A stretch of 64,000 bases of DNA from assembly GCF_024298885.1 (NCBI RefSeq), contig NZ_CP101166.1:992001-1056000 (forward strand). The letters run 5' to 3'. Source of the DNA: Haloglomus halophilum (GTDB lineage: Archaea > Halobacteriota > Halobacteria > Halobacteriales > Haloarculaceae). The position numbers and the translations under genes are program-made. Shown here piece after piece: positions 1 to 64,000 of the stretch (position 1 is its first letter; each line of letters starts with the position of its first letter). Below the pieces are notes generated by a model. That model did not search any database, had not been told where the DNA came from, and worked only from the letters and a program-made list of their open reading frames with translations.

Positions 1-426
1 CACGTCCGTCCCCTCGCCGCCGCCCGCGCCGCCGACGTTGCCGGTCGTCTCCTGGATGACCCGCAGGTCCGCCACGTCGATGTTCACGTCCTCGCCGGTG
101 ACGAAGCGACCGCCGTAGGTGTCGACCACGCGACCGTACGCCCGCAGGAGGTCGTCGGTCTTCTCCCCGGGGTCACCGACGATGACGGCCTTCCCGCCGC
201 CGAGCGGCAACTCGGCGGCCGCGGTCTTGTACGCCATCGCCTCCGAGAGCCGGAGCGCGTCCGCGAGCGCGTCGGCCTCGTCGTCGTAGTCGAGCATCCG
301 GGTGCCGCCGACGGCCGGGCCGCGCCGGGAGTCGTAGACGGCAACGATACAGCGCAGGCCCGTCGACTCGTCGCGGTAGAAGGCGACGTGCTCGTGACCG
401 GCCTCGTCCATCTCGCGGAGGGTCAT
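1..426 (-). CDS. Leucine/valine-type dehydrogenase (Glu/Leu/Phe/Val family), C-terminus outside window
   Basis: N-terminal 142 residues of an NAD-dependent amino acid dehydrogenase that oxidatively deaminates a branched-chain amino acid to its 2-oxo acid. The dimerisation/substrate domain is visible: VGGTRMLDY near residue 39, MAYKTA with Lys67 and PLGGGKAV with Lys79. These match the substrate-binding and catalytic lysines of leucine dehydrogenase (68 and 80 in the Bacillus enzyme), and there is no glutamate-dehydrogenase-style N-terminal extension. The frame stays open to the window edge, so the Rossmann domain is not seen. Substrate (Leu, Val or Phe) cannot be settled from this part. The ATG at 426 is the first start in frame. 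Confidence 0.85.
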   Translation of the reverse strand, partial: MTLREMDEAGHEHVAFYRDESTGLRCIVAVYDSRRGPAVGGTRMLDYDDEADALADALRLSEAMAYKTAAAELPLGGGKAVIVGDPGEKTDDLLRAYGRVVDTYGGRFVTGEDVNIDVADLRVIQETTGNVGGAGGGEGTDV

Positions 427-474
427 GGGAGACGCCACGCACGGTGGTGGCTTAATCGCGGGGGCGGGGGGCGG

Positions 475-1005
475 TCACAACTCGACACTGGCGACCAGTT
501 GGTGCTCGTCGCCGTCGGCCGGCGGCCGCGTGACCGAGACGTTGTCGACGGTGAACTCCCACGCGAACGTCCGCTCTGCGAGGTGGGCGACGACCTCGCC
601 CGCGAGGTCAGCCTCCAGCGAGAGCGCGAGGCCGACGTGCGGGAACCACCGTTCGGGTTCGTAGTAGTCCGTCGGCGCGTCGCCGAGCGGTGCGAGCGCG
701 TCGACGGCATCCCGATGCAGGTCCAGCAGCGCCGGCGACTTCGCCACCGGAACATAGACGTGCGCGCCGGGGAAGACGCCGAGCCCGCTGGTCCGGACGG
801 TGAACGGGTCGTGCTCGGCGGCGACGCGCTCGACCGCGGCCACGACGGCGTCCACGTCGGCGGACTCGGCCAGTCCGTACAGCGTGGCGTGCGGGTACGG
901 GTTGGGGTAGCGGTCGATGCCGAACCGGTCGGCCAACTCGTCCCAGACGGCCTCGACGCGCTCGAAGTACGGTTCGGGGAGGGTCGGCCCGACGATGATG
1001 GCCAT
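475..1005 (-). CDS. 2'-5' RNA ligase / 2H phosphoesterase family protein
   Basis: A 176-residue protein of the 2H phosphoesterase (LigT-like) superfamily, whose members open or make 2',3'-cyclic or 2'-5' phosphodiester bonds in RNA or small nucleotides. The first signature is HATLYGL near residue 40. The second is HVGLAL near residue 132, which has Gly where the usual Ser/Thr sits, so activity is plausible but not certain. The start chosen is the ATG at 1005 (MAIIVGPTLPEPYF); the frame is open further upstream but only as the antisense of the next gene. It is divergent from the ThrRS-like gene at 1091, with only 85 nt between the starts. Confidence 0.75.
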   Translation of the reverse strand: MAIIVGPTLPEPYFERVEAVWDELADRFGIDRYPNPYPHATLYGLAESADVDAVVAAVERVAAEHDPFTVRTSGLGVFPGAHVYVPVAKSPALLDLHRDAVDALAPLGDAPTDYYEPERWFPHVGLALSLEADLAGEVVAHLAERTFAWEFTVDNVSVTRPPADGDEHQLVASVEL

Positions 1006-1090
1006 GGCCGACCGGCACGGCGCGGGCCCAAAAATCCCGCCTCCCGGACCCACCCACAATCGCTTTGCCGCGACCGGCCGACCGGCCCCC

Positions 1091-2914
1091 ATGCGCGTCC
1101 TCGACGTCCACGCCGACCACTGCTCGTTCGAGAGGGTCGCCGCACCGCCCGCCGAGGACGCCCCCGACCCCGAGGAGCCGACCCCCGACCCGGCCGACGA
1201 CACGCTACCGGTTCCGAGCGAGGGGGGCTTCGACGACTGCCTCGTCGCCTTCGTCGCCATAGAGGGCGACGACGCACACGACCCCGACGCCGTCGCGGCC
1301 GAGGTTGCCGACCACCTCGCCGACCGGGCCGAGGACCTGCGGCTCTCGCGGCTGCTCGTGTACCCGTGTCCCGCACTCAGCGAGCGAGCGAGCGACAACG
1401 AGACGAGCGTGGCGTGCTGTCGGGCGCTCGCGCGGGCGCTCGACGACCGAGGGGACGGCGACGGGGACGGCCTCGACGTGCTCCGGGCGCCCGTCGGCTG
1501 GCACCACGCGCTCACGCTGGAGAGCGCTGGCCACCCGTTCGCCGAGTCGGTGAACCGCTTCACGGGCACGGTCGAGGTGAAAGCGGTCGAGTCCGAGTGG
1601 ACCGTCGTCGTCGACGGCGAGCGCCGTGACCTCGACGCTGTGCGCCCGGACCTGGACGAGCACACGCGCGAGGCGTTCGAGTTGGCGATGGACGGCCCCA
1701 CCGTCGACCACCGCATCGCGCGAGGTGACCGGGACGGCGGGCACTCCTCGCTCGCCGAGTCCGACGGCCTCGGCGGCCGCCGCCTGCTCCCGGCCGGGCG
1801 CCTCGTACAGGACCTCCTGACCGACCGGGTCCACGAGCGCCTGCTCGACGCCGGCGCCGCTCCTGTCGAGACCGCCGTCACGTACGACCCCTCGGACCCG
1901 GACACGGCGCGCCTGCTGGGCGCGCTCGGGACGGTCGACGCGTACCCGGAGCGGGGCGCACGGCTCCGGCCATCCGCACGGCTCGGGGCCCTCGCCTTCC
2001 TCCGGGACGCCGACCTCCGGCCCGGGGACTGCCCGCTCCGGCTGGCCGAGACCGGCCTCGTCGCCCGGGATGGGGACGCGGCGACCGTCCCGACCGCCCA
2101 CGCGGTGACGGCCGGCCGCGATACGGCGTGGGAGTCGCTCGCCGAGTTCGCGGCGCTCGTCACGGGCCTGAACCGCGACTGCGGACTTGACGCGGTGCCG
2201 GTCTGTCACGCCGGCGAGGCCGTTCCACCGGCCCGCCTCGACGACCTCGCCGCGGCGCTCGACCGCCCGCTGCTGGTCCACCGCTTCGCGGACGAGGCGG
2301 CCGCCGCATCCGGAACCGTCCGCCTCGAGTTCCACGACCGCCGGCGCGACCCGGGCGACGTACCCCACGTCCGACTGAGCCCCGGGCTCGCGGAGCGGGC
2401 GGGAATCGCGTTCGACCGAGCCGGGGGCGAGCCAGAGGACGGCCACGACCACCCGGTCATCGTCGACTGCGAGCCGCTCGGGAGTCTCGATATCGCGCAC
2501 ACGACGCTCTGGGAATCGCCGCCGGCCTGGCTCGCCCCGACACAGGTCCGGTTCGTCACGGTCGCCGCCGACCACCGCGACCGGGCGACGGCGCTGGCGA
2601 GCGAGGTGACCGAGGCCGGCCTCCGCGCCGACGTGGACGACCGCCCCGAGCCCGTCGACGAGCGGCTCGACCGGGCCGAGCGCGACCGGGTGCCGTTCGT
2701 GGTCGTGGTCGGGAACCGTGAGGCGACGGTCGACGAGCCGCCGCTGAAGGTCTGGGACCGTCGGGCGGGGACCGAGCGTGCGCTGTCGGTCGAAGCGCTC
2801 GTGGCCCGCGTCGAGAACGCGGTCGATGGGGCCCCTCGACGGGAGCGGTACCTGCCGTTTCTCGTCGCGGACGGGCCGCTCAGAGGAACGGAACGAGCGA
2901 ACCGGGAGGGATAG
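1091..2914 (+). CDS. Threonyl-tRNA synthetase-like protein with editing domain and degenerate catalytic core
   Basis: A 607-residue ThrRS paralogue. Residues 1-165 resemble the archaeal D-aminoacyl-tRNA-deacylase-like editing domain; APVGWHHALTLES followed by GHPFAE at about 133-152 matches its conserved strand and GHP motif. The C-terminal part (PAWLAPTQVRFV, then VPFVVVVGNRE) is the anticodon-binding domain. Between them the class II core is eroded: motif 3, normally GS-x-x-R, reads GSLDIA, and the zinc Cys/His ligands are not recognisable. It therefore probably cannot make threonyl adenylate. By analogy with the split catalytic and editing ThrRS proteins of Crenarchaeota, it may hydrolyse Ser-tRNA-Thr in trans. 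ATG 1091 is the first in-frame start after the divergent promoter region. Confidence 0.75.
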   Translation: MRVLDVHADHCSFERVAAPPAEDAPDPEEPTPDPADDTLPVPSEGGFDDCLVAFVAIEGDDAHDPDAVAAEVADHLADRAEDLRLSRLLVYPCPALSERASDNETSVACCRALARALDDRGDGDGDGLDVLRAPVGWHHALTLESAGHPFAESVNRFTGTVEVKAVESEWTVVVDGERRDLDAVRPDLDEHTREAFELAMDGPTVDHRIARGDRDGGHSSLAESDGLGGRRLLPAGRLVQDLLTDRVHERLLDAGAAPVETAVTYDPSDPDTARLLGALGTVDAYPERGARLRPSARLGALAFLRDADLRPGDCPLRLAETGLVARDGDAATVPTAHAVTAGRDTAWESLAEFAALVTGLNRDCGLDAVPVCHAGEAVPPARLDDLAAALDRPLLVHRFADEAAAASGTVRLEFHDRRRDPGDVPHVRLSPGLAERAGIAFDRAGGEPEDGHDHPVIVDCEPLGSLDIAHTTLWESPPAWLAPTQVRFVTVAADHRDRATALASEVTEAGLRADVDDRPEPVDERLDRAERDRVPFVVVVGNREATVDEPPLKVWDRRAGTERALSVEALVARVENAVDGAPRRERYLPFLVADGPLRGTERANREG

Positions 2915-2931
2915 GGTCGGCTCCGCGGCCG

Positions 2932-3414
2932 TCAGTGCGCGGCGAGTCGCTTCCCGGACGGAACCACCGCATCGAGCAGGTGTTCGACGGTGACGAGGTC
3001 GTCGCCGACCCGGACCGGCGCGACCCCGACGAGGTCGTCGCCACGGGTGGTCGCCAGGGCCACCGTCGGGAGCGAGAGCAACCGGCACTCCCGGTCGGTG
3101 AACGCACAGGCCGTCTCGTGGGTCTCGAAGCCGACCAGTCCGGCCCCGTTACGGGCGGCCCAGTCGCGGAAGTCGGCGACCTCCTAGAGGATGAACCGGC
3201 CCGACGGTGCCTCGGCAAGGGGGCCCTCCAGCCCGACCGCATCGCCCCAGATGTGGACGGTCGTATCGATGGGCTCGGCGAGGTCGTCCAGTCGGGCGAC
3301 GAGTTCCTCGACGCGCCCGCCGTCACCGTCGGGCGAGAGCGAGCGGACGAACAGGTGGACAGCTGTCACCGCCGTGCGGTCGGTACCGGACGCCTGGCTC
3401 GAGGAGAGGTTCAT
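2932..3414 (-). pseudogene. Haloarchaeal HTH-type regulatory protein interrupted by in-frame TAG
   Basis: One continuous reading frame of 160 codons is broken only by an amber codon at 3184-3186 (codon 77). Before it lies AVHLFVRSLSPDG, a strand found at the start of many small haloarchaeal HTH regulators. After it the frame goes straight on with EVADFRDWAARNGAGL, CRLLSLPTVALA and DDLVTVEHLLDAVV, the usual C-terminal half of that family. The ATG at 3414 is chosen because a TATA-like GGTTAAGC is centred 28 nt upstream, which fits a leaderless transcript; an ATG at 3465 is upstream of that element. Alternatives are a sequencing error, a recent nonsense mutation or readthrough. Confidence 0.65.
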
Positions 3415-3437
3415 GTGATACAGTACCAAAGGCGGTA

Positions 3438-3445
3438 GCTTAACC
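3438..3445 (-). promoter_or_regulatory. TATA-like element of the interrupted HTH gene
   Basis: GGTTAAGC on the minus strand, centred 28 nt before the ATG at 3414. This spacing is typical of leaderless haloarchaeal genes and decides the start. The promoter looks intact although the gene carries a stop codon. Confidence 0.5.
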
Positions 3446-3547
3446 GTTTCTTCCGTGTTCGACACCGACCCACACGGGGTGGTGGGAGAGCCCGCTACCC
3501 ACCACCCAGCGGCGTTCGGGGGCGCTGTCCCTGGCGAGGGATGGCGC

Positions 3548-5209
3548 CTACAGCTCCTCGCTGGAGGATAGCGGCCCGCCGAGGCGGTCGGCGGCCTCGT
3601 CCTCCAGTTTGTAGCGCTGGACCTTCCGGGTGCCCGAGCGCGGGAGTTCGTCGACGAAGAACACCCGCCGGGGGTGGGCGTACGTGGGGACGCGGTCGAG
3701 CGCGAACTCGCGGAGCGCGCGCTCCGTTATCTCCTCGGGGTCCGCGTCGTTCGCGAGGACGACGAACGCGACCGGGGCCTGCCCCTTCACCTCGTGGTCG
3801 GCGCCCACGACCGCGGCCTCGGCGACGGCGGGGTGGTCGAACAGCGCGTTCTCGACCTCCGCGGGGTAGACGTTCTCCCCGCCGACGATTATCATGTCGT
3901 CGGCGCGGTCGACCATCCAGAGGAAGCGGTCCTCGTCGACGCGCGCGATGTCGTCCGTGTAGAACCAGCCCTCGTCGTCGAACACCTGCTCGTTCTTCTC
4001 GGGCAGGTTGTGGTAGCCCTCGAACACCTGTGGTCCACGGACCGCCATCTCGCCGGTGTAGGACTCCTCGTCATCGAAGTCGACGTGCTCCTCGATATCG
4101 ACGGGCGCCTGCGGGTCGAGCCATTCGGCCTCGACGCGGGTCTCGCCGGTCACCGGGTCGACCAGTTTGAGTTCGATGTCCGGGCTCGGCCGGCCGATGC
4201 AGCCGGCACCCTTGATGACGCCCCGGACGGAGTTCGTCGTACCCGCGGGCGTGGTCTCGGTCATCCCCCAGCCCTCGATGAGCTGCGCGCCGAACATCTC
4301 CTCGACGCGGTCGCGGGTGTCGTCCGCGAGCGGCGCGGCCCCCGACCCCACGGTCTCGATGCTGGAGAGGTCGTACGCCTCCGGGTTGGACTCGTACTCG
4401 TTGAGCATCTCGATGAAGATGGCCGGGATGCCCGCGAACTGGGTCACGTCCTCGTCGTCGATGGCGCCCAGCAGCGCCGACGCGACGGGCAGGGTCTTGA
4501 GCACGATGTCGATACCGTTGTAGAGCCCGTTGATGAGGACGACGCTCAGCCCGTACATGTGGAACAGCGGCAGCACGAGCAGCGTCGTGTCCTCCTCCGG
4601 GTCGCCCGCGCCCGTCTCCGTGTACGACTGGGCCGTCGAGATGACGTTCCGGTGTGTCGTCAGGACGCCCTTCGGGTCGCCCGTCGTCCCGGAGGTGTAG
4701 CACTGCAGGCAGACGTCCTCGAAGTCGCGTTCGGGCCGGTCGAACTCGTCGCTCGCGGAGTCGACGTGTTCGTCGTAGTTCAGCAGCCCGGCGTCCTCGT
4801 TGCCGCCGGGGATGAGCGTCGTCTCGACGTGCGCGGAGAGGTCCTTCACGACCGACGGGAACACCTCCGAGCCCACCAGTACGTCGACGCCGGCGTCGTC
4901 GAGGATGTACTCCAGCCGGCCCTTGTCCATCCGGTGGTTGAGCGGCACCGCGACGGCGCCCGTGCGGACGATGCCGAAGAACGTCTCCGGGAACTGCAGC
5001 GAGTTGGCGACGTACATCGCCACGCGGTCGCCCGGCTCGACGCCCAGCTCCACTAACGCCGACGCCACCTGGTCGGCTCGCCGGTCGAGGTCGGCGTAGG
5101 AGTACTCCTCCCCGCGGTACTCCAGTGCCCGTTTCTCGCCGTATCGGTCGGCCCCCATCGCCGGAATCGCTCCGACGTGGCGAAGCGGCTCCTGCTGGTG
5201 GTACTTCAT
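3548..5209 (-). CDS. Long-chain fatty acid-CoA ligase (acyl-CoA synthetase)
   Basis: A 553-residue ANL-superfamily enzyme that activates a carboxylic acid with ATP and CoA through an acyl-adenylate. The AMP-binding P-loop YTSGTTGDPKG is at 171-181. WGMTETTP (motif A5), GWFYTDD and the hinge DRADDMIIVGGENVYPAE follow, and the catalytic lysine region SGTRKVQRYKL is near the C-terminus. Length and motifs are complete. The start ATG 5209 has a TATA-like TTTAG about 28 nt upstream. A PaaI-type thioesterase lies 83 nt upstream on the same strand, so acyl-CoA making and hydrolysis may be co-regulated. The exact acid (medium, long or aromatic) is not visible. Confidence 0.88.
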   Translation of the reverse strand: MKYHQQEPLRHVGAIPAMGADRYGEKRALEYRGEEYSYADLDRRADQVASALVELGVEPGDRVAMYVANSLQFPETFFGIVRTGAVAVPLNHRMDKGRLEYILDDAGVDVLVGSEVFPSVVKDLSAHVETTLIPGGNEDAGLLNYDEHVDSASDEFDRPERDFEDVCLQCYTSGTTGDPKGVLTTHRNVISTAQSYTETGAGDPEEDTTLLVLPLFHMYGLSVVLINGLYNGIDIVLKTLPVASALLGAIDDEDVTQFAGIPAIFIEMLNEYESNPEAYDLSSIETVGSGAAPLADDTRDRVEEMFGAQLIEGWGMTETTPAGTTNSVRGVIKGAGCIGRPSPDIELKLVDPVTGETRVEAEWLDPQAPVDIEEHVDFDDEESYTGEMAVRGPQVFEGYHNLPEKNEQVFDDEGWFYTDDIARVDEDRFLWMVDRADDMIIVGGENVYPAEVENALFDHPAVAEAAVVGADHEVKGQAPVAFVVLANDADPEEITERALREFALDRVPTYAHPRRVFFVDELPRSGTRKVQRYKLEDEAADRLGGPLSSSEEL

Positions 5210-5292
5210 GTGCCACGGTGACGCGGAGCCCCCCGACTAAACTCTGACCCCTGTTCTGCCGGTGCCGTTTTAACCAACGGCCATCGCACCGG

Positions 5293-5757
5293 CTACTCCC
5301 GCACGTAGCCGACGCTCTCGTCGAGTTCGACGCGACTCCGGGCGAACCGGCCCGTACCCCGTGCGATCTCGTTGCCCTCGCCGTCCTCGGCGATGGCGCT
5401 CGCGAGCAGCTGGTTCGGGTTCGCGTTCACGACGACCCCCTCGGCGCGGACGGTCCCCTCGCTCACCGGGCGTTCGAAGTGGACATCGAAGCCCGTCGTC
5501 AGGACGAACACGTCCTCGACGAGCGAGTTGACGGCGAAGAAGGCGGCGTCGTCGAGCGCCTTGAAGTAGTACGAGCCGTGCATCCCGCCGGCCGCGTGGT
5601 GGGTGGACTCGTCCACGTCGAACTCGAGCGTCGCCTCGGCCGTATCGATGCTGAGCGTGGGGTCGAGGCGGTCGTTGCAGGGGGCCTGGTGGTACATCTC
5701 CTCGAGTGCGCGGAAGTGGGCCGGGTCGGGGCCGCTCGTGTCGTCTTCGTCGGTCAT
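5293..5757 (-). CDS. PaaI-type hotdog-fold thioesterase
   Basis: A 154-residue single-hotdog protein predicted to hydrolyse acyl- or aryl-CoA thioesters. The central helix motif HHAAGGMHGSYYFKALDDAA (about residues 53-72) carries the His/Gly and Asp features of PaaI-like enzymes. It is followed by the typical strand FDVHFERPVSEGTVRAEG. ATG 5757 is the first Met giving the usual length; the frame continues upstream only through non-coding repeat DNA. It sits upstream of the acyl-CoA ligase on the same strand with an 83-nt gap, suggesting a two-gene unit for CoA-thioester turnover. Confidence 0.75.
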   Translation of the reverse strand: MTDEDDTSGPDPAHFRALEEMYHQAPCNDRLDPTLSIDTAEATLEFDVDESTHHAAGGMHGSYYFKALDDAAFFAVNSLVEDVFVLTTGFDVHFERPVSEGTVRAEGVVVNANPNQLLASAIAEDGEGNEIARGTGRFARSRVELDESVGYVRE

Positions 5758-5878
5758 ACCGTGTCGGGTGGCGGGCGCGGGGAAAACGGTGCCGGGACCG
5801 GGGCGATGGCACGGGTGGGATTGCTGCGAACTTCTCGCGTCCCCTCCCTGTGACGACCTGACCGACGACGAAGCCGGA

Positions 5879-6394
5879 TAGAAAGCCCCCGCCCGCTCGA
5901 CCGCCCGGGAGTCGCTGTGCTCCTCACGTCGCTCCCTTCGGTCGCTCGTTGCGGTGCTTGCTTCCTCCGGGGCGGGTCGAGGCGGGCGGCCCCTTTCAGT
6001 CCCGCCCTGTTGCCCGCCGCACCGAGCGTTCGCGCGTAGTGGTTCCAGCGGAGTGCTAGTGTCCCCACACCTCCCCGCGCGGGCGCCGCGAGTGTTCCGA
6101 CACGCTCGCTCCGCTCGCGGTCTCCACGGGGATGGCGCCCGCGCGCTTCCTGGTCCCGGAACCAGCCCGCCGACCAACCGCTCTTCGGCCGGGAGCGCGT
6201 GGTGAGGCCCTCGCGGCCGAACCCGCGCGACCCGGGGAAGGGCAGGGCCACAGCGCCCGTGGAACAGCCGAATCCTGGCGGACTCGAAGGGCGAGCGCTC
6301 TCGACCCATCCCGGACGACGCAAGCACCGCAGCGACCGAAGGGAGCGAGGAGCGCAGCGAGTCCCGGATGGTCGAGAGCGTGAGGGCTTCGTAG
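5879..6394 (+). repeat. Non-coding repeat element, copy A, with long imperfect inverted ends
   Basis: This fills most of the 878-nt gap between the thioesterase and cmk. Its left arm (5879-5981) is an imperfect inverted copy of its right arm (about 6297-6394), sharing words such as GCTCCCTTCGGTCGCT and GCGGTGCTTGC. The centre is closely related to 57031-57629, for example CCCCTTTCAGTCCCGCCCTG and GGGGAAGGGCAGGG. It encodes no transposase. Open frames through it are compositional by-products of high GC. It could be a MITE-like element, a dispersed structured RNA, or both. Orientation of transcription is unknown. Confidence 0.7.
6040..6164 (+). ncRNA. Candidate structured RNA core, copy A
   Basis: An outer pair TGGTTCC (6040-6046) with GGAACCA (6158-6164) encloses an 11-bp perfect stem, GCGCGGGCGCC (6077-6087) with GGCGCCCGCGC (6134-6144), and a 46-nt apical region. 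CCCCACACCTCCCCGC precedes the stem and GCGCTTCCTG follows it; both words recur in copies B and C. Stem arms differ between copies but stay complementary. Strand is set by convention because transcription is not shown. Confidence 0.5.
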
Positions 6395-6508
6395 GTGGCT
6401 CCGTTGGAGTCGCCGTCACCGTGAGAGAGCGTGAGGGCTTCGTAGGTGGCTCCGTTGTAGTCGCTGTCACCGTGAGAGAGCGCGAGGGCTTCGTAGGTGG
6501 CTCCGTTG
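6374..6508 (+). repeat. 51-bp tandem repeat, three units
   Basis: The word GAGGGCTTCGTAGGTGG recurs at 6382, 6433 and 6484, an exact 51-bp period, in units of GAGAGCG-GAGGGCTTCGTAGGTGGCTCCGTTG plus a variable GTCGCYGTCACC part. The array abuts the right arm of element A. Element B carries two units with the same period. Fifty-one bases is 17 codons, so repeated peptides appear in antisense frames, but no start signal or conserved product supports coding. Confidence 0.8.
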
Positions 6509-6635
6509 TCGTGATCGTCGGGGCGGGCCTGTGCCAGTTCGTCGGGCCGGTCGTGCTCCAGTGCCACCCCGCCACAGGCCCGCAAACTGCCCCGGCAAGG
6601 ACAACGATTTTGAACGCCACCGACCCAGAGAGCAC

Positions 6636-7214
6636 ATGTTGATTACCATCTCCGGCCCCGCGGGCAGTGGGAAATCCACTGCCGCGGCCGGACTCGCCGA
6701 GGCGCTCGGCTACGAGCACGTCAGCGGGGGTGACATCTTCCGGGCGCTGGCCGACGAGCGCGGGATGACGCCGCTCGAGCTGAACCGGGCGGCCGAGGAG
6801 GACGACGCCATCGACCGCGATCTGGACCGCCGGCTCCGCGAGACCGCCAGCGAGCGCGACGACCTCGTCCTCGAGTCGCGGCTCGCGGGCTGGATGGCGG
6901 GCGAACACGCCGATTTCAAGATGTGGCTGAACGCGCCGCTCGCGGTCCGGGCCCAGCGCATCGCCGAGCGCGAGGACAAGGCCGTCGACCGCGCCCGCGA
7001 GGAGACCCGCGCCCGCGCCGAGTCCGAAGCCTCGCGCTACCGGGAGTACTACGGCATCGACATCGAGGACCTCTCCATCTACGACCTCGTGCTGAACACC
7101 TCCCGGCTCGACCCCGACGGCGTCGTCGGCGCGCTCCGCGCCGTCGTCGAGGCGTACACGCCCGAGGGCGACGAGGGGAAGACCCCCGTCGAGGGCATCC
7201 GCTACGAGTTCTGA
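6636..7214 (+). CDS. cmk: Cytidylate kinase (archaeal Cmk)
   Basis: A 192-residue P-loop NMP kinase that phosphorylates CMP/dCMP to the diphosphate for nucleic acid synthesis. It begins [14 protein letters not shown] with Walker A at residues 7-15, followed by the NMP-binding GGDIFRALA and the lid region [35 protein letters not shown] is the usual C-terminal signature of the archaeal CMP kinases. ATG 6636 gives the standard N-terminus, with a weak T-rich element about 28 nt upstream. It is followed one nucleotide later by truB, a common archaeal pairing, so the two are surely cotranscribed. Confidence 0.92.
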
Positions 7215-7215
7215 G

Positions 7216-8193
7216 ATGGACGACGCCGACGCGACCGTCGACATCGACCTCCGGCCCGCGCCCGACGAGCGGTCGGTCCCGGAACTGCTCGCGTTCGGCG
7301 TCTGCAACCTCGACAAGCCGCCCGGCCCCTCCGCCCACCAGGTCGCGGCGTGGACGCGCGACCTCGCCGACGACGCGCTCGCGGCCGCGGACGCCGACAC
7401 GCACGTCGACCGCGCGGCCCACGCGGGCACGCTCGACCCGAAGGTGACGGGCTGCCTGCCGCTCATGCTCGGCGACGCCACCCGCCTCGCACAGGCGTTC
7501 GACGACGCCGACAAGGAGTACGTCACCGTCCTCGAACTCCACCGCCCGGCCCCGGCAGACCTCGAGGGGACCGTCGCCGAGTTCGAGGGGCCGCTGCTCC
7601 AGAAGCCGCCGCGGAAATCGGCCGTGAGCCGGCGGCTCCGAACGCGGACGGTCCACGAACTCGACCTCCTCGAACGCGAGGACCGGCGCGCACTGTTGCG
7701 CATCGAGTGCGAGGCCGGCACCTACGTCCGGAAGCTCTGTCACGACCTCGGACTGGCGCTGGGGACGGGCGCGAACATGGGCGACCTCCGCCGGACCGCC
7801 ACCGGCACCTTCGACGACACCGACCTCGTCACGCTCCACGACTACGTCGACGCGCTGGCGGTCTGGCGCGAGGACGGCCACGAGGGCCCCATCCGCGAGG
7901 TCGTCCAGCCGGCCGAGCGGACGCTCCGGCACCTCCCGCGCGTGACGGTCGCGCCCAGTGCCGCCCAGCAGGTGGCCACCGGCGCGCCCGTCTACGCACC
8001 CGGCGTGCTGGGCATCGATCCGCCCGCGGAGGGCCCGGATGCCGGCGAGATGCCCGCGCCCGGCGACGGCGAGGACGCGCCGCTCGTGGCCGGCTACGTC
8101 CCGAGCGGCACGGCCGTCTGCCTCGGCCGACTCGTGGGGGCCCCCGACGCAGAGCGTGGCGTCGTGGTCGACCTCGAACGCGTACTCGTGTGA
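7216..8193 (+). CDS. truB: RNA-guided pseudouridine synthase (TruB/Cbf5 family)
   Basis: A 325-residue pseudouridine synthase. As archaeal Cbf5 it is expected to be the catalytic subunit of H/ACA ribonucleoproteins acting on rRNA, and to make Psi55 in tRNA. The catalytic motif HAGTLDP sits at 69-75 with Asp74 as nucleophile. CEAGTYVRKLCHDLG and GANMGDLRRTATG follow in the core, and a C-terminal PUA domain begins near residue 240. That domain contains an acidic insertion around 268-282, a halophilic trait. The start ATG is one base after the cmk stop, indicating translational coupling. Confidence 0.9.
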   Translation: MDDADATVDIDLRPAPDERSVPELLAFGVCNLDKPPGPSAHQVAAWTRDLADDALAAADADTHVDRAAHAGTLDPKVTGCLPLMLGDATRLAQAFDDADKEYVTVLELHRPAPADLEGTVAEFEGPLLQKPPRKSAVSRRLRTRTVHELDLLEREDRRALLRIECEAGTYVRKLCHDLGLALGTGANMGDLRRTATGTFDDTDLVTLHDYVDALAVWREDGHEGPIREVVQPAERTLRHLPRVTVAPSAAQQVATGAPVYAPGVLGIDPPAEGPDAGEMPAPGDGEDAPLVAGYVPSGTAVCLGRLVGAPDAERGVVVDLERVLV

Positions 8194-8269
8194 TTCTCTG
8201 TCGGATACCGAGTTTCGTCGCGAGATAGGGATGTTCGCGATGGCTGCTCGAAGTATCCGGATTATCTCT

Positions 8270-9175
8270 TCAGTCGTCGGCGGGTGCCTCCACCTCGCCC
8301 CCCTGCATCTCCACGTCGATACCGCCCAGCAGCTGCTGGTGGGGGTACGGCATGTCGATCTCCTCGGCGTCACAGCGCTCCTTGACCGCCTGGACGTACT
8401 CCGAGCGGACCTTCGCCCAGTCCGAGCGCGAGGGACTGTCGATCCAGAACCGCGACTGGATGCCGACGTACGAGTCCGCGAGTTCGGTCACGCGCGTCGA
8501 GGGCGCGGGCTCGTCGAGGATATCGTCGTGGCGCTCGGCCTCCTCGATGATGACGTCCTGCGCGTGGTCGAGGTCATCCCCGTAGCCGACACCGAACGTG
8601 AACGGGACGCGGAGCTTGTCCTTCGCGACGGGGTTGGTGATGGCCGTGTTCGCGAGCTCGGAGTTGGGGACCGTCACGAGTTCGTTGTTGAACGTCCGCA
8701 CGCGCGAGACGCGGAAGCTGATGTCCTCGATGATGCCCTTCTCGTCGTTCCACTCGACCCAGTCACCGATGCGGACCTTCGGGTCCGCGATGAGGAACAC
8801 GCCGGCGACGAGGTTGCCGATGACGTCCTGCGAGGCGAAGCCGATGGCCAGCGTCAGCGCCGCGGCGATGGTCGCCAGCGACGTGAGCAGGTCGCCGAAC
8901 CCGGCGATTGCGAACCCGACCGCGACGGCCACGAAGACGACCGCCGCGAGCGTCAGCTTCCGGGCCGGCTTCGCCAGCGTCGGCTGCACGTTGCGGGCCT
9001 TCAGCAGGCGCGTGACGACGGGGACGACGACGATGCGCCCGAGCAGGTAGAACACCACGACCGTCGCGACGAAGACGAGCAGGTCGCCGGCGAACGCGAC
9101 CCCGCCCGCGATCAGGTTGTTGAACAGCGTGTCGATGCGTTGGCCCAGTGTCTGCAGCGGCAGGACAGGGAGCAT
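8270..9175 (-). CDS. MscS-family mechanosensitive ion channel
   Basis: A 301-residue small-conductance mechanosensitive channel that releases osmolytes on hypo-osmotic shock. Three hydrophobic segments are visible (about 27-48, 70-92, 95-125). The last carries the Ala/Gly-rich pore helix ALTLAIGFASQDVIGNLVAG, followed by the beta-domain IGDWVEWNDEKGIIEDISFR and the interface RTFNNELVTVPNSELANTAI. An alpha/beta cytoplasmic vestibule domain and an acidic tail end it. Length is typical of the minimal MscS type. ATG 9175 precedes the first hydrophobic segment. It is a single gene, convergent with truB across 76 nt. Confidence 0.9.
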   Translation of the reverse strand: MLPVLPLQTLGQRIDTLFNNLIAGGVAFAGDLLVFVATVVVFYLLGRIVVVPVVTRLLKARNVQPTLAKPARKLTLAAVVFVAVAVGFAIAGFGDLLTSLATIAAALTLAIGFASQDVIGNLVAGVFLIADPKVRIGDWVEWNDEKGIIEDISFRVSRVRTFNNELVTVPNSELANTAITNPVAKDKLRVPFTFGVGYGDDLDHAQDVIIEEAERHDDILDEPAPSTRVTELADSYVGIQSRFWIDSPSRSDWAKVRSEYVQAVKERCDAEEIDMPYPHQQLLGGIDVEMQGGEVEAPADD

Positions 9176-9271
9176 ACGGGCCGGCGAACTCGGCGCGGGG
9201 CCGTAATGGTAGTGGCCCCGGCGACCGAAACGACACGCTCTTTACCCGGACCCGCATTTCCTCGGATGCAA

Positions 9272-9342
9272 GGGACCGTGGGGTAGTGGTATCCTCTGCG
9301 GATGGGGTCCGTAGGACCCGAGTTCAATTCTCGGCGGTCCCG
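9272..9342 (+). tRNA. tRNA-Pro (GGG)
   Basis: The acceptor GGGACCG pairs fully with CGGTCCC. The anticodon stem TGCGG/CCGTA holds the loop ATGGGGT, giving anticodon GGG with G37, as expected for proline. The T arm is CCGAG-TTCAATT-CTCGG and the discriminator is G. CCA is not encoded and no intron is seen. A TTTAC element about 30 nt upstream is a plausible promoter. The 3' end is duplicated just downstream. Confidence 0.93.
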
Positions 9343-9403
9343 TTCTCTCCGTTGTAGAGACGAGTCCACGAGAGACGCAGTCTCTCGGCGGTCCCGTTCT
9401 CTC
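9329..9403 (+). repeat. Direct repeat of the tRNA-Pro 3' end (att-like)
   Basis: The tRNA 3' end with its flank (9329-9349, beginning TCTCGGCGGTCCCG) is repeated exactly for 21 nt at 9383-9403. Only 33 nt lie between the copies. This is the layout left by site-specific integration at a tRNA gene, but no integrase or insert remains. Confidence 0.75.
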
Positions 9404-9439
9404 ACCTCGGACCGACGGTGCTCGTCGCTGCGCCCGTAC

Positions 9440-10051
9440 TCACTCCCGCTCCAGCACCGCGAGCAGCCCCGGAACGTCCATCGCCTGGGTCTCGAACACG
9501 GCTTCGCGACAGACCAGCTCGGTCCACCCGTCCGCGAACGCTTCCCGGACGTCCGCCGGGACCATCGGAACCGGGCCGAAATCCGTCGGCGCGTCCGGGC
9601 CGAAACCGACCAGAAACAGCCGGCCACCGGGACGGAGCACCTCGCCGACCTCCGCGGCGTACGCGGCGTGTCCCTCGGTTTCGAAAGCGTGGAACAGGCC
9701 ACTGTCGAGCACTGTCTCGAACGCCTCGCCGTCGGCATCGAGGTCGAGCGCGTTGCCGACCCGGAACCGGATATCGAGGTCACGGTCGGCCGCCCGTTCC
9801 CGCGCCCGCTCGATGCCGCGCTCGGAGATGTCGATACCGACGGCAGGATGGCCCTGCTCGGCGGCCCAGAGCGCGTGGGTCCCCGTTCCACAGCCGATGT
9901 CGAGCACCTGCCCCGAGAGCCCGTACTCCGCGACCGCATCGACGAGCGCCGGCTGCGGTTCGCCGGTGTCCCAGGGCGTCTCCTCCGATTCGTAGCGCTC
10001 GTCCCACCAGGCCGCCGGACCATCGCCGCTGGATTCGTCCTTCCCCGACAC
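9440..10051 (-). CDS. Class I SAM-dependent methyltransferase
   Basis: A 203-residue Rossmann methyltransferase. Motif I is VLDIGCGTGTHALWAA, motif II is GIDISERGIERARERA, and the post-I region continues into FETVLDSGLFHAF. The N-terminal WWDERYESEETPWDTGEPQP is characteristic of the thiopurine/tellurite-resistance-like (TPMT/TehB) methyltransferase group, so a small-molecule substrate is likelier than RNA or protein. The frame is open to a GTG at 10072, but the TATA element ATTTAC at 10077-10082 is too close to that codon. The GTG at 10051 lies 28 nt from it and is preferred. It is divergent from the DUF1330 gene. Confidence 0.75.
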   Translation of the reverse strand: MSGKDESSGDGPAAWWDERYESEETPWDTGEPQPALVDAVAEYGLSGQVLDIGCGTGTHALWAAEQGHPAVGIDISERGIERARERAADRDLDIRFRVGNALDLDADGEAFETVLDSGLFHAFETEGHAAYAAEVGEVLRPGGRLFLVGFGPDAPTDFGPVPMVPADVREAFADGWTELVCREAVFETQAMDVPGLLAVLERE

Positions 10052-10076
10052 GTCTGAGTGGGCAGCGGCCACGAGC

Positions 10077-10082
10077 GTAAAT
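10077..10082 (-). promoter_or_regulatory. TATA element deciding the methyltransferase start
   Basis: ATTTAC on the minus strand is centred 28.5 nt upstream of the GTG at 10051 but only 7 nt from the alternative GTG at 10072. It therefore favours a leaderless transcript starting at 10051. Confidence 0.5.
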
Positions 10083-10205
10083 CCCCCGACGTCGAGGGGC
10101 AGGCGCTCCGGGACCCCGAACGTCCGCGGAACCCCGTCTCGGTTCCGGAACGGTGTCCGGACGCCAGCCCACGATTTTATTCCCCCGCCGCCCGCTGACA
10201 GACCG

Positions 10206-10517
10206 ATGAGCGAGACCGAGACCGTCTACATCGTCGCACAGATCCAGGTCGAGGACTGGGACACCTACGAGTCCGAGTACATCCCGACGACGTTCGAGCG
10301 CATCACCGCCCACGACGGCGAGGTACTGGTGGCGACCGAGGAGGCCGAAGAACTCGAGGGGGAGTGGGACGGCAACTGGACGGTGGTCATCGAGTTCCCG
10401 TCCGAAGCCGACGCCTACGCGTTCATGCAGGACGAGGAGTACGTCGAGGCGATGAGTGCACGCCACGAGGCGGCCGCGTGGAACGACATCGCGATGCTCC
10501 CGGCGTTCGACGGCTGA
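10206..10517 (+). CDS. DUF1330-family small protein
   Basis: A 103-residue protein with the ferredoxin-like alpha/beta barrel pattern of DUF1330: VYIVAQIQVEDWDTYESEYIP at the start, GGEVLVAT-like HDGEVLVATEEAEELEGEW in the middle, and TVVIEFPSEADAYAFMQDEEY near the end. Such proteins form dimers; their biochemical role is not established. The ATG is 28 nt downstream of TTTTAT (10175-10180), a clean leaderless promoter. It stands alone, convergent with the surface-protein gene downstream. Confidence 0.8.
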   Translation: MSETETVYIVAQIQVEDWDTYESEYIPTTFERITAHDGEVLVATEEAEELEGEWDGNWTVVIEFPSEADAYAFMQDEEYVEAMSARHEAAAWNDIAMLPAFDG

Positions 10518-10543
10518 GACGGGGATCGGGAATCCACGGCCCG

Positions 10544-12790
10544 CTACGGGTCGCTCCCGTCCGCAGCCGGGTCGTCGATGGTGTCACTGTCGCTGTTGCC
10601 CGCGGCGTCCTCGGCGACGACCGTGAACGAGTACGCGTCCCCATACGCGCCCTCCCGATGGTACGTCTCGGTCCCGCTGTAGCCGCTGTAGGTCTGGACG
10701 AGGCTCCCGTCCCGCCGGACCTCGACGGTCACCGAGTCGAGGTCGCCGTCGGCGTCCGATACGCTCCAGGAGATCTCGAACTCGGCGTGATCCGTCGCGG
10801 CCTTGTTCTTGCAATCACCGTGTCCGGGATTGATGTCGGAGCACTCGCTGTCGTCCGTGACGCCGAACGAGTCGACGGTCGGCGCGTTGTCACCGCCGGG
10901 ACCGGGGTCCGACGCGGGGTAGTCCGCGGTCGCGGTCTCGGACTCGCCTTCGCTCGTGTCGACGGCCGTCACACTGGCCTCGTCCGGGAGGCTGTCGCAG
11001 TCGATCACGCCGGCGTCGCACGCGACCGTCGTCGTCGGGTCGGCCGTCGTCCCGTCGACGGTGCCGTCGGCGTCGAAGTCCCAGCGGTACTCGTCGACCC
11101 GGTCGGCCTCGGTGGTCCCGGCGGCGTCGAACCGGTACTCGTCGCCGTCGCTCCGCTCGGAGACGGCGAGGTTCGCGATGATGGTCCGGCCCGGGAGCGG
11201 CACCGTTCCGCGTGTGGCGCTGGCACCGTCGACCTCGATGCGGTTGACCGAGATGTGCAGGTACGTGACCGGCGGCGGGAGCGCGGTCCCCTCGGGGAAC
11301 CGTGGCTCGACGGCCCGGAGTTCGTCGCCGTACTCGAAGCTGGTCCCCTGCTGGATGCTGGCCGGACCGCCGATGATGGCGCCGTTCACCTCGCCGCTCC
11401 CCTGCCCCAGACAGGTGTCCACGTCCGTCGGACAGGCGGCGGTCGCCGAGGTGAGCCCGTACTCCCCGACGGCGTCGTTCGACCCCTCGGCGGGCTCGTC
11501 ACGCGGCGCGTAGACGGCCCCGGTGAACCCGTTGTTGCTCTGCCCCATCGCGAACTGCATCTCCGAGGTCCCGTACAGCTGGAAGCGGCTCGCGTTGCCC
11601 GACGCGACGGTCACGCCGGACTGGCCCTTCGCCATCGCGACATCACCGTTCGTGTACACCCGGGCGTAGTGGTCGGTGCCGGCGCCGTTCTCGACGGCGA
11701 TCCGCCCGTTGTCCAGCCCGATGTTGCCGTCGACGAACAGCGTGACGTTGCCCGACGAGAGGTCGAGGGTGAGCGTGTCGCCGCTGAGGCCGAACCCCTC
11801 GCTGTAGTACGACCCCGCGGTGAGCGTCGTATCGCCGTCGATGTCGGCGTCCGGGTGGTCGTCCTCGGCGTTGTCGAGGAGGACCCCGATGCCGGCGTCG
11901 AGGGCCATCCACCGGGTGTCGGTGTTCGTCGTGGTGCAGTCCGAACCGCTCCCGGCGGCACACTCGATGCTCCCGTGCTTGTCGCTCACGCTCCCCGCCG
12001 AGACGACGGCCGTATCGACGGTCTTCGGGGTCTTCACGCTGATATCGCCGTCGGCGACGAGGCCGTCGCGGTACGTCCCGTCGAGGTCGAGGCGCGCGAG
12101 GTCCGCCTCGACGGTCCGGTTGCTGTGGTGGACCGTGACCGAGACGCCGTCGATGCGGTCGCGGAAGTAGTCCGCCCAGGCGACGTAGTGGTCGCTGGTG
12201 ACGCTGACCGTGAGAACCTGCTCCCGGACGACACCCGGGCCGAGCCCCTGCCGGGACCCGGCCGCCTGGATGGTGACCTCCTCGCCCGTCCCCGACTCGC
12301 CCGGGGTGGCGGCGACGATGGGGAGCGTGAGCGTCCCCGCCCGGTAGTGGAACTCGGGCGGCGAGATCATCCGGCTCGCGTTGCCCGTGCCGCGCCAGAC
12401 GCCGCCACCCTGGTACGCGACGACCTGGTCGCTCGTCTCCCGCGTGACAGTCCCGAGTGTCTGGTTGAGGTACTCGGTCCCGTCCTGGGCCTCGACGACG
12501 ATGCGACCCGTCGCCGCCGCGGTGAGCGCACCCCCGCGACCGTTCCGGGTCAGGGGCACCGTCTGGACCTGGCTGTCACCCAGCGCGACCCGTGCCGCCT
12601 TCGCGTCGAGCTGCGTGAGCGCCGTCTCGGCCTGCCCCTGCTCGATGGACCCCTCGATGTCGTTCAGCCCGGCCGCGCCGATAACGACCACCAGCGTGAC
12701 GCCGAGCGCCGTGATGCCCAGCAACAGCGCGACGCCAAGGACCGTAGCCTGTGCTCGACGCCCGCCCCCGTCGCCCCCGGTATCCGGCAT
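10544..12790 (-). CDS. Large pilin-like surface protein (DUF7289-like) with PKD-type C-terminus
   Basis: A 748-residue exported protein. After a short basic start (GGGRRAQATVLGVALLLGIT) comes one hydrophobic helix like that of archaeal type IV pilins. ALTQLDAKAARVALGDSQVQ and SPPEFHYRAGTLTLPIV follow; both motifs recur in the protein at 43116-44789, so the two are paralogues. Residues near 560-590 (EYRWDFDADGTVDG) look like a PKD/Ig-like domain and another (WSVSDADGDLDSVTVEVRRD) follows. The ATG 12790 has TTTATTA about 24 nt upstream. It is probably surface-anchored through the N-terminal helix; its function is unknown. It is 30 kb from the pilus locus. Confidence 0.7.
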   Translation of the reverse strand: MPDTGGDGGGRRAQATVLGVALLLGITALGVTLVVVIGAAGLNDIEGSIEQGQAETALTQLDAKAARVALGDSQVQTVPLTRNGRGGALTAAATGRIVVEAQDGTEYLNQTLGTVTRETSDQVVAYQGGGVWRGTGNASRMISPPEFHYRAGTLTLPIVAATPGESGTGEEVTIQAAGSRQGLGPGVVREQVLTVSVTSDHYVAWADYFRDRIDGVSVTVHHSNRTVEADLARLDLDGTYRDGLVADGDISVKTPKTVDTAVVSAGSVSDKHGSIECAAGSGSDCTTTNTDTRWMALDAGIGVLLDNAEDDHPDADIDGDTTLTAGSYYSEGFGLSGDTLTLDLSSGNVTLFVDGNIGLDNGRIAVENGAGTDHYARVYTNGDVAMAKGQSGVTVASGNASRFQLYGTSEMQFAMGQSNNGFTGAVYAPRDEPAEGSNDAVGEYGLTSATAACPTDVDTCLGQGSGEVNGAIIGGPASIQQGTSFEYGDELRAVEPRFPEGTALPPPVTYLHISVNRIEVDGASATRGTVPLPGRTIIANLAVSERSDGDEYRFDAAGTTEADRVDEYRWDFDADGTVDGTTADPTTTVACDAGVIDCDSLPDEASVTAVDTSEGESETATADYPASDPGPGGDNAPTVDSFGVTDDSECSDINPGHGDCKNKAATDHAEFEISWSVSDADGDLDSVTVEVRRDGSLVQTYSGYSGTETYHREGAYGDAYSFTVVAEDAAGNSDSDTIDDPAADGSDP

Positions 12791-12966
12791 TGCTCGCCGT
12801 TGGACGCACGTAATAAACAGGGAATCGACCACTCCCCCCCAGGCCGTCTATATCGGGGGCTGTCATCGGTGAATGAAACGGAGGTCGTGGTGACAACGGC
12901 CGGACCGGGCGGGACCCTCCCCCACCCACCCGAACCCCTTTGTCGTCGACACCCGACCCTGCAGCC

Positions 12967-14028
12967 ATGCGTGCAGCAGTCCTGCGAGAACACGGCGAAC
13001 CACTGGACGTGACCGAGGTCGACCCCCCGGAGCCGGACCCGGACGGCGTCGTCGTCGAGATCGAGGCGTGTGGCATCTGCCGGTCGGACTGGCACGGCTG
13101 GCAGGGGGACTGGGGCTGGCTCGGCCTCGAAACGTCGCCCGGACAGATCCTCGGCCACGAGCCCGCCGGCCACGTCGTCGCCGTCGGCGAGGAGGTCGAG
13201 AAGGTCCGCGAGGGTGACCACATCGCGGTCCCGTTCAATCTCGGCGACGGCACCTGCGAGCAGTGCCGCACCGGCCACGGGAACACCTGCGACAACACCA
13301 CGCCGCTCGGCTTCGTCGAGAGCGCACCCGGCGCGTTCGCCGAACTCCTGCACGTCCCCCACGCCGACCACAACGCCGTCCACCTGCCCGAGGGCGTCTC
13401 CTCGACGGACATGGCCGGACTCGGCTGTCGGTTCATGACCGCGTTCCACGGGCTGGCCCACCAGGCGCCTGTCAGCGCGGGCGACTGGGTCGCGGTCCAC
13501 GGCTGTGGCGGCGTGGGGCTCTCGGCGGTCCACATCGCGGACGCACTCGGCGCGAACGTCGTCGCGGTCGACCTCGACGACGACAAGCTCTCGAAGGCGG
13601 CCGAACTCGGGGCGACCGAGACCCTCAACGCCGGCGAGACCGAGCGCGTTCCACGGGAGATAAAGGGTATCTCCGACGGCGGCTGCCACGTCTCCGTCGA
13701 CGCGCTCGGCATCGAGGAGACCTGCCGCAACTCCATCCTCGGGCTGGGCAAGCGCGGCACGCACGTCCAGATTGGCCTCACCACGGAGGCCGAGCAGGGC
13801 GACCTCTCCATCCCCTCGGACCTGATGGTGATGCAGGAGATCGAGTTCGTCGGCTCGCTGGGCCTGCCGCCGACGCGCTACGACGAGATCTTCCGGATGG
13901 TCGCCACCGACAAGATCACCCCGGGCGCCGTCGTCAGCGAGACCGTCGGGCTGGAGGATGTCAGCGACAAACTGGCGGCGATGACCGACTTCGAGACCGA
14001 GGGGATTCCGGTCGTCGACTCGTTCTGA
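12967..14028 (+). CDS. Zinc-dependent alcohol dehydrogenase (MDR family)
   Basis: A 353-residue medium-chain dehydrogenase/reductase that oxidises alcohols or reduces aldehydes with NAD(P). Catalytic zinc ligands are in ACGICRSDWHG (Cys37 region) and GHEPAGHVV. The structural-zinc loop is shortened to GTCEQCRTGHGNTCDN, which keeps three of the usual four cysteines. The cofactor motif VHGCGGVGLSAVHIA is followed by VVAVDLDDDKL; Asp after the second strand suggests NAD. ATG 12967 matches the family N-terminus (MRAAVLREHGEPL); an upstream ATG at 12940 would add nine residues. Physiological substrate is not evident. Confidence 0.85.
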   Translation: MRAAVLREHGEPLDVTEVDPPEPDPDGVVVEIEACGICRSDWHGWQGDWGWLGLETSPGQILGHEPAGHVVAVGEEVEKVREGDHIAVPFNLGDGTCEQCRTGHGNTCDNTTPLGFVESAPGAFAELLHVPHADHNAVHLPEGVSSTDMAGLGCRFMTAFHGLAHQAPVSAGDWVAVHGCGGVGLSAVHIADALGANVVAVDLDDDKLSKAAELGATETLNAGETERVPREIKGISDGGCHVSVDALGIEETCRNSILGLGKRGTHVQIGLTTEAEQGDLSIPSDLMVMQEIEFVGSLGLPPTRYDEIFRMVATDKITPGAVVSETVGLEDVSDKLAAMTDFETEGIPVVDSF

Positions 14029-14070
14029 ACCGGCACGCCCGCCCTCGCGAGACGGACCCCGGCGGGAACG

Positions 14071-14295
14071 CTACGAGTCCACGTCGGAGGCGATCTTCTT
14101 GCTCCCGTTCACGGAGCTGTTGCTGACGGAGACCCGGTAGCGGTCCACGGTGCCGTCAGGGTGGCGAACGTCCGCGTAGACCAGATACCGGACGATATCG
14201 TGCTTCGTATTGGTGATGGTGTAGCTCACGTTCCCGCCGACGATCTTGTCCAGGTGCTCACCCGCCAGTTCGGTCGCCTCGCTCCTGCTCGTCAT
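14071..14295 (-). CDS. Hypothetical protein, 74 aa
   Basis: A short soluble protein (MTSRSEATELAGEHLDKIVG...) with alternating beta-strand pattern YTITNTKHDIVRYLVYADV and YRVSVSNSSVNGSKKI, not a recognised family. No signal peptide, membrane segment or metal motif. A TTAGT element about 27 nt upstream of ATG 14295 fits a leaderless transcript, which supports the gene. It ends 42 nt from the alcohol dehydrogenase, convergent with it, so a functional link is not implied. Confidence 0.55.
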   Translation of the reverse strand: MTSRSEATELAGEHLDKIVGGNVSYTITNTKHDIVRYLVYADVRHPDGTVDRYRVSVSNSSVNGSKKIASDVDS

Positions 14296-14524
14296 GAATG
14301 CTAGATTGTTGCAGTATCGGTACTAATGGTTTTCTGCCACCCGCAGGGGCGGTGCCGCGTCTCTCACCATCCGCAGAGCCGGTGCCGGGTATCGGACACC
14401 GACCACCGTCCGAACGCACGGTCCCGGGGACACCGCCAGCGTCACCGACAGGGGACCGGTAGAAGAACCCACCGGCAACCGAAGCCACAACCCCTACACA
14501 GTTTCCAGCCGTTGTTACGATATC

Positions 14525-14692
14525 ATGACGACAGAGACCCGCGTGGACGACGTTGCAGCCGCTGATGTCGGCCCTGGCCCCGCCACGGAGACGTGCGACC
14601 TCTGCGGTGCGGTCGTCCAGCCCGATCCCGGCGAGTCGCGGTTCGAGGCCGTGGTCGCGCACTTCGAGGCGGTCCACATGGACCGCGAGTAA
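14525..14692 (+). CDS. Small C2H2-type zinc finger protein, 55 aa
   Basis: A micro-protein whose acidic N-terminus leads into CDLCGAVV and then AHFEAVH, i.e. C-x2-C and H-x4-H spaced as a single zinc finger. Haloarchaea encode many such one-finger zinc proteins; some affect motility or biofilm, but this one is not identifiable by name. ATG 14525 and TAA 14690-14692 bound a clean frame with strong third-position GC. No neighbour is on the same strand nearby. Confidence 0.6.
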   Translation: MTTETRVDDVAAADVGPGPATETCDLCGAVVQPDPGESRFEAVVAHFEAVHMDRE

Positions 14693-14761
14693 GCGCCGGC
14701 CGGCGCTCGGCGTCACGACATCGATACAGCAGACCGCAAAGAATCAGCGTCGGAAGCGTCG

Positions 14762-15178
14762 TCAGGCGGTCTGCTCGACGAGGACTTCCAGTTTCGAGAA
14801 CGAATCTATCGGCAGTTCGCTCGGGAAGTCGTACGTGACCGATGTCACCGAATCCTGCGTGAACGTCTTCCCGGTGTAGGTCTTGCTGTCCACGATGGTG
14901 CCGTCCGACTTCTTGATGGAGATGTGAACGTCGCCCGTGTGGTCGGTCATGCCGGTGTTGTTGACATCGACGGTGACGCCCGTCGCGTTGACGCCGGAGT
15001 ACGAGAGACTCTGCGAGTCGATTGACAGGTTGGTCGAACCCGTGACCTGCCCCTCACCGGGGGCGACTTCGTTCGGATTGGCCTGGGAGATGGTCACCGC
15101 TGCCGCCGCGAACCCGGCACCCACCACCAGTGCGACCAGACCGACCGCGATGGTCGAGGTCTTGATTGGGAAACTCAT
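14762..15178 (-). CDS. Secreted small protein with signal sequence, 138 aa
   Basis: The N-terminus MSFPIKTSTIAVGLVALVVG and following GAGFAAAAV form a signal peptide or N-terminal anchor. The remainder is a beta-rich domain with Asn-Thr/Ser sequons (TGSTNLSIDSQSL, VDVNNTGMTDHTG) suited to N-glycosylation. Not a recognised family; it may be a minor pilin or surface protein, but no class III peptidase site (charged n-region followed by Gly) is obvious. Start ATG 15178 is the first Met and precedes the hydrophobic stretch directly. Confidence 0.6.
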   Translation of the reverse strand: MSFPIKTSTIAVGLVALVVGAGFAAAAVTISQANPNEVAPGEGQVTGSTNLSIDSQSLSYSGVNATGVTVDVNNTGMTDHTGDVHISIKKSDGTIVDSKTYTGKTFTQDSVTSVTYDFPSELPIDSFSKLEVLVEQTA

Positions 15179-15316
15179 GTTGCACTGCTTCCTTCCGCTC
15201 GGCGACCCATCCTCGTGCGCACTAGCCTGTTACCCCCATCCGCTCGGATGGCTTTCCAGCTAGACCGAGGTGAAGAACGGCCCGGTGCGGAGCCGACGTT
15301 GCCGGCGACCGGTCGG

Positions 15317-17692
15317 TCACTCCGACTCCGATTCCGTCTCCGAGTGGGATTCGGACGACAGGAGTTCGCCGAAGATGTGCCGCTGTGCGGCCCGGAGATG
15401 CGTGTGGAAGGTCGGTCCGGAGATACCCAGGTCCGAAGCCAGGTCCTGTCCCGTCTGCACCCGGGGCGACTCGAAGTACCCGCCGCCGTAGGCCAGTTCG
15501 AGAACCTGCTGCTGGCGGTCGGTCAGCAGGTCGTCGAGTTGCGTCCCGAGCGCGGGCTGTGAGCGGCCGGTCCGCTGCTGGCGCGACCGCAGCCGCACGG
15601 TGTCGTAGCTGTCGTCCAGCATCTTCACGAACGACCGCACGTCGGTACTCGATGGGACCTGCACGGTCAGCGTACAGTGCTCGGGGGTCGCCGACAGGGA
15701 CTCGAGGACGCTCCCGTGTGTCGCGAGCCTATCGACGACGCCGCCCTCGGTGGTCTCGAGCTTCAGGATCGACGTGTCACGGCCGTCGGTGACCCAGCCC
15801 CAGTCGTCGATAGAGGGGAACTGCTCGCAGACGGCCTCGACCCGGTCGGTCTCCCGGCACGCCACGGAGAGGTACATGGTGGTAGCACCGTCCTCGCAGG
15901 GGGTGATGCGTTCGAGCGTGATCGCCCGGTCCAGCGCCGCGGCGAACCGGTTGAAGAACTCGGTCTCGTCGGCGATCTCGAGCTCCAGCTCCACCACCGG
16001 CGCTGCGAGCAGGGCCCGCTTGCGCTCGGCGGTGTTGATGGCCGCACCGACCGTTTCGCCGAGTTCACCGAGGACGCCCTCCTCCAGTTCGATGTTGTCG
16101 CTCCGGTGGCCCGAGTACAGCGCCAGCACGCCGTAGCGGGCGTTCTGGAAGCTCAGCGGGATCGTGATGACCGACTCGAAACCCCTGGCCTGCGCTGCCT
16201 GGCGCCAGGGCTCGAACGCCGCGTCCGTGATCTCGTTCGTCTGCACCTCGTTCGTCCGTATCGCCCGCACGACGGGGGCCTGTTGCTCGTCGTCGAGCGA
16301 TATCGAGATGGCGTCCAGATACCCCTCGTCCGTTCCGGCGGCCGCTCGCGGCACGATCCGCTGGTGGCCCCGGTCGGGGGCTCCGATCCAGGCGAACTGG
16401 TACGGCCCGGTCCCGGCGAGTCGCTCACAGACGAGCGACTCCACCTCCGCCCGGGACTCCGCCGTGACCAGGGCCGCGTTGATCTCCCTGACCAGCTGGT
16501 TGGTCTGGGCGAGCATCGAGAGTTGCTCGCGCTGGGCGGTGAGCTGGCGCTCCCGCTCGCGGCGCTCGGCGATGCCGCGGGAGATGCCGACGGCACCGAT
16601 GACGGTCCCCGCCTCGTCGGTCAGCCGCCGGGTCCGCGCCTCTATCGGCATCGTCTCGCCCTCCTTCGTCACCATCGTCAGCTCCCGGGTGTCCTGCCCC
16701 TCGTCCAGCGCCGTCTGCAGCCCGGATTCGAAGTCCGGGATGTCCCGCCCGACGATCAGCCGGTCGAGGGACATCCCGTCGAGTTCGGTCTCGGTGTAGC
16801 CGGTCGTCTCGGCGAGCGCCCGGTTCCACCGGACGAGCCGCCCCTCCGGGTCGACGACGTAGAACCCGTCGTCCAGCGTATCGAGCGCGTTCTCGATGAA
16901 CCGTCGCTCCGACCGCAGCTCCCGCTCGGCCTCCCGGAGTTCGGTCACGTCGATGATGACCGCCTGCCCGACCGGTTCCCCGCGGAACTCACCGGGCGCC
17001 GTGGCGACCTGGATATCCCGGCAGGGCCCGTCGTCAGGGCAGACCGTCATCTGTGTCGGCCCGACCGTCTCCCCCTCCTCGATGACGCTGGCCAGTTCCG
17101 CCCGGGCGACCTCGCGGTCCGCGACCTCGATGTAGTCGAATATCGAATCACCCTCGAGGTCGGCCGGGTGGTCGATACCGAGCAGGTCGGCGACGGCCTG
17201 GTTGGAGTAGAGGATCTCGCCCGTCCTGTCGAAGACGTTGATGGGCGCCGGTGACGCCTCCAGCAGGTTCCGATAGCGCCGTTCACCCTCGCTGGTCCGC
17301 GACACGGTGGACTGGAGGAGCTCGGTCACCCGCTCCACCACGGCGTCCACGGCATCCACGTCGTCCACCGGGAGATACCCGTCCACGCCGGCCGCGACCG
17401 CCTCGCTCGCGACCTGCTCGTCGCCGTCGGCGGCGACCAGCACGAACGGGATGTCGGTATCCACGTCGCGGACAGTGCGCAGCAACTCGAGCCCGTCGCC
17501 GTCCGACAGCGAGTACCGGCTGACGATCGCCTCGGCGACGCCCTCTCTGACGAGATCCACCGCGTGCTCGCCCGAGTCGGCATCGTGGACGTCGAACACC
17601 ATCCGCTCGGCCGCGGCGTTCACGCGCTGCTCGGGGAGGTCGCTGGAACCGACGTGGACGATGGCCGTCCCCGGACTCGCCGGACCTTGCAT
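15317..17692 (-). CDS. Bat-type transcriptional regulator: pseudo-receiver, two PAS, GAF, HTH_10
   Basis: A 791-residue cytoplasmic sensor-regulator. Domain order: receiver-like 1-125, PAS near 135-255 (ASPAPINVFDRTGEILYSN), PAS near 260-380 (LDDGFYVVDPEGRLVRWN), GAF near 395-545, then a bacterioopsin-activator region and C-terminal helix-turn-helix (LTDRQQQVLELAYGGGYF, DLGISGPTFHTHLRAAQRHI). In the receiver the phosphoacceptor position reads VSRYSLSDGDG, Ser for Asp, and the lysine motif is YLPV, so it cannot be phosphorylated normally. ATG 17692 has TTTAG 26 nt upstream. It follows the 7TM gene by 31 nt and likely acts with it and the response regulator. Confidence 0.82.
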   Translation of the reverse strand: MQGPASPGTAIVHVGSSDLPEQRVNAAAERMVFDVHDADSGEHAVDLVREGVAEAIVSRYSLSDGDGLELLRTVRDVDTDIPFVLVAADGDEQVASEAVAAGVDGYLPVDDVDAVDAVVERVTELLQSTVSRTSEGERRYRNLLEASPAPINVFDRTGEILYSNQAVADLLGIDHPADLEGDSIFDYIEVADREVARAELASVIEEGETVGPTQMTVCPDDGPCRDIQVATAPGEFRGEPVGQAVIIDVTELREAERELRSERRFIENALDTLDDGFYVVDPEGRLVRWNRALAETTGYTETELDGMSLDRLIVGRDIPDFESGLQTALDEGQDTRELTMVTKEGETMPIEARTRRLTDEAGTVIGAVGISRGIAERRERERQLTAQREQLSMLAQTNQLVREINAALVTAESRAEVESLVCERLAGTGPYQFAWIGAPDRGHQRIVPRAAAGTDEGYLDAISISLDDEQQAPVVRAIRTNEVQTNEITDAAFEPWRQAAQARGFESVITIPLSFQNARYGVLALYSGHRSDNIELEEGVLGELGETVGAAINTAERKRALLAAPVVELELEIADETEFFNRFAAALDRAITLERITPCEDGATTMYLSVACRETDRVEAVCEQFPSIDDWGWVTDGRDTSILKLETTEGGVVDRLATHGSVLESLSATPEHCTLTVQVPSSTDVRSFVKMLDDSYDTVRLRSRQQRTGRSQPALGTQLDDLLTDRQQQVLELAYGGGYFESPRVQTGQDLASDLGISGPTFHTHLRAAQRHIFGELLSSESHSETESESE

Positions 17693-17723
17693 GCTAGAAG
17701 GTCGCACACAGGGACTAAAGAAT

Positions 17724-18467
17724 CTAGTCTTGAACGAACGTTCGCCACACGGACCACTCCCGTTCGGCGAACCAGGAGACCTGCTGGGCCTGGAGCCACC
17801 CGATGGCACTGAGCGATGCCGCCAGCAGTGGTGCAACCGAGGTTCCGCCCGGGGCAGCGACCGCGCTCCAGAGGACGCCGGCGACGGTCGCGGTGCCCGC
17901 GATCGTGTACAGCCGCGTGAACCGGACGTCGGTCCCGCGTTCCCACGCGGCGGCGAAGAGGAGCGTCCCCCCACCGAGCAGCACCACGAGCAGCTGGATG
18001 TGGAGCCAGTACCCCAGTTTCGGCGTGATGACGGCGAAGCCGGTCGTCAGCGTCGACGGCTCGGGAACCACCCAGTAGATGGTGTGGGCGGGCGCCGTCA
18101 TCGCCAGGAGGACGTCGACGCCCGTGAGGACGGCCGCGCCGCCGTACAGCAGCCGTCTGCGCGGGACGTTCGGGGTACTGCTCGCGGTACAGGCGAAGAG
18201 GAACCACCCGAGCGCGGCGAGCAGCGACCCGACGACCGACAGCGAGAGGAAGAACCCCTTCACCAGCGGCCGGGGGGAGAGGAGCTGTGCGGCGAGCATC
18301 GCGTTCCAGACGCTGATCCCCATCAGGAGCAGGATGTAGGCGAGCCCGTTGTCGCGACGGCGGTAGGCGATGGCGGTCGCGACGAACGGGTACGTCGACA
18401 GGAGGACCAGCACGGCGAACCCGCCGAGCAGTGCCTGGACGACCGCGTCGGCAACGATGGGGCTCAT
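17724..18467 (-). CDS. Stand-alone 7TM sensor (histidine-kinase N-terminal type) without kinase
   Basis: A 247-residue integral membrane protein with about seven hydrophobic helices. Its layout resembles the 7TM input domain found at the N-terminus of archaeal histidine kinases (LGGFAVLVLLSTYPF, NGLAYILLLMGISVWNAMLA, WVVPEPSTLTTGFAVI). It stops after AEREWSVWRTFVQD, where a kinase or PAS domain would normally start. It lies between the response regulator (13 nt upstream) and the Bat regulator (31 nt downstream) on the same strand. It probably passes an environmental signal to one of them through contact or a kinase encoded elsewhere. ATG 18467 starts the first helix. Confidence 0.65.
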   Translation of the reverse strand: MSPIVADAVVQALLGGFAVLVLLSTYPFVATAIAYRRRDNGLAYILLLMGISVWNAMLAAQLLSPRPLVKGFFLSLSVVGSLLAALGWFLFACTASSTPNVPRRRLLYGGAAVLTGVDVLLAMTAPAHTIYWVVPEPSTLTTGFAVITPKLGYWLHIQLLVVLLGGGTLLFAAAWERGTDVRFTRLYTIAGTATVAGVLWSAVAAPGGTSVAPLLAASLSAIGWLQAQQVSWFAEREWSVWRTFVQD

Positions 18468-18480
18468 GCGTCGACCTTCC

Positions 18481-19047
18481 TCATGCGATGAGCCTCCGCA
18501 GTTCGGCCGACTCGAAGCGTTCGGTGTCAAGTTCGGCCCAGGACAGCTCGATCTCCGTCGCCAGCTGGTCGAAGGCCGGGCTCTCGCGGAGCTGTGCCTT
18601 CGTCTTCGTCTCCTGGAGCGCGACGCGCTTCTCGGCCAGCGCACAGAGGGTCCGGAGCGTCCGGCCGTACGACGCCCGCTCCTGGAGCGTCTCGACGGCG
18701 GTCACGAGGTCCGCCCGGGAGACCGGTTTCCGGAGATACATGTCGAACGGCGGCTCCGTCGCGTCGATACTGGGGGCGGCAGCCGAGACGGCCGCGATCA
18801 TACACGCGGGGTGCCGGTCGCGGATGTCGGCCGCGACGGCGTCACCGGACCGACCGGGCATGTGCCGGTCCAGAAGGACGATATCGACCGTCTCGTCGAG
18901 CGTGTCGAGCGCCGCCTCCCCGCCATGCACCGTCCGCACCTCCGCGGACTCGCGGAGCCATATCTCGTAGGCAGCCGCGACATCCGGGTCGTCGTCCACG
19001 ACGAGTACGGTCGGCGTTCCTGTGTCTCGAGCTATCGAACCCACCAT
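18481..19047 (-). CDS. Response regulator with HalX domain
   Basis: A 188-residue receiver protein. VLVVDDDPDVAAAYE gives the acidic pocket, VDIVLLDRHMPG the phosphoacceptor Asp60, VSAA the switch Ser, and MYLRKPVS the conserved Lys. All key residues are present. The C-terminal 70 residues (LQERASYGRTLRTLCALAEK, then helical) match the HalX domain attached to haloarchaeal receivers; no DNA-binding domain is seen. It is first in a three-gene leftward unit with the 7TM sensor and the Bat regulator, so it may modulate one of those partners. Confidence 0.87.
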   Translation of the reverse strand: MVGSIARDTGTPTVLVVDDDPDVAAAYEIWLRESAEVRTVHGGEAALDTLDETVDIVLLDRHMPGRSGDAVAADIRDRHPACMIAAVSAAAPSIDATEPPFDMYLRKPVSRADLVTAVETLQERASYGRTLRTLCALAEKRVALQETKTKAQLRESPAFDQLATEIELSWAELDTERFESAELRRLIA

Positions 19048-19182
19048 ACGTGTCCTTGCAGTGTAATCGACGGTAGCGGTTGGGGCTCGATAGTTAGTCC
19101 GGCGAACACGCGGGGCTCATCATCTAGCCCCGGTCGAGTCCGGCTGGCGGTGCGTCCGTCCCGGCCGGGGTGAGCAGCCGCC

Positions 19183-21132
<1,950 letters not shown>

Positions 21133-21311
21133 TGGCCCGTGTTGCGGTCGCCGAGGCAAGTATTCCGTGTCTCGTGGCGCGGTGTGCCGTCGGCTAGCCG
21201 ATACCGGCACGCACTCGCGCAGGCTGCACTCCCATCGGTACCCCCACGCTGGCTCGTGCCTGGAGCGTGTCGGTCAACTCGGTGGCGCGATTCAGCTCGA
21301 ACCCCACACCC

Positions 21312-22355
21312 TCAGTCCCACAGTCCGGACAGGAAACCAGTGAGTGTTGTCGTATCCGACCCAGCCGTGTTCACCGCGTACAGGTGGCCGTCGTCGCTCC
21401 CGACGTACACCGTCCCATCACCCACCGTCGGCGAGGAGTGTACCGCTGCTCCGGTGTCGAAGCGCCACTGCTCGCTCCCGCCGTTCGTATCAACCGCGTA
21501 CAGGCGCCCGTCGTCGCTCCCGACGTACACCGTCCCATCGGCCTCGGTCGGCGAGGCGTGGATCGGGGCCTCAGTCTCGAAGCGCCACTGCTCGCTCCCA
21601 CTGCGTGCATCAACCGCGTACAGGCCGCCGTCCGTACTCCCCACGTACGCCGTCCCGTCGGCCACGACCGGCGGGGCATAGACCGACCCCCCGATGTCGA
21701 CGCGCCACTGCTCGCTCCCACTGCGTGCATCAACCGCGTATAGGTGGCCGTCCTTGCTCCCCACGTACGCCATCCCATCCACCACTGTCAGTGATGCTTT
21801 GACCCGGTGGCCTGTGTCGAAGCGCCACTGTTCGCTTCCGCTGCTCGTGTCCACCGCGAACAGGTAGCCACCGTTGTTCCCGATGTACACCGTCCCATCC
21901 GCCACGACCGGTGCGGAGGAGATCCAGCTCCAGGTGTCGAAACACCACTGCTCGCTTCCGCTGCTCGTGTCCACCGCGTACAGGTAGCCACCGCTGTTCC
22001 CGACGTACACCGTCCCATCCGCCACCGCCACCGGGTAAGCAACCGAGACCTCGGTGTCGAAGCGCCACTGCTCGCTCCCACTGCGTGCATCAACCGCATA
22101 CAGACAGTCGTCGTCACTCCCGACGTACACCGTTCCGCCCACCACCGTCGGTGGGCAACGGACTGTATCCTCGGTTTCGAAGCGCCACTGCCCGTCGCCG
22201 CTGCCCTTCTCCACCGCGTACAGGTTCTCCCCACTCACGACGTACACCGTTCCGTCCACCACCGTCGGTGAGGAACTGATTCCATCCCCGGCTTCGAAGC
22301 GCCACTGCTCGGTTCCGGGCACGGGTCCCTCTCCCCCGCTCTCGGATTCACGCAT
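21312..22355 (-). CDS. PQQ-like eight-bladed beta-propeller protein
   Basis: A 347-residue protein made of eight 40-residue repeats of the form GSEQWRFDT, then DGTVYVGS and LYAVD. This is one per blade, enough to close an eight-bladed propeller as in BamB or PQQ enzymes. The repeats are also near-identical at DNA level (120-bp period), suggesting recent expansion. No signal peptide, Tat motif, lipobox or anchor is present, and no catalytic metal site is evident, so it is probably a binding scaffold. ATG 22355 is selected because TTTATG is centred 28 nt upstream; the frame is open to 22457. Confidence 0.75.
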   Translation of the reverse strand: MRESESGGEGPVPGTEQWRFEAGDGISSSPTVVDGTVYVVSGENLYAVEKGSGDGQWRFETEDTVRCPPTVVGGTVYVGSDDDCLYAVDARSGSEQWRFDTEVSVAYPVAVADGTVYVGNSGGYLYAVDTSSGSEQWCFDTWSWISSAPVVADGTVYIGNNGGYLFAVDTSSGSEQWRFDTGHRVKASLTVVDGMAYVGSKDGHLYAVDARSGSEQWRVDIGGSVYAPPVVADGTAYVGSTDGGLYAVDARSGSEQWRFETEAPIHASPTEADGTVYVGSDDGRLYAVDTNGGSEQWRFDTGAAVHSSPTVGDGTVYVGSDDGHLYAVNTAGSDTTTLTGFLSGLWD

Positions 22356-22380
22356 CGGCTCCGGCGACTCGACAGACACG

Positions 22381-22386
22381 CATAAA
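22381..22386 (-). promoter_or_regulatory. TATA element of the propeller gene
   Basis: TTTATG on the minus strand, centred 28 nt before ATG 22355. It rules out the longer frame beginning at 22457 and implies a leaderless mRNA. Confidence 0.55.
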
Positions 22387-22466
22387 CCTAGGCTGTGACG
22401 ACTGTCCCCGGATCCGTCGACATCCCGCTGGAACACAGGGGTTCCACCGAGCGGCACAGAGACGCA

Positions 22467-22754
22467 CTACGGCCCCTCGTCGGACTCGATATCGTGCTTC
22501 GTGCGGTCGGACTCCGCCTCCCCGGGGACGATACCGACCCCGACGAGCGTTATCAGAACCCCGGAGAGTAGTACGGTTGCGCGTGCGAAGAGTGTGTTCG
22601 GGAGCCCGAGAAGTTCGACGAACAGGTCGATATAGATACCATCCCACTGACGGCCGAATCCGTGTAGCCCCGTCCCGGCCCAGAAGCAGAGGAAGCCGGC
22701 GAAGATCAGACTGGATCCCACACCAGTCCGTAACGGGGAGTCCTCCATCGCCAT
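22467..22754 (-). CDS. Small membrane protein, 95 aa
   Basis: Two hydrophobic helices are visible (GVGSSLIFAGFLCFWAGTGL and LFARATVLLSGVLITLVGVG) joined by a short loop with aromatic residues. The acidic, charged C-terminus probably faces the cytoplasm. No family is recognised. ATG 22754 or 22748 could be the start; upstream sequence in frame is arginine-rich and looks non-coding. It lies just upstream of the propeller gene on the same strand, but that gene has its own TATA element, so an operon is not required. Confidence 0.5.
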   Translation of the reverse strand: MAMEDSPLRTGVGSSLIFAGFLCFWAGTGLHGFGRQWDGIYIDLFVELLGLPNTLFARATVLLSGVLITLVGVGIVPGEAESDRTKHDIESDEGP

Positions 22755-22863
22755 GCGCGATACCACGGCAACCGACCGGCGTAGTGGTTCGTCTGAACGG
22801 GGTCGGCGCCGAATCGAGGGGGACCGCACGAGTCCAGCAACTGACCGAGTGGAGGAGGAAGGA

Positions 22864-22941
22864 AGTGGACTCGCGGGGGTCTCGCGAGCGGAGCGAGTGA
22901 GACCACGCGAGGGAACGAACGAAGTGAGTGGACTCGCGGGG
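22864..22941 (-). repeat. Duplicated 3' end of tRNA-Ala with hairpin between copies
   Basis: AGTGGACTCGCGGGG occurs at 22927-22941, where it covers the tRNA 3' end, and again at 22864-22878. A hairpin-like GTCTCGCGAGCGGAGCGAG and TGAGAC lie between them. The arrangement mirrors the duplication after tRNA-Pro and could be an old integration scar or processing signal. Confidence 0.6.
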
Positions 22942-23000
22942 ATTTGAACCCCGGGCCTTCCCCGTGCCAGGGGGATGATCTACCACTGATCTACGAGCCC
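22929..23000 (-). tRNA. tRNA-Ala (GGC)
   Basis: The minus strand reads GGGCTCG at the 5' end and CGAGTCC at the 3' end; the third pair is G3-U70, the alanine identity element. The anticodon stem TCCCC/GGGGA encloses CTGGCAC, giving anticodon GGC. The T arm contains GGTTCAAATCC and the discriminator is A. No intron, and CCA is not encoded. Confidence 0.95.
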
Positions 23001-23328
23001 GCGCAGTCGATTCTGAGTCCAGCCGCGGGCATAAACCCATCGTCATCCCACCGCGCGTGGCCCGGCATGGCACGCGCGGGGGCAACGGAAACCGTTTAGT
23101 CGCTGAGGAGTCCAGCACGGGTGGGAACAGCACAGCCGCATATCCGACTCGCCGCCCGTTCGGGCGGCTTGGGAGTGCGGAAGTGCAGGCCGACAGCGGC
23201 GCGTTGCCGCACCCGGCCACACGCTCGCAGCCCCTCGCGCGGTCGGCGCGCGGGCGACACCGTCCGAGGTGTCTGCCGAGGGGGCACGCGGCTCGTGCGG
23301 TTCCAATCACACAGCTACGAGTATACAC
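23001..23328 (+). other. Long non-coding leader region upstream of rpsO
   Basis: There is no credible gene in 328 nt. The stretch holds CGGAAACCGTTTAGTC near 23088-23103, shaped like a BRE/TATA pair. Downstream are a UUCG-type hairpin CCGCCC-GTTC-GGGCGG near 23152-23167 and a second hairpin GCGGC-GCGTT-GCCGC. A structured 5' leader for the ribosomal operon, or a separate small RNA, is possible; neither is proven. Confidence 0.4.
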
Positions 23329-23793
23329 ATGGCACGAATGCATACCCGCCGTCGCGGCTCGTCCGGTTCGGACAAGCCCGCGACCGACGAACCGCCGGAG
23401 TGGAGCGACGTGGACGAGGACGCCGTCGAGGAGCGCGTCGTCGAACTCGCAGAGCAGGGGCACGACCCGTCCCAGATCGGGATGAAGCTGCGCGACGAGG
23501 GCGTCCAAGGCACGCCGATTCCCGACGTCAAGCTCGCCACGGGCAAGAAGGTCACCGAGATCCTCGAGGAGCACGACGCCTCCCCCGAGGTCCCGGAGGA
23601 CCTGTACAACCTGCTCGAGCGCGCCGTGCGCCTGCGCGAGCACATGGACGAGAACCCCGGCGACGCACAGAACAAGCGCGCGCTCCAGAACACGGAGTCG
23701 AAGATCCGCCGGCTCGCCGACTACTACCGCGGCGACGAGCTGGACACGGACTTCACGTACACCTACGAGCTCGCGAAGGAGCTCACCGAGTAA
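23329..23793 (+). CDS. rps15: 30S ribosomal protein S15 (archaeal S15P/S13E)
   Basis: A 154-residue protein of the archaeal/eukaryotic S15 type, longer at the N-terminus than bacterial S15. MARMHTRRRGSSGSDKP starts it, and WSDVDEDAVEERVVELAEQG and GMKLRDEGVQGTPIPDVK are family signatures. The C-terminal four-helix part (LYNLLERAVRLREHM, NKRALQNTESKIRRLADYYR) binds 16S rRNA at the central domain. ATG 23329 precedes the basic conserved start exactly. It is first in a tightly packed operon with recJ-like, pcc1 and rps3ae, an arrangement conserved in many archaea. Confidence 0.95.
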   Translation: MARMHTRRRGSSGSDKPATDEPPEWSDVDEDAVEERVVELAEQGHDPSQIGMKLRDEGVQGTPIPDVKLATGKKVTEILEEHDASPEVPEDLYNLLERAVRLREHMDENPGDAQNKRALQNTESKIRRLADYYRGDELDTDFTYTYELAKELTE

Positions 23794-23807
23794 CCCCCTG
23801 TCCACCA

Positions 23808-25025
23808 ATGGCCGCCGCCGACCCGTCCGACGGGCACGCCCCCGGTGAGAGCGTCGCCGCCGCCTGCCGCGAAGCCGGCCTCGTCCGGCTCGTGGCGACG
23901 AGCGACGGCGACGCGCTCGCCGCGACGGGTGTCCTCGCGCGGGCGCTCTCGGCGACCGGCATCCCGTTCCAGGCCTCCGTCCACCCGTTCCCGGCCGAGA
24001 CACGCGGCGACGGCACGGACGCGGACGCGACGGTGACCGTCGGCGCACCCGGCGGCGATGTCGCGCTCGACGGCCATCCCGCGAGCCCCGCGGCCTACGC
24101 GGCCGCTCGCGACATCGCGCCCGACGCCGCCGACCCGACGCTCGCACTCGCGGGCGTGCTGGCGGCCGGCGCTGCACCGGGCGACGACCCGACGACGCTC
24201 GCCGACGACGCCACCGCCGCCGGCTGCGACCGCCGGCCCGGCGTGGGCGTCCCGACCGCGGACCTCGCGGACGGACTGGCACACACGACGCTAGTCCACA
24301 CGCCCGACTCTGGCGACATCGAGGCGTACCGCGCGGCACTCGCCGAGCGGGACCTGCCCACCGAGCGGACCGGCGACACCAGCGAGGACGACACCGCAGC
24401 GGGCGAGGCCCGCGAGGACGCCGGCCGCCGGCTGGCGTCGTTGCTGGCGTTCGACGCCGTCCGGTCCGGCGAGGCGCCGCCGCGAGCGGCCGACGCGGCA
24501 GAGCGTGCGCTCCGGCCCCACGCCGGCGCGCGCTGCCCGTTCGCGACGGTCGAGGGGTATGCCGACGTACTCGACGCGACGGCGCGCCGCGCGCCCGGCA
24601 CGGGCGTCGCGCTCGCACTCGGGCACGATGCCCGCGAGGCCGCGCTCGACGCGTGGCGCGAGCACGCAAGTGCCGCCCACCACGCGCTCCGCGCGGCCGA
24701 CACCAGCCGGTACGACGGCTGTGTCGCGGTGGTCACGCGGACCGGCCCCGTCGAGACGGTCGCACGACTGGTTCGTGACTTCCGCTCGCCCGAGCCCGCG
24801 GTCCTCGTCATCGGTGACGGGGAGGCCGCGGCCGCGGGCGACGGCGTCGATGTCGGCGAGCCGCTGCGGGCGACCGCGGCGGCTGGCGGTCCGTCCGGCG
24901 GGCGAGCCTCGTCGGACGGGTCCGGCGGTGGCACGAGCCACGCGCGCGGCGAGACGGCGTACGCCCGGCTGGACACGAGCGACCCGACGGGACTCCTCGA
25001 CGCGTTCCGGGAGGAACTGGCATGA
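23808..25025 (+). CDS. RecJ-like / Cdc45-like DHH-family protein, probably inactive
   Basis: A 405-residue, very alanine- and acid-rich protein of the kind annotated RecJ-like exonuclease in haloarchaea and found after rpsO in archaeal genomes. The start (GLVRLVATSDGDALAATGVLARAL) retains the shape of motif I. GVGVPTADLADGLAHTTLVH aligns with the family middle region. However, no DHH triplet and no Gly-Gly DHHA1 motif can be found, so metal-dependent nuclease activity is doubtful. A structural role in the replicative helicase complex, like eukaryotic Cdc45, is one option. The gene follows rpsO by 14 nt and overlaps pcc1 by 4 nt. Confidence 0.72.
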   Translation: MAAADPSDGHAPGESVAAACREAGLVRLVATSDGDALAATGVLARALSATGIPFQASVHPFPAETRGDGTDADATVTVGAPGGDVALDGHPASPAAYAAARDIAPDAADPTLALAGVLAAGAAPGDDPTTLADDATAAGCDRRPGVGVPTADLADGLAHTTLVHTPDSGDIEAYRAALAERDLPTERTGDTSEDDTAAGEAREDAGRRLASLLAFDAVRSGEAPPRAADAAERALRPHAGARCPFATVEGYADVLDATARRAPGTGVALALGHDAREAALDAWREHASAAHHALRAADTSRYDGCVAVVTRTGPVETVARLVRDFRSPEPAVLVIGDGEAAAAGDGVDVGEPLRATAAAGGPSGGRASSDGSGGGTSHARGETAYARLDTSDPTGLLDAFREELA

Positions 25026-25408
25026 GCGGGGCCGACGCTGCCGGCGACGGCGCGGACGGCGTCCGCAAGCGTGCCACCCTCCGGACGCGCCACGACGACC
25101 CCGCGGTCGTCGCCCGAGCGGTCCGGCCGGACAACACGGACGCGATGGAGACCGCAGTGGCCGAGGACCGCGTCGTCACGCGCATCGAGCGCCCGACGAC
25201 CGGTGGCCTGCGCTCGACCGTCGACGACTACGTGGTCAACCTCCGCGTGGCCGAGCAGGTCGCGGCGACCGCTCGGGGCGAGGCGACGACCGCGGTGGAC
25301 GACCGGGACGCGGCGGCCGTGGATGGTGACGCGGCGGACGAGAGCGAGGAGGCATCGGGCGGTACGAACGACAGCGACATCACCACAGACGACACACACG
25401 ACACATGA
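25022..25408 (+). CDS. KEOPS complex subunit Pcc1-like
   Basis: A 128-residue protein. Residues 15-85 (KRATLRTRHDDPAVVARAVRP, TRIERPTTGGLRSTVDDYVVNL, AEQVA) match the small Pcc1/CTAG fold that dimerises KEOPS, the complex making t6A37 in ANN-decoding tRNAs. The last 45 residues are an Asp/Ala/Thr-rich tail unlikely to be folded. The start ATG overlaps the preceding stop (ATGA) and its own stop overlaps the rps3ae start the same way, so all four genes are coupled. Position between recJ-like and S3Ae is the conserved archaeal one. Confidence 0.85.
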   Translation: MSGADAAGDGADGVRKRATLRTRHDDPAVVARAVRPDNTDAMETAVAEDRVVTRIERPTTGGLRSTVDDYVVNLRVAEQVAATARGEATTAVDDRDAAAVDGDAADESEEASGGTNDSDITTDDTHDT

Positions 25409-26040
25409 GCGAACGAAGCGTTTCCCGACGGAAACAGGAGAAGCGGTGGTACACCGTGCTCGCGCCGGAGCAGTTCGACCGGCAGGAGCTCGGCCGCACC
25501 CCCGCCGACGAACCCGAACAGCTCTACGAACGCACCATCGAGACGACGCTCGGTGAGCTGGAGAACGACGCCAGCGAGAACAACACGAAGCTGACGTTCC
25601 AGATCAACGACGTCGGCTCGGACTCGGCGTACACGGAGTTCATCCGGCACGAACTCACCCGGGACTACCTGCGCTCGCTGGTCCGCCGTGGCTCCTCGAA
25701 GATCGCCACCTACGAGACCGTGCTGACGACGGACGACTACCGCGTCCAGATCCAGCCGGTCGCGTTCACGACCAAGAAGGCCGACCACTCCCAGGAGAAG
25801 GCGATCCGCCGGACGATGATCGACCTGACCCGCGAGGCCGCGGAGGACCGGACCTTCGAGGAACTCGTGGACGCGGTCGTCAACGGCCAGCTCTCCTCGG
25901 CCATCTACGCCGAGGCCAAGACCATCTACCCGCTCCGCCGGGTGGAGGTCCAGAAGATGACCCTCGAGGCACGCCCCGAGGAGGTCGCCGAGGAGGAGGA
26001 GACCGCCGTCGCCGTCGAGGACGAGGACGTCGAGGTCTGA
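25405..26040 (+). CDS. rps3ae: 30S ribosomal protein S3Ae
   Basis: A 211-residue small-subunit protein found in archaea and eukaryotes. KQEKRWYTVLAPEQFDRQEL at the start, SAYTEFIRHELTRDYLRSLV and the basic RRGSSKIATYETVLTTDDYR are diagnostic. KTIYPLRRVEVQKMTLEARP precedes an acidic tail of about 18 residues. It ends the rpsO operon; T-rich runs follow 8 nt later. Confidence 0.95.
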   Translation: MSERSVSRRKQEKRWYTVLAPEQFDRQELGRTPADEPEQLYERTIETTLGELENDASENNTKLTFQINDVGSDSAYTEFIRHELTRDYLRSLVRRGSSKIATYETVLTTDDYRVQIQPVAFTTKKADHSQEKAIRRTMIDLTREAAEDRTFEELVDAVVNGQLSSAIYAEAKTIYPLRRVEVQKMTLEARPEEVAEEEETAVAVEDEDVEV

Positions 26041-26047
26041 ACCCGAG

Positions 26048-26065
26048 CTTTTCCGTTCTCTTTTC
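26048..26065 (+). terminator. Oligo-T terminator after rps3ae
   Basis: CTTTTCCGTTCTCTTTTCG contains two TTTT runs directly after the operon's last stop. Archaeal termination relies on such T tracts. It lies 13 nt from the end of the convergent halocyanin gene and may serve the forward operon only. Confidence 0.45.
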
Positions 26066-26078
26066 GCTCCCGCAGTGG

Positions 26079-26492
26079 CTACTCCGTGACGACGACGGTC
26101 CCCTTCATCCCGGCGGCCTCGTGGGGGATGCAGTAGTACTGATACTCGCCGGGCACCTCGAAGGTGTGCGAGTAGGTCTCCCCCGGCTGGATGTTCCCGG
26201 CACCCGGCCACCCATCCACCGCCTCCTGCTGGGAGTCGGCGCCCCCGGAGGCGAAGTACGTCGCGTCCGCGGGGATGAGGCTCTCGTAGGCCGTGACGCT
26301 GTGGCCCCGGCTCCCGACGTTCCCCCAGACGACGGTGTCGCCGGCCGACACCTCGTACTCGACGGGCCGGAAGGCGTTGTGGACCATCCCCACGTCGTAG
26401 GAGTCGTCGGAGAGCGCCGCGCTCGACCCACAGCCCGCGAGGCCGACCGAGGCGGCGGCACCAGCCGTCGCGAGGAACGTCCGTCGCTTCAT
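26079..26492 (-). CDS. Halocyanin-like blue copper lipoprotein
   Basis: A 137-residue Tat-exported plastocyanin-fold electron carrier. MKRRTFLATAGAAASVGLAG is a twin-arginine signal followed by lipobox Cys21, so the mature protein is lipid-anchored outside the membrane. Type 1 copper ligands are present: His64 (SRGHSV), Cys121, His124 and Met129 in YCIPHEAAGMKG. This is shorter than fused halocyanins and has one domain. It likely shuttles electrons in the respiratory chain; partner oxidase is not encoded nearby. ATG 26492 has a TAAG element 27 nt upstream. Confidence 0.85.
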   Translation of the reverse strand: MKRRTFLATAGAAASVGLAGCGSSAALSDDSYDVGMVHNAFRPVEYEVSAGDTVVWGNVGSRGHSVTAYESLIPADATYFASGGADSQQEAVDGWPGAGNIQPGETYSHTFEVPGEYQYYCIPHEAAGMKGTVVVTE

Positions 26493-26597
26493 CACCTCGC
26501 GGTTGGGGTTCGGCGCGCTTAGGCGCCGTGGTTCGACCCTCGAATCCGGGCCTCGGCACGAGAGTTCAAGTAGGGTGCCGGGACCAGACGGCCCACC

Positions 26598-27896
26598 GTG
26601 CTCCCCGTGCTCCCGTCCGTGCCGCCGACGCCGCGCCAGCTCCCTCTCCGGGCGGCCGTCGACCTCGCCGGCGTCCGGTTCCTGCTCGACCCGGCGTTGG
26701 CGGCCACGGCACTGGCGTTCGTGGTGGGTGGGGTCCTCCTCGGCACGGTCAGCGGGCTGACGCCGGGGCTGCACGCGAACAACATGGCGCTCCTGCTGGC
26801 CTCCGTTGCGCCCGCGGTCCCCGGCCCGCCGCGGCTCGTCGGCGCGGCGCTGCTGGCGACCGGCGTGGTCCACACGTTCCTCGACGTGGTGCCCGCGCTC
26901 GCGCTGGGCGTGCCCGACCCCGCGATGGCCGCCTCCGCGCTGCCGGGCCATCGACTCGTGCTCGAAGGACGGGGCCGGGAGGCCCTCCGACTCTCCGCGC
27001 TCGGGAGTGGCCTCGCCGTCCTGCTCGCGGTGCCGCTCGCCATCCCCGTCACGCGGGCGATGGTCACGGCCTACCCGACGCTGCGGGCACATCTGCCGCT
27101 CGTCCTCGGTGGCGTGGCCCTCGTGCTGGTCCTCACCGAGCGCGACCCGTTCCGGATGCTCGTGGGCGCGGGGTCGTTCCTCGCCAGCGGCGCGCTCGGT
27201 TGGCTCACCCTCGACATCGACCCCGCCGCGCCGCTCGCCGTCGGCGGCGTCCTGACGCCGCTGTTCGCCGGGCTGTTCGGTGCGCCAGTCCTCGTGGACG
27301 CGCTCGGCGGGAGCGGTGTCCCCCCGCAGGGCGACACGACCGTCGCGACCGGACCGAAGGCCGTCGCCCGGCTCGGCGCCGTCGGCGCGCTCGCCGGCGC
27401 CGTCGTCGGCTACGTCCCCGGCGTCTCCAGCGCGGTCGCGGCGACGGTCGCCCTGCTCGCGGTCGGCGGCAGCGGCGCCCGCGGGTTCATCGTCACGACG
27501 AGCGGCGTCAACACCGCTAACTCCGTCTTCGCCCTGTTCGCGCTCGTCGCACTCGGCTCCCCGCGAACCGGCGTTCTCGTGGCGCTGGAGGAGGCGAAGA
27601 CCCCGCTGAACCTGCCGCTGCTCCTGGCCGCTGCTGGACTCGCAGCCGTCGCCGGCTTCTGCCTGGTCCCGGTGCTGGGCGACCGGTATCTCGAACGACT
27701 CCGTGACACCGACTACACCCGGCTGTCGGCCGCCGTCCTCGTGGGACTCGCCGCCGTCTCCTTCGTCTTCGCGGGCGTGCTCGGCGTGGGCATCTTCCTC
27801 GTCGCGGCGGGGCTGGGACTGGTGCCCGCTCGCCTCGGCGCACGCCGGTCACACCTGATGGGCGTGCTGATGGGGCCGCTCATCGTGGGGGCGTGA
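26598..27896 (+). CDS. TctA-like permease (tripartite tricarboxylate transporter family, archaeal type)
   Basis: A 432-residue membrane protein with about ten hydrophobic helices. It carries the two family signature loops, GTVSGLTPGLHANNMALLL near 50 and GYVPGVSSAVAATVALL near 275, which are internal repeats of each other. Archaeal members usually lack the small TctB and periplasmic TctC partners, and none is seen here, so the substrate is uncertain. The start is GTG 26598; TTCAAGTA about 28 nt upstream serves as promoter, and no usable ATG lies before MALLL. It is divergent from the halocyanin gene. Confidence 0.78.
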   Translation: MLPVLPSVPPTPRQLPLRAAVDLAGVRFLLDPALAATALAFVVGGVLLGTVSGLTPGLHANNMALLLASVAPAVPGPPRLVGAALLATGVVHTFLDVVPALALGVPDPAMAASALPGHRLVLEGRGREALRLSALGSGLAVLLAVPLAIPVTRAMVTAYPTLRAHLPLVLGGVALVLVLTERDPFRMLVGAGSFLASGALGWLTLDIDPAAPLAVGGVLTPLFAGLFGAPVLVDALGGSGVPPQGDTTVATGPKAVARLGAVGALAGAVVGYVPGVSSAVAATVALLAVGGSGARGFIVTTSGVNTANSVFALFALVALGSPRTGVLVALEEAKTPLNLPLLLAAAGLAAVAGFCLVPVLGDRYLERLRDTDYTRLSAAVLVGLAAVSFVFAGVLGVGIFLVAAGLGLVPARLGARRSHLMGVLMGPLIVGA

Positions 27897-27983
27897 TTCG
27901 TCCCGAACCAGCGAACATTCCAGACATAAGTTCTTCGAGCAGAGTTAGATGGATATCGAGGGGCTATTCGAGATATTCTGGGA

Positions 27984-29414
27984 CTAGTCTGCTGCCGCGA
28001 GGATATCGTCCCGCATCGCGTGGGCGAGCGCCTCCGCGCGCTCGCGGCTCGGTGCCTCGGCGTACACCCGGATGAGCGGTTCCGTCCCCGATTCCCGGGC
28101 CAGCACCCAGGCGTCGCCGAAGTCGAGGCGGTAGCCGTCGATGGTCGTGACCTCGGCGTCCGCCGCGGCAGCGTGGGCTTCGATGGCCTCGAGCATCGCC
28201 TCGCGCTCCGTGCCGCCGGAGTGTCCCACGTTCAGCCGGACGTTCTCGTAGCCGTCGAACGGGGCGACCACCTCCCGGAACGTCCGGCGGCCGTCGGCGA
28301 CGCCCGCGATGTCGCCGTGGCCGGCCAGCAACTCGCAGAAGCGGGCGGCCGTGTAGGCGCCGTCGCGGGCGAGGCGGTAGGGCGGGAAGAGGACGCCCCC
28401 GTTCCCCTCGCCGGCGACCGGGACGTGGGTCCCCTCGGCCTGCAGTTCCTCGATGCGCGTGATGATGTGCGTGCTCCCGATGGGCGTGAGTTCGAGCGCC
28501 GCGTCGGACCGCCGGGCAGCCTCGACGAGCCGCTGGGAGACGTTCACGGCGGAGACGGTGGCGTCCCCGGGTTCCAGGTCCGCGGCGGCCAGCGCCGCGA
28601 GGGTGGCGTCACCCTCGACGGGGTCGCCGGCGGCGTCGTAGAAGATGGCGCGGTCGGCGTCGCCGTCGTGGGCGATGCCGACATCCGCGCCGCGGGCCCG
28701 GACGAGTCGCCCGAGGTCGGCGAGATTGTCCGGGACGGGTTCGGGGTCGCGGCCCGGGAAGTGGCCGTCGGGCGTCGCGTTGACGGTGACGACCTCGCAG
28801 CCGAGTTCGCGGAACAGGTCGGGTGAGGTGAGTGCACCGGCCCCGTGACCGGGGTCGAGCGCGACCGTCAGGTCGGCACCGGCGATGGCCTCGCGGTCGA
28901 CCGCGTCGACGACGCTCTCGACGTACTGTCGTCTGGCGTTGTCGATGCGGTAGCTCCGGCCGGTCTCGTCCCACGAGGCGTGAGGCGGCCCGACGGCGCC
29001 GTCGGAGCGCATCGCGCGGACGTGTGCCTCCACGCGTTCGAGGTCCGAACGGTCCAGTTCGATGCCGTCGGCGCCGATGAGCTTCACGCCGTTGTACTCC
29101 GGCGGGTTGTGGCTGGCCGTCACCATCAGTCCCGGGACCCCCTTGCACTCGGCGTACGCCTGCAACCCCGGCGTGGGGACGACACCGAGTCGGTGGACAT
29201 CGAGGCCGACGCTGGTCAGGCCGGCGGCTGCGGCGTCCGCGAACGTCTCGCCAGTCCGGCGGGTGTCGCGAGCGAGCGCGGCCACCGGTCGGTCGTCACC
29301 CGGGACGTCCTCGCGCCAGACGGCGCCAGCAGCGCGCGCGACCCGGCCGACGAACGCGGGCGTCATCAGGTCACCGACCACACCGCGGACCCCGCTGGAA
29401 CCGAACACCTCCAT
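27984..29414 (-). CDS. Phosphomannomutase / phosphoglucosamine mutase family
   Basis: A 476-residue alpha-D-phosphohexomutase with all four domains. The catalytic phosphoserine is Ser101 in TASHNPPEYNG, the metal loop is DGDADR (250-255), the sugar-binding loop AGEGNGGVLFP, and the phosphate-binding loop ESGTEPLIR near 445. It interconverts hexose-1- and hexose-6-phosphates for glycan and glycolipid synthesis; the choice among mannose, glucose and glucosamine cannot be read from motifs. The start at 29414 gives the usual EVFGSSGVRG N-terminus. It is divergent from the beta-propeller gene at 29552. Confidence 0.88.
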   Translation of the reverse strand: MEVFGSSGVRGVVGDLMTPAFVGRVARAAGAVWREDVPGDDRPVAALARDTRRTGETFADAAAAGLTSVGLDVHRLGVVPTPGLQAYAECKGVPGLMVTASHNPPEYNGVKLIGADGIELDRSDLERVEAHVRAMRSDGAVGPPHASWDETGRSYRIDNARRQYVESVVDAVDREAIAGADLTVALDPGHGAGALTSPDLFRELGCEVVTVNATPDGHFPGRDPEPVPDNLADLGRLVRARGADVGIAHDGDADRAIFYDAAGDPVEGDATLAALAAADLEPGDATVSAVNVSQRLVEAARRSDAALELTPIGSTHIITRIEELQAEGTHVPVAGEGNGGVLFPPYRLARDGAYTAARFCELLAGHGDIAGVADGRRTFREVVAPFDGYENVRLNVGHSGGTEREAMLEAIEAHAAAADAEVTTIDGYRLDFGDAWVLARESGTEPLIRVYAEAPSRERAEALAHAMRDDILAAAD

Positions 29415-29551
29415 TCGGGTGGGCGTCCGTCCGGTCGCGTCAAAGGGGTTCCGGACAGCACCCCGCCGTCGCTATCCCGTGACGCCCTCGCCCACACCGG
29501 GAGCCGGAGCCGCACGGCAACCGCTTTGGGCGTGGCCGTCGGCGTTCGGAT

Positions 29552-30412
29552 ATGAGCGACGACGACATCTCCATCGACGAGAAGCGCGTCTACGGCGCGA
29601 AGACGGGCACGACGGCCGTGTTCGTCGCCACGGGTGCGGGGCTCGCGCGGGTCGAGATCTCGGACGACCTCGTCGGCGAGTTCGGCCTGGCCCACCGCGG
29701 CGGCGTCCACGACGTGGCCGGCGCGGACGGCAACCTCGCGCTCGCGGGCGAGGACGACGTGCGCCTCGGCACCGGCGACACCTTCCGCCCCACCGGGTTC
29801 GGCGACGCGACGGCTGTCGGCTGGCACGACGGTGCGCTCCACGCCGCGGGCGACGACCGTGTCCTCCGGTTCGACCCCGACGGCGACCCGACCGTCGGCG
29901 ACACCGACGACCCCGCGCCGGGTTCCTGGACGACCACTGCCGAAGTGGGCGAGGTGCGTGCCATCGTCGACGACATGGTCGCGGGTGCCGAGGGTCTGTT
30001 CCGCCTCGACGGCGACCGCCTCGGCCTCGCGGATGTCCGTGACGTGGCGCCCGCGGGCCCGCTTGCCGCGACCGGCGACGGGCTCTACTACCTCGGCAAC
30101 GGCTGGATGGACGCGCTCGCCGGCGACTTCCGGGCCGTGGCCGCAGCGCCCGACGGCCGCGCCCACGCCGCGACCCCGGACGCGCTGTACGCCCGCTCGC
30201 CCGCCAGCGAGGGGTACGACGAGGCCGCCTGGGTCGAGACCGACCTCCCGGTGGCCGGCCACGTCGTCGACGTGGCGTACGGCCCCGAGGCGACCTACGC
30301 CGTCACTGCCGAGGGGACCGTCCTGGCGAACGCGGGCGACGGCTGGCGCGACCGCTCGCTCGGCCTCCCCGGCGCACGGCGGCTGGCCGTCCCCGGCGTC
30401 TCGCTGGAGTAA
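29552..30412 (+). CDS. Beta-propeller protein resembling the HVO_0234 family
   Basis: A 286-residue acidic cytoplasmic protein without signal sequence. Regular 40-50-residue strand repeats (TAVFVATGAGLARVEI, GGVHDVAGADGNLALAGEDD, AVGWHDGALHAAGDD, AYGPEATYAVTAEGTVLANA) indicate a propeller of about six blades. I recall such a haloarchaeal family located next to phosphomutase and prs genes; the match was not checked. No catalytic residues are evident. It is transcribed toward prs, from which it is separated by a copy of the structured repeat. Confidence 0.6.
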   Translation: MSDDDISIDEKRVYGAKTGTTAVFVATGAGLARVEISDDLVGEFGLAHRGGVHDVAGADGNLALAGEDDVRLGTGDTFRPTGFGDATAVGWHDGALHAAGDDRVLRFDPDGDPTVGDTDDPAPGSWTTTAEVGEVRAIVDDMVAGAEGLFRLDGDRLGLADVRDVAPAGPLAATGDGLYYLGNGWMDALAGDFRAVAAAPDGRAHAATPDALYARSPASEGYDEAAWVETDLPVAGHVVDVAYGPEATYAVTAEGTVLANAGDGWRDRSLGLPGARRLAVPGVSLE

Positions 30413-30436
30413 TCAGCCGGAAGCGACGGCCGGCCC

Positions 30437-30553
30437 ATTCCACCACAGGAAGCGCCCGCTCGCCCCATCAGGCGGAGCCGGCGCGTCAGCGCCGTGCGGA
30501 GCCACGCCGGCGAGCGGGCGGGGAGGTGTGGGGGTACCCTGCTCGGCTGGAAC
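30437..30553 (-). ncRNA. Candidate structured RNA core, copy C (minus strand)
   Basis: This is a third, core-only copy in the 250-nt gap before prs. On the minus strand it reads TTCCA, then CCCCACACCTCCCCGC, stem GCCCGCTCGCC, a 44-nt apical region, stem GGCGAGCGGGC, GCGCTTCCTG and TGGAA. Stem arms are at 30509-30519 and 30454-30464. Three stem positions differ from copies A and B, each with a compensating change. The words CTACGAAGCCCTC just outside (near 30568-30580) echo the element ends. The long inverted arms are absent. Confidence 0.5.
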
Positions 30554-30662
30554 GACCACGAGCGACCGAGGGCTTCGTAGCCAACCTCGCCGCCATCCCC
30601 GACCTCGCTGCAAACGCCTGCCGACGGAAACGCTTGTTACCCTGCACGAGGGAGCCGCAGTC

Positions 30663-31511
30663 ATGATAGTCCCAGGGTCCGGGTCGCAGTCGCTCGCGGC
30701 GTCGCTGGCCGCCGCCCTCGACGAGCCCCTGGCCCCCGTCGAGTTCGAGCGGTTCGCGGACGGCGAGCTCCTCGCCCGTGTGCCCGACTTCGAGGGGTCC
30801 CGTGCGGTGGTGGTGGCGAGCACGGACTCCAGCGACGCCCACGTCGAGTTGCTCCAGCTGCAGGACGCCGTCGCCGACCGGGCCGACGAGGTCGTGACGG
30901 TCGTCCCGTACATGGGCTACGGCCGACAGGACCAGCGGTTCCGCGAGGGCGAGCCGGTCTCGGCGCGGGCGATGGCACGGGCCATCTCCACGGGAACGGA
31001 CCGCGTCCTCGTGGTCACCCCCCACGAGCCGGACGTCGGCGAGTTCTTCGACGTGCCGTTCGAGGCCGTCGACGCGTCGGCCCGCCTGGCCGAGCCGCTC
31101 CCCGACGACCTGCAGGAGCCGCTGTTCCTCGCGCCCGACGCGGGGGCCACCGACCTCGCGGCGACGGTCCGGGACGCCTACGGCGCCGGCGAGACCGACC
31201 ACTTCGAGAAGCACCGCGACCGGGAGACCGGCGAGGTCGAGATGGAGCCGTCCGCGGTCGACGCCGCTGGCCGCGATGTGGTCCTCGTCGACGATATCAT
31301 CGCCACCGGCGGAACGATGAGCGAGGCCATCGCACAGCTCCACGGCCACGCCGTCGGCCGCGTCTTCGTGACCTGCGTCCACCCGATGCTCGCGGCGAGC
31401 GCACGGACCCGGCTCGAACGGGCGGATATCGAGGCCGTCTACGGCACGGACACGCTGGAGCGAGCGTCGTCGTCTGTGAGCGTCGCCCCCGCAGTAGCCG
31501 AGCACCTCTGA
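30663..31511 (+). CDS. prs: Ribose-phosphate diphosphokinase (PRPP synthetase)
   Basis: A 282-residue enzyme making phosphoribosyl pyrophosphate from ribose-5-phosphate and ATP, the precursor of purines, pyrimidines, His and Trp. Features include [13 protein letters not shown] (ribose-5-P side), the flexible loop [20 protein letters not shown], and the PRPP motif [19 protein letters not shown]. It is of the shorter archaeal class. ATG 30663 starts [11 protein letters not shown], the standard N-terminus. Confidence 0.92.
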
Positions 31512-31599
31512 CCCGGCGCCGGCGCCCCGCTCCGGCCGCCACGGCAGCTATCCCCACGCAAAGACACGCGTTAAGTGGGTCCGGACCCAACGTTTTCCC

Positions 31600-32508
31600 A
31601 TGAGCGAGGCCACCGATCTCGAGGAACTCGAACGCGGCACGGAACTCGTCAAGCGCGGGTTCGCGAAGATGCAGAAGGGCGGTGTCATCATGGACGTCGT
31701 CAACCGCGAGCAGGCCCGCATCGCCGAGGACGTGGGCGCAGTCGCCGTCATGAACCTCGAGGCGGTGCCCGCCGACATCCGCAAGCGCGGCGGCGTCGCG
31801 CGGATGGCCGACCCCGCCAGCCTGACGGAGATCATCGACGAGGTCTCCATCCCGGTCATGGGCAAGGCCCGTATCGGCCACACGAAGGAGGCCGAGATCC
31901 TCGAGGCCGCCGGCGCCGACATGGTCGACGAGTCCGAGGTGCTCACCCCGGCGGACAACGAGTACCACATCGAGAAGGAGGAGTTCACGGCCCCGTTCGT
32001 CTGTGGCGCCAGGAACCTGCAGGAGGCGCTGCGCCGCATCGACGAGGGCGCCGCGATGATCCGCACGAAGGGCGAGGCCGGCACCGGCGACGTCAACCAG
32101 GCCGTCACCCACCAGCGCGCCATCAAGTCCGCCATCCGCGAACTGGAGGGCACGACGAAGGAGGAGCGCGAGAAGTGGGCCCGCGAGCACGAGGCGCCCG
32201 CCGACCTCGTCCACCAGACCGCCGAGATGGGTCGGCTCCCGGTCGTCAACTTCGCGGCCGGCGGCATCGCCACGCCCGCCGACGCCGCGCTGATGATGCA
32301 CCACGGCTGCGACGGCATCTTCGTCGGCTCGGGCATCTTCGGCGCCGAGAACCCCGAGGCGATGGGCCGGGCGGTCGTCGAGGCCGTCAACAACTGGGAC
32401 GACCCCGAGCGCCTCGCCGAGATCGCCACCAACGTCGGCAAGGGCATGAAGGGCGATTCCAACGTCGACATGCCCGAGGAGGAGAAGCTGCAGGGCCGCG
32501 GCGTGTGA
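31600..32508 (+). CDS. pdxS: Pyridoxal 5'-phosphate synthase lyase subunit PdxS
   Basis: A 302-residue (beta/alpha)8 enzyme that builds PLP from ribose-5-phosphate, glyceraldehyde-3-phosphate and ammonia. Signatures: [35 protein letters not shown] with the catalytic Lys, [16 protein letters not shown], and [20 protein letters not shown]. The glutaminase partner pdxT is not adjacent, so ammonia must come from a subunit encoded elsewhere. TTAAG about 28 nt before ATG 31600 provides a clean leaderless promoter. It follows prs by 88 nt but looks independently transcribed. Confidence 0.95.
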
Positions 32509-32571
32509 CCGACACCGGCATCGTCCCTCCACGGTAGTACTGGCAGCCCGGGCGACGAACCCCACAAGACG

Positions 32572-32577
32572 TTTACT
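32572..32577 (+). promoter_or_regulatory. TATA element upstream of the Tat lipoprotein
   Basis: TTTACT is centred 25-26 nt before GTG 32600 and only 13 nt before ATG 32588. Transcripts starting at normal spacing would omit the ATG, so GTG is the better start. Confidence 0.45.
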
Positions 32578-32599
32578 GCGGACGTTCATGCCGCCAGAC

Positions 32600-33022
32600 G
32601 TGTCTCCGATACCTCGTCGGCGACTCCTCCTGACTGCCGGTGCCGGAGGCATCGGTGTTCTCAGCGCCGGATGCACCTCCACTGGAGGGTCCCCACCCAC
32701 GGAGACCGGACGCCCCGACTCGGAACGTCGGGAGGACTTCCGATTCTCTAACGAGACGAACGCGGAGGTCACCCTTCGGATGTCCGTCACCGACGAGGAA
32801 TCGGGAGAGTCGGTCATGGAACGCTCGTACGAGCTGGCACCCCGCTCCGAGAGGGAACACGCGGTAGAGGATACGATTCCGGAACTACGCGACCAGCTCT
32901 ACGCCTACGATTTCAGCACGGACGCTGGACAGGAGGAAAGCTACGGGTACGCGCCATATCGGTCCACACAGCTGCGGGTGTACGTTCGGGCGACCGGAAT
33001 AGAGGTCCGGGAGGTCGCATAG
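32600..33022 (+). CDS. Tat-exported lipoprotein, 140 aa
   Basis: The protein begins SPIPRRRLLLTAGAGGIGVL and then SAGC, a twin-arginine signal with lipobox, so it should be lipid-anchored on the outer face of the membrane. The mature part has alternating strands (DFRFSNETNAEVTLRMSVTD, RSEREHAVEDTI, RVYVRATGIEVREV) like an immunoglobulin-type domain. This kind of small lipoprotein is frequent in haloarchaea; its role is unknown. The upstream ATG at 32588 would add four residues. A TATA-like TTTACT supports GTG 32600 instead. GC is lower than in neighbours. Confidence 0.65.
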   Translation: MSPIPRRRLLLTAGAGGIGVLSAGCTSTGGSPPTETGRPDSERREDFRFSNETNAEVTLRMSVTDEESGESVMERSYELAPRSEREHAVEDTIPELRDQLYAYDFSTDAGQEESYGYAPYRSTQLRVYVRATGIEVREVA

Positions 33023-33087
33023 CGTCTCGCATACGCGCGCCGAAGGCGCTGGCAAGCGAGGACACCCGAGGCGGAAAGATGCTCGTT

Positions 33088-33516
33088 TCAGTGTCGATAG
33101 TTCGTCGGAATCGAACTCGATATATCCGTCAGGTCGACCGCGGCCTCGGTGTACTGCATCACCTTCTGCATGTCGCCCTCCAGCTCGAAGACGCCGGACA
33201 TCATCCCGTCGACGGCGCCGATATCACCGTTGTTGAGGTCGATCCAGTCCGAGTAGGCGCCCCGGAGCACGAACCCGGCGTCGACCTCGTCGGGGTCGTC
33301 GACCTCCATCGCCCCGGTGGCCTCACCGTCCTCCAGCCCGATGAAGAAGTACCGCGTCTCGGGCAGGCGGTCGTCGGCCTCGATGACGTAGAGGAAGTCG
33401 CCGTTGAAGTCGACACCCCACCCCGCGCCCGTCTCGGCGTAGCTCTCGCTGGCGTTGACGCGCTCCTTGTACTCCTTCATCCACTCCTCGCTGGGGAAAT
33501 CGAGCTCCTCCGTCAT
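33088..33516 (-). CDS. SCP-2 sterol-transfer-like domain protein
   Basis: A 142-residue single-domain protein. DFPSEEWMKEYKERVNASES at the start, WGVDFNGDFLYVIEADDRLP and the C-terminal MMSGVFELEGDMQKVMQYTE match SCP2-like proteins, which hold a hydrophobic ligand in a beta-sheet cavity. In archaea the ligand may be a lipid or isoprenoid. ATG 33516 has TTTAATCA about 30 nt upstream. It is divergent from the large membrane protein at 33740, sharing the 223-nt promoter region. Confidence 0.72.
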   Translation of the reverse strand: MTEELDFPSEEWMKEYKERVNASESYAETGAGWGVDFNGDFLYVIEADDRLPETRYFFIGLEDGEATGAMEVDDPDEVDAGFVLRGAYSDWIDLNNGDIGAVDGMMSGVFELEGDMQKVMQYTEAAVDLTDISSSIPTNYRH

Positions 33517-33739
33517 GTTCGACGGACCGCACGCGTGGTCCGTGATTAAAGGTTCGGCCCTTCATACGACGCATCATTTAATTCGGAGTCGGACCGAGCG
33601 CGCGCAGCGGGCGGTTCGAGCAGGGCAGGTCGGGTCGGTCGGAATCGCCGGAAACCGGCGGAGTAGCCGGTATAAACCGCCGGAGAGCACCCCCGCAACG
33701 CTTTATTAGGTTGGGTTTACAAACGCTTGTAGACAGACA

Positions 33740-35776
33740 GTGACGCACAGCAACGTGTTTGGCCGCGCCGGGGTCGGTGGGAATCCCGGGCGCGGAGCGG
33801 ACGGCCGGGTGGTGCTCGCGCTCCTCGGGGGCCTCCTCGCGGGAGCGCTGGCCGTGCTGGTGGCAACGGGCGTCGTCTCCGCACCCGACGGGATGGAGGG
33901 AGTCCTGACGGCGGGGTCCGGAATGGCCATGAGCAGCGGGACGCAGAGTGCGACAGGTAACCGGAAGCGCCGCGCGACGGCGTACGCCGGACTGACCGGC
34001 GCGCTGGCAGGGGCCGTGACGACGTACTTCGTCTCGGCGCTCCACCTCCGGTACATGGGGACCATCCTCCAGAGCGGGTCACCGACCCGCGGGATGTTCC
34101 TCTTCGGCATCGTGGCGCTGGCGCTGACGGGCCTCTACACCGTCACCGGCGCGAAGTTCGTCGGCCGTGGCAGCGGGTTCGTCCGCCGGAGCGCGACGAC
34201 GGGGCTCGCCTTCGGGGGCATCCTCGGCGGCCTGTTCAGCCTCTTCGTCGTGCCGGCGCTCATCGGGAGCACCCCGTCGAGTATCGACCCGGCACCGACC
34301 GGTGTCGTCCTCGGCTGGGCCGTCTTCGGCCTCGTGATGGGGACGACATACGCGAGCGTCCTCTCGGAGCAGCCGGTGCTCCCGGCGTACGTCCGCCGGA
34401 ACGGGACCCGGGCCGTCGCGAGTTCGCTCGCCGGCGTCTACCTGGGTGGCCTCGCGCTCATCATCATCCGCCCGCCGCATCTCCGCTTCGTCGGCACCAT
34501 CATCGCCAGTGGCACGCAACAGCGTGGGCTGATCTTCCTCCTTCTCGTCGGCCTGCTGCTGACGTTGACCATCTCGCGTGTGGCCGGCGTGCGGGCCGAG
34601 CAGGCGCCGTTCTCGACCGGCGTCTTCGCCGGCATCGGCATGACCGTCTTCGGCCTGTTCGTCGTGCCCGCGCTCGTCAGCGCCATCGGTGGCTGGCCGC
34701 TGCAGGTGCCCATCGGCTACTTCCCCATCGCCTTCGGCTACTTCCTGTTCGGGCTCGGAACGGCGGCCTCGTATGGCCTGCTCCGGCGCCGCGAGATCGA
34801 CCTCGTCACCGATATCCGCAGCACCGCGACCCTGAAGGGACTCCTGGCCGGCGGCACCGTCGGCGGCGTGCTGCTCTACGTCCTCGCACTGCCGCATCTC
34901 CTCTGGTTGGGCACCATCCTCCGGTCGGGGTCCACCGGACGCGGGTTCCTCGCGTGGTTCATCGTCTGCCTGCCGCTCGCGGTCATCATCGCGGCGGTCC
35001 CGGGACGCCGGTTCGAAGCCGGAACGAGCAGCCTCGATGCCGGCACCACGGGCCTCATCTACGGCCTCGTGTACGCCATCGTCGCCGGCGCCGCGCTCGT
35101 GCCCACGGTCATCGATGGCGTGACACCGCTCCAGCCGTATCCCGCGCCGTACGTCGGTCTGGGACTGCTCGCGTACGTCGTGTTCGGCTTCGTGTTCGCC
35201 GCCGTCTACCGCGACAGCCTCCCGCTGGGTGAACCGCAGACCGACTTCGACGCCGTCGGTGCCGGCGTCGGCTCACGCCGCGCCCGCGCCTACCTGTTCG
35301 GCTCCACGTTCGGTGGCCTCGTCGGTGGGCTCACCATCTACCACCTCGGCGGCCCGGTGTACATGCGCTACATCGGCTCGCTGTTCAAGCTGGGCGGGAG
35401 CTTCGAGATGGCGTGGGTCGCGTGGTTCATCCTCTCGCTGGTGATGGGCGGCCTGTTCGTCGCGCTCCTGCGGAACAAGCTCGACGACTACGTCAACAGC
35501 CTCATCATGACGACCTCGCGGAACCGTGACCTGCGCCAGCTCCTCCAGCCCGCACTCAAGCAGGCCTCGGTCACCACCACCGCGACGGCGGTCGGCCTGG
35601 CCTACGGTGTCGCGCTCGCGGTCGTCCTCGGCGCGGTCGGCCTGCCGCTGCTGGTCGAGAACCTCACCGCGTTCTCGATGGGGCCCGCCCCGAACCTCGA
35701 CGGGGGCACGCTGCTCGGGTTCGTCCTCTACGGCGGCTTCCTCGGTGCCGGCTACGGGCTCATGCTGGAGTTCTGA
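33740..35776 (+). CDS. Large membrane protein with four-fold internal repeat
   Basis: A 678-residue integral membrane protein with about 16-18 hydrophobic helices. The motif HLRYMGTILQSGSPTRG recurs near residues 102, 245, 385 and 538, as HLRFVGTIIASGTQQRG, HLLWLGTILRSGSTGRG and YMRYIGSLFKLGG. Each is followed by a hydrophobic helix, so the chain is four copies of a roughly 145-residue unit. No transporter family is recognised. The start is GTG 33740, a few nt after a TATA-like TTTATTA (33702-33708) and its expected transcription start. No soluble partner lies next to it. It might be a channel or permease built by gene multiplication. Confidence 0.7.
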   Translation: MTHSNVFGRAGVGGNPGRGADGRVVLALLGGLLAGALAVLVATGVVSAPDGMEGVLTAGSGMAMSSGTQSATGNRKRRATAYAGLTGALAGAVTTYFVSALHLRYMGTILQSGSPTRGMFLFGIVALALTGLYTVTGAKFVGRGSGFVRRSATTGLAFGGILGGLFSLFVVPALIGSTPSSIDPAPTGVVLGWAVFGLVMGTTYASVLSEQPVLPAYVRRNGTRAVASSLAGVYLGGLALIIIRPPHLRFVGTIIASGTQQRGLIFLLLVGLLLTLTISRVAGVRAEQAPFSTGVFAGIGMTVFGLFVVPALVSAIGGWPLQVPIGYFPIAFGYFLFGLGTAASYGLLRRREIDLVTDIRSTATLKGLLAGGTVGGVLLYVLALPHLLWLGTILRSGSTGRGFLAWFIVCLPLAVIIAAVPGRRFEAGTSSLDAGTTGLIYGLVYAIVAGAALVPTVIDGVTPLQPYPAPYVGLGLLAYVVFGFVFAAVYRDSLPLGEPQTDFDAVGAGVGSRRARAYLFGSTFGGLVGGLTIYHLGGPVYMRYIGSLFKLGGSFEMAWVAWFILSLVMGGLFVALLRNKLDDYVNSLIMTTSRNRDLRQLLQPALKQASVTTTATAVGLAYGVALAVVLGAVGLPLLVENLTAFSMGPAPNLDGGTLLGFVLYGGFLGAGYGLMLEF

Positions 35777-36078
35777 GACCGGCACGAACCCGGATTCCGT
35801 ATCCCTCCGTATCCCTCCGAAGGTCCAGACCGATCTCTGCATTTCGACCAATAGGCGAGCTAGTCTCGGGACATCCCACGGGGACACGAGATTCAAGTAC
35901 GAGACCGGGACCAGCGACCCCATGCCCTGACGAGTCGCTCCGGACCGCCGGCCCGGGCGGGGAGAACGCCACTTCCCGACCGGTTCGACCAGTGCGGTGC
36001 CCGGTCCGGAACCCTGTCGCACTGTGCTCGGAGCCCGCCCTCACGAGCACGCGACGCTGCGGCCGCACCGCCTGTTCG
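35777..36078 (+). other. Intergenic region with promoter-like remnant
   Basis: 302 nt without a gene. It contains a 10-bp tandem GTATCCCTCC pair near 35800. Around 35888-35926 is a stretch (CACGAGATTCAAGTACGAGA, CCGGGACCAG, then ATG-CCC-TGA) closely similar to the promoter of the TctA-like gene near 26556. Here it leads to a two-codon frame only, so it may be a copied or orphaned promoter. Nothing else is seen. Confidence 0.4.
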
Positions 36079-37071
36079 CTACTCGACCTCGATAGCGGCG
36101 CCCTCGTTCCGCGGTCGGGTGACCAGCACGTCGCCATCGCTCCCGACCGCGTCGAGCGCTGCGTGGGCCGCCCGGTCGGCGTCGTCGGCCCGGTCGGCGT
36201 CCGTGAGCGCGTACACGGCCGGCCCCCACGACGACTGGCCGACGCCCGCGACCGCCGGCGACTCGCGGAGTTCCTCGACCACTTGCCCGGCTGGCGGTCG
36301 GTAGACGCCACCCTGCTCGTCGGCGTACCAGGCCCCGTTGAGACGGCCGAACTCCGCGATGGCGTCGCCGAAGGCCCCCAGTCGTCCCTCGGCCGCCGCG
36401 GGGAGCAGCCGCCGGACCGTCAGCGCCGCGAGGTCGTCGGCCACCGACGGGTCCGCCGACTCCACGACCGCACGCATGCTGTCGTCCTCGTCGCTCCCGT
36501 GGCGCCCCTGTTCGGCGTCGGGGAGCGCGAGGACGACGCGCCACTCGGTCGGAAGCGTGTGCCGCGCCAGCACCGCCGGCACGGTCCAGTCGCCCTGCGC
36601 GGGCGGCCGGGTGGTGAACCGCTCGGTCGGATGGCCCGCGTCGACGACGAAGCCGCCACGCTCGAACGCGGCGACACCCACACCCGACCGGCCGCCCCGG
36701 CCCAGTTCCGGCGCCCGCTTCCGGGGCTGCACCGTCCGGTCGTGCGCCCGCGCGACGGCTGCCAGCGTCGCCAGCGCCGTCGCCGTCCCGCTTCCGAGGC
36801 CCGCGTGCCGCGGGAGCGTCGCCTCGACCGCCAGTTCGGCACCGGGAACGTCGAGCAGCTCGCAGGCCGTCGTCGCGTACGCCCGGACCTCGTCGGTATC
36901 GACCCCGTCACCGTTCGCACGACAGGTCACCGTCTCCGCCGGCGTCGCCGAGAGCCGAACCCGCGGCTCCGCGAGTGCCAGCCCGACTCCCCCGTAGAGG
37001 CGCTCGTGCGCCAGCGAGAGGTTGCCGAAGCCGACGTGGAGCCGTGCGCCGGTCGAGACGGTTGCCCGCAT
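36079..37071 (-). CDS. GHMP-family protein related to beta-RFAP synthase
   Basis: A 330-residue protein. The start RATVSTGARLHVGFGNLSLA and the GHMP ATP-type loop LPRHAGLGSGTATALA (86-101) place it with beta-ribofuranosylaminobenzene 5'-phosphate synthase. That enzyme condenses PRPP with 4-hydroxy- or 4-aminobenzoate in methanopterin synthesis. Haloarchaea use folate-type C1 carriers, so the in-vivo substrate is unclear. The C-terminus includes AGVGQSSWGPAVYALT, a glycine motif of the family. ATG 37071 begins the canonical N-terminus. It is divergent from ilvD. Confidence 0.75.
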   Translation of the reverse strand: MRATVSTGARLHVGFGNLSLAHERLYGGVGLALAEPRVRLSATPAETVTCRANGDGVDTDEVRAYATTACELLDVPGAELAVEATLPRHAGLGSGTATALATLAAVARAHDRTVQPRKRAPELGRGGRSGVGVAAFERGGFVVDAGHPTERFTTRPPAQGDWTVPAVLARHTLPTEWRVVLALPDAEQGRHGSDEDDSMRAVVESADPSVADDLAALTVRRLLPAAAEGRLGAFGDAIAEFGRLNGAWYADEQGGVYRPPAGQVVEELRESPAVAGVGQSSWGPAVYALTDADRADDADRAAHAALDAVGSDGDVLVTRPRNEGAAIEVE

Positions 37072-37179
37072 CGTCCGGGCGTGGGCGGCCCGCCGACAAG
37101 CGACTTTCGACCGTCCGACGTACGGGCAGAACTCGCCCCCTCTCGCGGAACTTAACCCCGTGCGCGACAATCGACCGGC

Positions 37180-39000
37180 ATGAGCCAGCAACGCCCCCGC
37201 CGCACCGAGGACGACGACGCGGTCGGCCCCGACGACGAGAAACCGGAGAACCTGCGGTCACGCGAGGTGACCGAGGGCGCCGAGCGGGCGCCCCACCGCG
37301 CGATGTTCCGCGCGATGGGGTTCGACGACGAGGACCTCACCTCCCCGATGGTCGGCGTCGCCAACCCGGCCGCCGACATCACGCCCTGCAACGTCCACCT
37401 CGACGACGTGGCGCAGTCGGCGGTCGACGGCATCGACACCGCCGGCGGGATGCCCATCGAGTTCGGGACCATCACCATCTCGGACGCCATCTCGATGGGC
37501 ACCGAGGGGATGAAGGCCTCGCTCATCAGCCGCGAGGTCATCGCGGACTCGGTCGAACTCGTCTCGTTCGGCGAGCGCATGGACGCCCTCGTCACCGTCG
37601 CGGGCTGTGACAAGAACCTCCCCGGGATGATGATGGCTGCCATCCGCACGGACCTGCCCAGCGTCTTCCTCTACGGCGGCTCCATCATGCCCGGCCAGCA
37701 CGAGGGCCGCGACGTGACCATCGTCAACGTGTTCGAGGGGGTCGGCGCGTACGCCGAAGGCGACATGTCGGGCGAGGAACTGGACGACCTCGAACGGCAC
37801 GCCTGCCCCGGCGCCGGGTCGTGTGGCGGGATGTACACCGCCAACACGATGGCCTCCATCAGCGAGGCGCTCGGCCTCGCGCCGCTGGGTTCGGCCTCGG
37901 CCCCGGCCGAGGATCAGGAGCGCTACGACGTGGCCGAGCGCGCCGGCGACCTCGTTCTGGAGTGTGTGCAGGAGGACCGCCGCCCCTCCGACATCCTCAC
38001 GAAGGAGTCGTTCGAGAACGCCATCGCGCTCCAGACCGCCATCGGCGGCTCCACCAACGCCGTCCTCCACCTGCTCGCACTGGCTGCCGAGGCCGACGTC
38101 GACCTCGACATCGAGGACTTCGACCGCATCAGCCGGCAGACGCCGAAGATCGCTGACCTCTCGCCCGGCGGCACGCACGTGATGAACGACCTCCACGAGG
38201 TCGGCGGCGTCCCCGTGGTCGTCCGCCGTCTGCTCGACGCGGGCCTGTTCCACGGCGACCAGCAGACGGTCACGGGCCGCACCATCGCCGAGGAACTCGA
38301 GCAGCTGGACCTGCCCGACGACGAGGAGATCGACGCCGAGTTCCTCTACACGGTCGACGACCCCAAGTACCCGGAGGGTGCCATCAAGATACTCACGGGC
38401 AACCTCGCTCCCGACGGCGCCGTCCTGAAGGCGACCGGCCAGGACGAGTTCCACCACGAGGGGCCCGCCCGCATCTTCGAGGACGAGGAGGACGCGATGC
38501 GCTACGTCCAGGAGGGCCACATCGAGTCGGGCGATGTCATCGTCATCCGGAACGAGGGGCCCCGCGGCGGGCCCGGGATGCGCGAGATGCTCGGTGTCAC
38601 GGCCGCCGTCGTCGGTGCCGGCCACGAGGACGACGTGGCGCTGCTGACGGACGGCCGCTTCTCCGGCGGAACCCGCGGCCCGATGATCGGCCACGTCGCC
38701 CCGGAGGCGTTCGTCGGGGGCCCCATCGCCGCGCTGGAGGACGGGGACGTGGTCACCGTCGATATCCCGGACCGCACCATCGAGGTCGACCTGACCGACG
38801 AGGAACTGGAGCAGCGGCTGGAGGACTGGGACCAGCCCGAACCGGCCTACGACAGCGGTGTCCTCGCGAAGTACGGCTTCGCCTTCGATTCGGCAGCGAA
38901 CGGTGCCGTCACCAACCCCGGCGTCCGCGTGAGCGGCGCGAACGCGGGCTCGTCACGAGCGGAGCGAAGTGACGGCGTCCGGCGGTCGGACGACCGGTAG
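37180..39000 (+). CDS. ilvD: Dihydroxy-acid dehydratase
   Basis: A 606-residue Fe-S dehydratase converting dihydroxyacids to 2-oxo acids in Ile and Val synthesis. Cluster cysteines are in ITPCNVHLD (near 69), [12 protein letters not shown] (near 143) and [18 protein letters not shown] (near 207-225). [18 protein letters not shown] closes the active site. TTAAC about 28 nt upstream gives a leaderless start at ATG 37180. The usual protein ends near NGAVTNPG; the last 20 or so residues ([19 protein letters not shown]) come from a repeat that has extended the gene. Confidence 0.95.
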
Positions 39001-39051
39001 GCGGCCTCGTCGCGAGCGGAGCGACGTGACTGCATCCGGCGGTTCGGCGAC
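38947..39051 (+). repeat. Two-copy repeat overlapping the 3' end of ilvD
   Basis: Two units about 56 bp apart share GGCNTCGTC, CGAGCGGAGCGA and TCCGGCGGT words. The first codes the IlvD C-terminus, the second lies just after the stop codon. Each contains an inverted GTCAC...GTGAC motif able to form a hairpin. Such GAGCGGAGCGA hairpins recur elsewhere in the window and may be terminators or mobile repeats. Confidence 0.65.
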
Positions 39052-39079
39052 TGCGCCGGCGCGATACGCGTCCTCCTTC

Positions 39080-39277
39080 TCACCGCAGGCTCGACCGCGA
39101 GATGGCCACCGTCGAGGCGAGCCACGCGCCCGACTCCTCACGTCCGGACTCGTAGATCCGGACCTCGCCCTCGTGCTCCCGGGACTCGTACCCCTCGTAG
39201 GCCGCCGCACCCGGCCCGACGGTCGGATAGCGCTCCATCTCGCCCGCACCCTCGCCGTCCCGTGAACTACTGGACAT
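39080..39277 (-). CDS. Small acidic protein, 65 aa (DUF7331-like)
   Basis: A short soluble protein. RYPTVGPGAAAYEGYESREH, then EGEVRIYESGREESGAWLAS, resembles a haloarchaeal small-protein family whose members contain an IYD-AWI strand pair; I recall it as DUF7331. ATG 39277 is 40 nt downstream of a TTTAA element. No metal-binding or membrane motif. It is convergent with ilvD with about 80 nt of repeat DNA between them. Confidence 0.55.
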   Translation of the reverse strand: MSSSSRDGEGAGEMERYPTVGPGAAAYEGYESREHEGEVRIYESGREESGAWLASTVAISRSSLR

Positions 39278-39398
39278 CTGTCTCGGACTCCCTGCACCGG
39301 GCCTCGACCCCGGCCTCGTTAAATGTTGCCACACCGCACGACGTACGTCAGACGCGGGGCTCGGCGCCCGAAAGAAGTGAGAAGGATCGGTTAGCCGC

Positions 39399-41453
39399 TC
39401 AGTGCTGGCGACGGGCGAGCAGTGCCGCCGCGACGAGCGCGACGAGAGTCGCCACGGCACCGAAGCCGGGCTGACCGTCGCTGGAGGTGCCGCCGTCGCC
39501 ACCGTCACCACCGTCGCCGCCGTCACCGCCGCCCGCGGTGGGCGTCGGCGTCGGTGCCTCGAGCCCGAGGTAGTCGTACGCTCGCTCGGTCTCCATCTCG
39601 GGGAACGAGCGGTCGTACGAACCGGGCATGTGGACCGTGGTGTCCTCGTCGACCACGGAGAGCTCTCGGACGGCGCTCTCACTGGCGCCGGCCTCGACTG
39701 CACCCGTGACGTAGACGTACTGGTTCAGCGAGCCGCTCTCGTTGGACCGGCCGACGACCTGACTGACCGAGAGGTCGAGTCGGCCGGACTGCTGGAGCAC
39801 GTCGCGGAACGCCGCCATGTCCTCGAACTTCGCGCCGGCCTCGAAGGTGACGTTCCCCTCGCTGACGCTGATGTCCGTTCGGGCCTTCTGGAAGCCAGCC
39901 TCGCGGAAGGCGCGGACGAACTGTCGGGCCTGCTCGGTGTCCTCGTCGGTCGCATTCTGGGTCTCCGTCGCGTTGAGGAACTGGTCGACGGCGGTGTCGA
40001 CGAGGTCCTCCTGCTCGACGCTGAGCGACCCGTTCGCGACGATCTGGTCACCGGACGTATCGGCGGCCAGCGAGAACTCCTGGTTCGCGACCGGGATATC
40101 TCGACTCTCGAGTTCGCTCACGTAGGCCTGCCAGTTCTCCGTCCGGGACTGGGCCTGCAGCTCGATGACCGCCAGCGAGCTGGACTCCAGGGAGTGCGAG
40201 GCACTCAGCGAGTACGTCCGCGTCAGGTCGGCCGCCTGCTGGGCCTCGATCTGTGCGCGGAGGTCCTCGAGCTGTGCCGTCTGGACGGGAACCTCCTGCT
40301 CCGGCGGCGAGTAGGCCGCCGCCGCTTCGATGCCCGCCAGCAGAGCGTCGTTGTAGTTCTCGAGCTGGACGTCGAAGCTGCCCTCGACGGACTGGGCCTG
40401 CATCCGGTAGTCGGCCGCGATGCGCTCGATCTCCAGCTGCGTCACGTTCGCGGCGATGCCCGATGCGGCCTCGCGCGAGAGGTTGAACTGCTCGGAGTTG
40501 GCGAGGTAGGCCGCCGCCTGCCGTTCCAGCCCCTCGTCGACGCCCTCGTACTCGACCGTGTAGTCCACGTCGAGCCGGTAGACGCCACGCTGACTGGCGT
40601 TGGCGAAGGCGTAGGAGTTCAGCGTGACCGTGGCACTACCACCGAGCTGCTCGGCGACGCTCGCGTAGCGCTGTCGGATGGTCTGCCGGGCGCGCTCCTC
40701 GGTGTCCCACTGGTCCTTCGAGAACTCGCGGACGGTCTGGTTCTGGGCCGCGTTCAGCGTGTACGTGCCCTCACCCTCGACCAGCTCGAAGGAGGCCGAC
40801 ATCGGCTGCCCGAGCTGCGTCGACGTCTGGGCGTTCAGGCTCCCGGAGGCGTCGAACGAGTCCGGCGCGACCGTCGCCTGCAGCGACGTGTCGGCGGACT
40901 CGACGAGCCGCAGCGACGGGGCGCTCCGCGTGGCGACAGCCACCCGGCCGTCCGCGTCGAAGCGGTTGTTCTCCTGGGTCCGGACGGCGTCGACCGTGAG
41001 GCTCAGGTCCTCGATGGCCTGCGGGCGGACCGTCGTCAGCTCACCCTGGGCGGTCAGGGCACCGGGCTCGAGCACCGCCTGCGCCGACCCCGTCGCGTTC
41101 GGCGTCTCCTCGAGGTCGCTCACGATGAGCCCGTAGAAGATGCCCTGCCCGACGTGGAGCCCGTACTCGCCGTTCGTCAGTTCGGACTCCGTGCCGGTCT
41201 CCTGTTCGCTCTCGTCCTCGTAGTAGAGGATAGCGTCGCCGTTCTCCTTGACGTAGACCTCATCGGCGACGTCGAGTGTCTGATTGCCGGTACTGTCGTC
41301 GTCCTCCTGGAGGGACTGCTGGGCCGGGTCGTCCGCTGCCGCGACTGCAGCACCGGCACCCGCACCGATGGCCATACTCGAGACCATCAGCAGGGCGACC
41401 AGTGCAACAACCACCCGTCGCCAGTACCCCGCGGAGGGAGTTGCGTCATCCAT
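39399..41453 (-). CDS. PGF-CTERM surface protein
   Basis: A 684-residue secreted protein. A signal peptide (WRRVVVALVALLMVSSMAIG) starts at ATG 41453. The C-terminus has a Thr/Pro/Gly/Asp-rich spacer, then QPGFGAVATLVALVAAALLA and RRQH: the PGF motif, hydrophobic helix and basic end processed by archaeosortase A, giving a lipid-anchored surface protein. The body is rich in Gln, Ser, Ala and Asn-X-Ser/Thr sequons, with helical repeats (YLANSEQFNLSREAASGIAA) and no recognised catalytic fold. A TATA-like GTTTATG near 41585 would leave a 5' leader over 100 nt. Confidence 0.82.
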   Translation of the reverse strand: MDDATPSAGYWRRVVVALVALLMVSSMAIGAGAGAAVAAADDPAQQSLQEDDDSTGNQTLDVADEVYVKENGDAILYYEDESEQETGTESELTNGEYGLHVGQGIFYGLIVSDLEETPNATGSAQAVLEPGALTAQGELTTVRPQAIEDLSLTVDAVRTQENNRFDADGRVAVATRSAPSLRLVESADTSLQATVAPDSFDASGSLNAQTSTQLGQPMSASFELVEGEGTYTLNAAQNQTVREFSKDQWDTEERARQTIRQRYASVAEQLGGSATVTLNSYAFANASQRGVYRLDVDYTVEYEGVDEGLERQAAAYLANSEQFNLSREAASGIAANVTQLEIERIAADYRMQAQSVEGSFDVQLENYNDALLAGIEAAAAYSPPEQEVPVQTAQLEDLRAQIEAQQAADLTRTYSLSASHSLESSSLAVIELQAQSRTENWQAYVSELESRDIPVANQEFSLAADTSGDQIVANGSLSVEQEDLVDTAVDQFLNATETQNATDEDTEQARQFVRAFREAGFQKARTDISVSEGNVTFEAGAKFEDMAAFRDVLQQSGRLDLSVSQVVGRSNESGSLNQYVYVTGAVEAGASESAVRELSVVDEDTTVHMPGSYDRSFPEMETERAYDYLGLEAPTPTPTAGGGDGGDGGDGGDGGTSSDGQPGFGAVATLVALVAAALLARRQH

Positions 41454-41719
41454 TGTATTGTCACCTATCGACCCCGTGGTTACACGGCAGGTCCCCGGAG
41501 ACGTGACAGCAGTCACGCGGGTAGGGAACGGGGACCGGCGTCCTCGATTTCGGACGCGTTCGTCCTGCGGTTCTAGCTGTCCCTACATAAACGTTCGTGG
41601 GACGGAATGACGATGAGGCCAGGTAACCGACTGACACGACAGCTACCGACCGCCGTCGCCAGGTTCCGGGACGGTGAGCGCCGGAAGGAGTATCCCTCGC
41701 TCCCCCCTAGCGACGGCCG

Positions 41720-42001
41720 ATGGACCCGTTCTCGGTGGTCGCCGGGGAGGATGACGACGCGGGCGAGGAGCTGGCCGAAGGGGTGGGGTCGCTGTCGACA
41801 ACGACGTTCCGGGCGTTCGTCGTGGCCCTCCTGCTCGCGCAGGCGGGCCTGTTCGCGGCGAGTCTGGGGCTCCTGCTGGGCTGGTTCCGGGCACAGTGGT
41901 TGCTGGGCGGCGCACTGTTCGCCGGCGGCATCGCGGCGCTGATGGCGACGGTCGGCATCGTCCGCTGGCACGGACGACGGGACCGACCGCAGGAGAACTG
42001 A
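41720..42001 (+). CDS. Small membrane protein, 93 aa
   Basis: An acidic cytoplasmic N-terminus (MDPFSVVAGEDDDAGEELAE) precedes two helices, FRAFVVALLLAQAGLFAASL and LLGGALFAGGIAALMATVGI, and a basic end. This two-helix type is common in haloarchaea and its role is unknown. A GTATCC element about 28 nt upstream of ATG 41720 is compatible with a leaderless start. It is convergent with the 33-aa membrane peptide gene. Confidence 0.6.
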   Translation: MDPFSVVAGEDDDAGEELAEGVGSLSTTTFRAFVVALLLAQAGLFAASLGLLLGWFRAQWLLGGALFAGGIAALMATVGIVRWHGRRDRPQEN

Positions 42002-42013
42002 CCACCGTCCCGG

Positions 42014-42115
42014 TCAGGGCGCGAACCCCAGCCCGGTGGCGGCGACCGCCGAGACGACGAGCGCGACGACCAGCAGACAGAGGACGAAGAGGAGCGCCTT
42101 CTGGACGCGGTACAT
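42014..42115 (-). CDS. Micro-protein, single membrane helix, 33 aa
   Basis: MYRVQKALLFVLCLLVVALV followed by VSAVAATGLGFAP: a basic start and one transmembrane helix filling the whole chain. A CTTATT element (42138-42143) is centred about 26 nt before the ATG, which argues that this tiny frame is a real leaderless gene. Function unknown; such peptides often regulate larger membrane proteins. Confidence 0.5.
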   Translation of the reverse strand: MYRVQKALLFVLCLLVVALVVSAVAATGLGFAP

Positions 42116-42188
42116 ACGTTCACGGACGGACACCAGCAATAAGAGCCCTCGTGGCGTTCTCCGAACCAGAGAACGGTCCCGAAGGTGA

Positions 42189-42518
42189 CTACTCCCCGAC
42201 CTCGTACATCGGCCGCCGGGCCACGACATCGCGGTCGCGGAACCATTCGGCTCCGGTCGGGAGCGCCGCCGAGCAGCGGCCGCAGGCCAGCCCCGTGAGC
42301 CCGCGCTCGACGAACGCCGCTGCGGGCGCGAGACACCACGGACAGACGAGGTCGTCAGCCGGCGCGTCGGTCCCCGTCGCCGCCCCGTCCCGCCCATCCG
42401 ACTGGCCGTCGTCCCCGTCCGGGTCGGCGCCAGGGCCATCGCTCGCCGAGCCCTCGTCGTCCGATTCGTCGCCGTCGCTGTCGGCGAAGGTGCCCAGCGT
42501 CGCCTGGTCGTCGGCCAT
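42189..42518 (-). CDS. Acidic zinc-ribbon protein, 109 aa
   Basis: The first 55 residues are an Asp/Ser/Gly-rich disordered stretch. The rest is a compact zinc ribbon: CPWCLAPAAAF, then CGRCSAALPTGAEWF, with two C-x2-C knuckles. GTTAAG is centred 27 nt before ATG 42518, a clean leaderless promoter. Family unnamed here. It may bind nucleic acid or a partner protein; nothing in the neighbourhood points to a pathway. Confidence 0.65.
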   Translation of the reverse strand: MADDQATLGTFADSDGDESDDEGSASDGPGADPDGDDGQSDGRDGAATGTDAPADDLVCPWCLAPAAAFVERGLTGLACGRCSAALPTGAEWFRDRDVVARRPMYEVGE

Positions 42519-42603
42519 CGGTGGAGGAGCGTCCGGCGGGTGCTTAACGCTCACGGAGCAGCTGCTCGTGGTGGTAGATGCCGCCGAGAACGGAGGTCGC
42601 CGC

Positions 42604-42708
42604 TTACTCGTCGTCGGTGGACTTCCGGCCCCGCTCCCAGACCCGGACGGGCTCGCCGGTCGGGGGTGTGTGGCTGATGTCCTTCAGAGTCGGCTTCTTG
42701 GCACTCAT
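42604..42708 (-). CDS. Micro-protein, 34 aa
   Basis: A soluble peptide, SAKKPTLKDISHTPPTGEPV then RVWERGRKSTDDE, with a basic middle and acidic end. CAAATAG (42734-42740) is centred 29 nt before ATG 42708, and the frame shows haloarchaeal third-position GC, so the gene is likely real. No family is recognised. It sits at the edge of the AT-rich island. Confidence 0.45.
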   Translation of the reverse strand: MSAKKPTLKDISHTPPTGEPVRVWERGRKSTDDE

Positions 42709-42719
42709 TGTGAGACACA

Positions 42720-43080
42720 GTAGCACGAGCCAGCTATTTGAGGGTTTGCTGGAACCACCTATGACACCTTATACTATACATATATTTCCATAATGGAGAG
42801 AATGATCCAACGCAATACAACATCTGACACTTATATTCGATATTCCAGTTTCGAATATACCATATGTCGATGTAGAACGGGCGTTCAGGCAGTGTGGGAA
42901 TGGGCATGGTCAGCAGGTGACCTCCAGTGACGTTCCAGCCGCGAGGCGTCACCGACCCATTCCTGGATGGAGTAGCGACCGCCTACGATGGCCCGGCGGA
43001 GCCGCGACGGGCACGACCAGCACATCCGCTGAAACCGGGCATCGTGGCGGCAGCTACCGGCCGAGACCCGTGATGGCCAC
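42720..43080 (+). other. AT-rich intergenic island
   Basis: The region 42735-42890 is strikingly AT-rich compared with its surroundings, with runs like ACTATACATATATTTCCATA. It contains a perfect inverted repeat (42832-42859). The rest up to 43080 returns to normal composition and carries no gene. A 72-codon minus frame (42734-42952) has no haloarchaeal codon use. It separates the small genes from the pilus locus and may be a regulatory region or transferred DNA. Confidence 0.55.
42832..42859. promoter_or_regulatory. Perfect 9-bp inverted repeat with 10-nt spacer (possible operator)
   Basis: TATATTCGA (42832-42840) and TCGAATATA (42851-42859) flank a 10-nt spacer, placing the half-sites one or two helical turns apart, as for a dimeric repressor. 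The nearest starts are the 34-aa gene (leftward) and, 257 nt away, the pilin-like gene at 43116. Confidence 0.45.
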
Positions 43081-43084
43081 GCAG

Positions 43085-43090
43085 TTTATG
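43085..43090 (+). promoter_or_regulatory. TATA element of the 43116 surface-protein gene
   Basis: TTTATG is centred 28.5 nt upstream of ATG 43116. The alternative in-frame GTG at 43095 lies only 7 nt from it, so ATG 43116 is the start. Confidence 0.6.
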
Positions 43091-43115
43091 CCTCGTGGAC
43101 CCCTCGTCGGGGACG

Positions 43116-44789
43116 ATGAACGGAAGACCCTCGCGAGGGCAGGCGACGATCGGGTTCGCGCTTATCGTCGGCATCGCCCTCATCGGGGTCGTGACCGTGG
43201 TGGCACTCGGCGCAACGGCCCTGACCGATATCCAGACCTCGTCGGGCACCGGTGCCGCCGAGCAGGCGATGACGCAGTTCGACTCCAAGACCTCCCAGGT
43301 CGCCCTCGGGGACTCGAACACCCAGACCGTCAGCGTCGGGCAGACCGCGGGCAGCTATCAGGTCGACCCGGACGCCGGCTACGTCCAGGTCGTCCACCAG
43401 AACTTCGACGGGGTCAACAACGGCCCTGGCGACCCCAACGACCACGTCATCTACGAGACGAAACTGGGGACCGTCAGCTACGAGCGCGGTGACACGGCCG
43501 TCGCCTACCAGTCCGGCGGCGTCTGGAAGAAGACCGGCGACGGTCAGAGCCGGATGGTCTCCCCGCCGGAGTTCCACTATCGCGGCTCGACGCTCACCTT
43601 CCCCATCGTCCGCGTGAACCAGGACAGCAACTCCGTACAGAGCGGCGGCGGCGCCGTCGACCTCCGGGTTTCGCAGTCCGGCGAGCCGGTCGATATCTTC
43701 CCCGACAGGAACTCGGGCTACCCCGACACCGACAGTGACGGTGACGGGTTCGTCGATGCCGACAACCCCGGCGACGACGACGACGACGGCGACGGCGGCG
43801 CCTACGTCAATCCCTCCGAGGACGGAACGGTCGTCGTCTACATCGAGAGCGAGTACTACAAGGCGTGGGCCGAGTACTTCGAGGACCGGACCGACGGGGC
43901 CATCCAGACCAGCGACACCGGCGGCGCGCTCATCAACGCGAACCCCGATCCGGCTGGCGATGGGAACGACGGCCAAGTCGTCGCTGTCGAACTCGTCAGT
44001 ACCGGACAGACGGGCACGTTCGCGATGCCCGGTGAGGGCTCCTCGCTCGGCGTCTCCGGGGTCAGCGACCACTCGATGACGGACTTCGAGATCACCGTCG
44101 CCCCCGACACGAATGATCAGGCGAGCTTCAACAACCTCCAGTGGTCGATGTACGTCGACGACGGCGGCAAGGAGTTCGAGATGCACCTCCGGTCGGACGG
44201 GGGGGGCTCGTGTTCGAACCAGGAGTTCACGCTGGTCATCTTCTACTCCCCGGCGGGTACCGACGACTACCACGGCTGGAAACAGGAGAACATGGACTCG
44301 TTCAAGCAGTGCTCCGACCTCGACGGCGACGGTGACGACGAAATCCGCCTCAACCCGCACTTCGTCGACGACGAGGATGACGACGGCAAACCCCGCGAGC
44401 CGGGCGATGCCAGCGAGAACGACTTCAACCTCACCTACACCTCGCTCAGCAGCAACGACCTGATCCACTTCGGAGTGGGCGGGTCGAGCGACCGGGACCT
44501 GATCGCGTCACCGACGTTCGACCAGCACGCCAGTGGGGTGGGCTGGGAATCCATCACGTACGACGCCGACACGAGCGACGACACCAACCCGAGCGAGGAG
44601 ACCACCGACGGCCTCGTCAACCACTACTTCTCGCTGCTGGGGCCGGGGTTCGACCTGGTCGTCGACGACAAGAGTGGCAGTTCCGTCCAGGAGAGCGATT
44701 CGGCAGGGAACATCGAGTACGCCGGGGGTGACGAGTTCATCACCTTCATCCACATCTCGAAGAACGACGTCGAGGTCACGATCGACTGA
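43116..44789 (+). CDS. Pilin-like surface protein with Asp-rich calcium-type repeats (DUF7289-like)
   Basis: A 557-residue exported protein. NGRPSRGQATIGFALIVGIA is a pilin-type N-terminal helix with a basic n-region. AMTQFDSKTSQVALGDSNTQ and SPPEFHYRGSTLTFPIV are shared with the 10544-12790 protein. Asp-rich loops near 205-232 (DTDSDGDGFVDADNPGDDDD) and near 405-430 (DLDGDGDDEIRLNP) look like thrombospondin-type calcium sites. It is convergent with the pilus operon, 54 nt between stops, so it probably supplies a large subunit or adhesin for that machine. Start set by the TATA at 43085. Confidence 0.72.
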   Translation: MNGRPSRGQATIGFALIVGIALIGVVTVVALGATALTDIQTSSGTGAAEQAMTQFDSKTSQVALGDSNTQTVSVGQTAGSYQVDPDAGYVQVVHQNFDGVNNGPGDPNDHVIYETKLGTVSYERGDTAVAYQSGGVWKKTGDGQSRMVSPPEFHYRGSTLTFPIVRVNQDSNSVQSGGGAVDLRVSQSGEPVDIFPDRNSGYPDTDSDGDGFVDADNPGDDDDDGDGGAYVNPSEDGTVVVYIESEYYKAWAEYFEDRTDGAIQTSDTGGALINANPDPAGDGNDGQVVAVELVSTGQTGTFAMPGEGSSLGVSGVSDHSMTDFEITVAPDTNDQASFNNLQWSMYVDDGGKEFEMHLRSDGGGSCSNQEFTLVIFYSPAGTDDYHGWKQENMDSFKQCSDLDGDGDDEIRLNPHFVDDEDDDGKPREPGDASENDFNLTYTSLSSNDLIHFGVGGSSDRDLIASPTFDQHASGVGWESITYDADTSDDTNPSEETTDGLVNHYFSLLGPGFDLVVDDKSGSSVQESDSAGNIEYAGGDEFITFIHISKNDVEVTID

Positions 44790-44843
44790 GCAGGGGGCCG
44801 GCAGCCACGAGTGCGGGACTGACGATGTACCGCGTCCACTTCC

Positions 44844-45788
44844 TTATCGGTAGATGACGTCGATGCGCGTCGCCGTGGAGTAGACGTTCTCGGCGGCGAG
44901 GCTGCACTCGACGGTCTCGGTACCGCCGACGTCGATGATATCGCACGCGCTGGAGGACCCGGCGCGTGCATCGAAGTTGCCGCCGGCCTCGGCGACCTGC
45001 TCCTCGATGTAGTCGTGCCAAATCTCGTTGCGATCCGGCGAGGATTGGATACGGACCGTGACGTTGTACTCCGTGCCGGTGGTCCCGTCAGGGTTGTCGT
45101 CGCGGGGATTGGCGAACACGCTGGTGTCGACATCTCCGGGGTCGTCCTCGGCGATGGTGACCTCCCGGATGGCCAGCAGGGTCCGCACGAGGACCGTCCG
45201 CTGGCTCCCCGTGCTCTCCGGACCCACGTTCCGCGTCTCGATGACGGGCAGGATGAGCGTTTTCTCGTCGTCCGCGGTGCCGGCGGTGTCGTCGGGCCCC
45301 TCGTCGAGCGTCAGCAGGAACGGCGGGTTCTTGTCCATCACGGTGCCGCTCCGGTCCTCCCGGAACAGCGCCCCGTTCGCGTAGACGAGGTCGGTCCCGC
45401 CGTCGGCGGAGTAGACGATGGGCTGGTACTCGATGACGGAGACGTTCCCCCCCATCTTGTTCCGTATCGTGATGTTGACCCGGACGCGGTCGCCGAACTC
45501 CATCTGCGCGTCGGAGACCTTGATCTCGGTCGCCCGGCTCGGCGCCGCCTGCCGGTGGATGTCCCCGATGTTGTCCGCGAGCACGTCGAACGCGCGCTCG
45601 GCGTTGTTCACCTGCTCGGACGAGCGGGTGTTCTCCAGCCCGCCGATACCGGAGACGTACACCAGCGCGACCGTCGCGGCGATGAGCGAGAAGACCAGGG
45701 CGAAGCTGATGACCTCGCTCACGCCACGGTCGGCGGCGGTCCGCCCGGCAGCACCGGACTCGCAGCGGGCTCCGAACCGTTCAGACAT
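44844..45788 (-). CDS. Pilin-like protein, last gene of pilus operon
   Basis: A 314-residue protein. The N-terminus has basic residues, then RGVSEVISFALVFSLIAATV and ALVYVSGIGGLENTRSSEQV, a pilin-type helix followed by an amphipathic segment. NNAERAFDVLADNIGDIHRQ continues it. The remainder is a beta-rich extracellular domain with sequons. The start overlaps the preceding gene by 8 nt, so it belongs to the same transcript. The family is a haloarchaeal DUF of the 72xx group; the exact number is not certain. It is probably a minor pilin. Confidence 0.7.
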   Translation of the reverse strand: MSERFGARCESGAAGRTAADRGVSEVISFALVFSLIAATVALVYVSGIGGLENTRSSEQVNNAERAFDVLADNIGDIHRQAAPSRATEIKVSDAQMEFGDRVRVNITIRNKMGGNVSVIEYQPIVYSADGGTDLVYANGALFREDRSGTVMDKNPPFLLTLDEGPDDTAGTADDEKTLILPVIETRNVGPESTGSQRTVLVRTLLAIREVTIAEDDPGDVDTSVFANPRDDNPDGTTGTEYNVTVRIQSSPDRNEIWHDYIEEQVAEAGGNFDARAGSSSACDIIDVGGTETVECSLAAENVYSTATRIDVIYR

Positions 45789-46254
45789 TGCTCACCACCA
45801 GCGTGTTGTCGGTATCGTCGGCCGGGTCGTTCTCCTCGAACGCCACCTGGATATCACCCCCGTCGACGCTGGTCGCCTCGAGCCCGTTCGAGATGAACTG
45901 CGTCTGGACATCGACGCGGACCGTCACCTCTGGCTCGGCCGAGGTCAACAGGAGATGCGTCTCTCCACTCGTCACCACCTCCACCGTGTAGGCCGACCCG
46001 GTCACCCGGTCCGGGAGGTTGCGCTGGACCCGGATGTTCGACGCGTCCGTGCCGACGAGCCGGTCCGCCGAGGCGATGTCGGCGGCGATCTGGTGACCGA
46101 TGACCGTCAGCTCCGAGCGGGTGCTGGTGACGCGCTGGTCCTGCAGGAACCCGCCGCCGGCGATGAGCAGCCCCGAGATGAGCAGCGCCGAGATGCCGAG
46201 CGAGAGGGTGTAACCGACGGTCGTCGAGACGGCCCGGTCGTCGAACTCACGCAT
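45781..46254 (-). CDS. Minor pilin-like protein (DUF7266-like)
   Basis: A 157-residue protein with RAVSTTVGYTLSLGISALLI and SGLLIAGGGFLQDQR at the N-terminus, a pilin-like helix preceded by a short charged tail, followed by a small beta domain (SAYTVEVVTSGETHLLLTSA). This corresponds to the haloarchaeal family I recall as DUF7266, normally found with PilB/PilC-type genes. It overlaps the next gene by 8 nt and follows the previous one by 21 nt. Confidence 0.72.
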   Translation of the reverse strand: MREFDDRAVSTTVGYTLSLGISALLISGLLIAGGGFLQDQRVTSTRSELTVIGHQIAADIASADRLVGTDASNIRVQRNLPDRVTGSAYTVEVVTSGETHLLLTSAEPEVTVRVDVQTQFISNGLEATSVDGGDIQVAFEENDPADDTDNTLVVSNV

Positions 46255-46275
46255 CGTGGTCCACCCCCACCGCGC

Positions 46276-47502
46276 TCACGGCTCGTTCGGCGCCACCGTC
46301 ACGGTCGATTCGTAGCTCATGGAGTCCGACTGGTAGTCCAGCGAGACGGTGGCGTCGTAGAGGGCCGGCTCGATGTAGGGGCTCTCCGTGCTGTACGGTG
46401 AGGTGTGTGCGGATGGGTCCGGGTGGGACTGGTAGAAGTCGTCGAACGTGGGGTCGGACAGGCCGAGCAGGCTCACGTCCAGCAGGTCCAGAGCGTCGTA
46501 ATCGTCGTCGAACGTGTCGGTCGGTTCGTCCACGACCAGTTCGTAGTCGCCACCGATCTGGTCGCCCTCGACGAAAATCAGCTGGTACGGGTCCGAGATT
46601 CTCGACTGGAAGGCGAACACGTCGCTGCAGGCGCCATCGGCACCTTCTACCCGCCCGTTGGAGACATCGACCGTGAATGTACTGTCGACATTCTCGATTG
46701 TGCAGGTACGCGTCACTCCCGTGTCGTAGTTCCGAGACGTCACCCTCACGTCGTCCGGGTCGTCGTCTGACGGATAGATGGCGAAGGAGTAGTCGATGTC
46801 GCCGTCGTCGCCGACATCGTAGACAGCGGTGAACGGGGCGCCGTCGAGCGACAGGGAGTCCACCAGTTCTAGGTTCGTGCCGCCATCGAGACGCAGGTCC
46901 GCTAGGTAGTCGCCCACCACCCCCACCTCGAGTTGCAGCAGTGAACCTCCTTCGTTCCCCAGCTGGTCGTGGTCGACGGTCATACTGAAATCTCGGACCC
47001 TGGAGGAGCCAGGGGTAACACTCCAGTAGTCGACAACGAGATCGCCGGTGAGACTCGACAGAAGGTCGATTTCCAGTACCGCGTCCGACTCGTTCGGCTC
47101 GAACGTTCCACCGTCGTCCTGCGTGATGCGCGTCCCACGCGTGTACGGGTCGGTATCCACCACGCTCACATCCACGTACTGCCCCTCGCGAGCGCTGTCG
47201 CGGACGGTCCAGTCCGACCAGTTGTCGATGGCGTCGTCGAAGTTGCTCTCCAGATCCGTATACGACGTGTGCGAGTCGAGGTCGTGATGGAGATGTTCCA
47301 TCGCGACGCCGGCACCCTGTGCGGCCTCCCGTTCCAGCGTCACGATCTGACCGCTCTCCTGCTGGTTCGCGCGGGTCGCGAGGTTCTCCGCGTAGATGGA
47401 GGCGTTCAGCACCAGTGCGATACCCACGAGAACGATCGCGAGCGACAGCGCTCCGACGAGGATGAGCTGCCCGTTCTCCCGTCGCTCGCGAACGTCCCAC
47501 AT
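46276..47502 (-). CDS. Pilin-like protein (DUF7261-like), copy 2
   Basis: A 408-residue protein. RRENGQLILVGALSLAIVLV and GIALVLNASIYAENLATR match the neighbour copy's IGIALVLNGSIFAENLATR, so the two are tandem paralogues. The body carries a C-x-C pair and Asp-rich strands (YDVGDDGDIDYSFAIYPSDD). The start is ATG 47502; an upstream GTG at 47526 would lie too near the TATA-like CATATC. GC is lower than in the flanking genes, hinting at a different history. Gaps are 21 nt downstream and 69 nt upstream. Confidence 0.7.
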   Translation of the reverse strand: MWDVRERRENGQLILVGALSLAIVLVGIALVLNASIYAENLATRANQQESGQIVTLEREAAQGAGVAMEHLHHDLDSHTSYTDLESNFDDAIDNWSDWTVRDSAREGQYVDVSVVDTDPYTRGTRITQDDGGTFEPNESDAVLEIDLLSSLTGDLVVDYWSVTPGSSRVRDFSMTVDHDQLGNEGGSLLQLEVGVVGDYLADLRLDGGTNLELVDSLSLDGAPFTAVYDVGDDGDIDYSFAIYPSDDDPDDVRVTSRNYDTGVTRTCTIENVDSTFTVDVSNGRVEGADGACSDVFAFQSRISDPYQLIFVEGDQIGGDYELVVDEPTDTFDDDYDALDLLDVSLLGLSDPTFDDFYQSHPDPSAHTSPYSTESPYIEPALYDATVSLDYQSDSMSYESTVTVAPNEP

Positions 47503-47571
47503 AGCTGGTTCGTGCTGAGATTGCACTTCGAGCCGATATGCCTTTCGGCCGTACTGGCGATAACCGGCGGT

Positions 47572-48966
47572 TCATAACGGGCACGCCCCGCTGGTGTCGG
47601 TATCGCCGTCGGCGTCGTGGGTCACCGTCCGGGTACGCTCGGCCATCCCGTCGGTGACGGTCACGGCCAGGTCATAGGTGTTGCCACCACCGTCGGTCTC
47701 CGAGACGGAGAGGAGCCCACCGGCCGACTCGCCCCCGATACTGGTGTCCTCGGCGGTGTCCACGACGGTGCCGCCGTCGACCAGTTCGAGGGTGACCTTG
47801 CTCAGGTCGCCGTTCGGATCCTCGACGGTCCAGTCGACGGTGAACGACGCGTCCCCGTCGGTGGCGGAGTTGTCGGTCACGTCGAGCGAGGCGACCAGCG
47901 GCGTATCCAGGGAGTCACCGGCCTGTTCGGGCATGACCTGTACCGTCGCGTCGGTCGTGGCCTGGTGGCTCCGGTAGCGCAGGTCGACCGTCCCGGCGTA
48001 GATGGCGGGCACGCTGTACGGGTCGTCACCGACCGTGTCGGCGTACGTGGTCCCGCTGCAGGCGGCGCCGTAGTTCACGTGGTCGACCTGCTCGTCGAGG
48101 GATTCCTCGGAGGCGGACGGCCCGTCGAGCCGGTCGACGACGAGCCGGTAGGTCCCCAGCGCCAGGTCGCCGTTGGTGACGTTCACCTCGTACGTGCCGC
48201 TCGTCTCGGCCACCGGACCGAGCGCATCGCAGTACGCGCCGTCGACGGTCGGTCGCCCGGTCAGCGAGACGGTGGCGGCCCCGCCCTCGGCGTCGCACTC
48301 GCGGACGGCACCGGAGCCGACCTCGCTGACCGCGACCCGAACAGTCGAGTCGTCGCTGTCCTCGTAGACGGCCACCTCGTGGGCCGTCCCCGTCGCGGCC
48401 GTCAGCGTCACCTCGAACGCGTCACCGGTTCCGCCCGTCAGTTGGGTGGTGACCTCGCTCGTCGAGTCCGACGCCGTCGGGTCGGCCGTCAGCTCGAACG
48501 CCCGGACGTGGGCCGATGCGACCATCGTCCAGTCGCCGGTGGTCGTCGTCGCGTCCCGGGGCGTGAAGTCGGTGCTCGCGTCGGCGTCGACCACCTGCGT
48601 GCCCGGACGGCTCCCGTCGGTCGTCAGCTGGATGGCCTCGCCGTCGAGCGACCGACGGTTGGCGAGCTGGTCGGCCAGTGTCTCGACCCGGGGCTGGTAA
48701 CGGCTGTCCCTGAGCGTGTCGAACGACTCGCCGGCACCGTCCTGGTTCGTGCTTCCGATGGCGTCTCCGACCCCATCGGCGACCGTGCTACGGAACTCCT
48801 GGATGTCGGCGCTTGCGCCGCCGCTCTGCCGCGTCGCGAGGTTCTCGGCGAAGATCGAGCCGTTCAGCACCAGCGCGATGCCGATGAATATCATCGCGAG
48901 CACGATGCCACCGAGGAGGAGCAACTGGCCTCGGGCGGAATCCCGTCGGCCGGACCGCGCCGTCAC
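47572..48966 (-). CDS. Pilin-like protein (DUF7261-like), copy 1
   Basis: A 464-residue protein. SARGQLLLLGGIVLAMIFIG and IALVLNGSIFAENLATR form the membrane helix. A long beta-rich extracellular part follows and ends in an Ig-like domain (SFTVDWTVEDPNGDLSKVTL). The start is GTG 48966, which overlaps the stop of the preceding gene (GTGA); GTG 48975 is a possible alternative. The overlap shows translational coupling. A C-terminal Ig-like fold of the same type ends the 10544-12790 protein. Confidence 0.7.
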   Translation of the reverse strand: MTARSGRRDSARGQLLLLGGIVLAMIFIGIALVLNGSIFAENLATRQSGGASADIQEFRSTVADGVGDAIGSTNQDGAGESFDTLRDSRYQPRVETLADQLANRRSLDGEAIQLTTDGSRPGTQVVDADASTDFTPRDATTTTGDWTMVASAHVRAFELTADPTASDSTSEVTTQLTGGTGDAFEVTLTAATGTAHEVAVYEDSDDSTVRVAVSEVGSGAVRECDAEGGAATVSLTGRPTVDGAYCDALGPVAETSGTYEVNVTNGDLALGTYRLVVDRLDGPSASEESLDEQVDHVNYGAACSGTTYADTVGDDPYSVPAIYAGTVDLRYRSHQATTDATVQVMPEQAGDSLDTPLVASLDVTDNSATDGDASFTVDWTVEDPNGDLSKVTLELVDGGTVVDTAEDTSIGGESAGGLLSVSETDGGGNTYDLAVTVTDGMAERTRTVTHDADGDTDTSGACPL

Positions 48967-49601
48967 ATCCGCCACGCGACCACCTCGACGCGTACCACGT
49001 TGTACAGTCCGTCCGAGTCCGGGAGGTCGGGCGCGTAGAAGTCGCTCTTCGTCCAGTCGTTCCCGTCGCTGGGGTCGCCGTCGTCGAGGCACCGGCTTTC
49101 GTCGGTCGTCTCGTCCTCGTTCAGCATGCAGTCGCTGTCGTACAGCGTCACCGTCCGCGAGGCACTGATGGCGTTGTCGCTCGGCCGCCCCCGGTAGACC
49201 ATCCGCTGGGTCACCCACGACCCGCTGCCGCTCTGGTAGGAGACGTAGACGTTGTACGCGATGGCGCGACCGCCGTACGCCATCGAGAGCGCCTCGCCGA
49301 ACTCGTTGTCCGGTGGCCCGTTCGTGTAGTAGACGCCGGGGGCGCCGTAGAAATTGAACTCGTCGTCGCCGTCCTTGTCGCCCCAGAACAGCACCGAGTC
49401 CTTCAGATGGCCGTTCTCCGCGGAGACCGCCAGCACGCCGTCGGCGACGGACTGCATCTGGTTCTCGATATGCTGGCTGGACGTACTGGCGGATAGCGGC
49501 GTTACGGCCGTCACCTGCAGGGCGAACGTCAGGCTCGACAGCAGCAGGATGGCCGCCACGACGCCTTCCAGCGTGTGGGCCTGCCCGCGGTCCCGGCTCA
49601 T
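48963..49601 (-). CDS. Pilin-like protein (DUF7288-like)
   Basis: A 212-residue protein starting SRDRGQAHTLEGVVAAILLL, then SSLTFALQVTAVTPLSASTS and SQHIENQMQSVADGVLAVSA. This N-terminus is highly characteristic of the family recalled as DUF7288 in haloarchaeal pilus clusters. One helix anchors or assembles it; the remainder is extracellular. Its stop overlaps the next gene's start by 4 nt. Confidence 0.75.
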   Translation of the reverse strand: MSRDRGQAHTLEGVVAAILLLSSLTFALQVTAVTPLSASTSSQHIENQMQSVADGVLAVSAENGHLKDSVLFWGDKDGDDEFNFYGAPGVYYTNGPPDNEFGEALSMAYGGRAIAYNVYVSYQSGSGSWVTQRMVYRGRPSDNAISASRTVTLYDSDCMLNEDETTDESRCLDDGDPSDGNDWTKSDFYAPDLPDSDGLYNVVRVEVVAWRM

Positions 49602-49662
49602 CCCAGTACCTCCAGTGAACGCACGATGGCTGACGGTTCGGGGCGACTGTACAAGTACCTCA

Positions 49663-50409
49663 TCACCACACCCGTACGTAGACGGTCGCCCGGATACCGT
49701 CGATTGTCACGATGCGACGGGCCACGACGACCGACCCGGAGTCCTCGGGTGGGTCCCCACCAGCCACGAACGGGATATCCTGGTCGGCGCCACTCACGTC
49801 GCACGGCCCTCCGACCGGGCCGTTGGCATCGACCAGCGGGTCGATGACCTCGGCGTCCGAGGTGGAGCGATTGTTGGCGTCCAGACACAGCAGTTTCGTG
49901 ACGCTATCGGAGTTGTTGTCCGCCCGGATCTCGACCTGTAGCCCGGGCGACAGCGCCCGGTCGATGTTGCCGCCGTCGCCGATTCCGGCGACACCGAGAC
50001 GTTCGTGCAGATACGTCGGTTCGAAGTTGCAGCTCCCGTCCCAGAACGACTTGGTGGTAACGTCGTCGTACGACTGGAGGCTCTCGTAGTTCGACGAATC
50101 GAGATTTCCCGGCCAGAAGAACGCCATCGTACACGCCTTGTCAAGCACGTACGGCTCGCTGGGGTCGACGAGCGTCCCCTCGACGAGCTGGCTTGCCACG
50201 CGGTTCGCGATGATGGTGTCCTCCGTGCCACTGTCGGCGAACGGCTGGACGAGGTTCGGCGTGAACGAGATGACGAACGCGACCGAGATGAGAAAGAGGC
50301 TCATCCCGACCGCGAAATCGAGCGTCGTCTGCCCGCGGCTCCGCCCATCACCGTCGCTGGGACCGGGCGTGTCTCCGCGCGCGTCGAACGTGGGGGGTTT
50401 GGCCTGCAT
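49663..50409 (-). CDS. Pilin-like protein (DUF7287-like)
   Basis: A 248-residue protein. An acidic start leads to RSRGQTTLDFAVGMSLFLIS and VAFVISFTPNLVQPF, a pilin-type helix with a Gly just before it, as at class III signal-peptidase sites. The extracellular domain has three cysteines, of which two could pair. It follows the platform protein gene by 7 nt, so it is strongly co-translated with the export machinery and may be the major or first-assembled subunit. Confidence 0.72.
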   Translation of the reverse strand: MQAKPPTFDARGDTPGPSDGDGRSRGQTTLDFAVGMSLFLISVAFVISFTPNLVQPFADSGTEDTIIANRVASQLVEGTLVDPSEPYVLDKACTMAFFWPGNLDSSNYESLQSYDDVTTKSFWDGSCNFEPTYLHERLGVAGIGDGGNIDRALSPGLQVEIRADNNSDSVTKLLCLDANNRSTSDAEVIDPLVDANGPVGGPCDVSGADQDIPFVAGGDPPEDSGSVVVARRIVTIDGIRATVYVRVW

Positions 50410-50416
50410 GCTGGCC

Positions 50417-52453
50417 TCAGAGGAACATGAACGTGAGCAGTGCGAACGTCGGCAGGATGACGGCGAACTTCAGCCCGGCCATCAGGCTCACGTCACGCAT
50501 GTAGCCGGCGATGAACCCGCTGATGATGGCCTGCAGCGTGACGGCGTGGAAGAACAGCATGTTCAGCATGTTCACGTCGACGCCGCCGCTGAAGCCACCG
50601 CCGCCGGCGCCACCGCCACCGCCGCCCGACGCCTGCTGGGCCAGCCCCGCCATCACGTCGAGGAACTTCACCTTGAGGATGGCCATCACGCCCAGCAGCG
50701 TCATGTAGGTCATGATGATGATTACCGTCTGCATCCGGGTGCGGGACTTGCGGTCGCGCTCGATGTCGTCCTGGTTCTCGGAGGCCTGCGCCGCCGTCGA
50801 GAGGACCTGCGTGATCTGACTGGATGCCTCCTGGGCCTTCGAGATGAGCTTCATCGTCCGGGCGAGCCGAGGGATGTGGTACTTGTTGTTGAAATCGACC
50901 AGCGCCGTCTTCAGGCTCGTCCCGTAGTTCACCTTCGCGTACATCGTCTCGAACTCGTCGGAGAGCTTGCCCGAGGACGTGTCCGAGACGACCTTGATGG
51001 ACTCCAGCAGCGTCATCCCGGTGTCGTTGGCCGAGGAGAGCTTCCGGAGGTTGTCCGAGAGCTTGTCCGTGATGGCCCGCCGCGACCGGACGTTCCACTC
51101 GTAGAAGATGGTCAGCGGGATGAAGTTGATGTACAGCGGGGCGTACAGCCAGAAGAACGTCCCGAGGATGGGGTCGGCCTTGATCCCCTCCCACGAGGTG
51201 GGCGCCATCCCGGACAGTGCCGTGAACGCCAGCACGACCAGCGAGATGGGCAGCGTCACCCCCAGCACCGCGAGCGGGTGGTCCCGGAAGAAGTGGTGGG
51301 GGGCCTTCATGATCTCCATCAGCTCGTAGGTCCCCTCGCGGGACTTGATACGGTCGAACAGGCCGTATTCGCCGGTGTAGTTGTTCACGATGCCCAGGTC
51401 GAACATGGCGGTGTTGTCCGCGGCCGCGTCCGCGTTCTCCGGGTCGAGGTAGCCGTCACCGACCTCGTCCTGGACGACCGTCGACACGAGCACGAGGAAC
51501 CCGGCGCCGATGAGCGGGATGAGGCCGTAGACGGTCCCGTACAGCAGGAAGTCCTGGGCCTCCCCCAGCATCGACATGATGACGAGGATGATGATGAGCA
51601 GGAGCGGGAACAGCGACAGCGTCATGAACATCTCGCCGAACAGCTCCAGGGTCTCCAGCACCATCTCCTGTTCCTGCTTGGAGGTCCGCATCTGCTTCTC
51701 CTTCTGGTCGGCCAGGAACTTCTCCATGTCACCCCCCGAGTTGATGATCGACAGCATGTCCGTGAGGAACTGGCTCAGCTCGTCGGAGGGCGTCTCCATC
51801 GCCTGGTTCCGGATGGCCGTCCGGTAGTCCGTGTCGAAGTACTCCGTCTCGAGGACGATGGACTGGAACTCCTTCGACACCTCGCCGTACGTGTCGTCGG
51901 CCTTCGCCATCGCCTCGAGGATCTCGAGCTGGTTCAGCCCACCCACCGACAGAGCGTACATGAACGACACCGAGTCAGAGAGGAGGACGTTGATCTCGCG
52001 CTTGCGTTCGCCCGAGGTCATGTACGGACGGGCGACCATCGACCCGAAGCCGAGGCCGAACCCGATGAGCCCCATCACGATGCCGGTGATGATGATGAAC
52101 GCCGGTATCTTGATGGCGTTCAGGAACGCCGCGGTCGACTCGCCGACCGGCAGCCCGAGCAGGATGGGGACCTCGGTGAGGACGACGCTGAAGACGAACC
52201 AGCCGGTGAACACGCCGAGGAGCCACAGCACCAGCCCCACGAGCACGCCGACCGCGAGCGACCGTGAGAGGTAGATCTCGACGGTCTCGGGCATCCGGGC
52301 CTCGGCCAGCTTCGTCTCGACGTTCGAGACGAAGTCACCCTCCTCGTCGAACAGCCGCTTGTACATCGGGTAGAACAGGTCGCTGAGCGTGCCGCCTTCG
52401 CCGTACGACCCGCCCGCGCCGGCGCCCGCGCCACCCGCGGTGTCGAGGCTCAT
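50417..52453 (-). CDS. Type II/IV secretion platform protein (PilC/TadC, F family)
   Basis: A 678-residue inner-membrane protein with two T2SSF domains. The first carries LSVGGLNQLEILEAMAKADD and the second NDTGMTLLESIKVVSDTSSG. Both are followed by helix pairs, about 8-9 helices in total. A glycine-rich loop GGGGGGAGGGGFSGG lies before the last helix. It forms the platform on which pilins are extracted and packed, driven by the ATPase encoded upstream, whose stop it overlaps by 4 nt (ATGA). Length and double domain match archaeal PilC proteins. Confidence 0.9.
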   Translation of the reverse strand: MSLDTAGGAGAGAGGSYGEGGTLSDLFYPMYKRLFDEEGDFVSNVETKLAEARMPETVEIYLSRSLAVGVLVGLVLWLLGVFTGWFVFSVVLTEVPILLGLPVGESTAAFLNAIKIPAFIIITGIVMGLIGFGLGFGSMVARPYMTSGERKREINVLLSDSVSFMYALSVGGLNQLEILEAMAKADDTYGEVSKEFQSIVLETEYFDTDYRTAIRNQAMETPSDELSQFLTDMLSIINSGGDMEKFLADQKEKQMRTSKQEQEMVLETLELFGEMFMTLSLFPLLLIIILVIMSMLGEAQDFLLYGTVYGLIPLIGAGFLVLVSTVVQDEVGDGYLDPENADAAADNTAMFDLGIVNNYTGEYGLFDRIKSREGTYELMEIMKAPHHFFRDHPLAVLGVTLPISLVVLAFTALSGMAPTSWEGIKADPILGTFFWLYAPLYINFIPLTIFYEWNVRSRRAITDKLSDNLRKLSSANDTGMTLLESIKVVSDTSSGKLSDEFETMYAKVNYGTSLKTALVDFNNKYHIPRLARTMKLISKAQEASSQITQVLSTAAQASENQDDIERDRKSRTRMQTVIIIMTYMTLLGVMAILKVKFLDVMAGLAQQASGGGGGGAGGGGFSGGVDVNMLNMLFFHAVTLQAIISGFIAGYMRDVSLMAGLKFAVILPTFALLTFMFL

Positions 52454-54918
52454 TCCTCGTCACCCTCGTTCTCGTCGTCCTCCTTGTCGAAGGCGAAGCC
52501 GCCGAAGTCGACATCGTCGGCCGCGCCGCCGTCGGCGGCGGCGGGCTCACCGGGATCGGCGTTCACGTCGAGAGCGGAGGCGAGGTCGCTCGACCCCTGG
52601 CCGCGGTACTCCGTGAGCAGGTCCTCGGCGTTGTCGAGGACCTCGGCCGTCTCCTCGAGCATCTCCTCGCCGGCGTCCGGCCGGGGGACCATCTCCTCCT
52701 TCTCCGGGTCGATGTCGATCTCGACGGACTCCATCTCGCGGAGGTCCTCGAGGGACTTCTCCAGCCGGTCGCCCGCCAGCAGCCCCATGATGGTGTCGGG
52801 GTCGTTCATGAACGCCTGCAGGCTCGCCGCGACCTGCGTGTACGTGTTGAGGCCGTTCTCGATGAGGTAGGCGAGGACGACCTTCCGCTTGAAGATCTCC
52901 GTCTGCATGCGGTCCTGGGTCCAGCCACGGTCGAACATGATCTCCTCGAGGGTGTTGGACTCGCCCATCTGGAGGTAGGTGTCCGTCTCGGCCTGCCACT
53001 GGTAGACGTCCTGGACGTTGATCTCGTCGTTCTCCGGGTCGTAGTGGTTGATCTCGGTGAGCGACTTGTTCCGGCGGACCTTGCGCCCGCGCACACGGGT
53101 CTGGGTCTGGATGGACACGAGGTCCAGCGCCGTGAACATCGTCTTCGAGACGTTGATGGGTTCGGTCGTGAACCGCTTGATGACCTCGCCGACGGAGTCG
53201 GCGTGGAACGTCGTCAGCGTCGTGTGCCCCGTCGACATGACCTGGAACAGCGTCCGGCCCTCCTCACCACGGATCTCACCCATGACGATGTACTCGGGCC
53301 GCTGTCGGAGTGCCGCTTCGAGGAGGTCGAACTCGTCGACGTCACCCTTGTCGCCCTCGCTGAACGAGGGGCGGGTGACGGATGCGATCCAGTTGCGCTG
53401 GGGCAACTCGACCTCGCGCGTGTCCTCGATGGAGACGATCTTCGCCTTCGACGGGATGAACAGGCTCACCGCGTTCAGGGAGGTCGTCTTCCCCGATGCC
53501 GTACCACCGGCGAAGATGAGCGACTTGTGGTTCTCGATGCAGAGCCACAGGAACGCCATCTCGTCGAGCGAGAAGGTGTTCCAGTTGATGAGGTCGACCG
53601 GCGTGAACGGGACGTCCTTGAACTGCCGGATGGTGTAGTTGGTCCCGTGGTCGGAGACCTCCTTGCCCAGCGTGAGCTGGGCACGCGAGCCGTCCGGCAG
53701 CGTCGCGTCCACCTGCGGCGAGCGCTTCGAGATACCCTTCCCGGACCGCTGGGCCAGCTTGACGACGAAGTCGTCGAGCTCCTCCTTCCCGTGGTAGACG
53801 TTGGAGATGAGCTGCTCGTAGTCCGAGTGGTAGACGAAGACGGGCGAGTTGTAGCCGTCGACGGAGATGTCCTCGACGTTGATGTCGTGTTTGATGCCGT
53901 CGATGCGCTCGAAGCCGATGAAGTCCCGCTTCAGCAGGTAGAGGATCTTGTCTATCTGGTAGCCGTTGAGCGTCTCGGCGTCCTCCTCGATGACGGCGTG
54001 TTCGGGTCGGACCGTGACCTCTCGGGCCGGGACGAGCGCCGCGTCCTCGCTGCCGCCGCCACCGCCCATCCCAAGTGCGTCCTTGACCCTGGACATCACG
54101 TCGCCACCGCCACCGTCACCGCCACCGTCACCGTCACCGTCACCGCCATCGCCGTCACCGCCGTGGCTGCGGCGGGCGTCGCGGGCGCCCTCGGCGTAGA
54201 GGTCGTAGCGCTCCAGGAGGTTCTCGGTCTCCTTCTCGATGACGTTCGCACGGGCGTCCTCGTTGCCCTCGACGATGACGTCGTCGCTGGAGTACTTGAT
54301 GGCGGTCTTCAGTTTCGAGGAGAGGAACTCCCGCAGGTCCGCCTCGATTGGCGTCAGATGCGGCTCGATGAGGTAGTACTTCTTCTCGTTCTCCTTCTCG
54401 GAGTGGAAGATGATGACGAACGCGTACGGCTTGTTCACCCAGTAGCGGTCGACCTCGCGGAAGTGGGTCTTCTTCGACAGGGGTACGGCCTTCTCGAGGT
54501 CGTAGCGCGTGACGATGGTCGTGGAGCCGTCCGGTTCGCTGAAGAAGGCGTCCTCGTCGAGCTCCTCGTTGACGCTGACGGTCCGGTCCTCGACGATGTC
54601 CGCGAGGACATCCCCCACGTCCCCGGCCATCGCCAGTTGGCCCTCCGTCCGCTCGGGGTCGAAGCCGAGATGCTCTGCGGGGTCGAACTCGACCCGCTGG
54701 CCGTTGCTGTCCGTCGGCGGGTTGCCGGCCTCGTCGTAGTAGTACTCCTCCTTGAACGCGTCCCAGTCGTACGTGCCGGCGACCACGGACGACCCTCCCG
54801 TTTCGACGTCGGCGCTATCGGCGCCGTCCGCGCGAGACGCCTCGGACGCCTCGCTGTCGTCGACGGCGACCTCCCCCGCCTCCTCCGCGTCGCCGCCGTC
54901 TGCCTCGTCGATAGCCAT
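52450..54918 (-). CDS. Type II/IV secretion system ATPase (PilB/GspE-like)
   Basis: An 822-residue hexameric motor. The first 300 residues are acidic, with a Gly/Asp linker at 54110-54170 (GDGDGGGDGGGGD). The N2/ATPase core follows: Walker A GGTASGKTT (471-479), Asp box IVSIEDTREVELPQRNWIAS, Walker B YIVMGEIRGEEGRTLFQVMS and His box STGHTTLTTFHADS. The tail is acidic. ATP hydrolysis powers pilin insertion through the PilC-like protein. The first gene of an eight-gene operon, it starts at ATG 54918, 29 nt after a strong TATA. Internal RKVRRNK lies near the clamp. Confidence 0.92.
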   Translation of the reverse strand: MAIDEADGGDAEEAGEVAVDDSEASEASRADGADSADVETGGSSVVAGTYDWDAFKEEYYYDEAGNPPTDSNGQRVEFDPAEHLGFDPERTEGQLAMAGDVGDVLADIVEDRTVSVNEELDEDAFFSEPDGSTTIVTRYDLEKAVPLSKKTHFREVDRYWVNKPYAFVIIFHSEKENEKKYYLIEPHLTPIEADLREFLSSKLKTAIKYSSDDVIVEGNEDARANVIEKETENLLERYDLYAEGARDARRSHGGDGDGGDGDGDGGGDGGGGDVMSRVKDALGMGGGGGSEDAALVPAREVTVRPEHAVIEEDAETLNGYQIDKILYLLKRDFIGFERIDGIKHDINVEDISVDGYNSPVFVYHSDYEQLISNVYHGKEELDDFVVKLAQRSGKGISKRSPQVDATLPDGSRAQLTLGKEVSDHGTNYTIRQFKDVPFTPVDLINWNTFSLDEMAFLWLCIENHKSLIFAGGTASGKTTSLNAVSLFIPSKAKIVSIEDTREVELPQRNWIASVTRPSFSEGDKGDVDEFDLLEAALRQRPEYIVMGEIRGEEGRTLFQVMSTGHTTLTTFHADSVGEVIKRFTTEPINVSKTMFTALDLVSIQTQTRVRGRKVRRNKSLTEINHYDPENDEINVQDVYQWQAETDTYLQMGESNTLEEIMFDRGWTQDRMQTEIFKRKVVLAYLIENGLNTYTQVAASLQAFMNDPDTIMGLLAGDRLEKSLEDLREMESVEIDIDPEKEEMVPRPDAGEEMLEETAEVLDNAEDLLTEYRGQGSSDLASALDVNADPGEPAAADGGAADDVDFGGFAFDKEDDENEGDEE

Positions 54919-54942
54919 TGAACAAGGGGTTGGTCCGAGTAG

Positions 54943-54952
54943 GGATATAAAT
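54943..54952 (-). promoter_or_regulatory. Strong TATA element for the pilus operon
   Basis: ATTTATATCC on the minus strand is centred 29 nt before ATG 54918, one of the best TATA matches in the window. It should drive a leaderless transcript covering the whole eight-gene unit down to 44844. Confidence 0.7.
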
Positions 54953-55150
54953 TACGCCCACCTTAACTTCCCAGGGACCACCCTATAGAGGCATTTAGGG
55001 CCGTTCTACCGGGAATTCAGTTCCCGTCGCTGGCCCGGGGAGACCCGGATTATTTAACTGCTGTTCCGCCGTGCTACCGGTCGCCATTCCTGCCGGTCAC
55101 GGCCGTCTCCCACGCTCTCGGAACCCGGCTGGCTCCCCGGTCGCCCCGGG

Positions 55151-56389
55151 TCAGTCGGCATCCTCGACGAACCGCTCCAGTCGGTCCATCGCCGCCTTCA
55201 GGTCGTCCAATCCGGTCGCGTACGACGCGCGGAGATGACCGTCGCCGCCGGCTCCGAACGCGTCGCCCGGGACCATCGCCACCGACTCGGCCTCCAGCAG
55301 GTCCTCGGCGAACGTCTCCGCGTCCGTCCACGGGTCGGGGACCTCGGGGAAGACGTAGAACGCGCCGGTCGCCTCGAAGCAACTCACCCCCATCTCTTCG
55401 AACCGCGAGAGGACGAACTGCCGGCGCCGGTCGTACTGCCGGCGCATCTCGGCCACCTCGTCCGCACAGGAGTCCAGCGCTTCGATAGCCGCGTACTGGG
55501 CCGTCGTCGGCGCCGACAGCATCGCGTACTGGTGGATCCGGTTGATGGCCTCGATGGCGCCGGCCGGCCCCATCGCGTACCCGAGCCGCAGCCCCGTCAT
55601 CGCGTACGCCTTCGAGAAGCCGTTGAACACGACCGTCCGCTCGCGCATCCCCGGCAGCGCGGCGATGCTGGCGTGGTCACCTTCGTAGGTGAGGTCGGCG
55701 TAGATCTCGTCGGAGAGCACGCCGATGTCGTGGCGCTTGCAGAACTCCGCGACCGGCGCCAGCTCCTCGACCGACATGGTCGCTCCGGTCGGGTTGTTCG
55801 GGAAGCAGTAGACCAGCAGGTCGGCGTCCTCGGCGCCCGCGTCGCGCAGCACGTCGGGAGTCAATTTGAACTCGTCCGCGGCACGCGTCGGCACCGGCAG
55901 CACCTCGCCGCCCGCGAACCGCACCCCCGGCTCGTAGGAGACGTAACACGGCTGGGCGACCGCCACCGTATCGCCGGGGTCGACCAGCGCCCGGAACGCC
56001 GCGTCGATGGCCTCGCTCGCCCCCGCCGTGACGATGACCTCCTCGTCGGCGTCGTACGAGAGGTCCCACCGCTCGGCGTCGGCGGCGATGCGCTCGCGCA
56101 GTTCACGCATCCCCCGGTTCGCGGTGTAGGAGGTCTGCCCGCGCTCCAGCGAGGCGATGGCCGCCTCCCGGGCGTTCCACGGCGCGGTGAAGTCGGGCTC
56201 GCCCACACCCAGCGAGATGACGTCGTCCATCTCCTCGGCGAGTTCGAAGAACCGGCGGATGCCCGAGGGGGGCGTGTTCTGCACCCGCTGGGACGGGACG
56301 AGCGGCCCGTCCCCGTCGCCCTGTTCGCTCCCGTCGGCCCGCTCGTCCCCGTTCTCGCCCTCGGATTCGGTGTCGGAGTCCAGGCTCAT
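55151..56389 (-). CDS. PLP-dependent class I/II aminotransferase
   Basis: A 412-residue fold-type I aminotransferase, probably for aromatic or aspartate substrates. GVGEPDFTAPWNARE, YTANRGMRELRERIA and YCFPNNPTGATMSVEEL are present, followed by DEIYADLTY (Asp for the pyridine nitrogen) and NGFSKAYAMTGLRLGY containing the PLP lysine. The N-terminal 30 residues are an acidic extension. Its ATG overlaps the stop of the Lrp-type regulator gene (ATGA), so the regulator and enzyme are coupled; in haloarchaea such pairs control amino acid turnover. Confidence 0.88.
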   Translation of the reverse strand: MSLDSDTESEGENGDERADGSEQGDGDGPLVPSQRVQNTPPSGIRRFFELAEEMDDVISLGVGEPDFTAPWNAREAAIASLERGQTSYTANRGMRELRERIAADAERWDLSYDADEEVIVTAGASEAIDAAFRALVDPGDTVAVAQPCYVSYEPGVRFAGGEVLPVPTRAADEFKLTPDVLRDAGAEDADLLVYCFPNNPTGATMSVEELAPVAEFCKRHDIGVLSDEIYADLTYEGDHASIAALPGMRERTVVFNGFSKAYAMTGLRLGYAMGPAGAIEAINRIHQYAMLSAPTTAQYAAIEALDSCADEVAEMRRQYDRRRQFVLSRFEEMGVSCFEATGAFYVFPEVPDPWTDAETFAEDLLEAESVAMVPGDAFGAGGDGHLRASYATGLDDLKAAMDRLERFVEDAD

Positions 56390-56934
56390 GGCGTCACGGA
56401 GAGCCGGTCGTCGTCGCCGGTCTCCTCGAAGCGGTGGCCCGCCTCCTTGTACGTGTCCATCACGTAGTGGGTCACCGTCTGCGTGATCTCCGGGACGGGT
56501 GCGACCTTCTCGCTGATGAAGCGCGACACCTTGCTCATCGACTCCTCCTCGACCTCCAGAGCGAAGTCGTAGTTGCCGCTGACCAGCCGGAGCGCCTGCA
56601 CCTCGGGGAACTGCGCCAGCCGGTCGGCGATGTCCTCGTAGCCGGTCTCGCGGTCCAGCTCCACGTTCAGCTCGACCAGCGCGTGGACGTGCTCGGCCTG
56701 GGTGACGGACTCGGCCCGCTCCCAGTCCACGACCGCGGCGTACCCCTGGACGACGCCCGACGCTTCGAGGTCGGCGATGACGTCCTCTACCTCGGCGGCG
56801 TCGAGCCCGGTCATCCGTGCGAGGTCATCGGTGCTGTAGCGGGCGTTCTCGCACAGCAGGTCGAGGAGTTCGGCGCGGGCCTCGGTCTCGTCCTGGCCGC
56901 CGTCGGCCGCGGCGTCGTCCGACTGGTCGCTCAT
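56386..56934 (-). CDS. Lrp/AsnC-family transcriptional regulator
   Basis: A 182-residue regulator. Winged HTH: LLDLLCENARYSTDDLARMT, then LDAAEVEDVIADLEASGVVQ and GYAAVVDW. C-terminal RAM/ligand domain: ALVELNVELDRETGYEDIAD, ALRLVSGNYDFALEVEEES and VSRFISEKVAPVPEI. It likely senses an amino acid and regulates the coupled aminotransferase. TTTAG is centred 26 nt before ATG 56934. The region before it is occupied by repeat element B. Confidence 0.9.
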   Translation of the reverse strand: MSDQSDDAAADGGQDETEARAELLDLLCENARYSTDDLARMTGLDAAEVEDVIADLEASGVVQGYAAVVDWERAESVTQAEHVHALVELNVELDRETGYEDIADRLAQFPEVQALRLVSGNYDFALEVEEESMSKVSRFISEKVAPVPEITQTVTHYVMDTYKEAGHRFEETGDDDRLSVTP

Positions 56935-57030
56935 ACCTCGTTGGGGGTGCAGGGCGGACTAAACGCTTGCGAGTGCGTGCTAGGTGTAGGCGTGGAGGGT
57001 GGAACCGATACCGGCCGCGACGGAACCGTG

Positions 57031-57629
57031 TAGAAAGCCCCCGCTCGCTCGACTTCCGTCAGAGCAAGCTCTGACGACTTCTCGCTCGCTTCGCTCGCGA
57101 GAACGTCCGGGACTCGCTGTGCTCCTCACTCGCTCCGCTCGTTGCGGTGCTTGCGTCGTCCGGGATGGGTCGAGCGATTTCTCGGCTTCGCCGAGAAATG
57201 TATAGCTGGCGGCGAAGCCGCCAGCCGAGCGGCCCCTTTCAGTCCCGCCCTGTAGCTGGTTGCACCGAGCATTCGTGGGTAGTGGTTCCAGCGGGGTGCT
57301 CGTGCCCCCACACCTCCCCGCGCGAGCGCCGGATTTGGCTCCGGCACGCTCGCTCGTGCTCGCGGCCTCCGCCGTGTGGCGCTCGCGCGCTTCCTGGTGG
57401 CGGAACCGGCCGGCCGAGCAACCGCTCTCGGGCCGGGAGCGCGTGCCGAGGCCCGGACGGGCCGAGTGCCGCGCGACTCGGGGAAGGGCAGGGTCACAGC
57501 GCCCACTCCACGAACAGCGTTCCTGGCGGACTCGAAGGTGAGCCGAACGGAGTGAGGCGAACGTCGAGAGACGAGCGAAGCGAGCGCGCGCAGCGAGTCG
57601 CAACCGGTCGAGAGCGCGAGGGCTTCGTA
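57031..57629 (+). repeat. Non-coding repeat element, copy B
   Basis: This occupies most of the 823-nt gap between the Lrp gene and the HPP/USP gene. Starting TAGAAAGCCCCCGC and ending GAGGGCTTCGTA, it is homologous with 5879-6394 along its length in the same orientation. Two extra hairpins (CTCGGCTTCGCCGAG near 57181 and GGCGGCGAAGCCGCC near 57209) are inserted in its left part. Its left arm matches the right arm of copy A (inverted) better than its own right arm. No encoded protein. Confidence 0.7.
57283..57408 (+). ncRNA. Candidate structured RNA core, copy B
   Basis: Stem GCGCGAGCGCC (57320-57330) pairs with GGCGCTCGCGC (57378-57388) around a 47-nt apical region. The outer GGTTCC (57284-57289) pairs with GGAACC (57402-57407). 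The fixed words CCCCACACCTCCCCGC and GCGCTTCCTG flank the stem. Relative to copy A, a G-C pair in the stem is A-T here. Confidence 0.5.
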
Positions 57630-57680
57630 AAGGTTCTCGTCGCTGTTGTCGTTGCCGTCGGAGCGCACGAGGGCTTAGGG
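57608..57680 (+). repeat. 51-bp tandem repeat, two units
   Basis: GAGGGCTT occurs at 57618 and 57669, again 51 bp apart, at the right end of element B. This matches the three-unit array beside element A (same period, same core word). Confidence 0.7.
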
Positions 57681-57706
57681 AACGGGCTGTTCTTCGGTAA
57701 TAATTC

Positions 57707-57736
57707 CCATTATAGCTCCATATGGCGCTATAATGG
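57707..57736. promoter_or_regulatory. 30-bp near-perfect AT-rich palindrome
   Basis: CCATTATAGC (57707-57716) and GCTATAATGG (57727-57736) flank a spacer that itself contains the palindrome CCATATGG. Only one symmetric pair is broken. It lies just beyond the 3' end of the HPP/USP gene, next to element B, so it may be an operator for a minus-strand transcript through B, a terminator structure, or an insertion site. Confidence 0.5.
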
Positions 57737-57757
57737 CTAATAAGTGGCCATATAAAC

Positions 57758-59362
57758 TTACAACTTGAAATTGCGATCCAGAATAGCGAAATCACAGTCC
57801 AGTTCGTCCACGCGCTCGAACGTCGGTCGCGACACGAACCGCGACGCGGTCGACCGGTCCGAGGACGACCCGATGATGACGAGGTCGTAGCTCGCCGAGG
57901 CGCGGGCGAGGAACTCCGTGATGTCGTCCCGTGCGACCCGCGTCTCGACGCCGCCATCGGCCGTCTCAGCCAGGTTCCCGAGCATCCGTTCGGCGTCGGC
58001 GCGCTCGCGCTCGCTGTCGATGCAGTTACAGACCGACACCCGGCCGCGGTCGCCGGCCAGGCGGGTTGCGAAATCGATCATCTTGTGGGCCACGTCGCCC
58101 GCGCGCCGGACCGGGACCAGCACGTCGCGCCACTCACCCCCCGACGGATTCTCGGGGTCCACACACCGGTGGACCAGCGTGTCCGTGTCGCTGTGGAACA
58201 GTTCGTGGATGTAGCCCGCCAGCCGGTCGTCCTCGGTCTCGTAGGGCGTGACGATGAGGTCGCAGTTGGTGTCGTGGGCAGCCTGCACGATGGCGCTGCC
58301 GGGCGTCTCGGGCGTGGTCTCGGCCACCAGCACCTCCGTCGGGACCCCGTAGGTCGCCTCGATGTCGGCCGCACGAGATTCGAGGTCCATCGCCGAGGCG
58401 GCGGTCGCGAGCTGCTCGGCGAGCGGGTCGGCCGCCACGTCGGGGTGGGCGCCGTCCACCGTCGCCTCATCGGGCGACGTGCCGCCGTCGGCGTCGCCGT
58501 CGTCGGCAGCGTGGCCGCCACCGGAGGTCGTTCCGCCAGCCGTCGTCGGCCCGGGGCCGTCCGTCCCGCCGAGGACGGCGACGGCGTCGTCGGGAGTGCC
58601 GCTCGTGTCCGCCGTTGTTGCGGCCTCGAACTCCTTGGGGGAGAGCAACCCGAGCAGCACCACCTTCGCGCCCTCGTGGGCGGCGGCGATGCGCGCTCCG
58701 AGGTGGGCGGTCTCGCCCGGGTGTGCGCCCCGGATGGGCACGAGGACGCGGTCGTCGCCGCGGGTGGAGGTGTAGAGGTAGCGCGCCCGCCGGTCGAAGA
58801 ACCGCTCGCGCCACAGGAGGAACACGCCGGCGACGAGGAGGCTGGAGGTGGCGACGCTCACGACGTACGTCAGGCGGTCGGTCCCCGTCACGAGGACCAG
58901 CAGCGCCGTCGAGAACGCCGCCGGTTCCTCGAGGTCCAGCGCCCAGGTCCCCGCCCCCGTCAGGAACACCGCCAGCGCGGCGCTCGCGGGTGTGACCTGC
59001 AGCGCGTCGACGGTCGTCCCCTGCAGGGCGGCGGCGGCGTTCACCGCGACCAGCCCCGCCACCGCGCCGAACGTCAGTCCACCCACGAACCGCCGCGGCG
59101 AGGCGAACGTCCCGTCCGGGTCGTAGAACAGTGTGTACGTCCCCGACGCAAGCGGCGGGAACAGGAGGAAGGAGAGCTGCTGCAGTTCCCCGGACAGGAA
59201 AGTCACGGCGCCCATCAACAGCGGGACGAACAGGAGCGCCGAGAGGTGGATGAGGTTGTTCGTGTGCTCCAGCCACGCGCGGAACCCCCGGACCTCGCGC
59301 CGTTCCAGCCGCCGGAGCCGACGGCCCGCCGCCCGCAGTCGGGTCCGGAGGTCGTCCTGCAT
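57758..59362 (-). CDS. HPP-domain membrane protein fused to two universal-stress domains
   Basis: A 534-residue protein. Residues 30-205 contain about five helices of the HPP family (LIHLSALLFVPLLMGAVTFL, FLLFPPLASGTYTLFYDPDG). After a short linker come two USP-like Rossmann domains: DDRVLVPIRGAHPGETAHLG near 228, interrupted by an acidic linker 260-320, and WRDVLVPVRRAGDVAHKMID near 425. The second ends DLVIIGSSSDRSTASRF, a nucleotide-type loop. It could couple transport or membrane state to ATP/AMP sensing. TTTACT is 27 nt before ATG 59362. Confidence 0.8.
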   Translation of the reverse strand: MQDDLRTRLRAAGRRLRRLERREVRGFRAWLEHTNNLIHLSALLFVPLLMGAVTFLSGELQQLSFLLFPPLASGTYTLFYDPDGTFASPRRFVGGLTFGAVAGLVAVNAAAALQGTTVDALQVTPASAALAVFLTGAGTWALDLEEPAAFSTALLVLVTGTDRLTYVVSVATSSLLVAGVFLLWRERFFDRRARYLYTSTRGDDRVLVPIRGAHPGETAHLGARIAAAHEGAKVVLLGLLSPKEFEAATTADTSGTPDDAVAVLGGTDGPGPTTAGGTTSGGGHAADDGDADGGTSPDEATVDGAHPDVAADPLAEQLATAASAMDLESRAADIEATYGVPTEVLVAETTPETPGSAIVQAAHDTNCDLIVTPYETEDDRLAGYIHELFHSDTDTLVHRCVDPENPSGGEWRDVLVPVRRAGDVAHKMIDFATRLAGDRGRVSVCNCIDSERERADAERMLGNLAETADGGVETRVARDDITEFLARASASYDLVIIGSSSDRSTASRFVSRPTFERVDELDCDFAILDRNFKL

Positions 59363-59408
59363 GGCTGGTCACGTACCGGCGGGGCCAGTAAACCGTTCTG
59401 CCTGCAGT

Positions 59409-59990
59409 TCAGCGCGCGTATCGGTGCGCGCCGTAGATGACTGCCGCGGCCGCGAGCGGGAACACGAAGGCCGCGACCGACGGGAGTGCGTACAGCGCCG
59501 CGACGAGCGGCTCGAACGGCCCGGCGGCCGATGCCGGGTCGCGGAGGCCCGGAGACGACGCACCGAGCGCGAAGAGGTACAGCGAGAGCAGGAACAGGAA
59601 GCCCGACACGGCGAGCAGGCTGTCGTATCGAGTATCGCCCCCGGTCCTGCGGTGGCGCCGCGCGACCAGCAGCACGGGCGCCAGTACCGGCCCGACGACG
59701 AACAGCCCGACCAGCAGGAACAGCGCCCGCGAGAACGTGAACGTCCCGCCCGTTCCGGAGAGCGTGTTGAAGACCTGAACGACGAACGCGAAGCCGAACC
59801 CGACCGCGAGCAGGCCGCCGAGCAGGCCGCCGACGGCGACGTACAGTTTACAGAGCCGCGAGTCGGTCGCCCGGAAGGCGTACGGGAACGCCCCGAACAG
59901 CCCGGAGTAGGCGTCGTCGTCCGGTGTCGGGTCGTCCGCCGCACCCGTCGCCGGCCCCGCGTCTGCCGTGGCGGCCTCCGAGTCGGTCAT
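59409..59990 (-). CDS. Membrane protein, 193 aa
   Basis: An acidic N-terminus of 45 residues precedes four hydrophobic helices: LYVAVGGLLGGLLAVGFGFA, FLLVGLFVVGPVLAPVLLVA, LLAVSGFLFLLSLYLFALGA and VAAFVFPLAAAAVIYGAHR. No family is recognised and no catalytic motif is visible. The start is ATG 59990, immediately preceded by an in-frame GTG. It ends 46 nt upstream of the HPP/USP gene on the same strand, but that gene has its own TATA, so cotranscription is only possible. Confidence 0.6.
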   Translation of the reverse strand: MTDSEAATADAGPATGAADDPTPDDDAYSGLFGAFPYAFRATDSRLCKLYVAVGGLLGGLLAVGFGFAFVVQVFNTLSGTGGTFTFSRALFLLVGLFVVGPVLAPVLLVARRHRRTGGDTRYDSLLAVSGFLFLLSLYLFALGASSPGLRDPASAAGPFEPLVAALYALPSVAAFVFPLAAAAVIYGAHRYAR

Positions 59991-60038
59991 CACCCCGGCT
60001 ACGGGCGGCGGGTCGAAAAGCCGCCCGGTACCGACCGA

Positions 60039-61265
60039 TCAGCGGTCGCCGAGCGCCGCGCCGCAGTCCGGACAGAACGATGGCGCTGTCAGTTCCGACA
60101 GGTCGGTACCACAGTGCGAACAGCACCCGGGGGCGCCGGAATCGTGGACCCGAGTGACGGTCCCGGAGGTGTGGTCATCGGGCGACCCCGGCGGGCCGGC
60201 AGGGTCACGGCGGTCGTGGTGACCCAGCGTTCCGGCCAGCACGCGCGAGTCACGGCTCGACCAGTCGCGGTCGCCGACAGCCCCGACCGCGTACAGGTAG
60301 CCGTCGTGGCTGCCGGCGTAGACGGTTCCGTCGACGACCGTCGGGGCGGTGTCCACCGGCCCCTCCGTCTCGAACCGCCAGCGCTCCTCGCCGGTCCACG
60401 CGTCCACCGCGACCAGGGCGCCGGCACGCTCGCCGGCGTACACCGTTCGACCAGCGACCGTCGGCGAGGAGGCCACCGACGAACCGGTTCCGAACCGCCA
60501 GCGCTCCTCGCCGGTCGCCGCGTCGAACGCGTACAGCCGGTCGCCACCACTCCCCGCGTAGACGAGGCCGTCGGCGACGGTCGGAGCCCCTCTGAACGCC
60601 TCATCGGGGCGGACGGACCAGCGCTCCTCGCCAGTGGTCGCGTCGAGCGCGTACAGACCCGCACGACTCCCGACGAACGCCGACCCCGCCCCGACGGCCG
60701 GCGCGGAGTGTCCCGGTGGGATGGTGGCGCGCCAGTGTCCCTCGCCGGTCGCCGTATCGAGCGCGAACAGTACCCCTTCGCTCCCCGCGTACACGGTCCC
60801 CTCGGCGACCGTCGGCGACCGGTGGATGCCGGTCGCGGCCACGTACTCCCAGCGCTTCTCGCCGGTCGCTGCGTTCACCGCGTCCAGTCGGTCGGCACCG
60901 ACGCCGCAGTTCCCCACGTAGACCGTCCCGTCGTGGACGGTGGGCGAGACGTCCACCGCGTCGCCGACCGCGTACGTCCACCGTCGGTCCCCGGTGGCCG
61001 CGTCGAGCGCGTGGAGGTCACCGTCTGCGGTGACGTAGGCGACCCCATCGGCGACCGAGGGCGCGGTCTCGACCGCTCCACCGGGGCCGTACCGCCAGCG
61101 CCGGTCGCCGGTCGTGGTGTCGACGGCGTACAGGTATCGGTCCGTGCTTCCGACGTACACCGTTCCGTCGACGACCGTCGGCGAGGAACGCGTGATGGCC
61201 CCCGTACGCGTGCCCCGATTCGTGGTCGCGTCGTACCGCCACAGCTGTCTGCCACCCCCGGACAT
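60039..61265 (-). CDS. PQQ-like beta-propeller protein with C-terminal zinc ribbon
   Basis: A 408-residue protein with eight propeller repeats of the type GEERWRF, then [13 protein letters not shown] and LYALD. A low-complexity linker and a zinc ribbon ([20 protein letters not shown], four cysteines) end it. No signal peptide, so it should be cytoplasmic. Zinc ribbons of this form are typical of intracellular archaeal proteins. Repeat order resembles the 21312-22355 protein but the DNA is far less repetitive, i.e. older. The start ATG 61265 is preferred over a TTG at 61295. Confidence 0.72.
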
Positions 61266-61351
61266 ATGACCGAGCGGAACCCCAGCGGACAACAACCTTC
61301 CGACAGCCCGGAAGGGGAAACCCCTTGCCGACCGACTGCGACCCCCCGCGC

Positions 61352-62416
61352 ATGACCAGCGTCAAGGAGTTCGTCATCGAGGAGGCCGCGACGCCCGAAC
61401 GGACGGGTCGTGGCCGGTTCGCCTTCACCGACGACTACTCCGTCTTCGACTGGGGGAAGATGCCCGACCCCATCCCCGGCAAGGGCGCCTCGCTGTGTGC
61501 GATGGGCGCCGCCAACTTCGAACTGCTCGAGGCCGAGGGCGTCCCGACCCACTACCGCGGCGTCGTCTCGGACGGCGAGGTCGTCGAACTGGAGGCGGCC
61601 GACGACCCGCCGCGCGAGATGGCCATCGACCTCTCGCGTGTGCCGGACCTCCCCCACGAGGGTCGCACCTACGACTACGACGCGTTCCACGCCGAGGCGG
61701 GCGAGAACTACGTGGTCCCCCTGGAAATCGTCTTCCGCAACACCGTCCCCGTCGGCTCCTCGCTCCGGAGGCGCGCCGGCCCGGCCGACTTCGGCCTCGG
61801 GTTCGACGACTGGCCGGACGAGGCCGTCGACCTGCCCGAGCCCGTGGTCGAGTTCTCCACGAAGTTCGAGGAGTCCGACCGCTACCTCTCGCGGGACGAG
61901 GCCGACCGCATCGCCGGCGCCGCCGACATCGACGACCTGGAGGCGACCGCCCGCGCGGTCAACCGGCTCGTCACCGAGCGTGCCGACGAGGCCGGGCTCA
62001 AGCACGAAGACGGGAAGATAGAGTGCATCTACGTCGATAGCGGGGCGTCGCAGACGCCCCGAGCGAACGGCGAAACCGTGAGCGGCGAGGTGCGCGTCGC
62101 CGACGTGGTGGGGACGTTCGACGAGAACCGCTTCTCCTACGACGGCCAGCAGGTCTCGAAGGAGGTCGTCCGGCAGTACCACAAGCGCGAACAGCCCGAG
62201 TGGGTGGCGGCCGTCGACGAGGCGAAAGAACGCGCGAAGGCCGAGGACGTGGCCGACTGGCGCGAACTCTGCGAGCGCGACCCCGAACCCCTCCCCGAGC
62301 ACGTGGTCGAGGCCATGAGCGACCTGTACTGCGGGGGCGCGAACGCCTACCTCGGGCGGGACCTGTTCGACGCGCCGTCGCTGGCCGACGCCGTGGAGCA
62401 GGTTCGGGACCTGTAG
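61352..62416 (+). CDS. purC: SAICAR synthetase (PurC)
   Basis: A 354-residue phosphoribosylaminoimidazole-succinocarboxamide synthase, joining CAIR and Asp with ATP in purine synthesis. [20 protein letters not shown] at the N-terminus, [20 protein letters not shown] and [18 protein letters not shown] match the longer archaeal form. The shared part [10 protein letters not shown] leads into the C-terminal [22 protein letters not shown] 61352 is the first possible start. It is convergent with the hicBA pair, 9 nt after its stop. Confidence 0.9.
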
Positions 62417-62425
62417 GGCAGCGAG

Positions 62426-62674
62426 TCAGCGGTGCTCGTCGACCCACCGGCACCAGGCGTCGAAGTCGTTGGCGCCGCACTGGTCGGCGATGTTCTGGAG
62501 CGTCCCCTCTCGAATCCGACCGTGCATCGGAACCGAGACGATGCGCACTTCGTCGGTTTCCGGGTGCTCGTATCGGAGCCGGACGTGGCTCCCCGTGCGG
62601 CCGACTGGCCGGAAGTCGTGTTTCCGCAGGACCGCGATTACGTCTCGCCCGGAGAAATCAGTCGGCCGGCTCAC
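62426..62674 (-). CDS. hicA: HicA-type mRNA interferase toxin
   Basis: An 82-residue double-stranded-RNA-binding-fold toxin that cleaves mRNA. RDVIAVLRKHDFRPVGRTGS followed by catalytic His30 (GSHVRLRY) is the HicA signature, and the C-terminal VPMHGRIREGTLQNIADQ also fits. It is second in the pair, its start overlapping the antitoxin stop by 4 nt, so it is made only after the antitoxin. All expected residues are present, so it may be active. Confidence 0.85.
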   Translation of the reverse strand: MSRPTDFSGRDVIAVLRKHDFRPVGRTGSHVRLRYEHPETDEVRIVSVPMHGRIREGTLQNIADQCGANDFDAWCRWVDEHR

Positions 62675-62919
62675 TGCATGAAGTCGGGGAGGTCCTTCGT
62701 CTCCTTGACCTCGTCGGGCTCGATTCCAAGCTCCCGCAGGAACGCGTCCTCGTCTTCGATGGGCTCTCCACCTCCTTCGTGCAACTCGACCGCCTCGTCC
62801 AGATTCTCCAGCGCCTCCTCACGTGTCGAACCCTGACTGGCGACCCCCGTCGGCTCGTCGATAGCCGTCCACCAGCCGTCCTCGTTCTCGACGAGGCGGA
62901 TCTCGCGCCCGGTGCTCAT
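62671..62919 (-). CDS. hicB: HicB-type antitoxin
   Basis: An 82-residue protein. REIRLVENEDGWWTAIDEPT and GVASQGSTREEALENLDEAV are the RNase H-like partial fold of HicB, which blocks HicA. The C-terminus is an acidic helix without an obvious ribbon-helix-helix or HTH, so autoregulation by DNA binding is uncertain. TCAAATACG about 25 nt upstream of ATG 62919 is a plausible promoter. It precedes hicA, the common order for this subtype. Confidence 0.85.
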   Translation of the reverse strand: MSTGREIRLVENEDGWWTAIDEPTGVASQGSTREEALENLDEAVELHEGGGEPIEDEDAFLRELGIEPDEVKETKDLPDFMQ

Positions 62920-62987
62920 ACGTCGGCTAGCGCGGGTTCGTATTTGAATCCTCGTCCGCTCGCCCCGTCACCGCCTCGCTCGGCCGA

Positions 62988-63980
62988 TCAGTCGTCCTCG
63001 GACGAGGCCGACTCCGTGGCGACATCAACGTCCACGTCGTACTCCAGTCCCGCACCGTCACGCGGCTCGCTGGGCCGGAGTGCGTCGGCCTCCTCGGGGA
63101 GCCCGAGCTGGTACTGCGAGCGGTCCACGTCGTCGCGGAACTCCGTGCGCCCGTGGTAGACCGACACCGCGTCGTCGAGATGGAGCCGGACGGCCTCGAC
63201 GAGCGCGGCCGCCTCGAGTGGCTGGCCCCGGCGCTCGAGTTCCTCGGCGTCGGCGCCGGCGGGCGCGTCGAAGACGCGCTGGGTGATGATGGGCCCCTGG
63301 TCGAGGTCCGTCGTGACGTAGTGGGCCGTGACGCCGGCCACACGCACGCCCTCTTCGCGGGCCTGTCGGTAGGCCTCGGCGCCGGGGAACGCCGGGAGCA
63401 GCGACGGGTGGACGTTGATGATACGGCTCTCGTAGCGGAAGACGACGTTCGGGCTGAGGATGCGCATGTACCGCGCCAGCACCACGAGGTCGACCTCGTA
63501 CTCCGCGAGCAGGTCGAGCAGGCGGTTCTCGTCGGGGACGCCCTTCTCGTCGCCGATGTTGTAGAAGTCGACGCCGCGCTCGGCGGCAAGCGGTTCGAGG
63601 TCGTCGTGGTTCCCGATGACGACCGATATCTCGGCGTCGAGTTCCCCCTCCTCGCGGGCCTGGAACAGCGCCTCCAGGCAGTGGGACTCCTTCGTCACGA
63701 GGACGGCGATGCGGTCGGTCTGGCGGTCGCTCGGGAACCGGACCTGGATGTCGACGCCGAGTTCGTCGCCGAGTTCGGTCAGGTCGCCGCGGAGCTTCTC
63801 GTCCGTGACGACCATCTCCTCGGTGTCGACGTGGAGCGTCATCCGGAAGACGCCGTCACGGACCGCCTGGTCGAGGTCCTCGATGTTGATGCCGCGCTCG
63901 AATAGCAGCGAGGTGACCCGGGCGATGAGCCCCTTCTTGTCGTCGCCGACGACGACGATCTCCGTGTAGTGGCGGGTCAC
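62988..63980 (-). CDS. purU: Formyltetrahydrofolate deformylase
   Basis: A 330-residue enzyme releasing formate from 10-formyl-THF, supplying formate for the PurT-type step of purine synthesis. The N-terminal ACT domain (EIVVVGDDKKGLIARVTSLL) is followed by a formyltransferase fold: ISVVIGNHDDLEPLAAERGV, LARYMRILSPNVVFRYESRI, NVHPSLLPAFPG and VTAHYVTTDLDQGPIITQRV with the active-site Asp. An acidic tail of about 40 residues ends it. The start ATG 63980 is 20 nt from the window edge. It is on the opposite strand to nearby purC. Confidence 0.88.
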   Translation of the reverse strand: MTRHYTEIVVVGDDKKGLIARVTSLLFERGINIEDLDQAVRDGVFRMTLHVDTEEMVVTDEKLRGDLTELGDELGVDIQVRFPSDRQTDRIAVLVTKESHCLEALFQAREEGELDAEISVVIGNHDDLEPLAAERGVDFYNIGDEKGVPDENRLLDLLAEYEVDLVVLARYMRILSPNVVFRYESRIINVHPSLLPAFPGAEAYRQAREEGVRVAGVTAHYVTTDLDQGPIITQRVFDAPAGADAEELERRGQPLEAAALVEAVRLHLDDAVSVYHGRTEFRDDVDRSQYQLGLPEEADALRPSEPRDGAGLEYDVDVDVATESASSEDD

Positions 63981-64000
63981 GCGACCACCTCGGCGGGCGT

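What the first reader, a model, noticed from the sequence alone, without database searches (positions are those of the whole stretch)
5879..57629. Repeated structured RNA candidate with covarying stem (three copies)
Three intergenic regions share CCCCACACCTCCCCGC, an 11-bp stem, GCGCTTCCTG and an outer TTCC/GGAA pair in the same order. Arms are GCGCGGGCGCC/GGCGCCCGCGC in A (6077/6134), GCGCGAGCGCC/GGCGCTCGCGC in B (57320/57378) and GCCCGCTCGCC/GGCGAGCGGGC in C (30519/30454, minus strand). Three stem positions change between copies and every change is compensated. Apical regions are 44-47 nt in all. Compensated change in three loci points to selection on base pairing, i.e. an RNA or a cruciform DNA element. 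I do not recognise it as SRP RNA, RNase P RNA or an rRNA fragment.
Basis: partly seen in the sequence, partly recalled or inferred. Interest (0 to 1): 0.85.

Follow-up and report, generated by a model that had tools for sequence, protein, structure and literature searches.

The report
Haloarchaeal folded intergenic repeat elements
The three covarying hairpins are real and are one replaceable part of a large non-coding repeat that occurs dozens of times in some genomes of salt-loving archaea, with folded arms conserved in shape rather than in stem sequence, probably a mobile element rather than an ordinary RNA gene.

Summary
The hairpin ("K") has 39 matches in its own Haloglomus genome. Copies A and B are composite elements of about 510 and 595 bp: left arm, K, a second domain, inverted right arm. 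C is a bare K.

A model built only from other genera finds both arms of A (E 6e-16, 1e-15). The arm-foot 18-mer is in 176 of 342 genomes of the order (57 of 90 genera; reversed control 0). Elements there are three-armed palindromes with terminal inverted repeats.

Arm covariation is strong: 97.0% standard pairs against 73.7% shuffled. Wobble is strand-specific: of 78 mismatched cells in 126 arm stems, 41 are G.U-type on the strand reading outward, 8 on the other, 29 neither. So a single strand probably folds.

The RNA-gene reading is partly supported: no Rfam match, no consistent gene context, uneven copy number, and stems differing at 9 of 26 shared sites. My reading: a non-autonomous, mobile or formerly mobile element, REPIN-like in build but failing two REP features tested. 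No transcription data were available and no transposase was searched for.

The parts
5881..6391 (.). Composite element A: left arm (type a), K, X domain, inverted right arm (type b)
   Evidence: Ends read; model R2 hits on both arms; R1 hit on K
5875..6006 (-). Left arm of A, outward sense on the minus strand
   Evidence: R2, built from non-Haloglomus genomes only, E 1.1e-15, full length
6035..6165 (+). K cassette of A: GGTTCC/GGAACC outer pair, conserved CCCCACACCTCCCCGC and GCTTCCTG, 12-bp stem, variable apex
   Evidence: R1 E 1.5e-26 (A is among the sequences R1 was built from)
6076..6087 (+). 5' arm of the A stem
   Evidence: I5
6134..6145 (+). 3' arm of the A stem
   Evidence: I5
6166..6260 (+). 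X domain of A (..GGCCGGGAGCGCGTGG..GCGCGACCCGGGGAAGGGCAGGG..CACAGCGCCC), limits approximate
   Evidence: Similar string in B and in other copies shown (its output was cut); inverted in elements shown; read by eye
6276..6397 (+). Right arm of A, outward sense on the plus strand
   Evidence: R2 E 5.9e-16, full length
6374..6526 (+). Three tandem 51-nt repeats starting at the right end of A
   Evidence: D1; more than one terminal repeat unit at 7 of 40 loci of other genera
57033..57627 (.). Composite element B: left arm with nested hairpins, K, X, inverted right arm
   Evidence: part of the left arm by R2 57101-57171 (-) E 2.3e-8 (57207-57249 only E 0.48); right arm read by eye only, no R2 hit at E<=1
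57278..57409 (+). K cassette of B
   Evidence: R1 E 5.8e-22 (B is among the sequences R1 was built from)
30434..30560 (-). K cassette C, without complete arms; an arm-end remnant (TACGAAGCCCTCG) lies beside it
   Evidence: R1 E 2.6e-16 (C is among the sequences R1 was built from); remnant seen

Best explanation
The hairpins are K cassettes carried in the middle of a family of non-coding, intergenic, palindromic elements found across the order Halobacteriales. A full element has terminal inverted repeats (ACAGCCAGAAAGCCCC...GGGGCTTTCTGGCTGT in many copies of other genera), two inverted arms (87 of 126 arms span 80-111 nt between anchors: a 12-bp stem of almost free sequence, conserved internal loops, a variable apex), and a middle stem that in Haloglomus is often filled with K plus an X or Y domain; one-armed and reduced forms also occur. 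Shown: modular anatomy, spread, covariation, strand-specific wobble in the arms, differing cassettes at syntenic sites. Inferred: the elements are non-autonomous and are or were mobile. A host or transposon protein recognises each arm as a folded single strand on the strand that reads outward, so shape and not stem sequence is kept. Because the two arms are inverted, each strand of the element carries one arm in its working form, as in REPINs. Hairpin cassettes are exchanged between copies by recombination and small hairpins insert at the apices, which makes the mosaic and lets stems change as units.
For: Own genome: 39 K matches. Placement of 38 of 39 G000 loci: tandem 20, convergent 10, divergent 8; K strand same/opposite to tandem genes 10/10; none inside a called gene. 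R2, with no Haloglomus sequence, finds A's arms in outward sense. Spread of the 18-mer: 176 of 342 genomes, 57 of 90 genera, reversed control 0 in the rows shown. Uneven arm-foot counts (17-mer) within genera: g19 60 against 0; g22 38 against 0; g20 113 against 1. Covariation score 0.567 against 0.151 shuffled and at most 0.071 slid. Wobble: 126 non-Haloglomus stems, outward G.U-type 41, opposite 8, other 29, p 2e-6; distinct stems 39 against 8; on A2 helix 2 GU 21, AC 1; Haloglomus end modules 24 against 10 over the first ten pairs, p 0.02. One element folds into an outer stem and three arms, z -10.9. Same site, different stem: for example L003/L046, L004/L049, L029/L207, L016/L186. Site of B: full element in G000, a reduced two-end form in G002, K in reverse orientation without arms in G003, flanks separated in G001.
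Against: No clean empty site was found. No target duplication above chance: 19 of 40 elements have a flanking repeat of 4 or more, against about 18 shuffled; one 8-nt repeat against 0.14 expected; a crude test. No element with a transposase gene between its arms was seen in the loci read, and whether these genomes encode a suitable enzyme was not searched. 26 of 39 G000 copies are at shared sites with G002, so most copies are old, and at 17 of those 26 the stem is unchanged. The exact 18-mer is absent from viral contigs and one element had no match in phage records, though plasmids of many haloarchaeal genera carry arms. For K alone the wobble asymmetry is not significant (A.C 18, G.T 9, p 0.12). 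A strand-specific mutation bias could mimic wobble tolerance. Many arms are related, so p-values are guides.
Confidence: 0.55

Rival explanations
1. Each arm, and K, is a transcribed structured RNA; the element is a pair of divergent RNA genes, or a bidirectional RNA element of which any read-through transcript shows one arm in its working form.
For: Strand-specific wobble, conserved internal loops that look purine-rich on the outward strand (by eye), very strong covariation; among one-armed elements in tandem gaps the arm points with the genes 21 times and against them 11 times (p 0.11). A halite metatranscriptome paper (PMC7002113, passages read) reports 22 conserved intergenic RNAs of Halobacteria without known function; I could not check whether any is this element.
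Against: No Rfam family at threshold. Context is inconsistent: by gap length, Haloglomus K elements are mildly enriched in convergent gaps (28 of 107 against 18%, p 0.04) and depleted in divergent ones (26 of 107 against 37%, p 0.005), while other genera show depletion in convergent gaps (7 of 94 against 18%, p 0.007, from a baseline of only 75 gaps) and none in divergent ones. 61 of 146 family genomes lack the exact arm foot. No conserved TATA-like box was noticed inside the elements (by eye, not tested).
Confidence: 0.25
2. Pure DNA palindromes kept perfect by template switching and gene conversion, with no single-strand recognition; compensation is a mutational by-product.
For: In K the variable stem pairs swap between Watson-Crick types with few wobble cells (G.T 9, A.C 18 of 1296); stems differ as blocks at some syntenic sites; an apex repeat is expanded into a tandem array of about 900 bases in L238.
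Against: Does not predict the 41 to 8 strand asymmetry, nor conserved unpaired loops that stay imperfect beside perfect stems.
Confidence: 0.12
3. PATE-type degenerate IS605 elements (as in Haloquadratum), moved by a Y1 transposase.
For: Haloarchaeal, non-coding, palindromes near the ends, a terminal-only form (site of B in G002), small hairpins inside the palindromes; compare the passages of PMC3119063.
Against: Those PATEs are defined as lacking terminal inverted repeats; these elements have them. Similarity to IS605 ends was not tested.
Confidence: 0.08

Closest known systems
REPIN / BIME (inverted REP pairs with RAYT transposases, bacteria; from passages of PMC3733652, abstracts in the listings, and recall)
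   Same: Inverted pair of strand-defined hairpins with variable interior, intergenic, many copies, mosaic combinations
   Different: Arms mostly 80-111 nt instead of 20-40; no GTAG or CGTC tag at the foot; archaeal; no RAYT shown
SMR and PATE elements of Haloquadratum walsbyi (PMC3119063, passages read)
   Same: Haloarchaeal, transposase-free, palindromic; SMRs have inverted ends and no target duplication; nested insertions into palindromes; terminal-only deletions
   Different: SMR-A about 110 bp and highly conserved between copies; PATEs lack terminal inverted repeats; the passages read describe neither three arms nor order-wide conserved arm feet
MITEs
   Same: Short, non-coding, terminal inverted repeats, multicopy
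   Different: No target duplication above chance; ends not linked to a transposase here
Rfam structured RNA families
   Same: Conserved loops with covarying stems
   Different: No family matched the element at threshold

Membership tests
REP/REPIN | GTAG or CGTC tetranucleotide at the hairpin foot (per PMC3733652) | tested here: not met
   Conserved arm feet in A2 are GGGACTGAAAGGGGC and GGGGCTTTCTGG
REP/REPIN | Palindromic unit of about 20-40 bp | tested here: not met
   126 arms are 44-325 nt between anchors, 87 of them 80-111
REP/REPIN | Units in inverted pairs | tested here: met
   one-armed forms also exist
REP/REPIN | Associated RAYT (Y1 tyrosine transposase) | not tested
MITE | Terminal inverted repeats | tested here: met
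   ACAGCCAGAAAGCCCC/GGGGCTTTCTGGCTGT in many copies; pairing beyond GAAAG above independence at positions 0, 1 and 3 in 42 two-ended elements
MITE | Target-site duplication | tested here: not met
   19 of 40 with a flanking repeat of 4 or more against about 18 shuffled (crude test)
MITE | Ends shared with an autonomous transposon | not tested
   -
PATE | No terminal inverted repeat | tested here: not met
PATE | Near-terminal palindromes related to IS605 ends | tested here: inconclusive
   Palindromes present; IS605 similarity not tested
SMR-A | Inverted ends without target duplication | tested here: met
SMR-A | About 110 bp, highly similar copies | tested here: not met
   38 of 40 two-armed elements are 220-490 bp; 117 distinct stem pairs in 126 arms
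Rfam families | Score at or above a family's gathering threshold | tested here: not met

The most novel reading that the evidence does not exclude
A new order-wide class of haloarchaeal elements whose arms are structured RNAs (outward transcripts from each element), kept by shape with almost free stem sequence, perhaps the RNA part of an unknown ribonucleoprotein that also moves or exchanges the hairpin cassettes.
Probability: 0.18. Interest if true: 0.88.

Novelty: new variant of a known kind. Interest (0 to 1): 0.68.

Why it matters
About half the genomes sampled in the order carry the exact arm foot (176 of 342), with up to 113 feet in one genome, and 26 of the 30 plasmid matches listed lie where that collection's (incomplete) gene table has nothing. 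The arms are hypervariable in sequence yet almost perfectly paired (117 distinct stem pairs in 126 arms), and their strand-specific wobble makes it possible to ask directly whether RNA or single-stranded DNA is the working form. If mobile, they are a large archaeal counterpart of bacterial REPINs with an unknown mover; if RNA, a new large RNA class in a major archaeal group.

Tried and rejected
Considered and rejected: cis-regulatory leader or 3' element (no consistent gene context; the unweighted comparison looked strong, 3 of 59 convergent against 18 of 64, p 7e-4, but length-weighting reduced it and Haloglomus shows the opposite trend). A Haloglomus-only family, first suggested and by the single hit, was rejected after the arm feet were found elsewhere. 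K is not strictly Haloglomus-only: two divergent K copies in G018 and G026. Two exact 16-mer hits in G052 did not carry the rest of K in my parse and were set aside. Target duplication: none above chance. Empty sites: three flank searches gave a reduced form, a site of which only one flank could be placed, and a shared site with an expanded apex; no clean empty site. Literature: eight searches; only looked for the sequences themselves, and its two hits are unrelated by title; I saw no description of the element in the listings or in the passages read. Subscription papers are not covered. I read passages only of PMC3119063, PMC12306157, PMC3733652 and PMC7002113.

Dropped rows: the K stem count used 108 of 119 parsed copies; 11 with fewer than 9 of 12 Watson-Crick pairs (insertions or misparse) were dropped. 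A1 used 39 of the 52 loci then held: 40 passed my length filter and I left out L037, whose apex is truncated. Arm stems had to show at least 8 of 12 (126 other-genus arms) or 9 of 12 (143 Haloglomus modules) Watson-Crick pairs to enter. A2 used 61 of 126 arms (76-112 nt, type I motif). In one search all twelve positions give G.T 13, A.C 41, other 109, but the last two are partly out of register; over the first ten, by my sum, 10 and 24. In one search, 94 of 111 loci could be placed. Genes were called by my own codon-score script trained on the window, not by an annotation.
Full report
Observation. The conserved 16-mer is exact at the three places given, and the stem of copy A is a perfect 12-bp inverted repeat. 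In the window alone the 16-mer with up to 3 mismatches is not remarkable (4 found, 2.4 expected). In the whole genome it is: 24 exact and 10 one-mismatch copies against none for the reversed pattern. A covariance model from 39 copies (R1) finds 39 copies in the own genome at E<=0.01 and the three window copies, which are part of its training set. RNAalifold gives 13 of 27 pairs with compensated double changes; one pair of the main stem shows G-C 20, U-A 9, C-G 8 and A-U 1. The genus name rests on one named hit, Haloglomus irregulare, together with the high copy numbers in the same-genus genomes G000-G002.

Anatomy. Reading the flanks of the copies (output partly cut) shows that K is usually the middle of a composite element. 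At its sides lie arms of one of two types (a: GAAAGCCCC...CCCCTTTCAGTCCC; b: CGAAGCCC...CCCTTCGAGTCC); where both arms were read they are inverted to each other. Some copies, such as C, lack one or both arms. Between K and the right arm lies a domain X or an alternative domain Y. Other elements in the same genome have other interiors, for example X'-Y without K, or a short domain. Arm feet number 38 for type a and 74 for type b at up to 3 mismatches (reversed controls 0 and 2). Copy A is left a, K, X, right b; copy B the same with nested hairpins in its left arm.

Wider family. The 17-mer CCCCTTTCAGTCCCRCC occurs in 85 of 146 genomes of the family and 20 of 22 genera, reversed control 0 in the rows shown. 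The 18-mer with a leading G occurs in 176 of 342 genomes of the order and 57 of 90 genera, control likewise 0. In many copies of other genera the element reads ACAGCCAGAAAGCCCC, arm, GCCCCTTTCAGTCCCACC, a middle of about 40 nt, then the mirror image; elsewhere the outermost bases differ but still pair. One such element folds into an outer stem and three arms at -168.5 kcal/mol, z -10.9. Element A folds with z -10.0 and -10.5 on its two strands, mostly arm against arm. I aligned 61 arms from other genera in outward sense (A2) and built R2. With no Haloglomus sequence in it, R2 finds both arms of A in full (E 5.9e-16 on plus, 1.1e-15 on minus) and part of B's left arm (2.3e-8). It does not find B's right arm at E<=1, so that arm rests on reading alone. 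Arms also lie on plasmids: 34 records of many haloarchaeal genera matched one element, none over 80% of the query; 26 of the 30 listed have no annotated feature under the match, in a gene table that is incomplete. The exact 18-mer was not found in viral contigs and one element had no match in phage records. In five plasmid neighbourhoods read, no common neighbour gene was seen; one has an IS5 transposase nearby.

Covariation. On A2, 97.0% of 1935 cells form standard pairs (shuffled 73.7), 421 cells change on both sides (shuffled 124), 20 pairs have such a change (shuffled 17.9), and the covariation score is 0.567 (shuffled 0.151; partners slid by 1-3 columns at most 0.071). The shuffles do not correct for relatedness; the slid versions keep relatedness but are disfavoured because the structure was derived from this alignment.

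Which strand. In a palindrome without a working strand, G.T and A.C mismatches should be equally common. In 126 distinct arms outside Haloglomus the orientation GAAAG...CTTTCAGTCC has 8 G.T, 41 A.C and 29 other mismatched cells of 1512 (p 2e-6; distinct stems 8 against 39, p 5.5e-6), so G.U-type pairs lie on the opposite strand, the one that reads from the middle outward. Fourteen of the 41 are at one stem position. The direction is the same in the sub-samples: f17 4 against 8, other f1 genera 3 against 12, the rest 1 against 21 together. On A2 the long helix has GU 21, AC 1 in outward sense, and the alifold energy is -53.5 outward against -47.2 inward; over all 32 pairs the counts are 52 and 17, 12 of the 17 at one predicted pair (37/108) that is probably not real. 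In Haloglomus end modules the first ten pairs give 10 against 24 in the same direction (p 0.02). For K they are 9 against 18 over 108 stems, not significant (p 0.12). Many arms are related, so the p-values are guides. The simplest reading is that each arm acts as a folded single strand, and that the two arms of one element use opposite strands. A mutation bias tied to the element's own strand would also fit.

Gene context. Of 39 G000 loci 38 could be placed: 20 tandem, 10 convergent, 8 divergent; in tandem gaps the K strand agrees with the genes 10 times and opposes them 10 times; none lies inside a called gene. In G001 and G002 together 69 were placed: 33, 18, 18 (one more at an edge, 71 given); 15 against 18. 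Weighted by gap length, Haloglomus elements are slightly enriched in convergent gaps (28 of 107 against 18%) and depleted in divergent ones (26 of 107 against 37%), while elements of other genera are depleted in convergent gaps (7 of 94 against 18%) and not in divergent ones. One-armed elements in tandem gaps point with the genes 21 times and against them 11 times (p 0.11). These trends disagree or are weak, so I see no cis-regulatory placement.

Change over time. Of 39 G000 copies 26 have a K at the matching site in G002 and 13 in G001 among the loci held (one of the 13 matches on one flank only). The 5' stem arm is the same at 17 and different at 9 of the 26, and the same at 6, different at 6 and unread at 1 of the 13; the loop can differ even where the stem does not. 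At the site of B, G002 has a reduced two-end form, G003 a K in reverse orientation without arms, and in G001 the two flanks lie apart. At another site a loop repeat has grown into a tandem array of about 900 bases in G002. More than one terminal repeat unit was found at 7 of 40 loci of other genera and at the right end of A. Arm-foot counts differ from none or one to dozens between members of one genus. I found no target duplication above chance and no clean empty site.

Verdict. I read it as an order-wide, non-autonomous, palindromic mosaic element with strand-specific folded arms, working like a REPIN but not a member of the REP families as defined. That it moves, and what recognises it, are inferences. 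That it is undescribed is claimed only for the searches and passages listed under Tried and rejected.

Noticed in passing
window 23121-23186 (+): Rfam match to the S15-Halobacteria ribosomal protein leader (E 1.7e-17), with a tRNA at 22929-23000 (-).
   Followed up: no
L238 2819-3716: In G002 the arm apex of one element is expanded to a tandem array of short repeats (CTCACTCGCTTCGCTC / CTCACTCGCTGCGCTC) of about 900 bases, 52 matches of the motif.
   Followed up: partly
window about 57054-57106; L001, L013, L021, L024, L031, L035, L045, L047 (K apices); L002, L282, L292, L304 (arms): Several recurring smaller hairpins and hairpin pairs (for example GTCAGAGCAAGCTCTGAC, CGTTCGAGAGAGC..CTCTCGTGATCACGAAA.., CGTCGTCGGGCTACGCCCGACTGCAAGCGGG) sit inside K and arm apices; some recur in different genera. 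By eye they look like separate small mobile hairpins, compare SMR-A.
   Followed up: no
L291, L302, L303 (other genera); window 6374-6526: Tandem 45- to 51-nt repeats at element ends, made of the terminal repeat plus about 30 nt that is nearly constant within a locus but differs between loci.
   Followed up: partly
L251, L254, L255, L262, L285, L339, L345, L347, L349, L350, L351, L355, L356: A second arm type with a core like CAGCGACCCCTATCC...GGATATGTCGCTG in place of GCAAGCACCGCA...GAGGAGCGCAGCGAG.
   Followed up: no
L137: An arm plus X' element that ends about 40 nt before the start of a gene that looks like the wyosine-synthesis enzyme TYW1 (named from recall of its sequence, not searched).
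   Followed up: no
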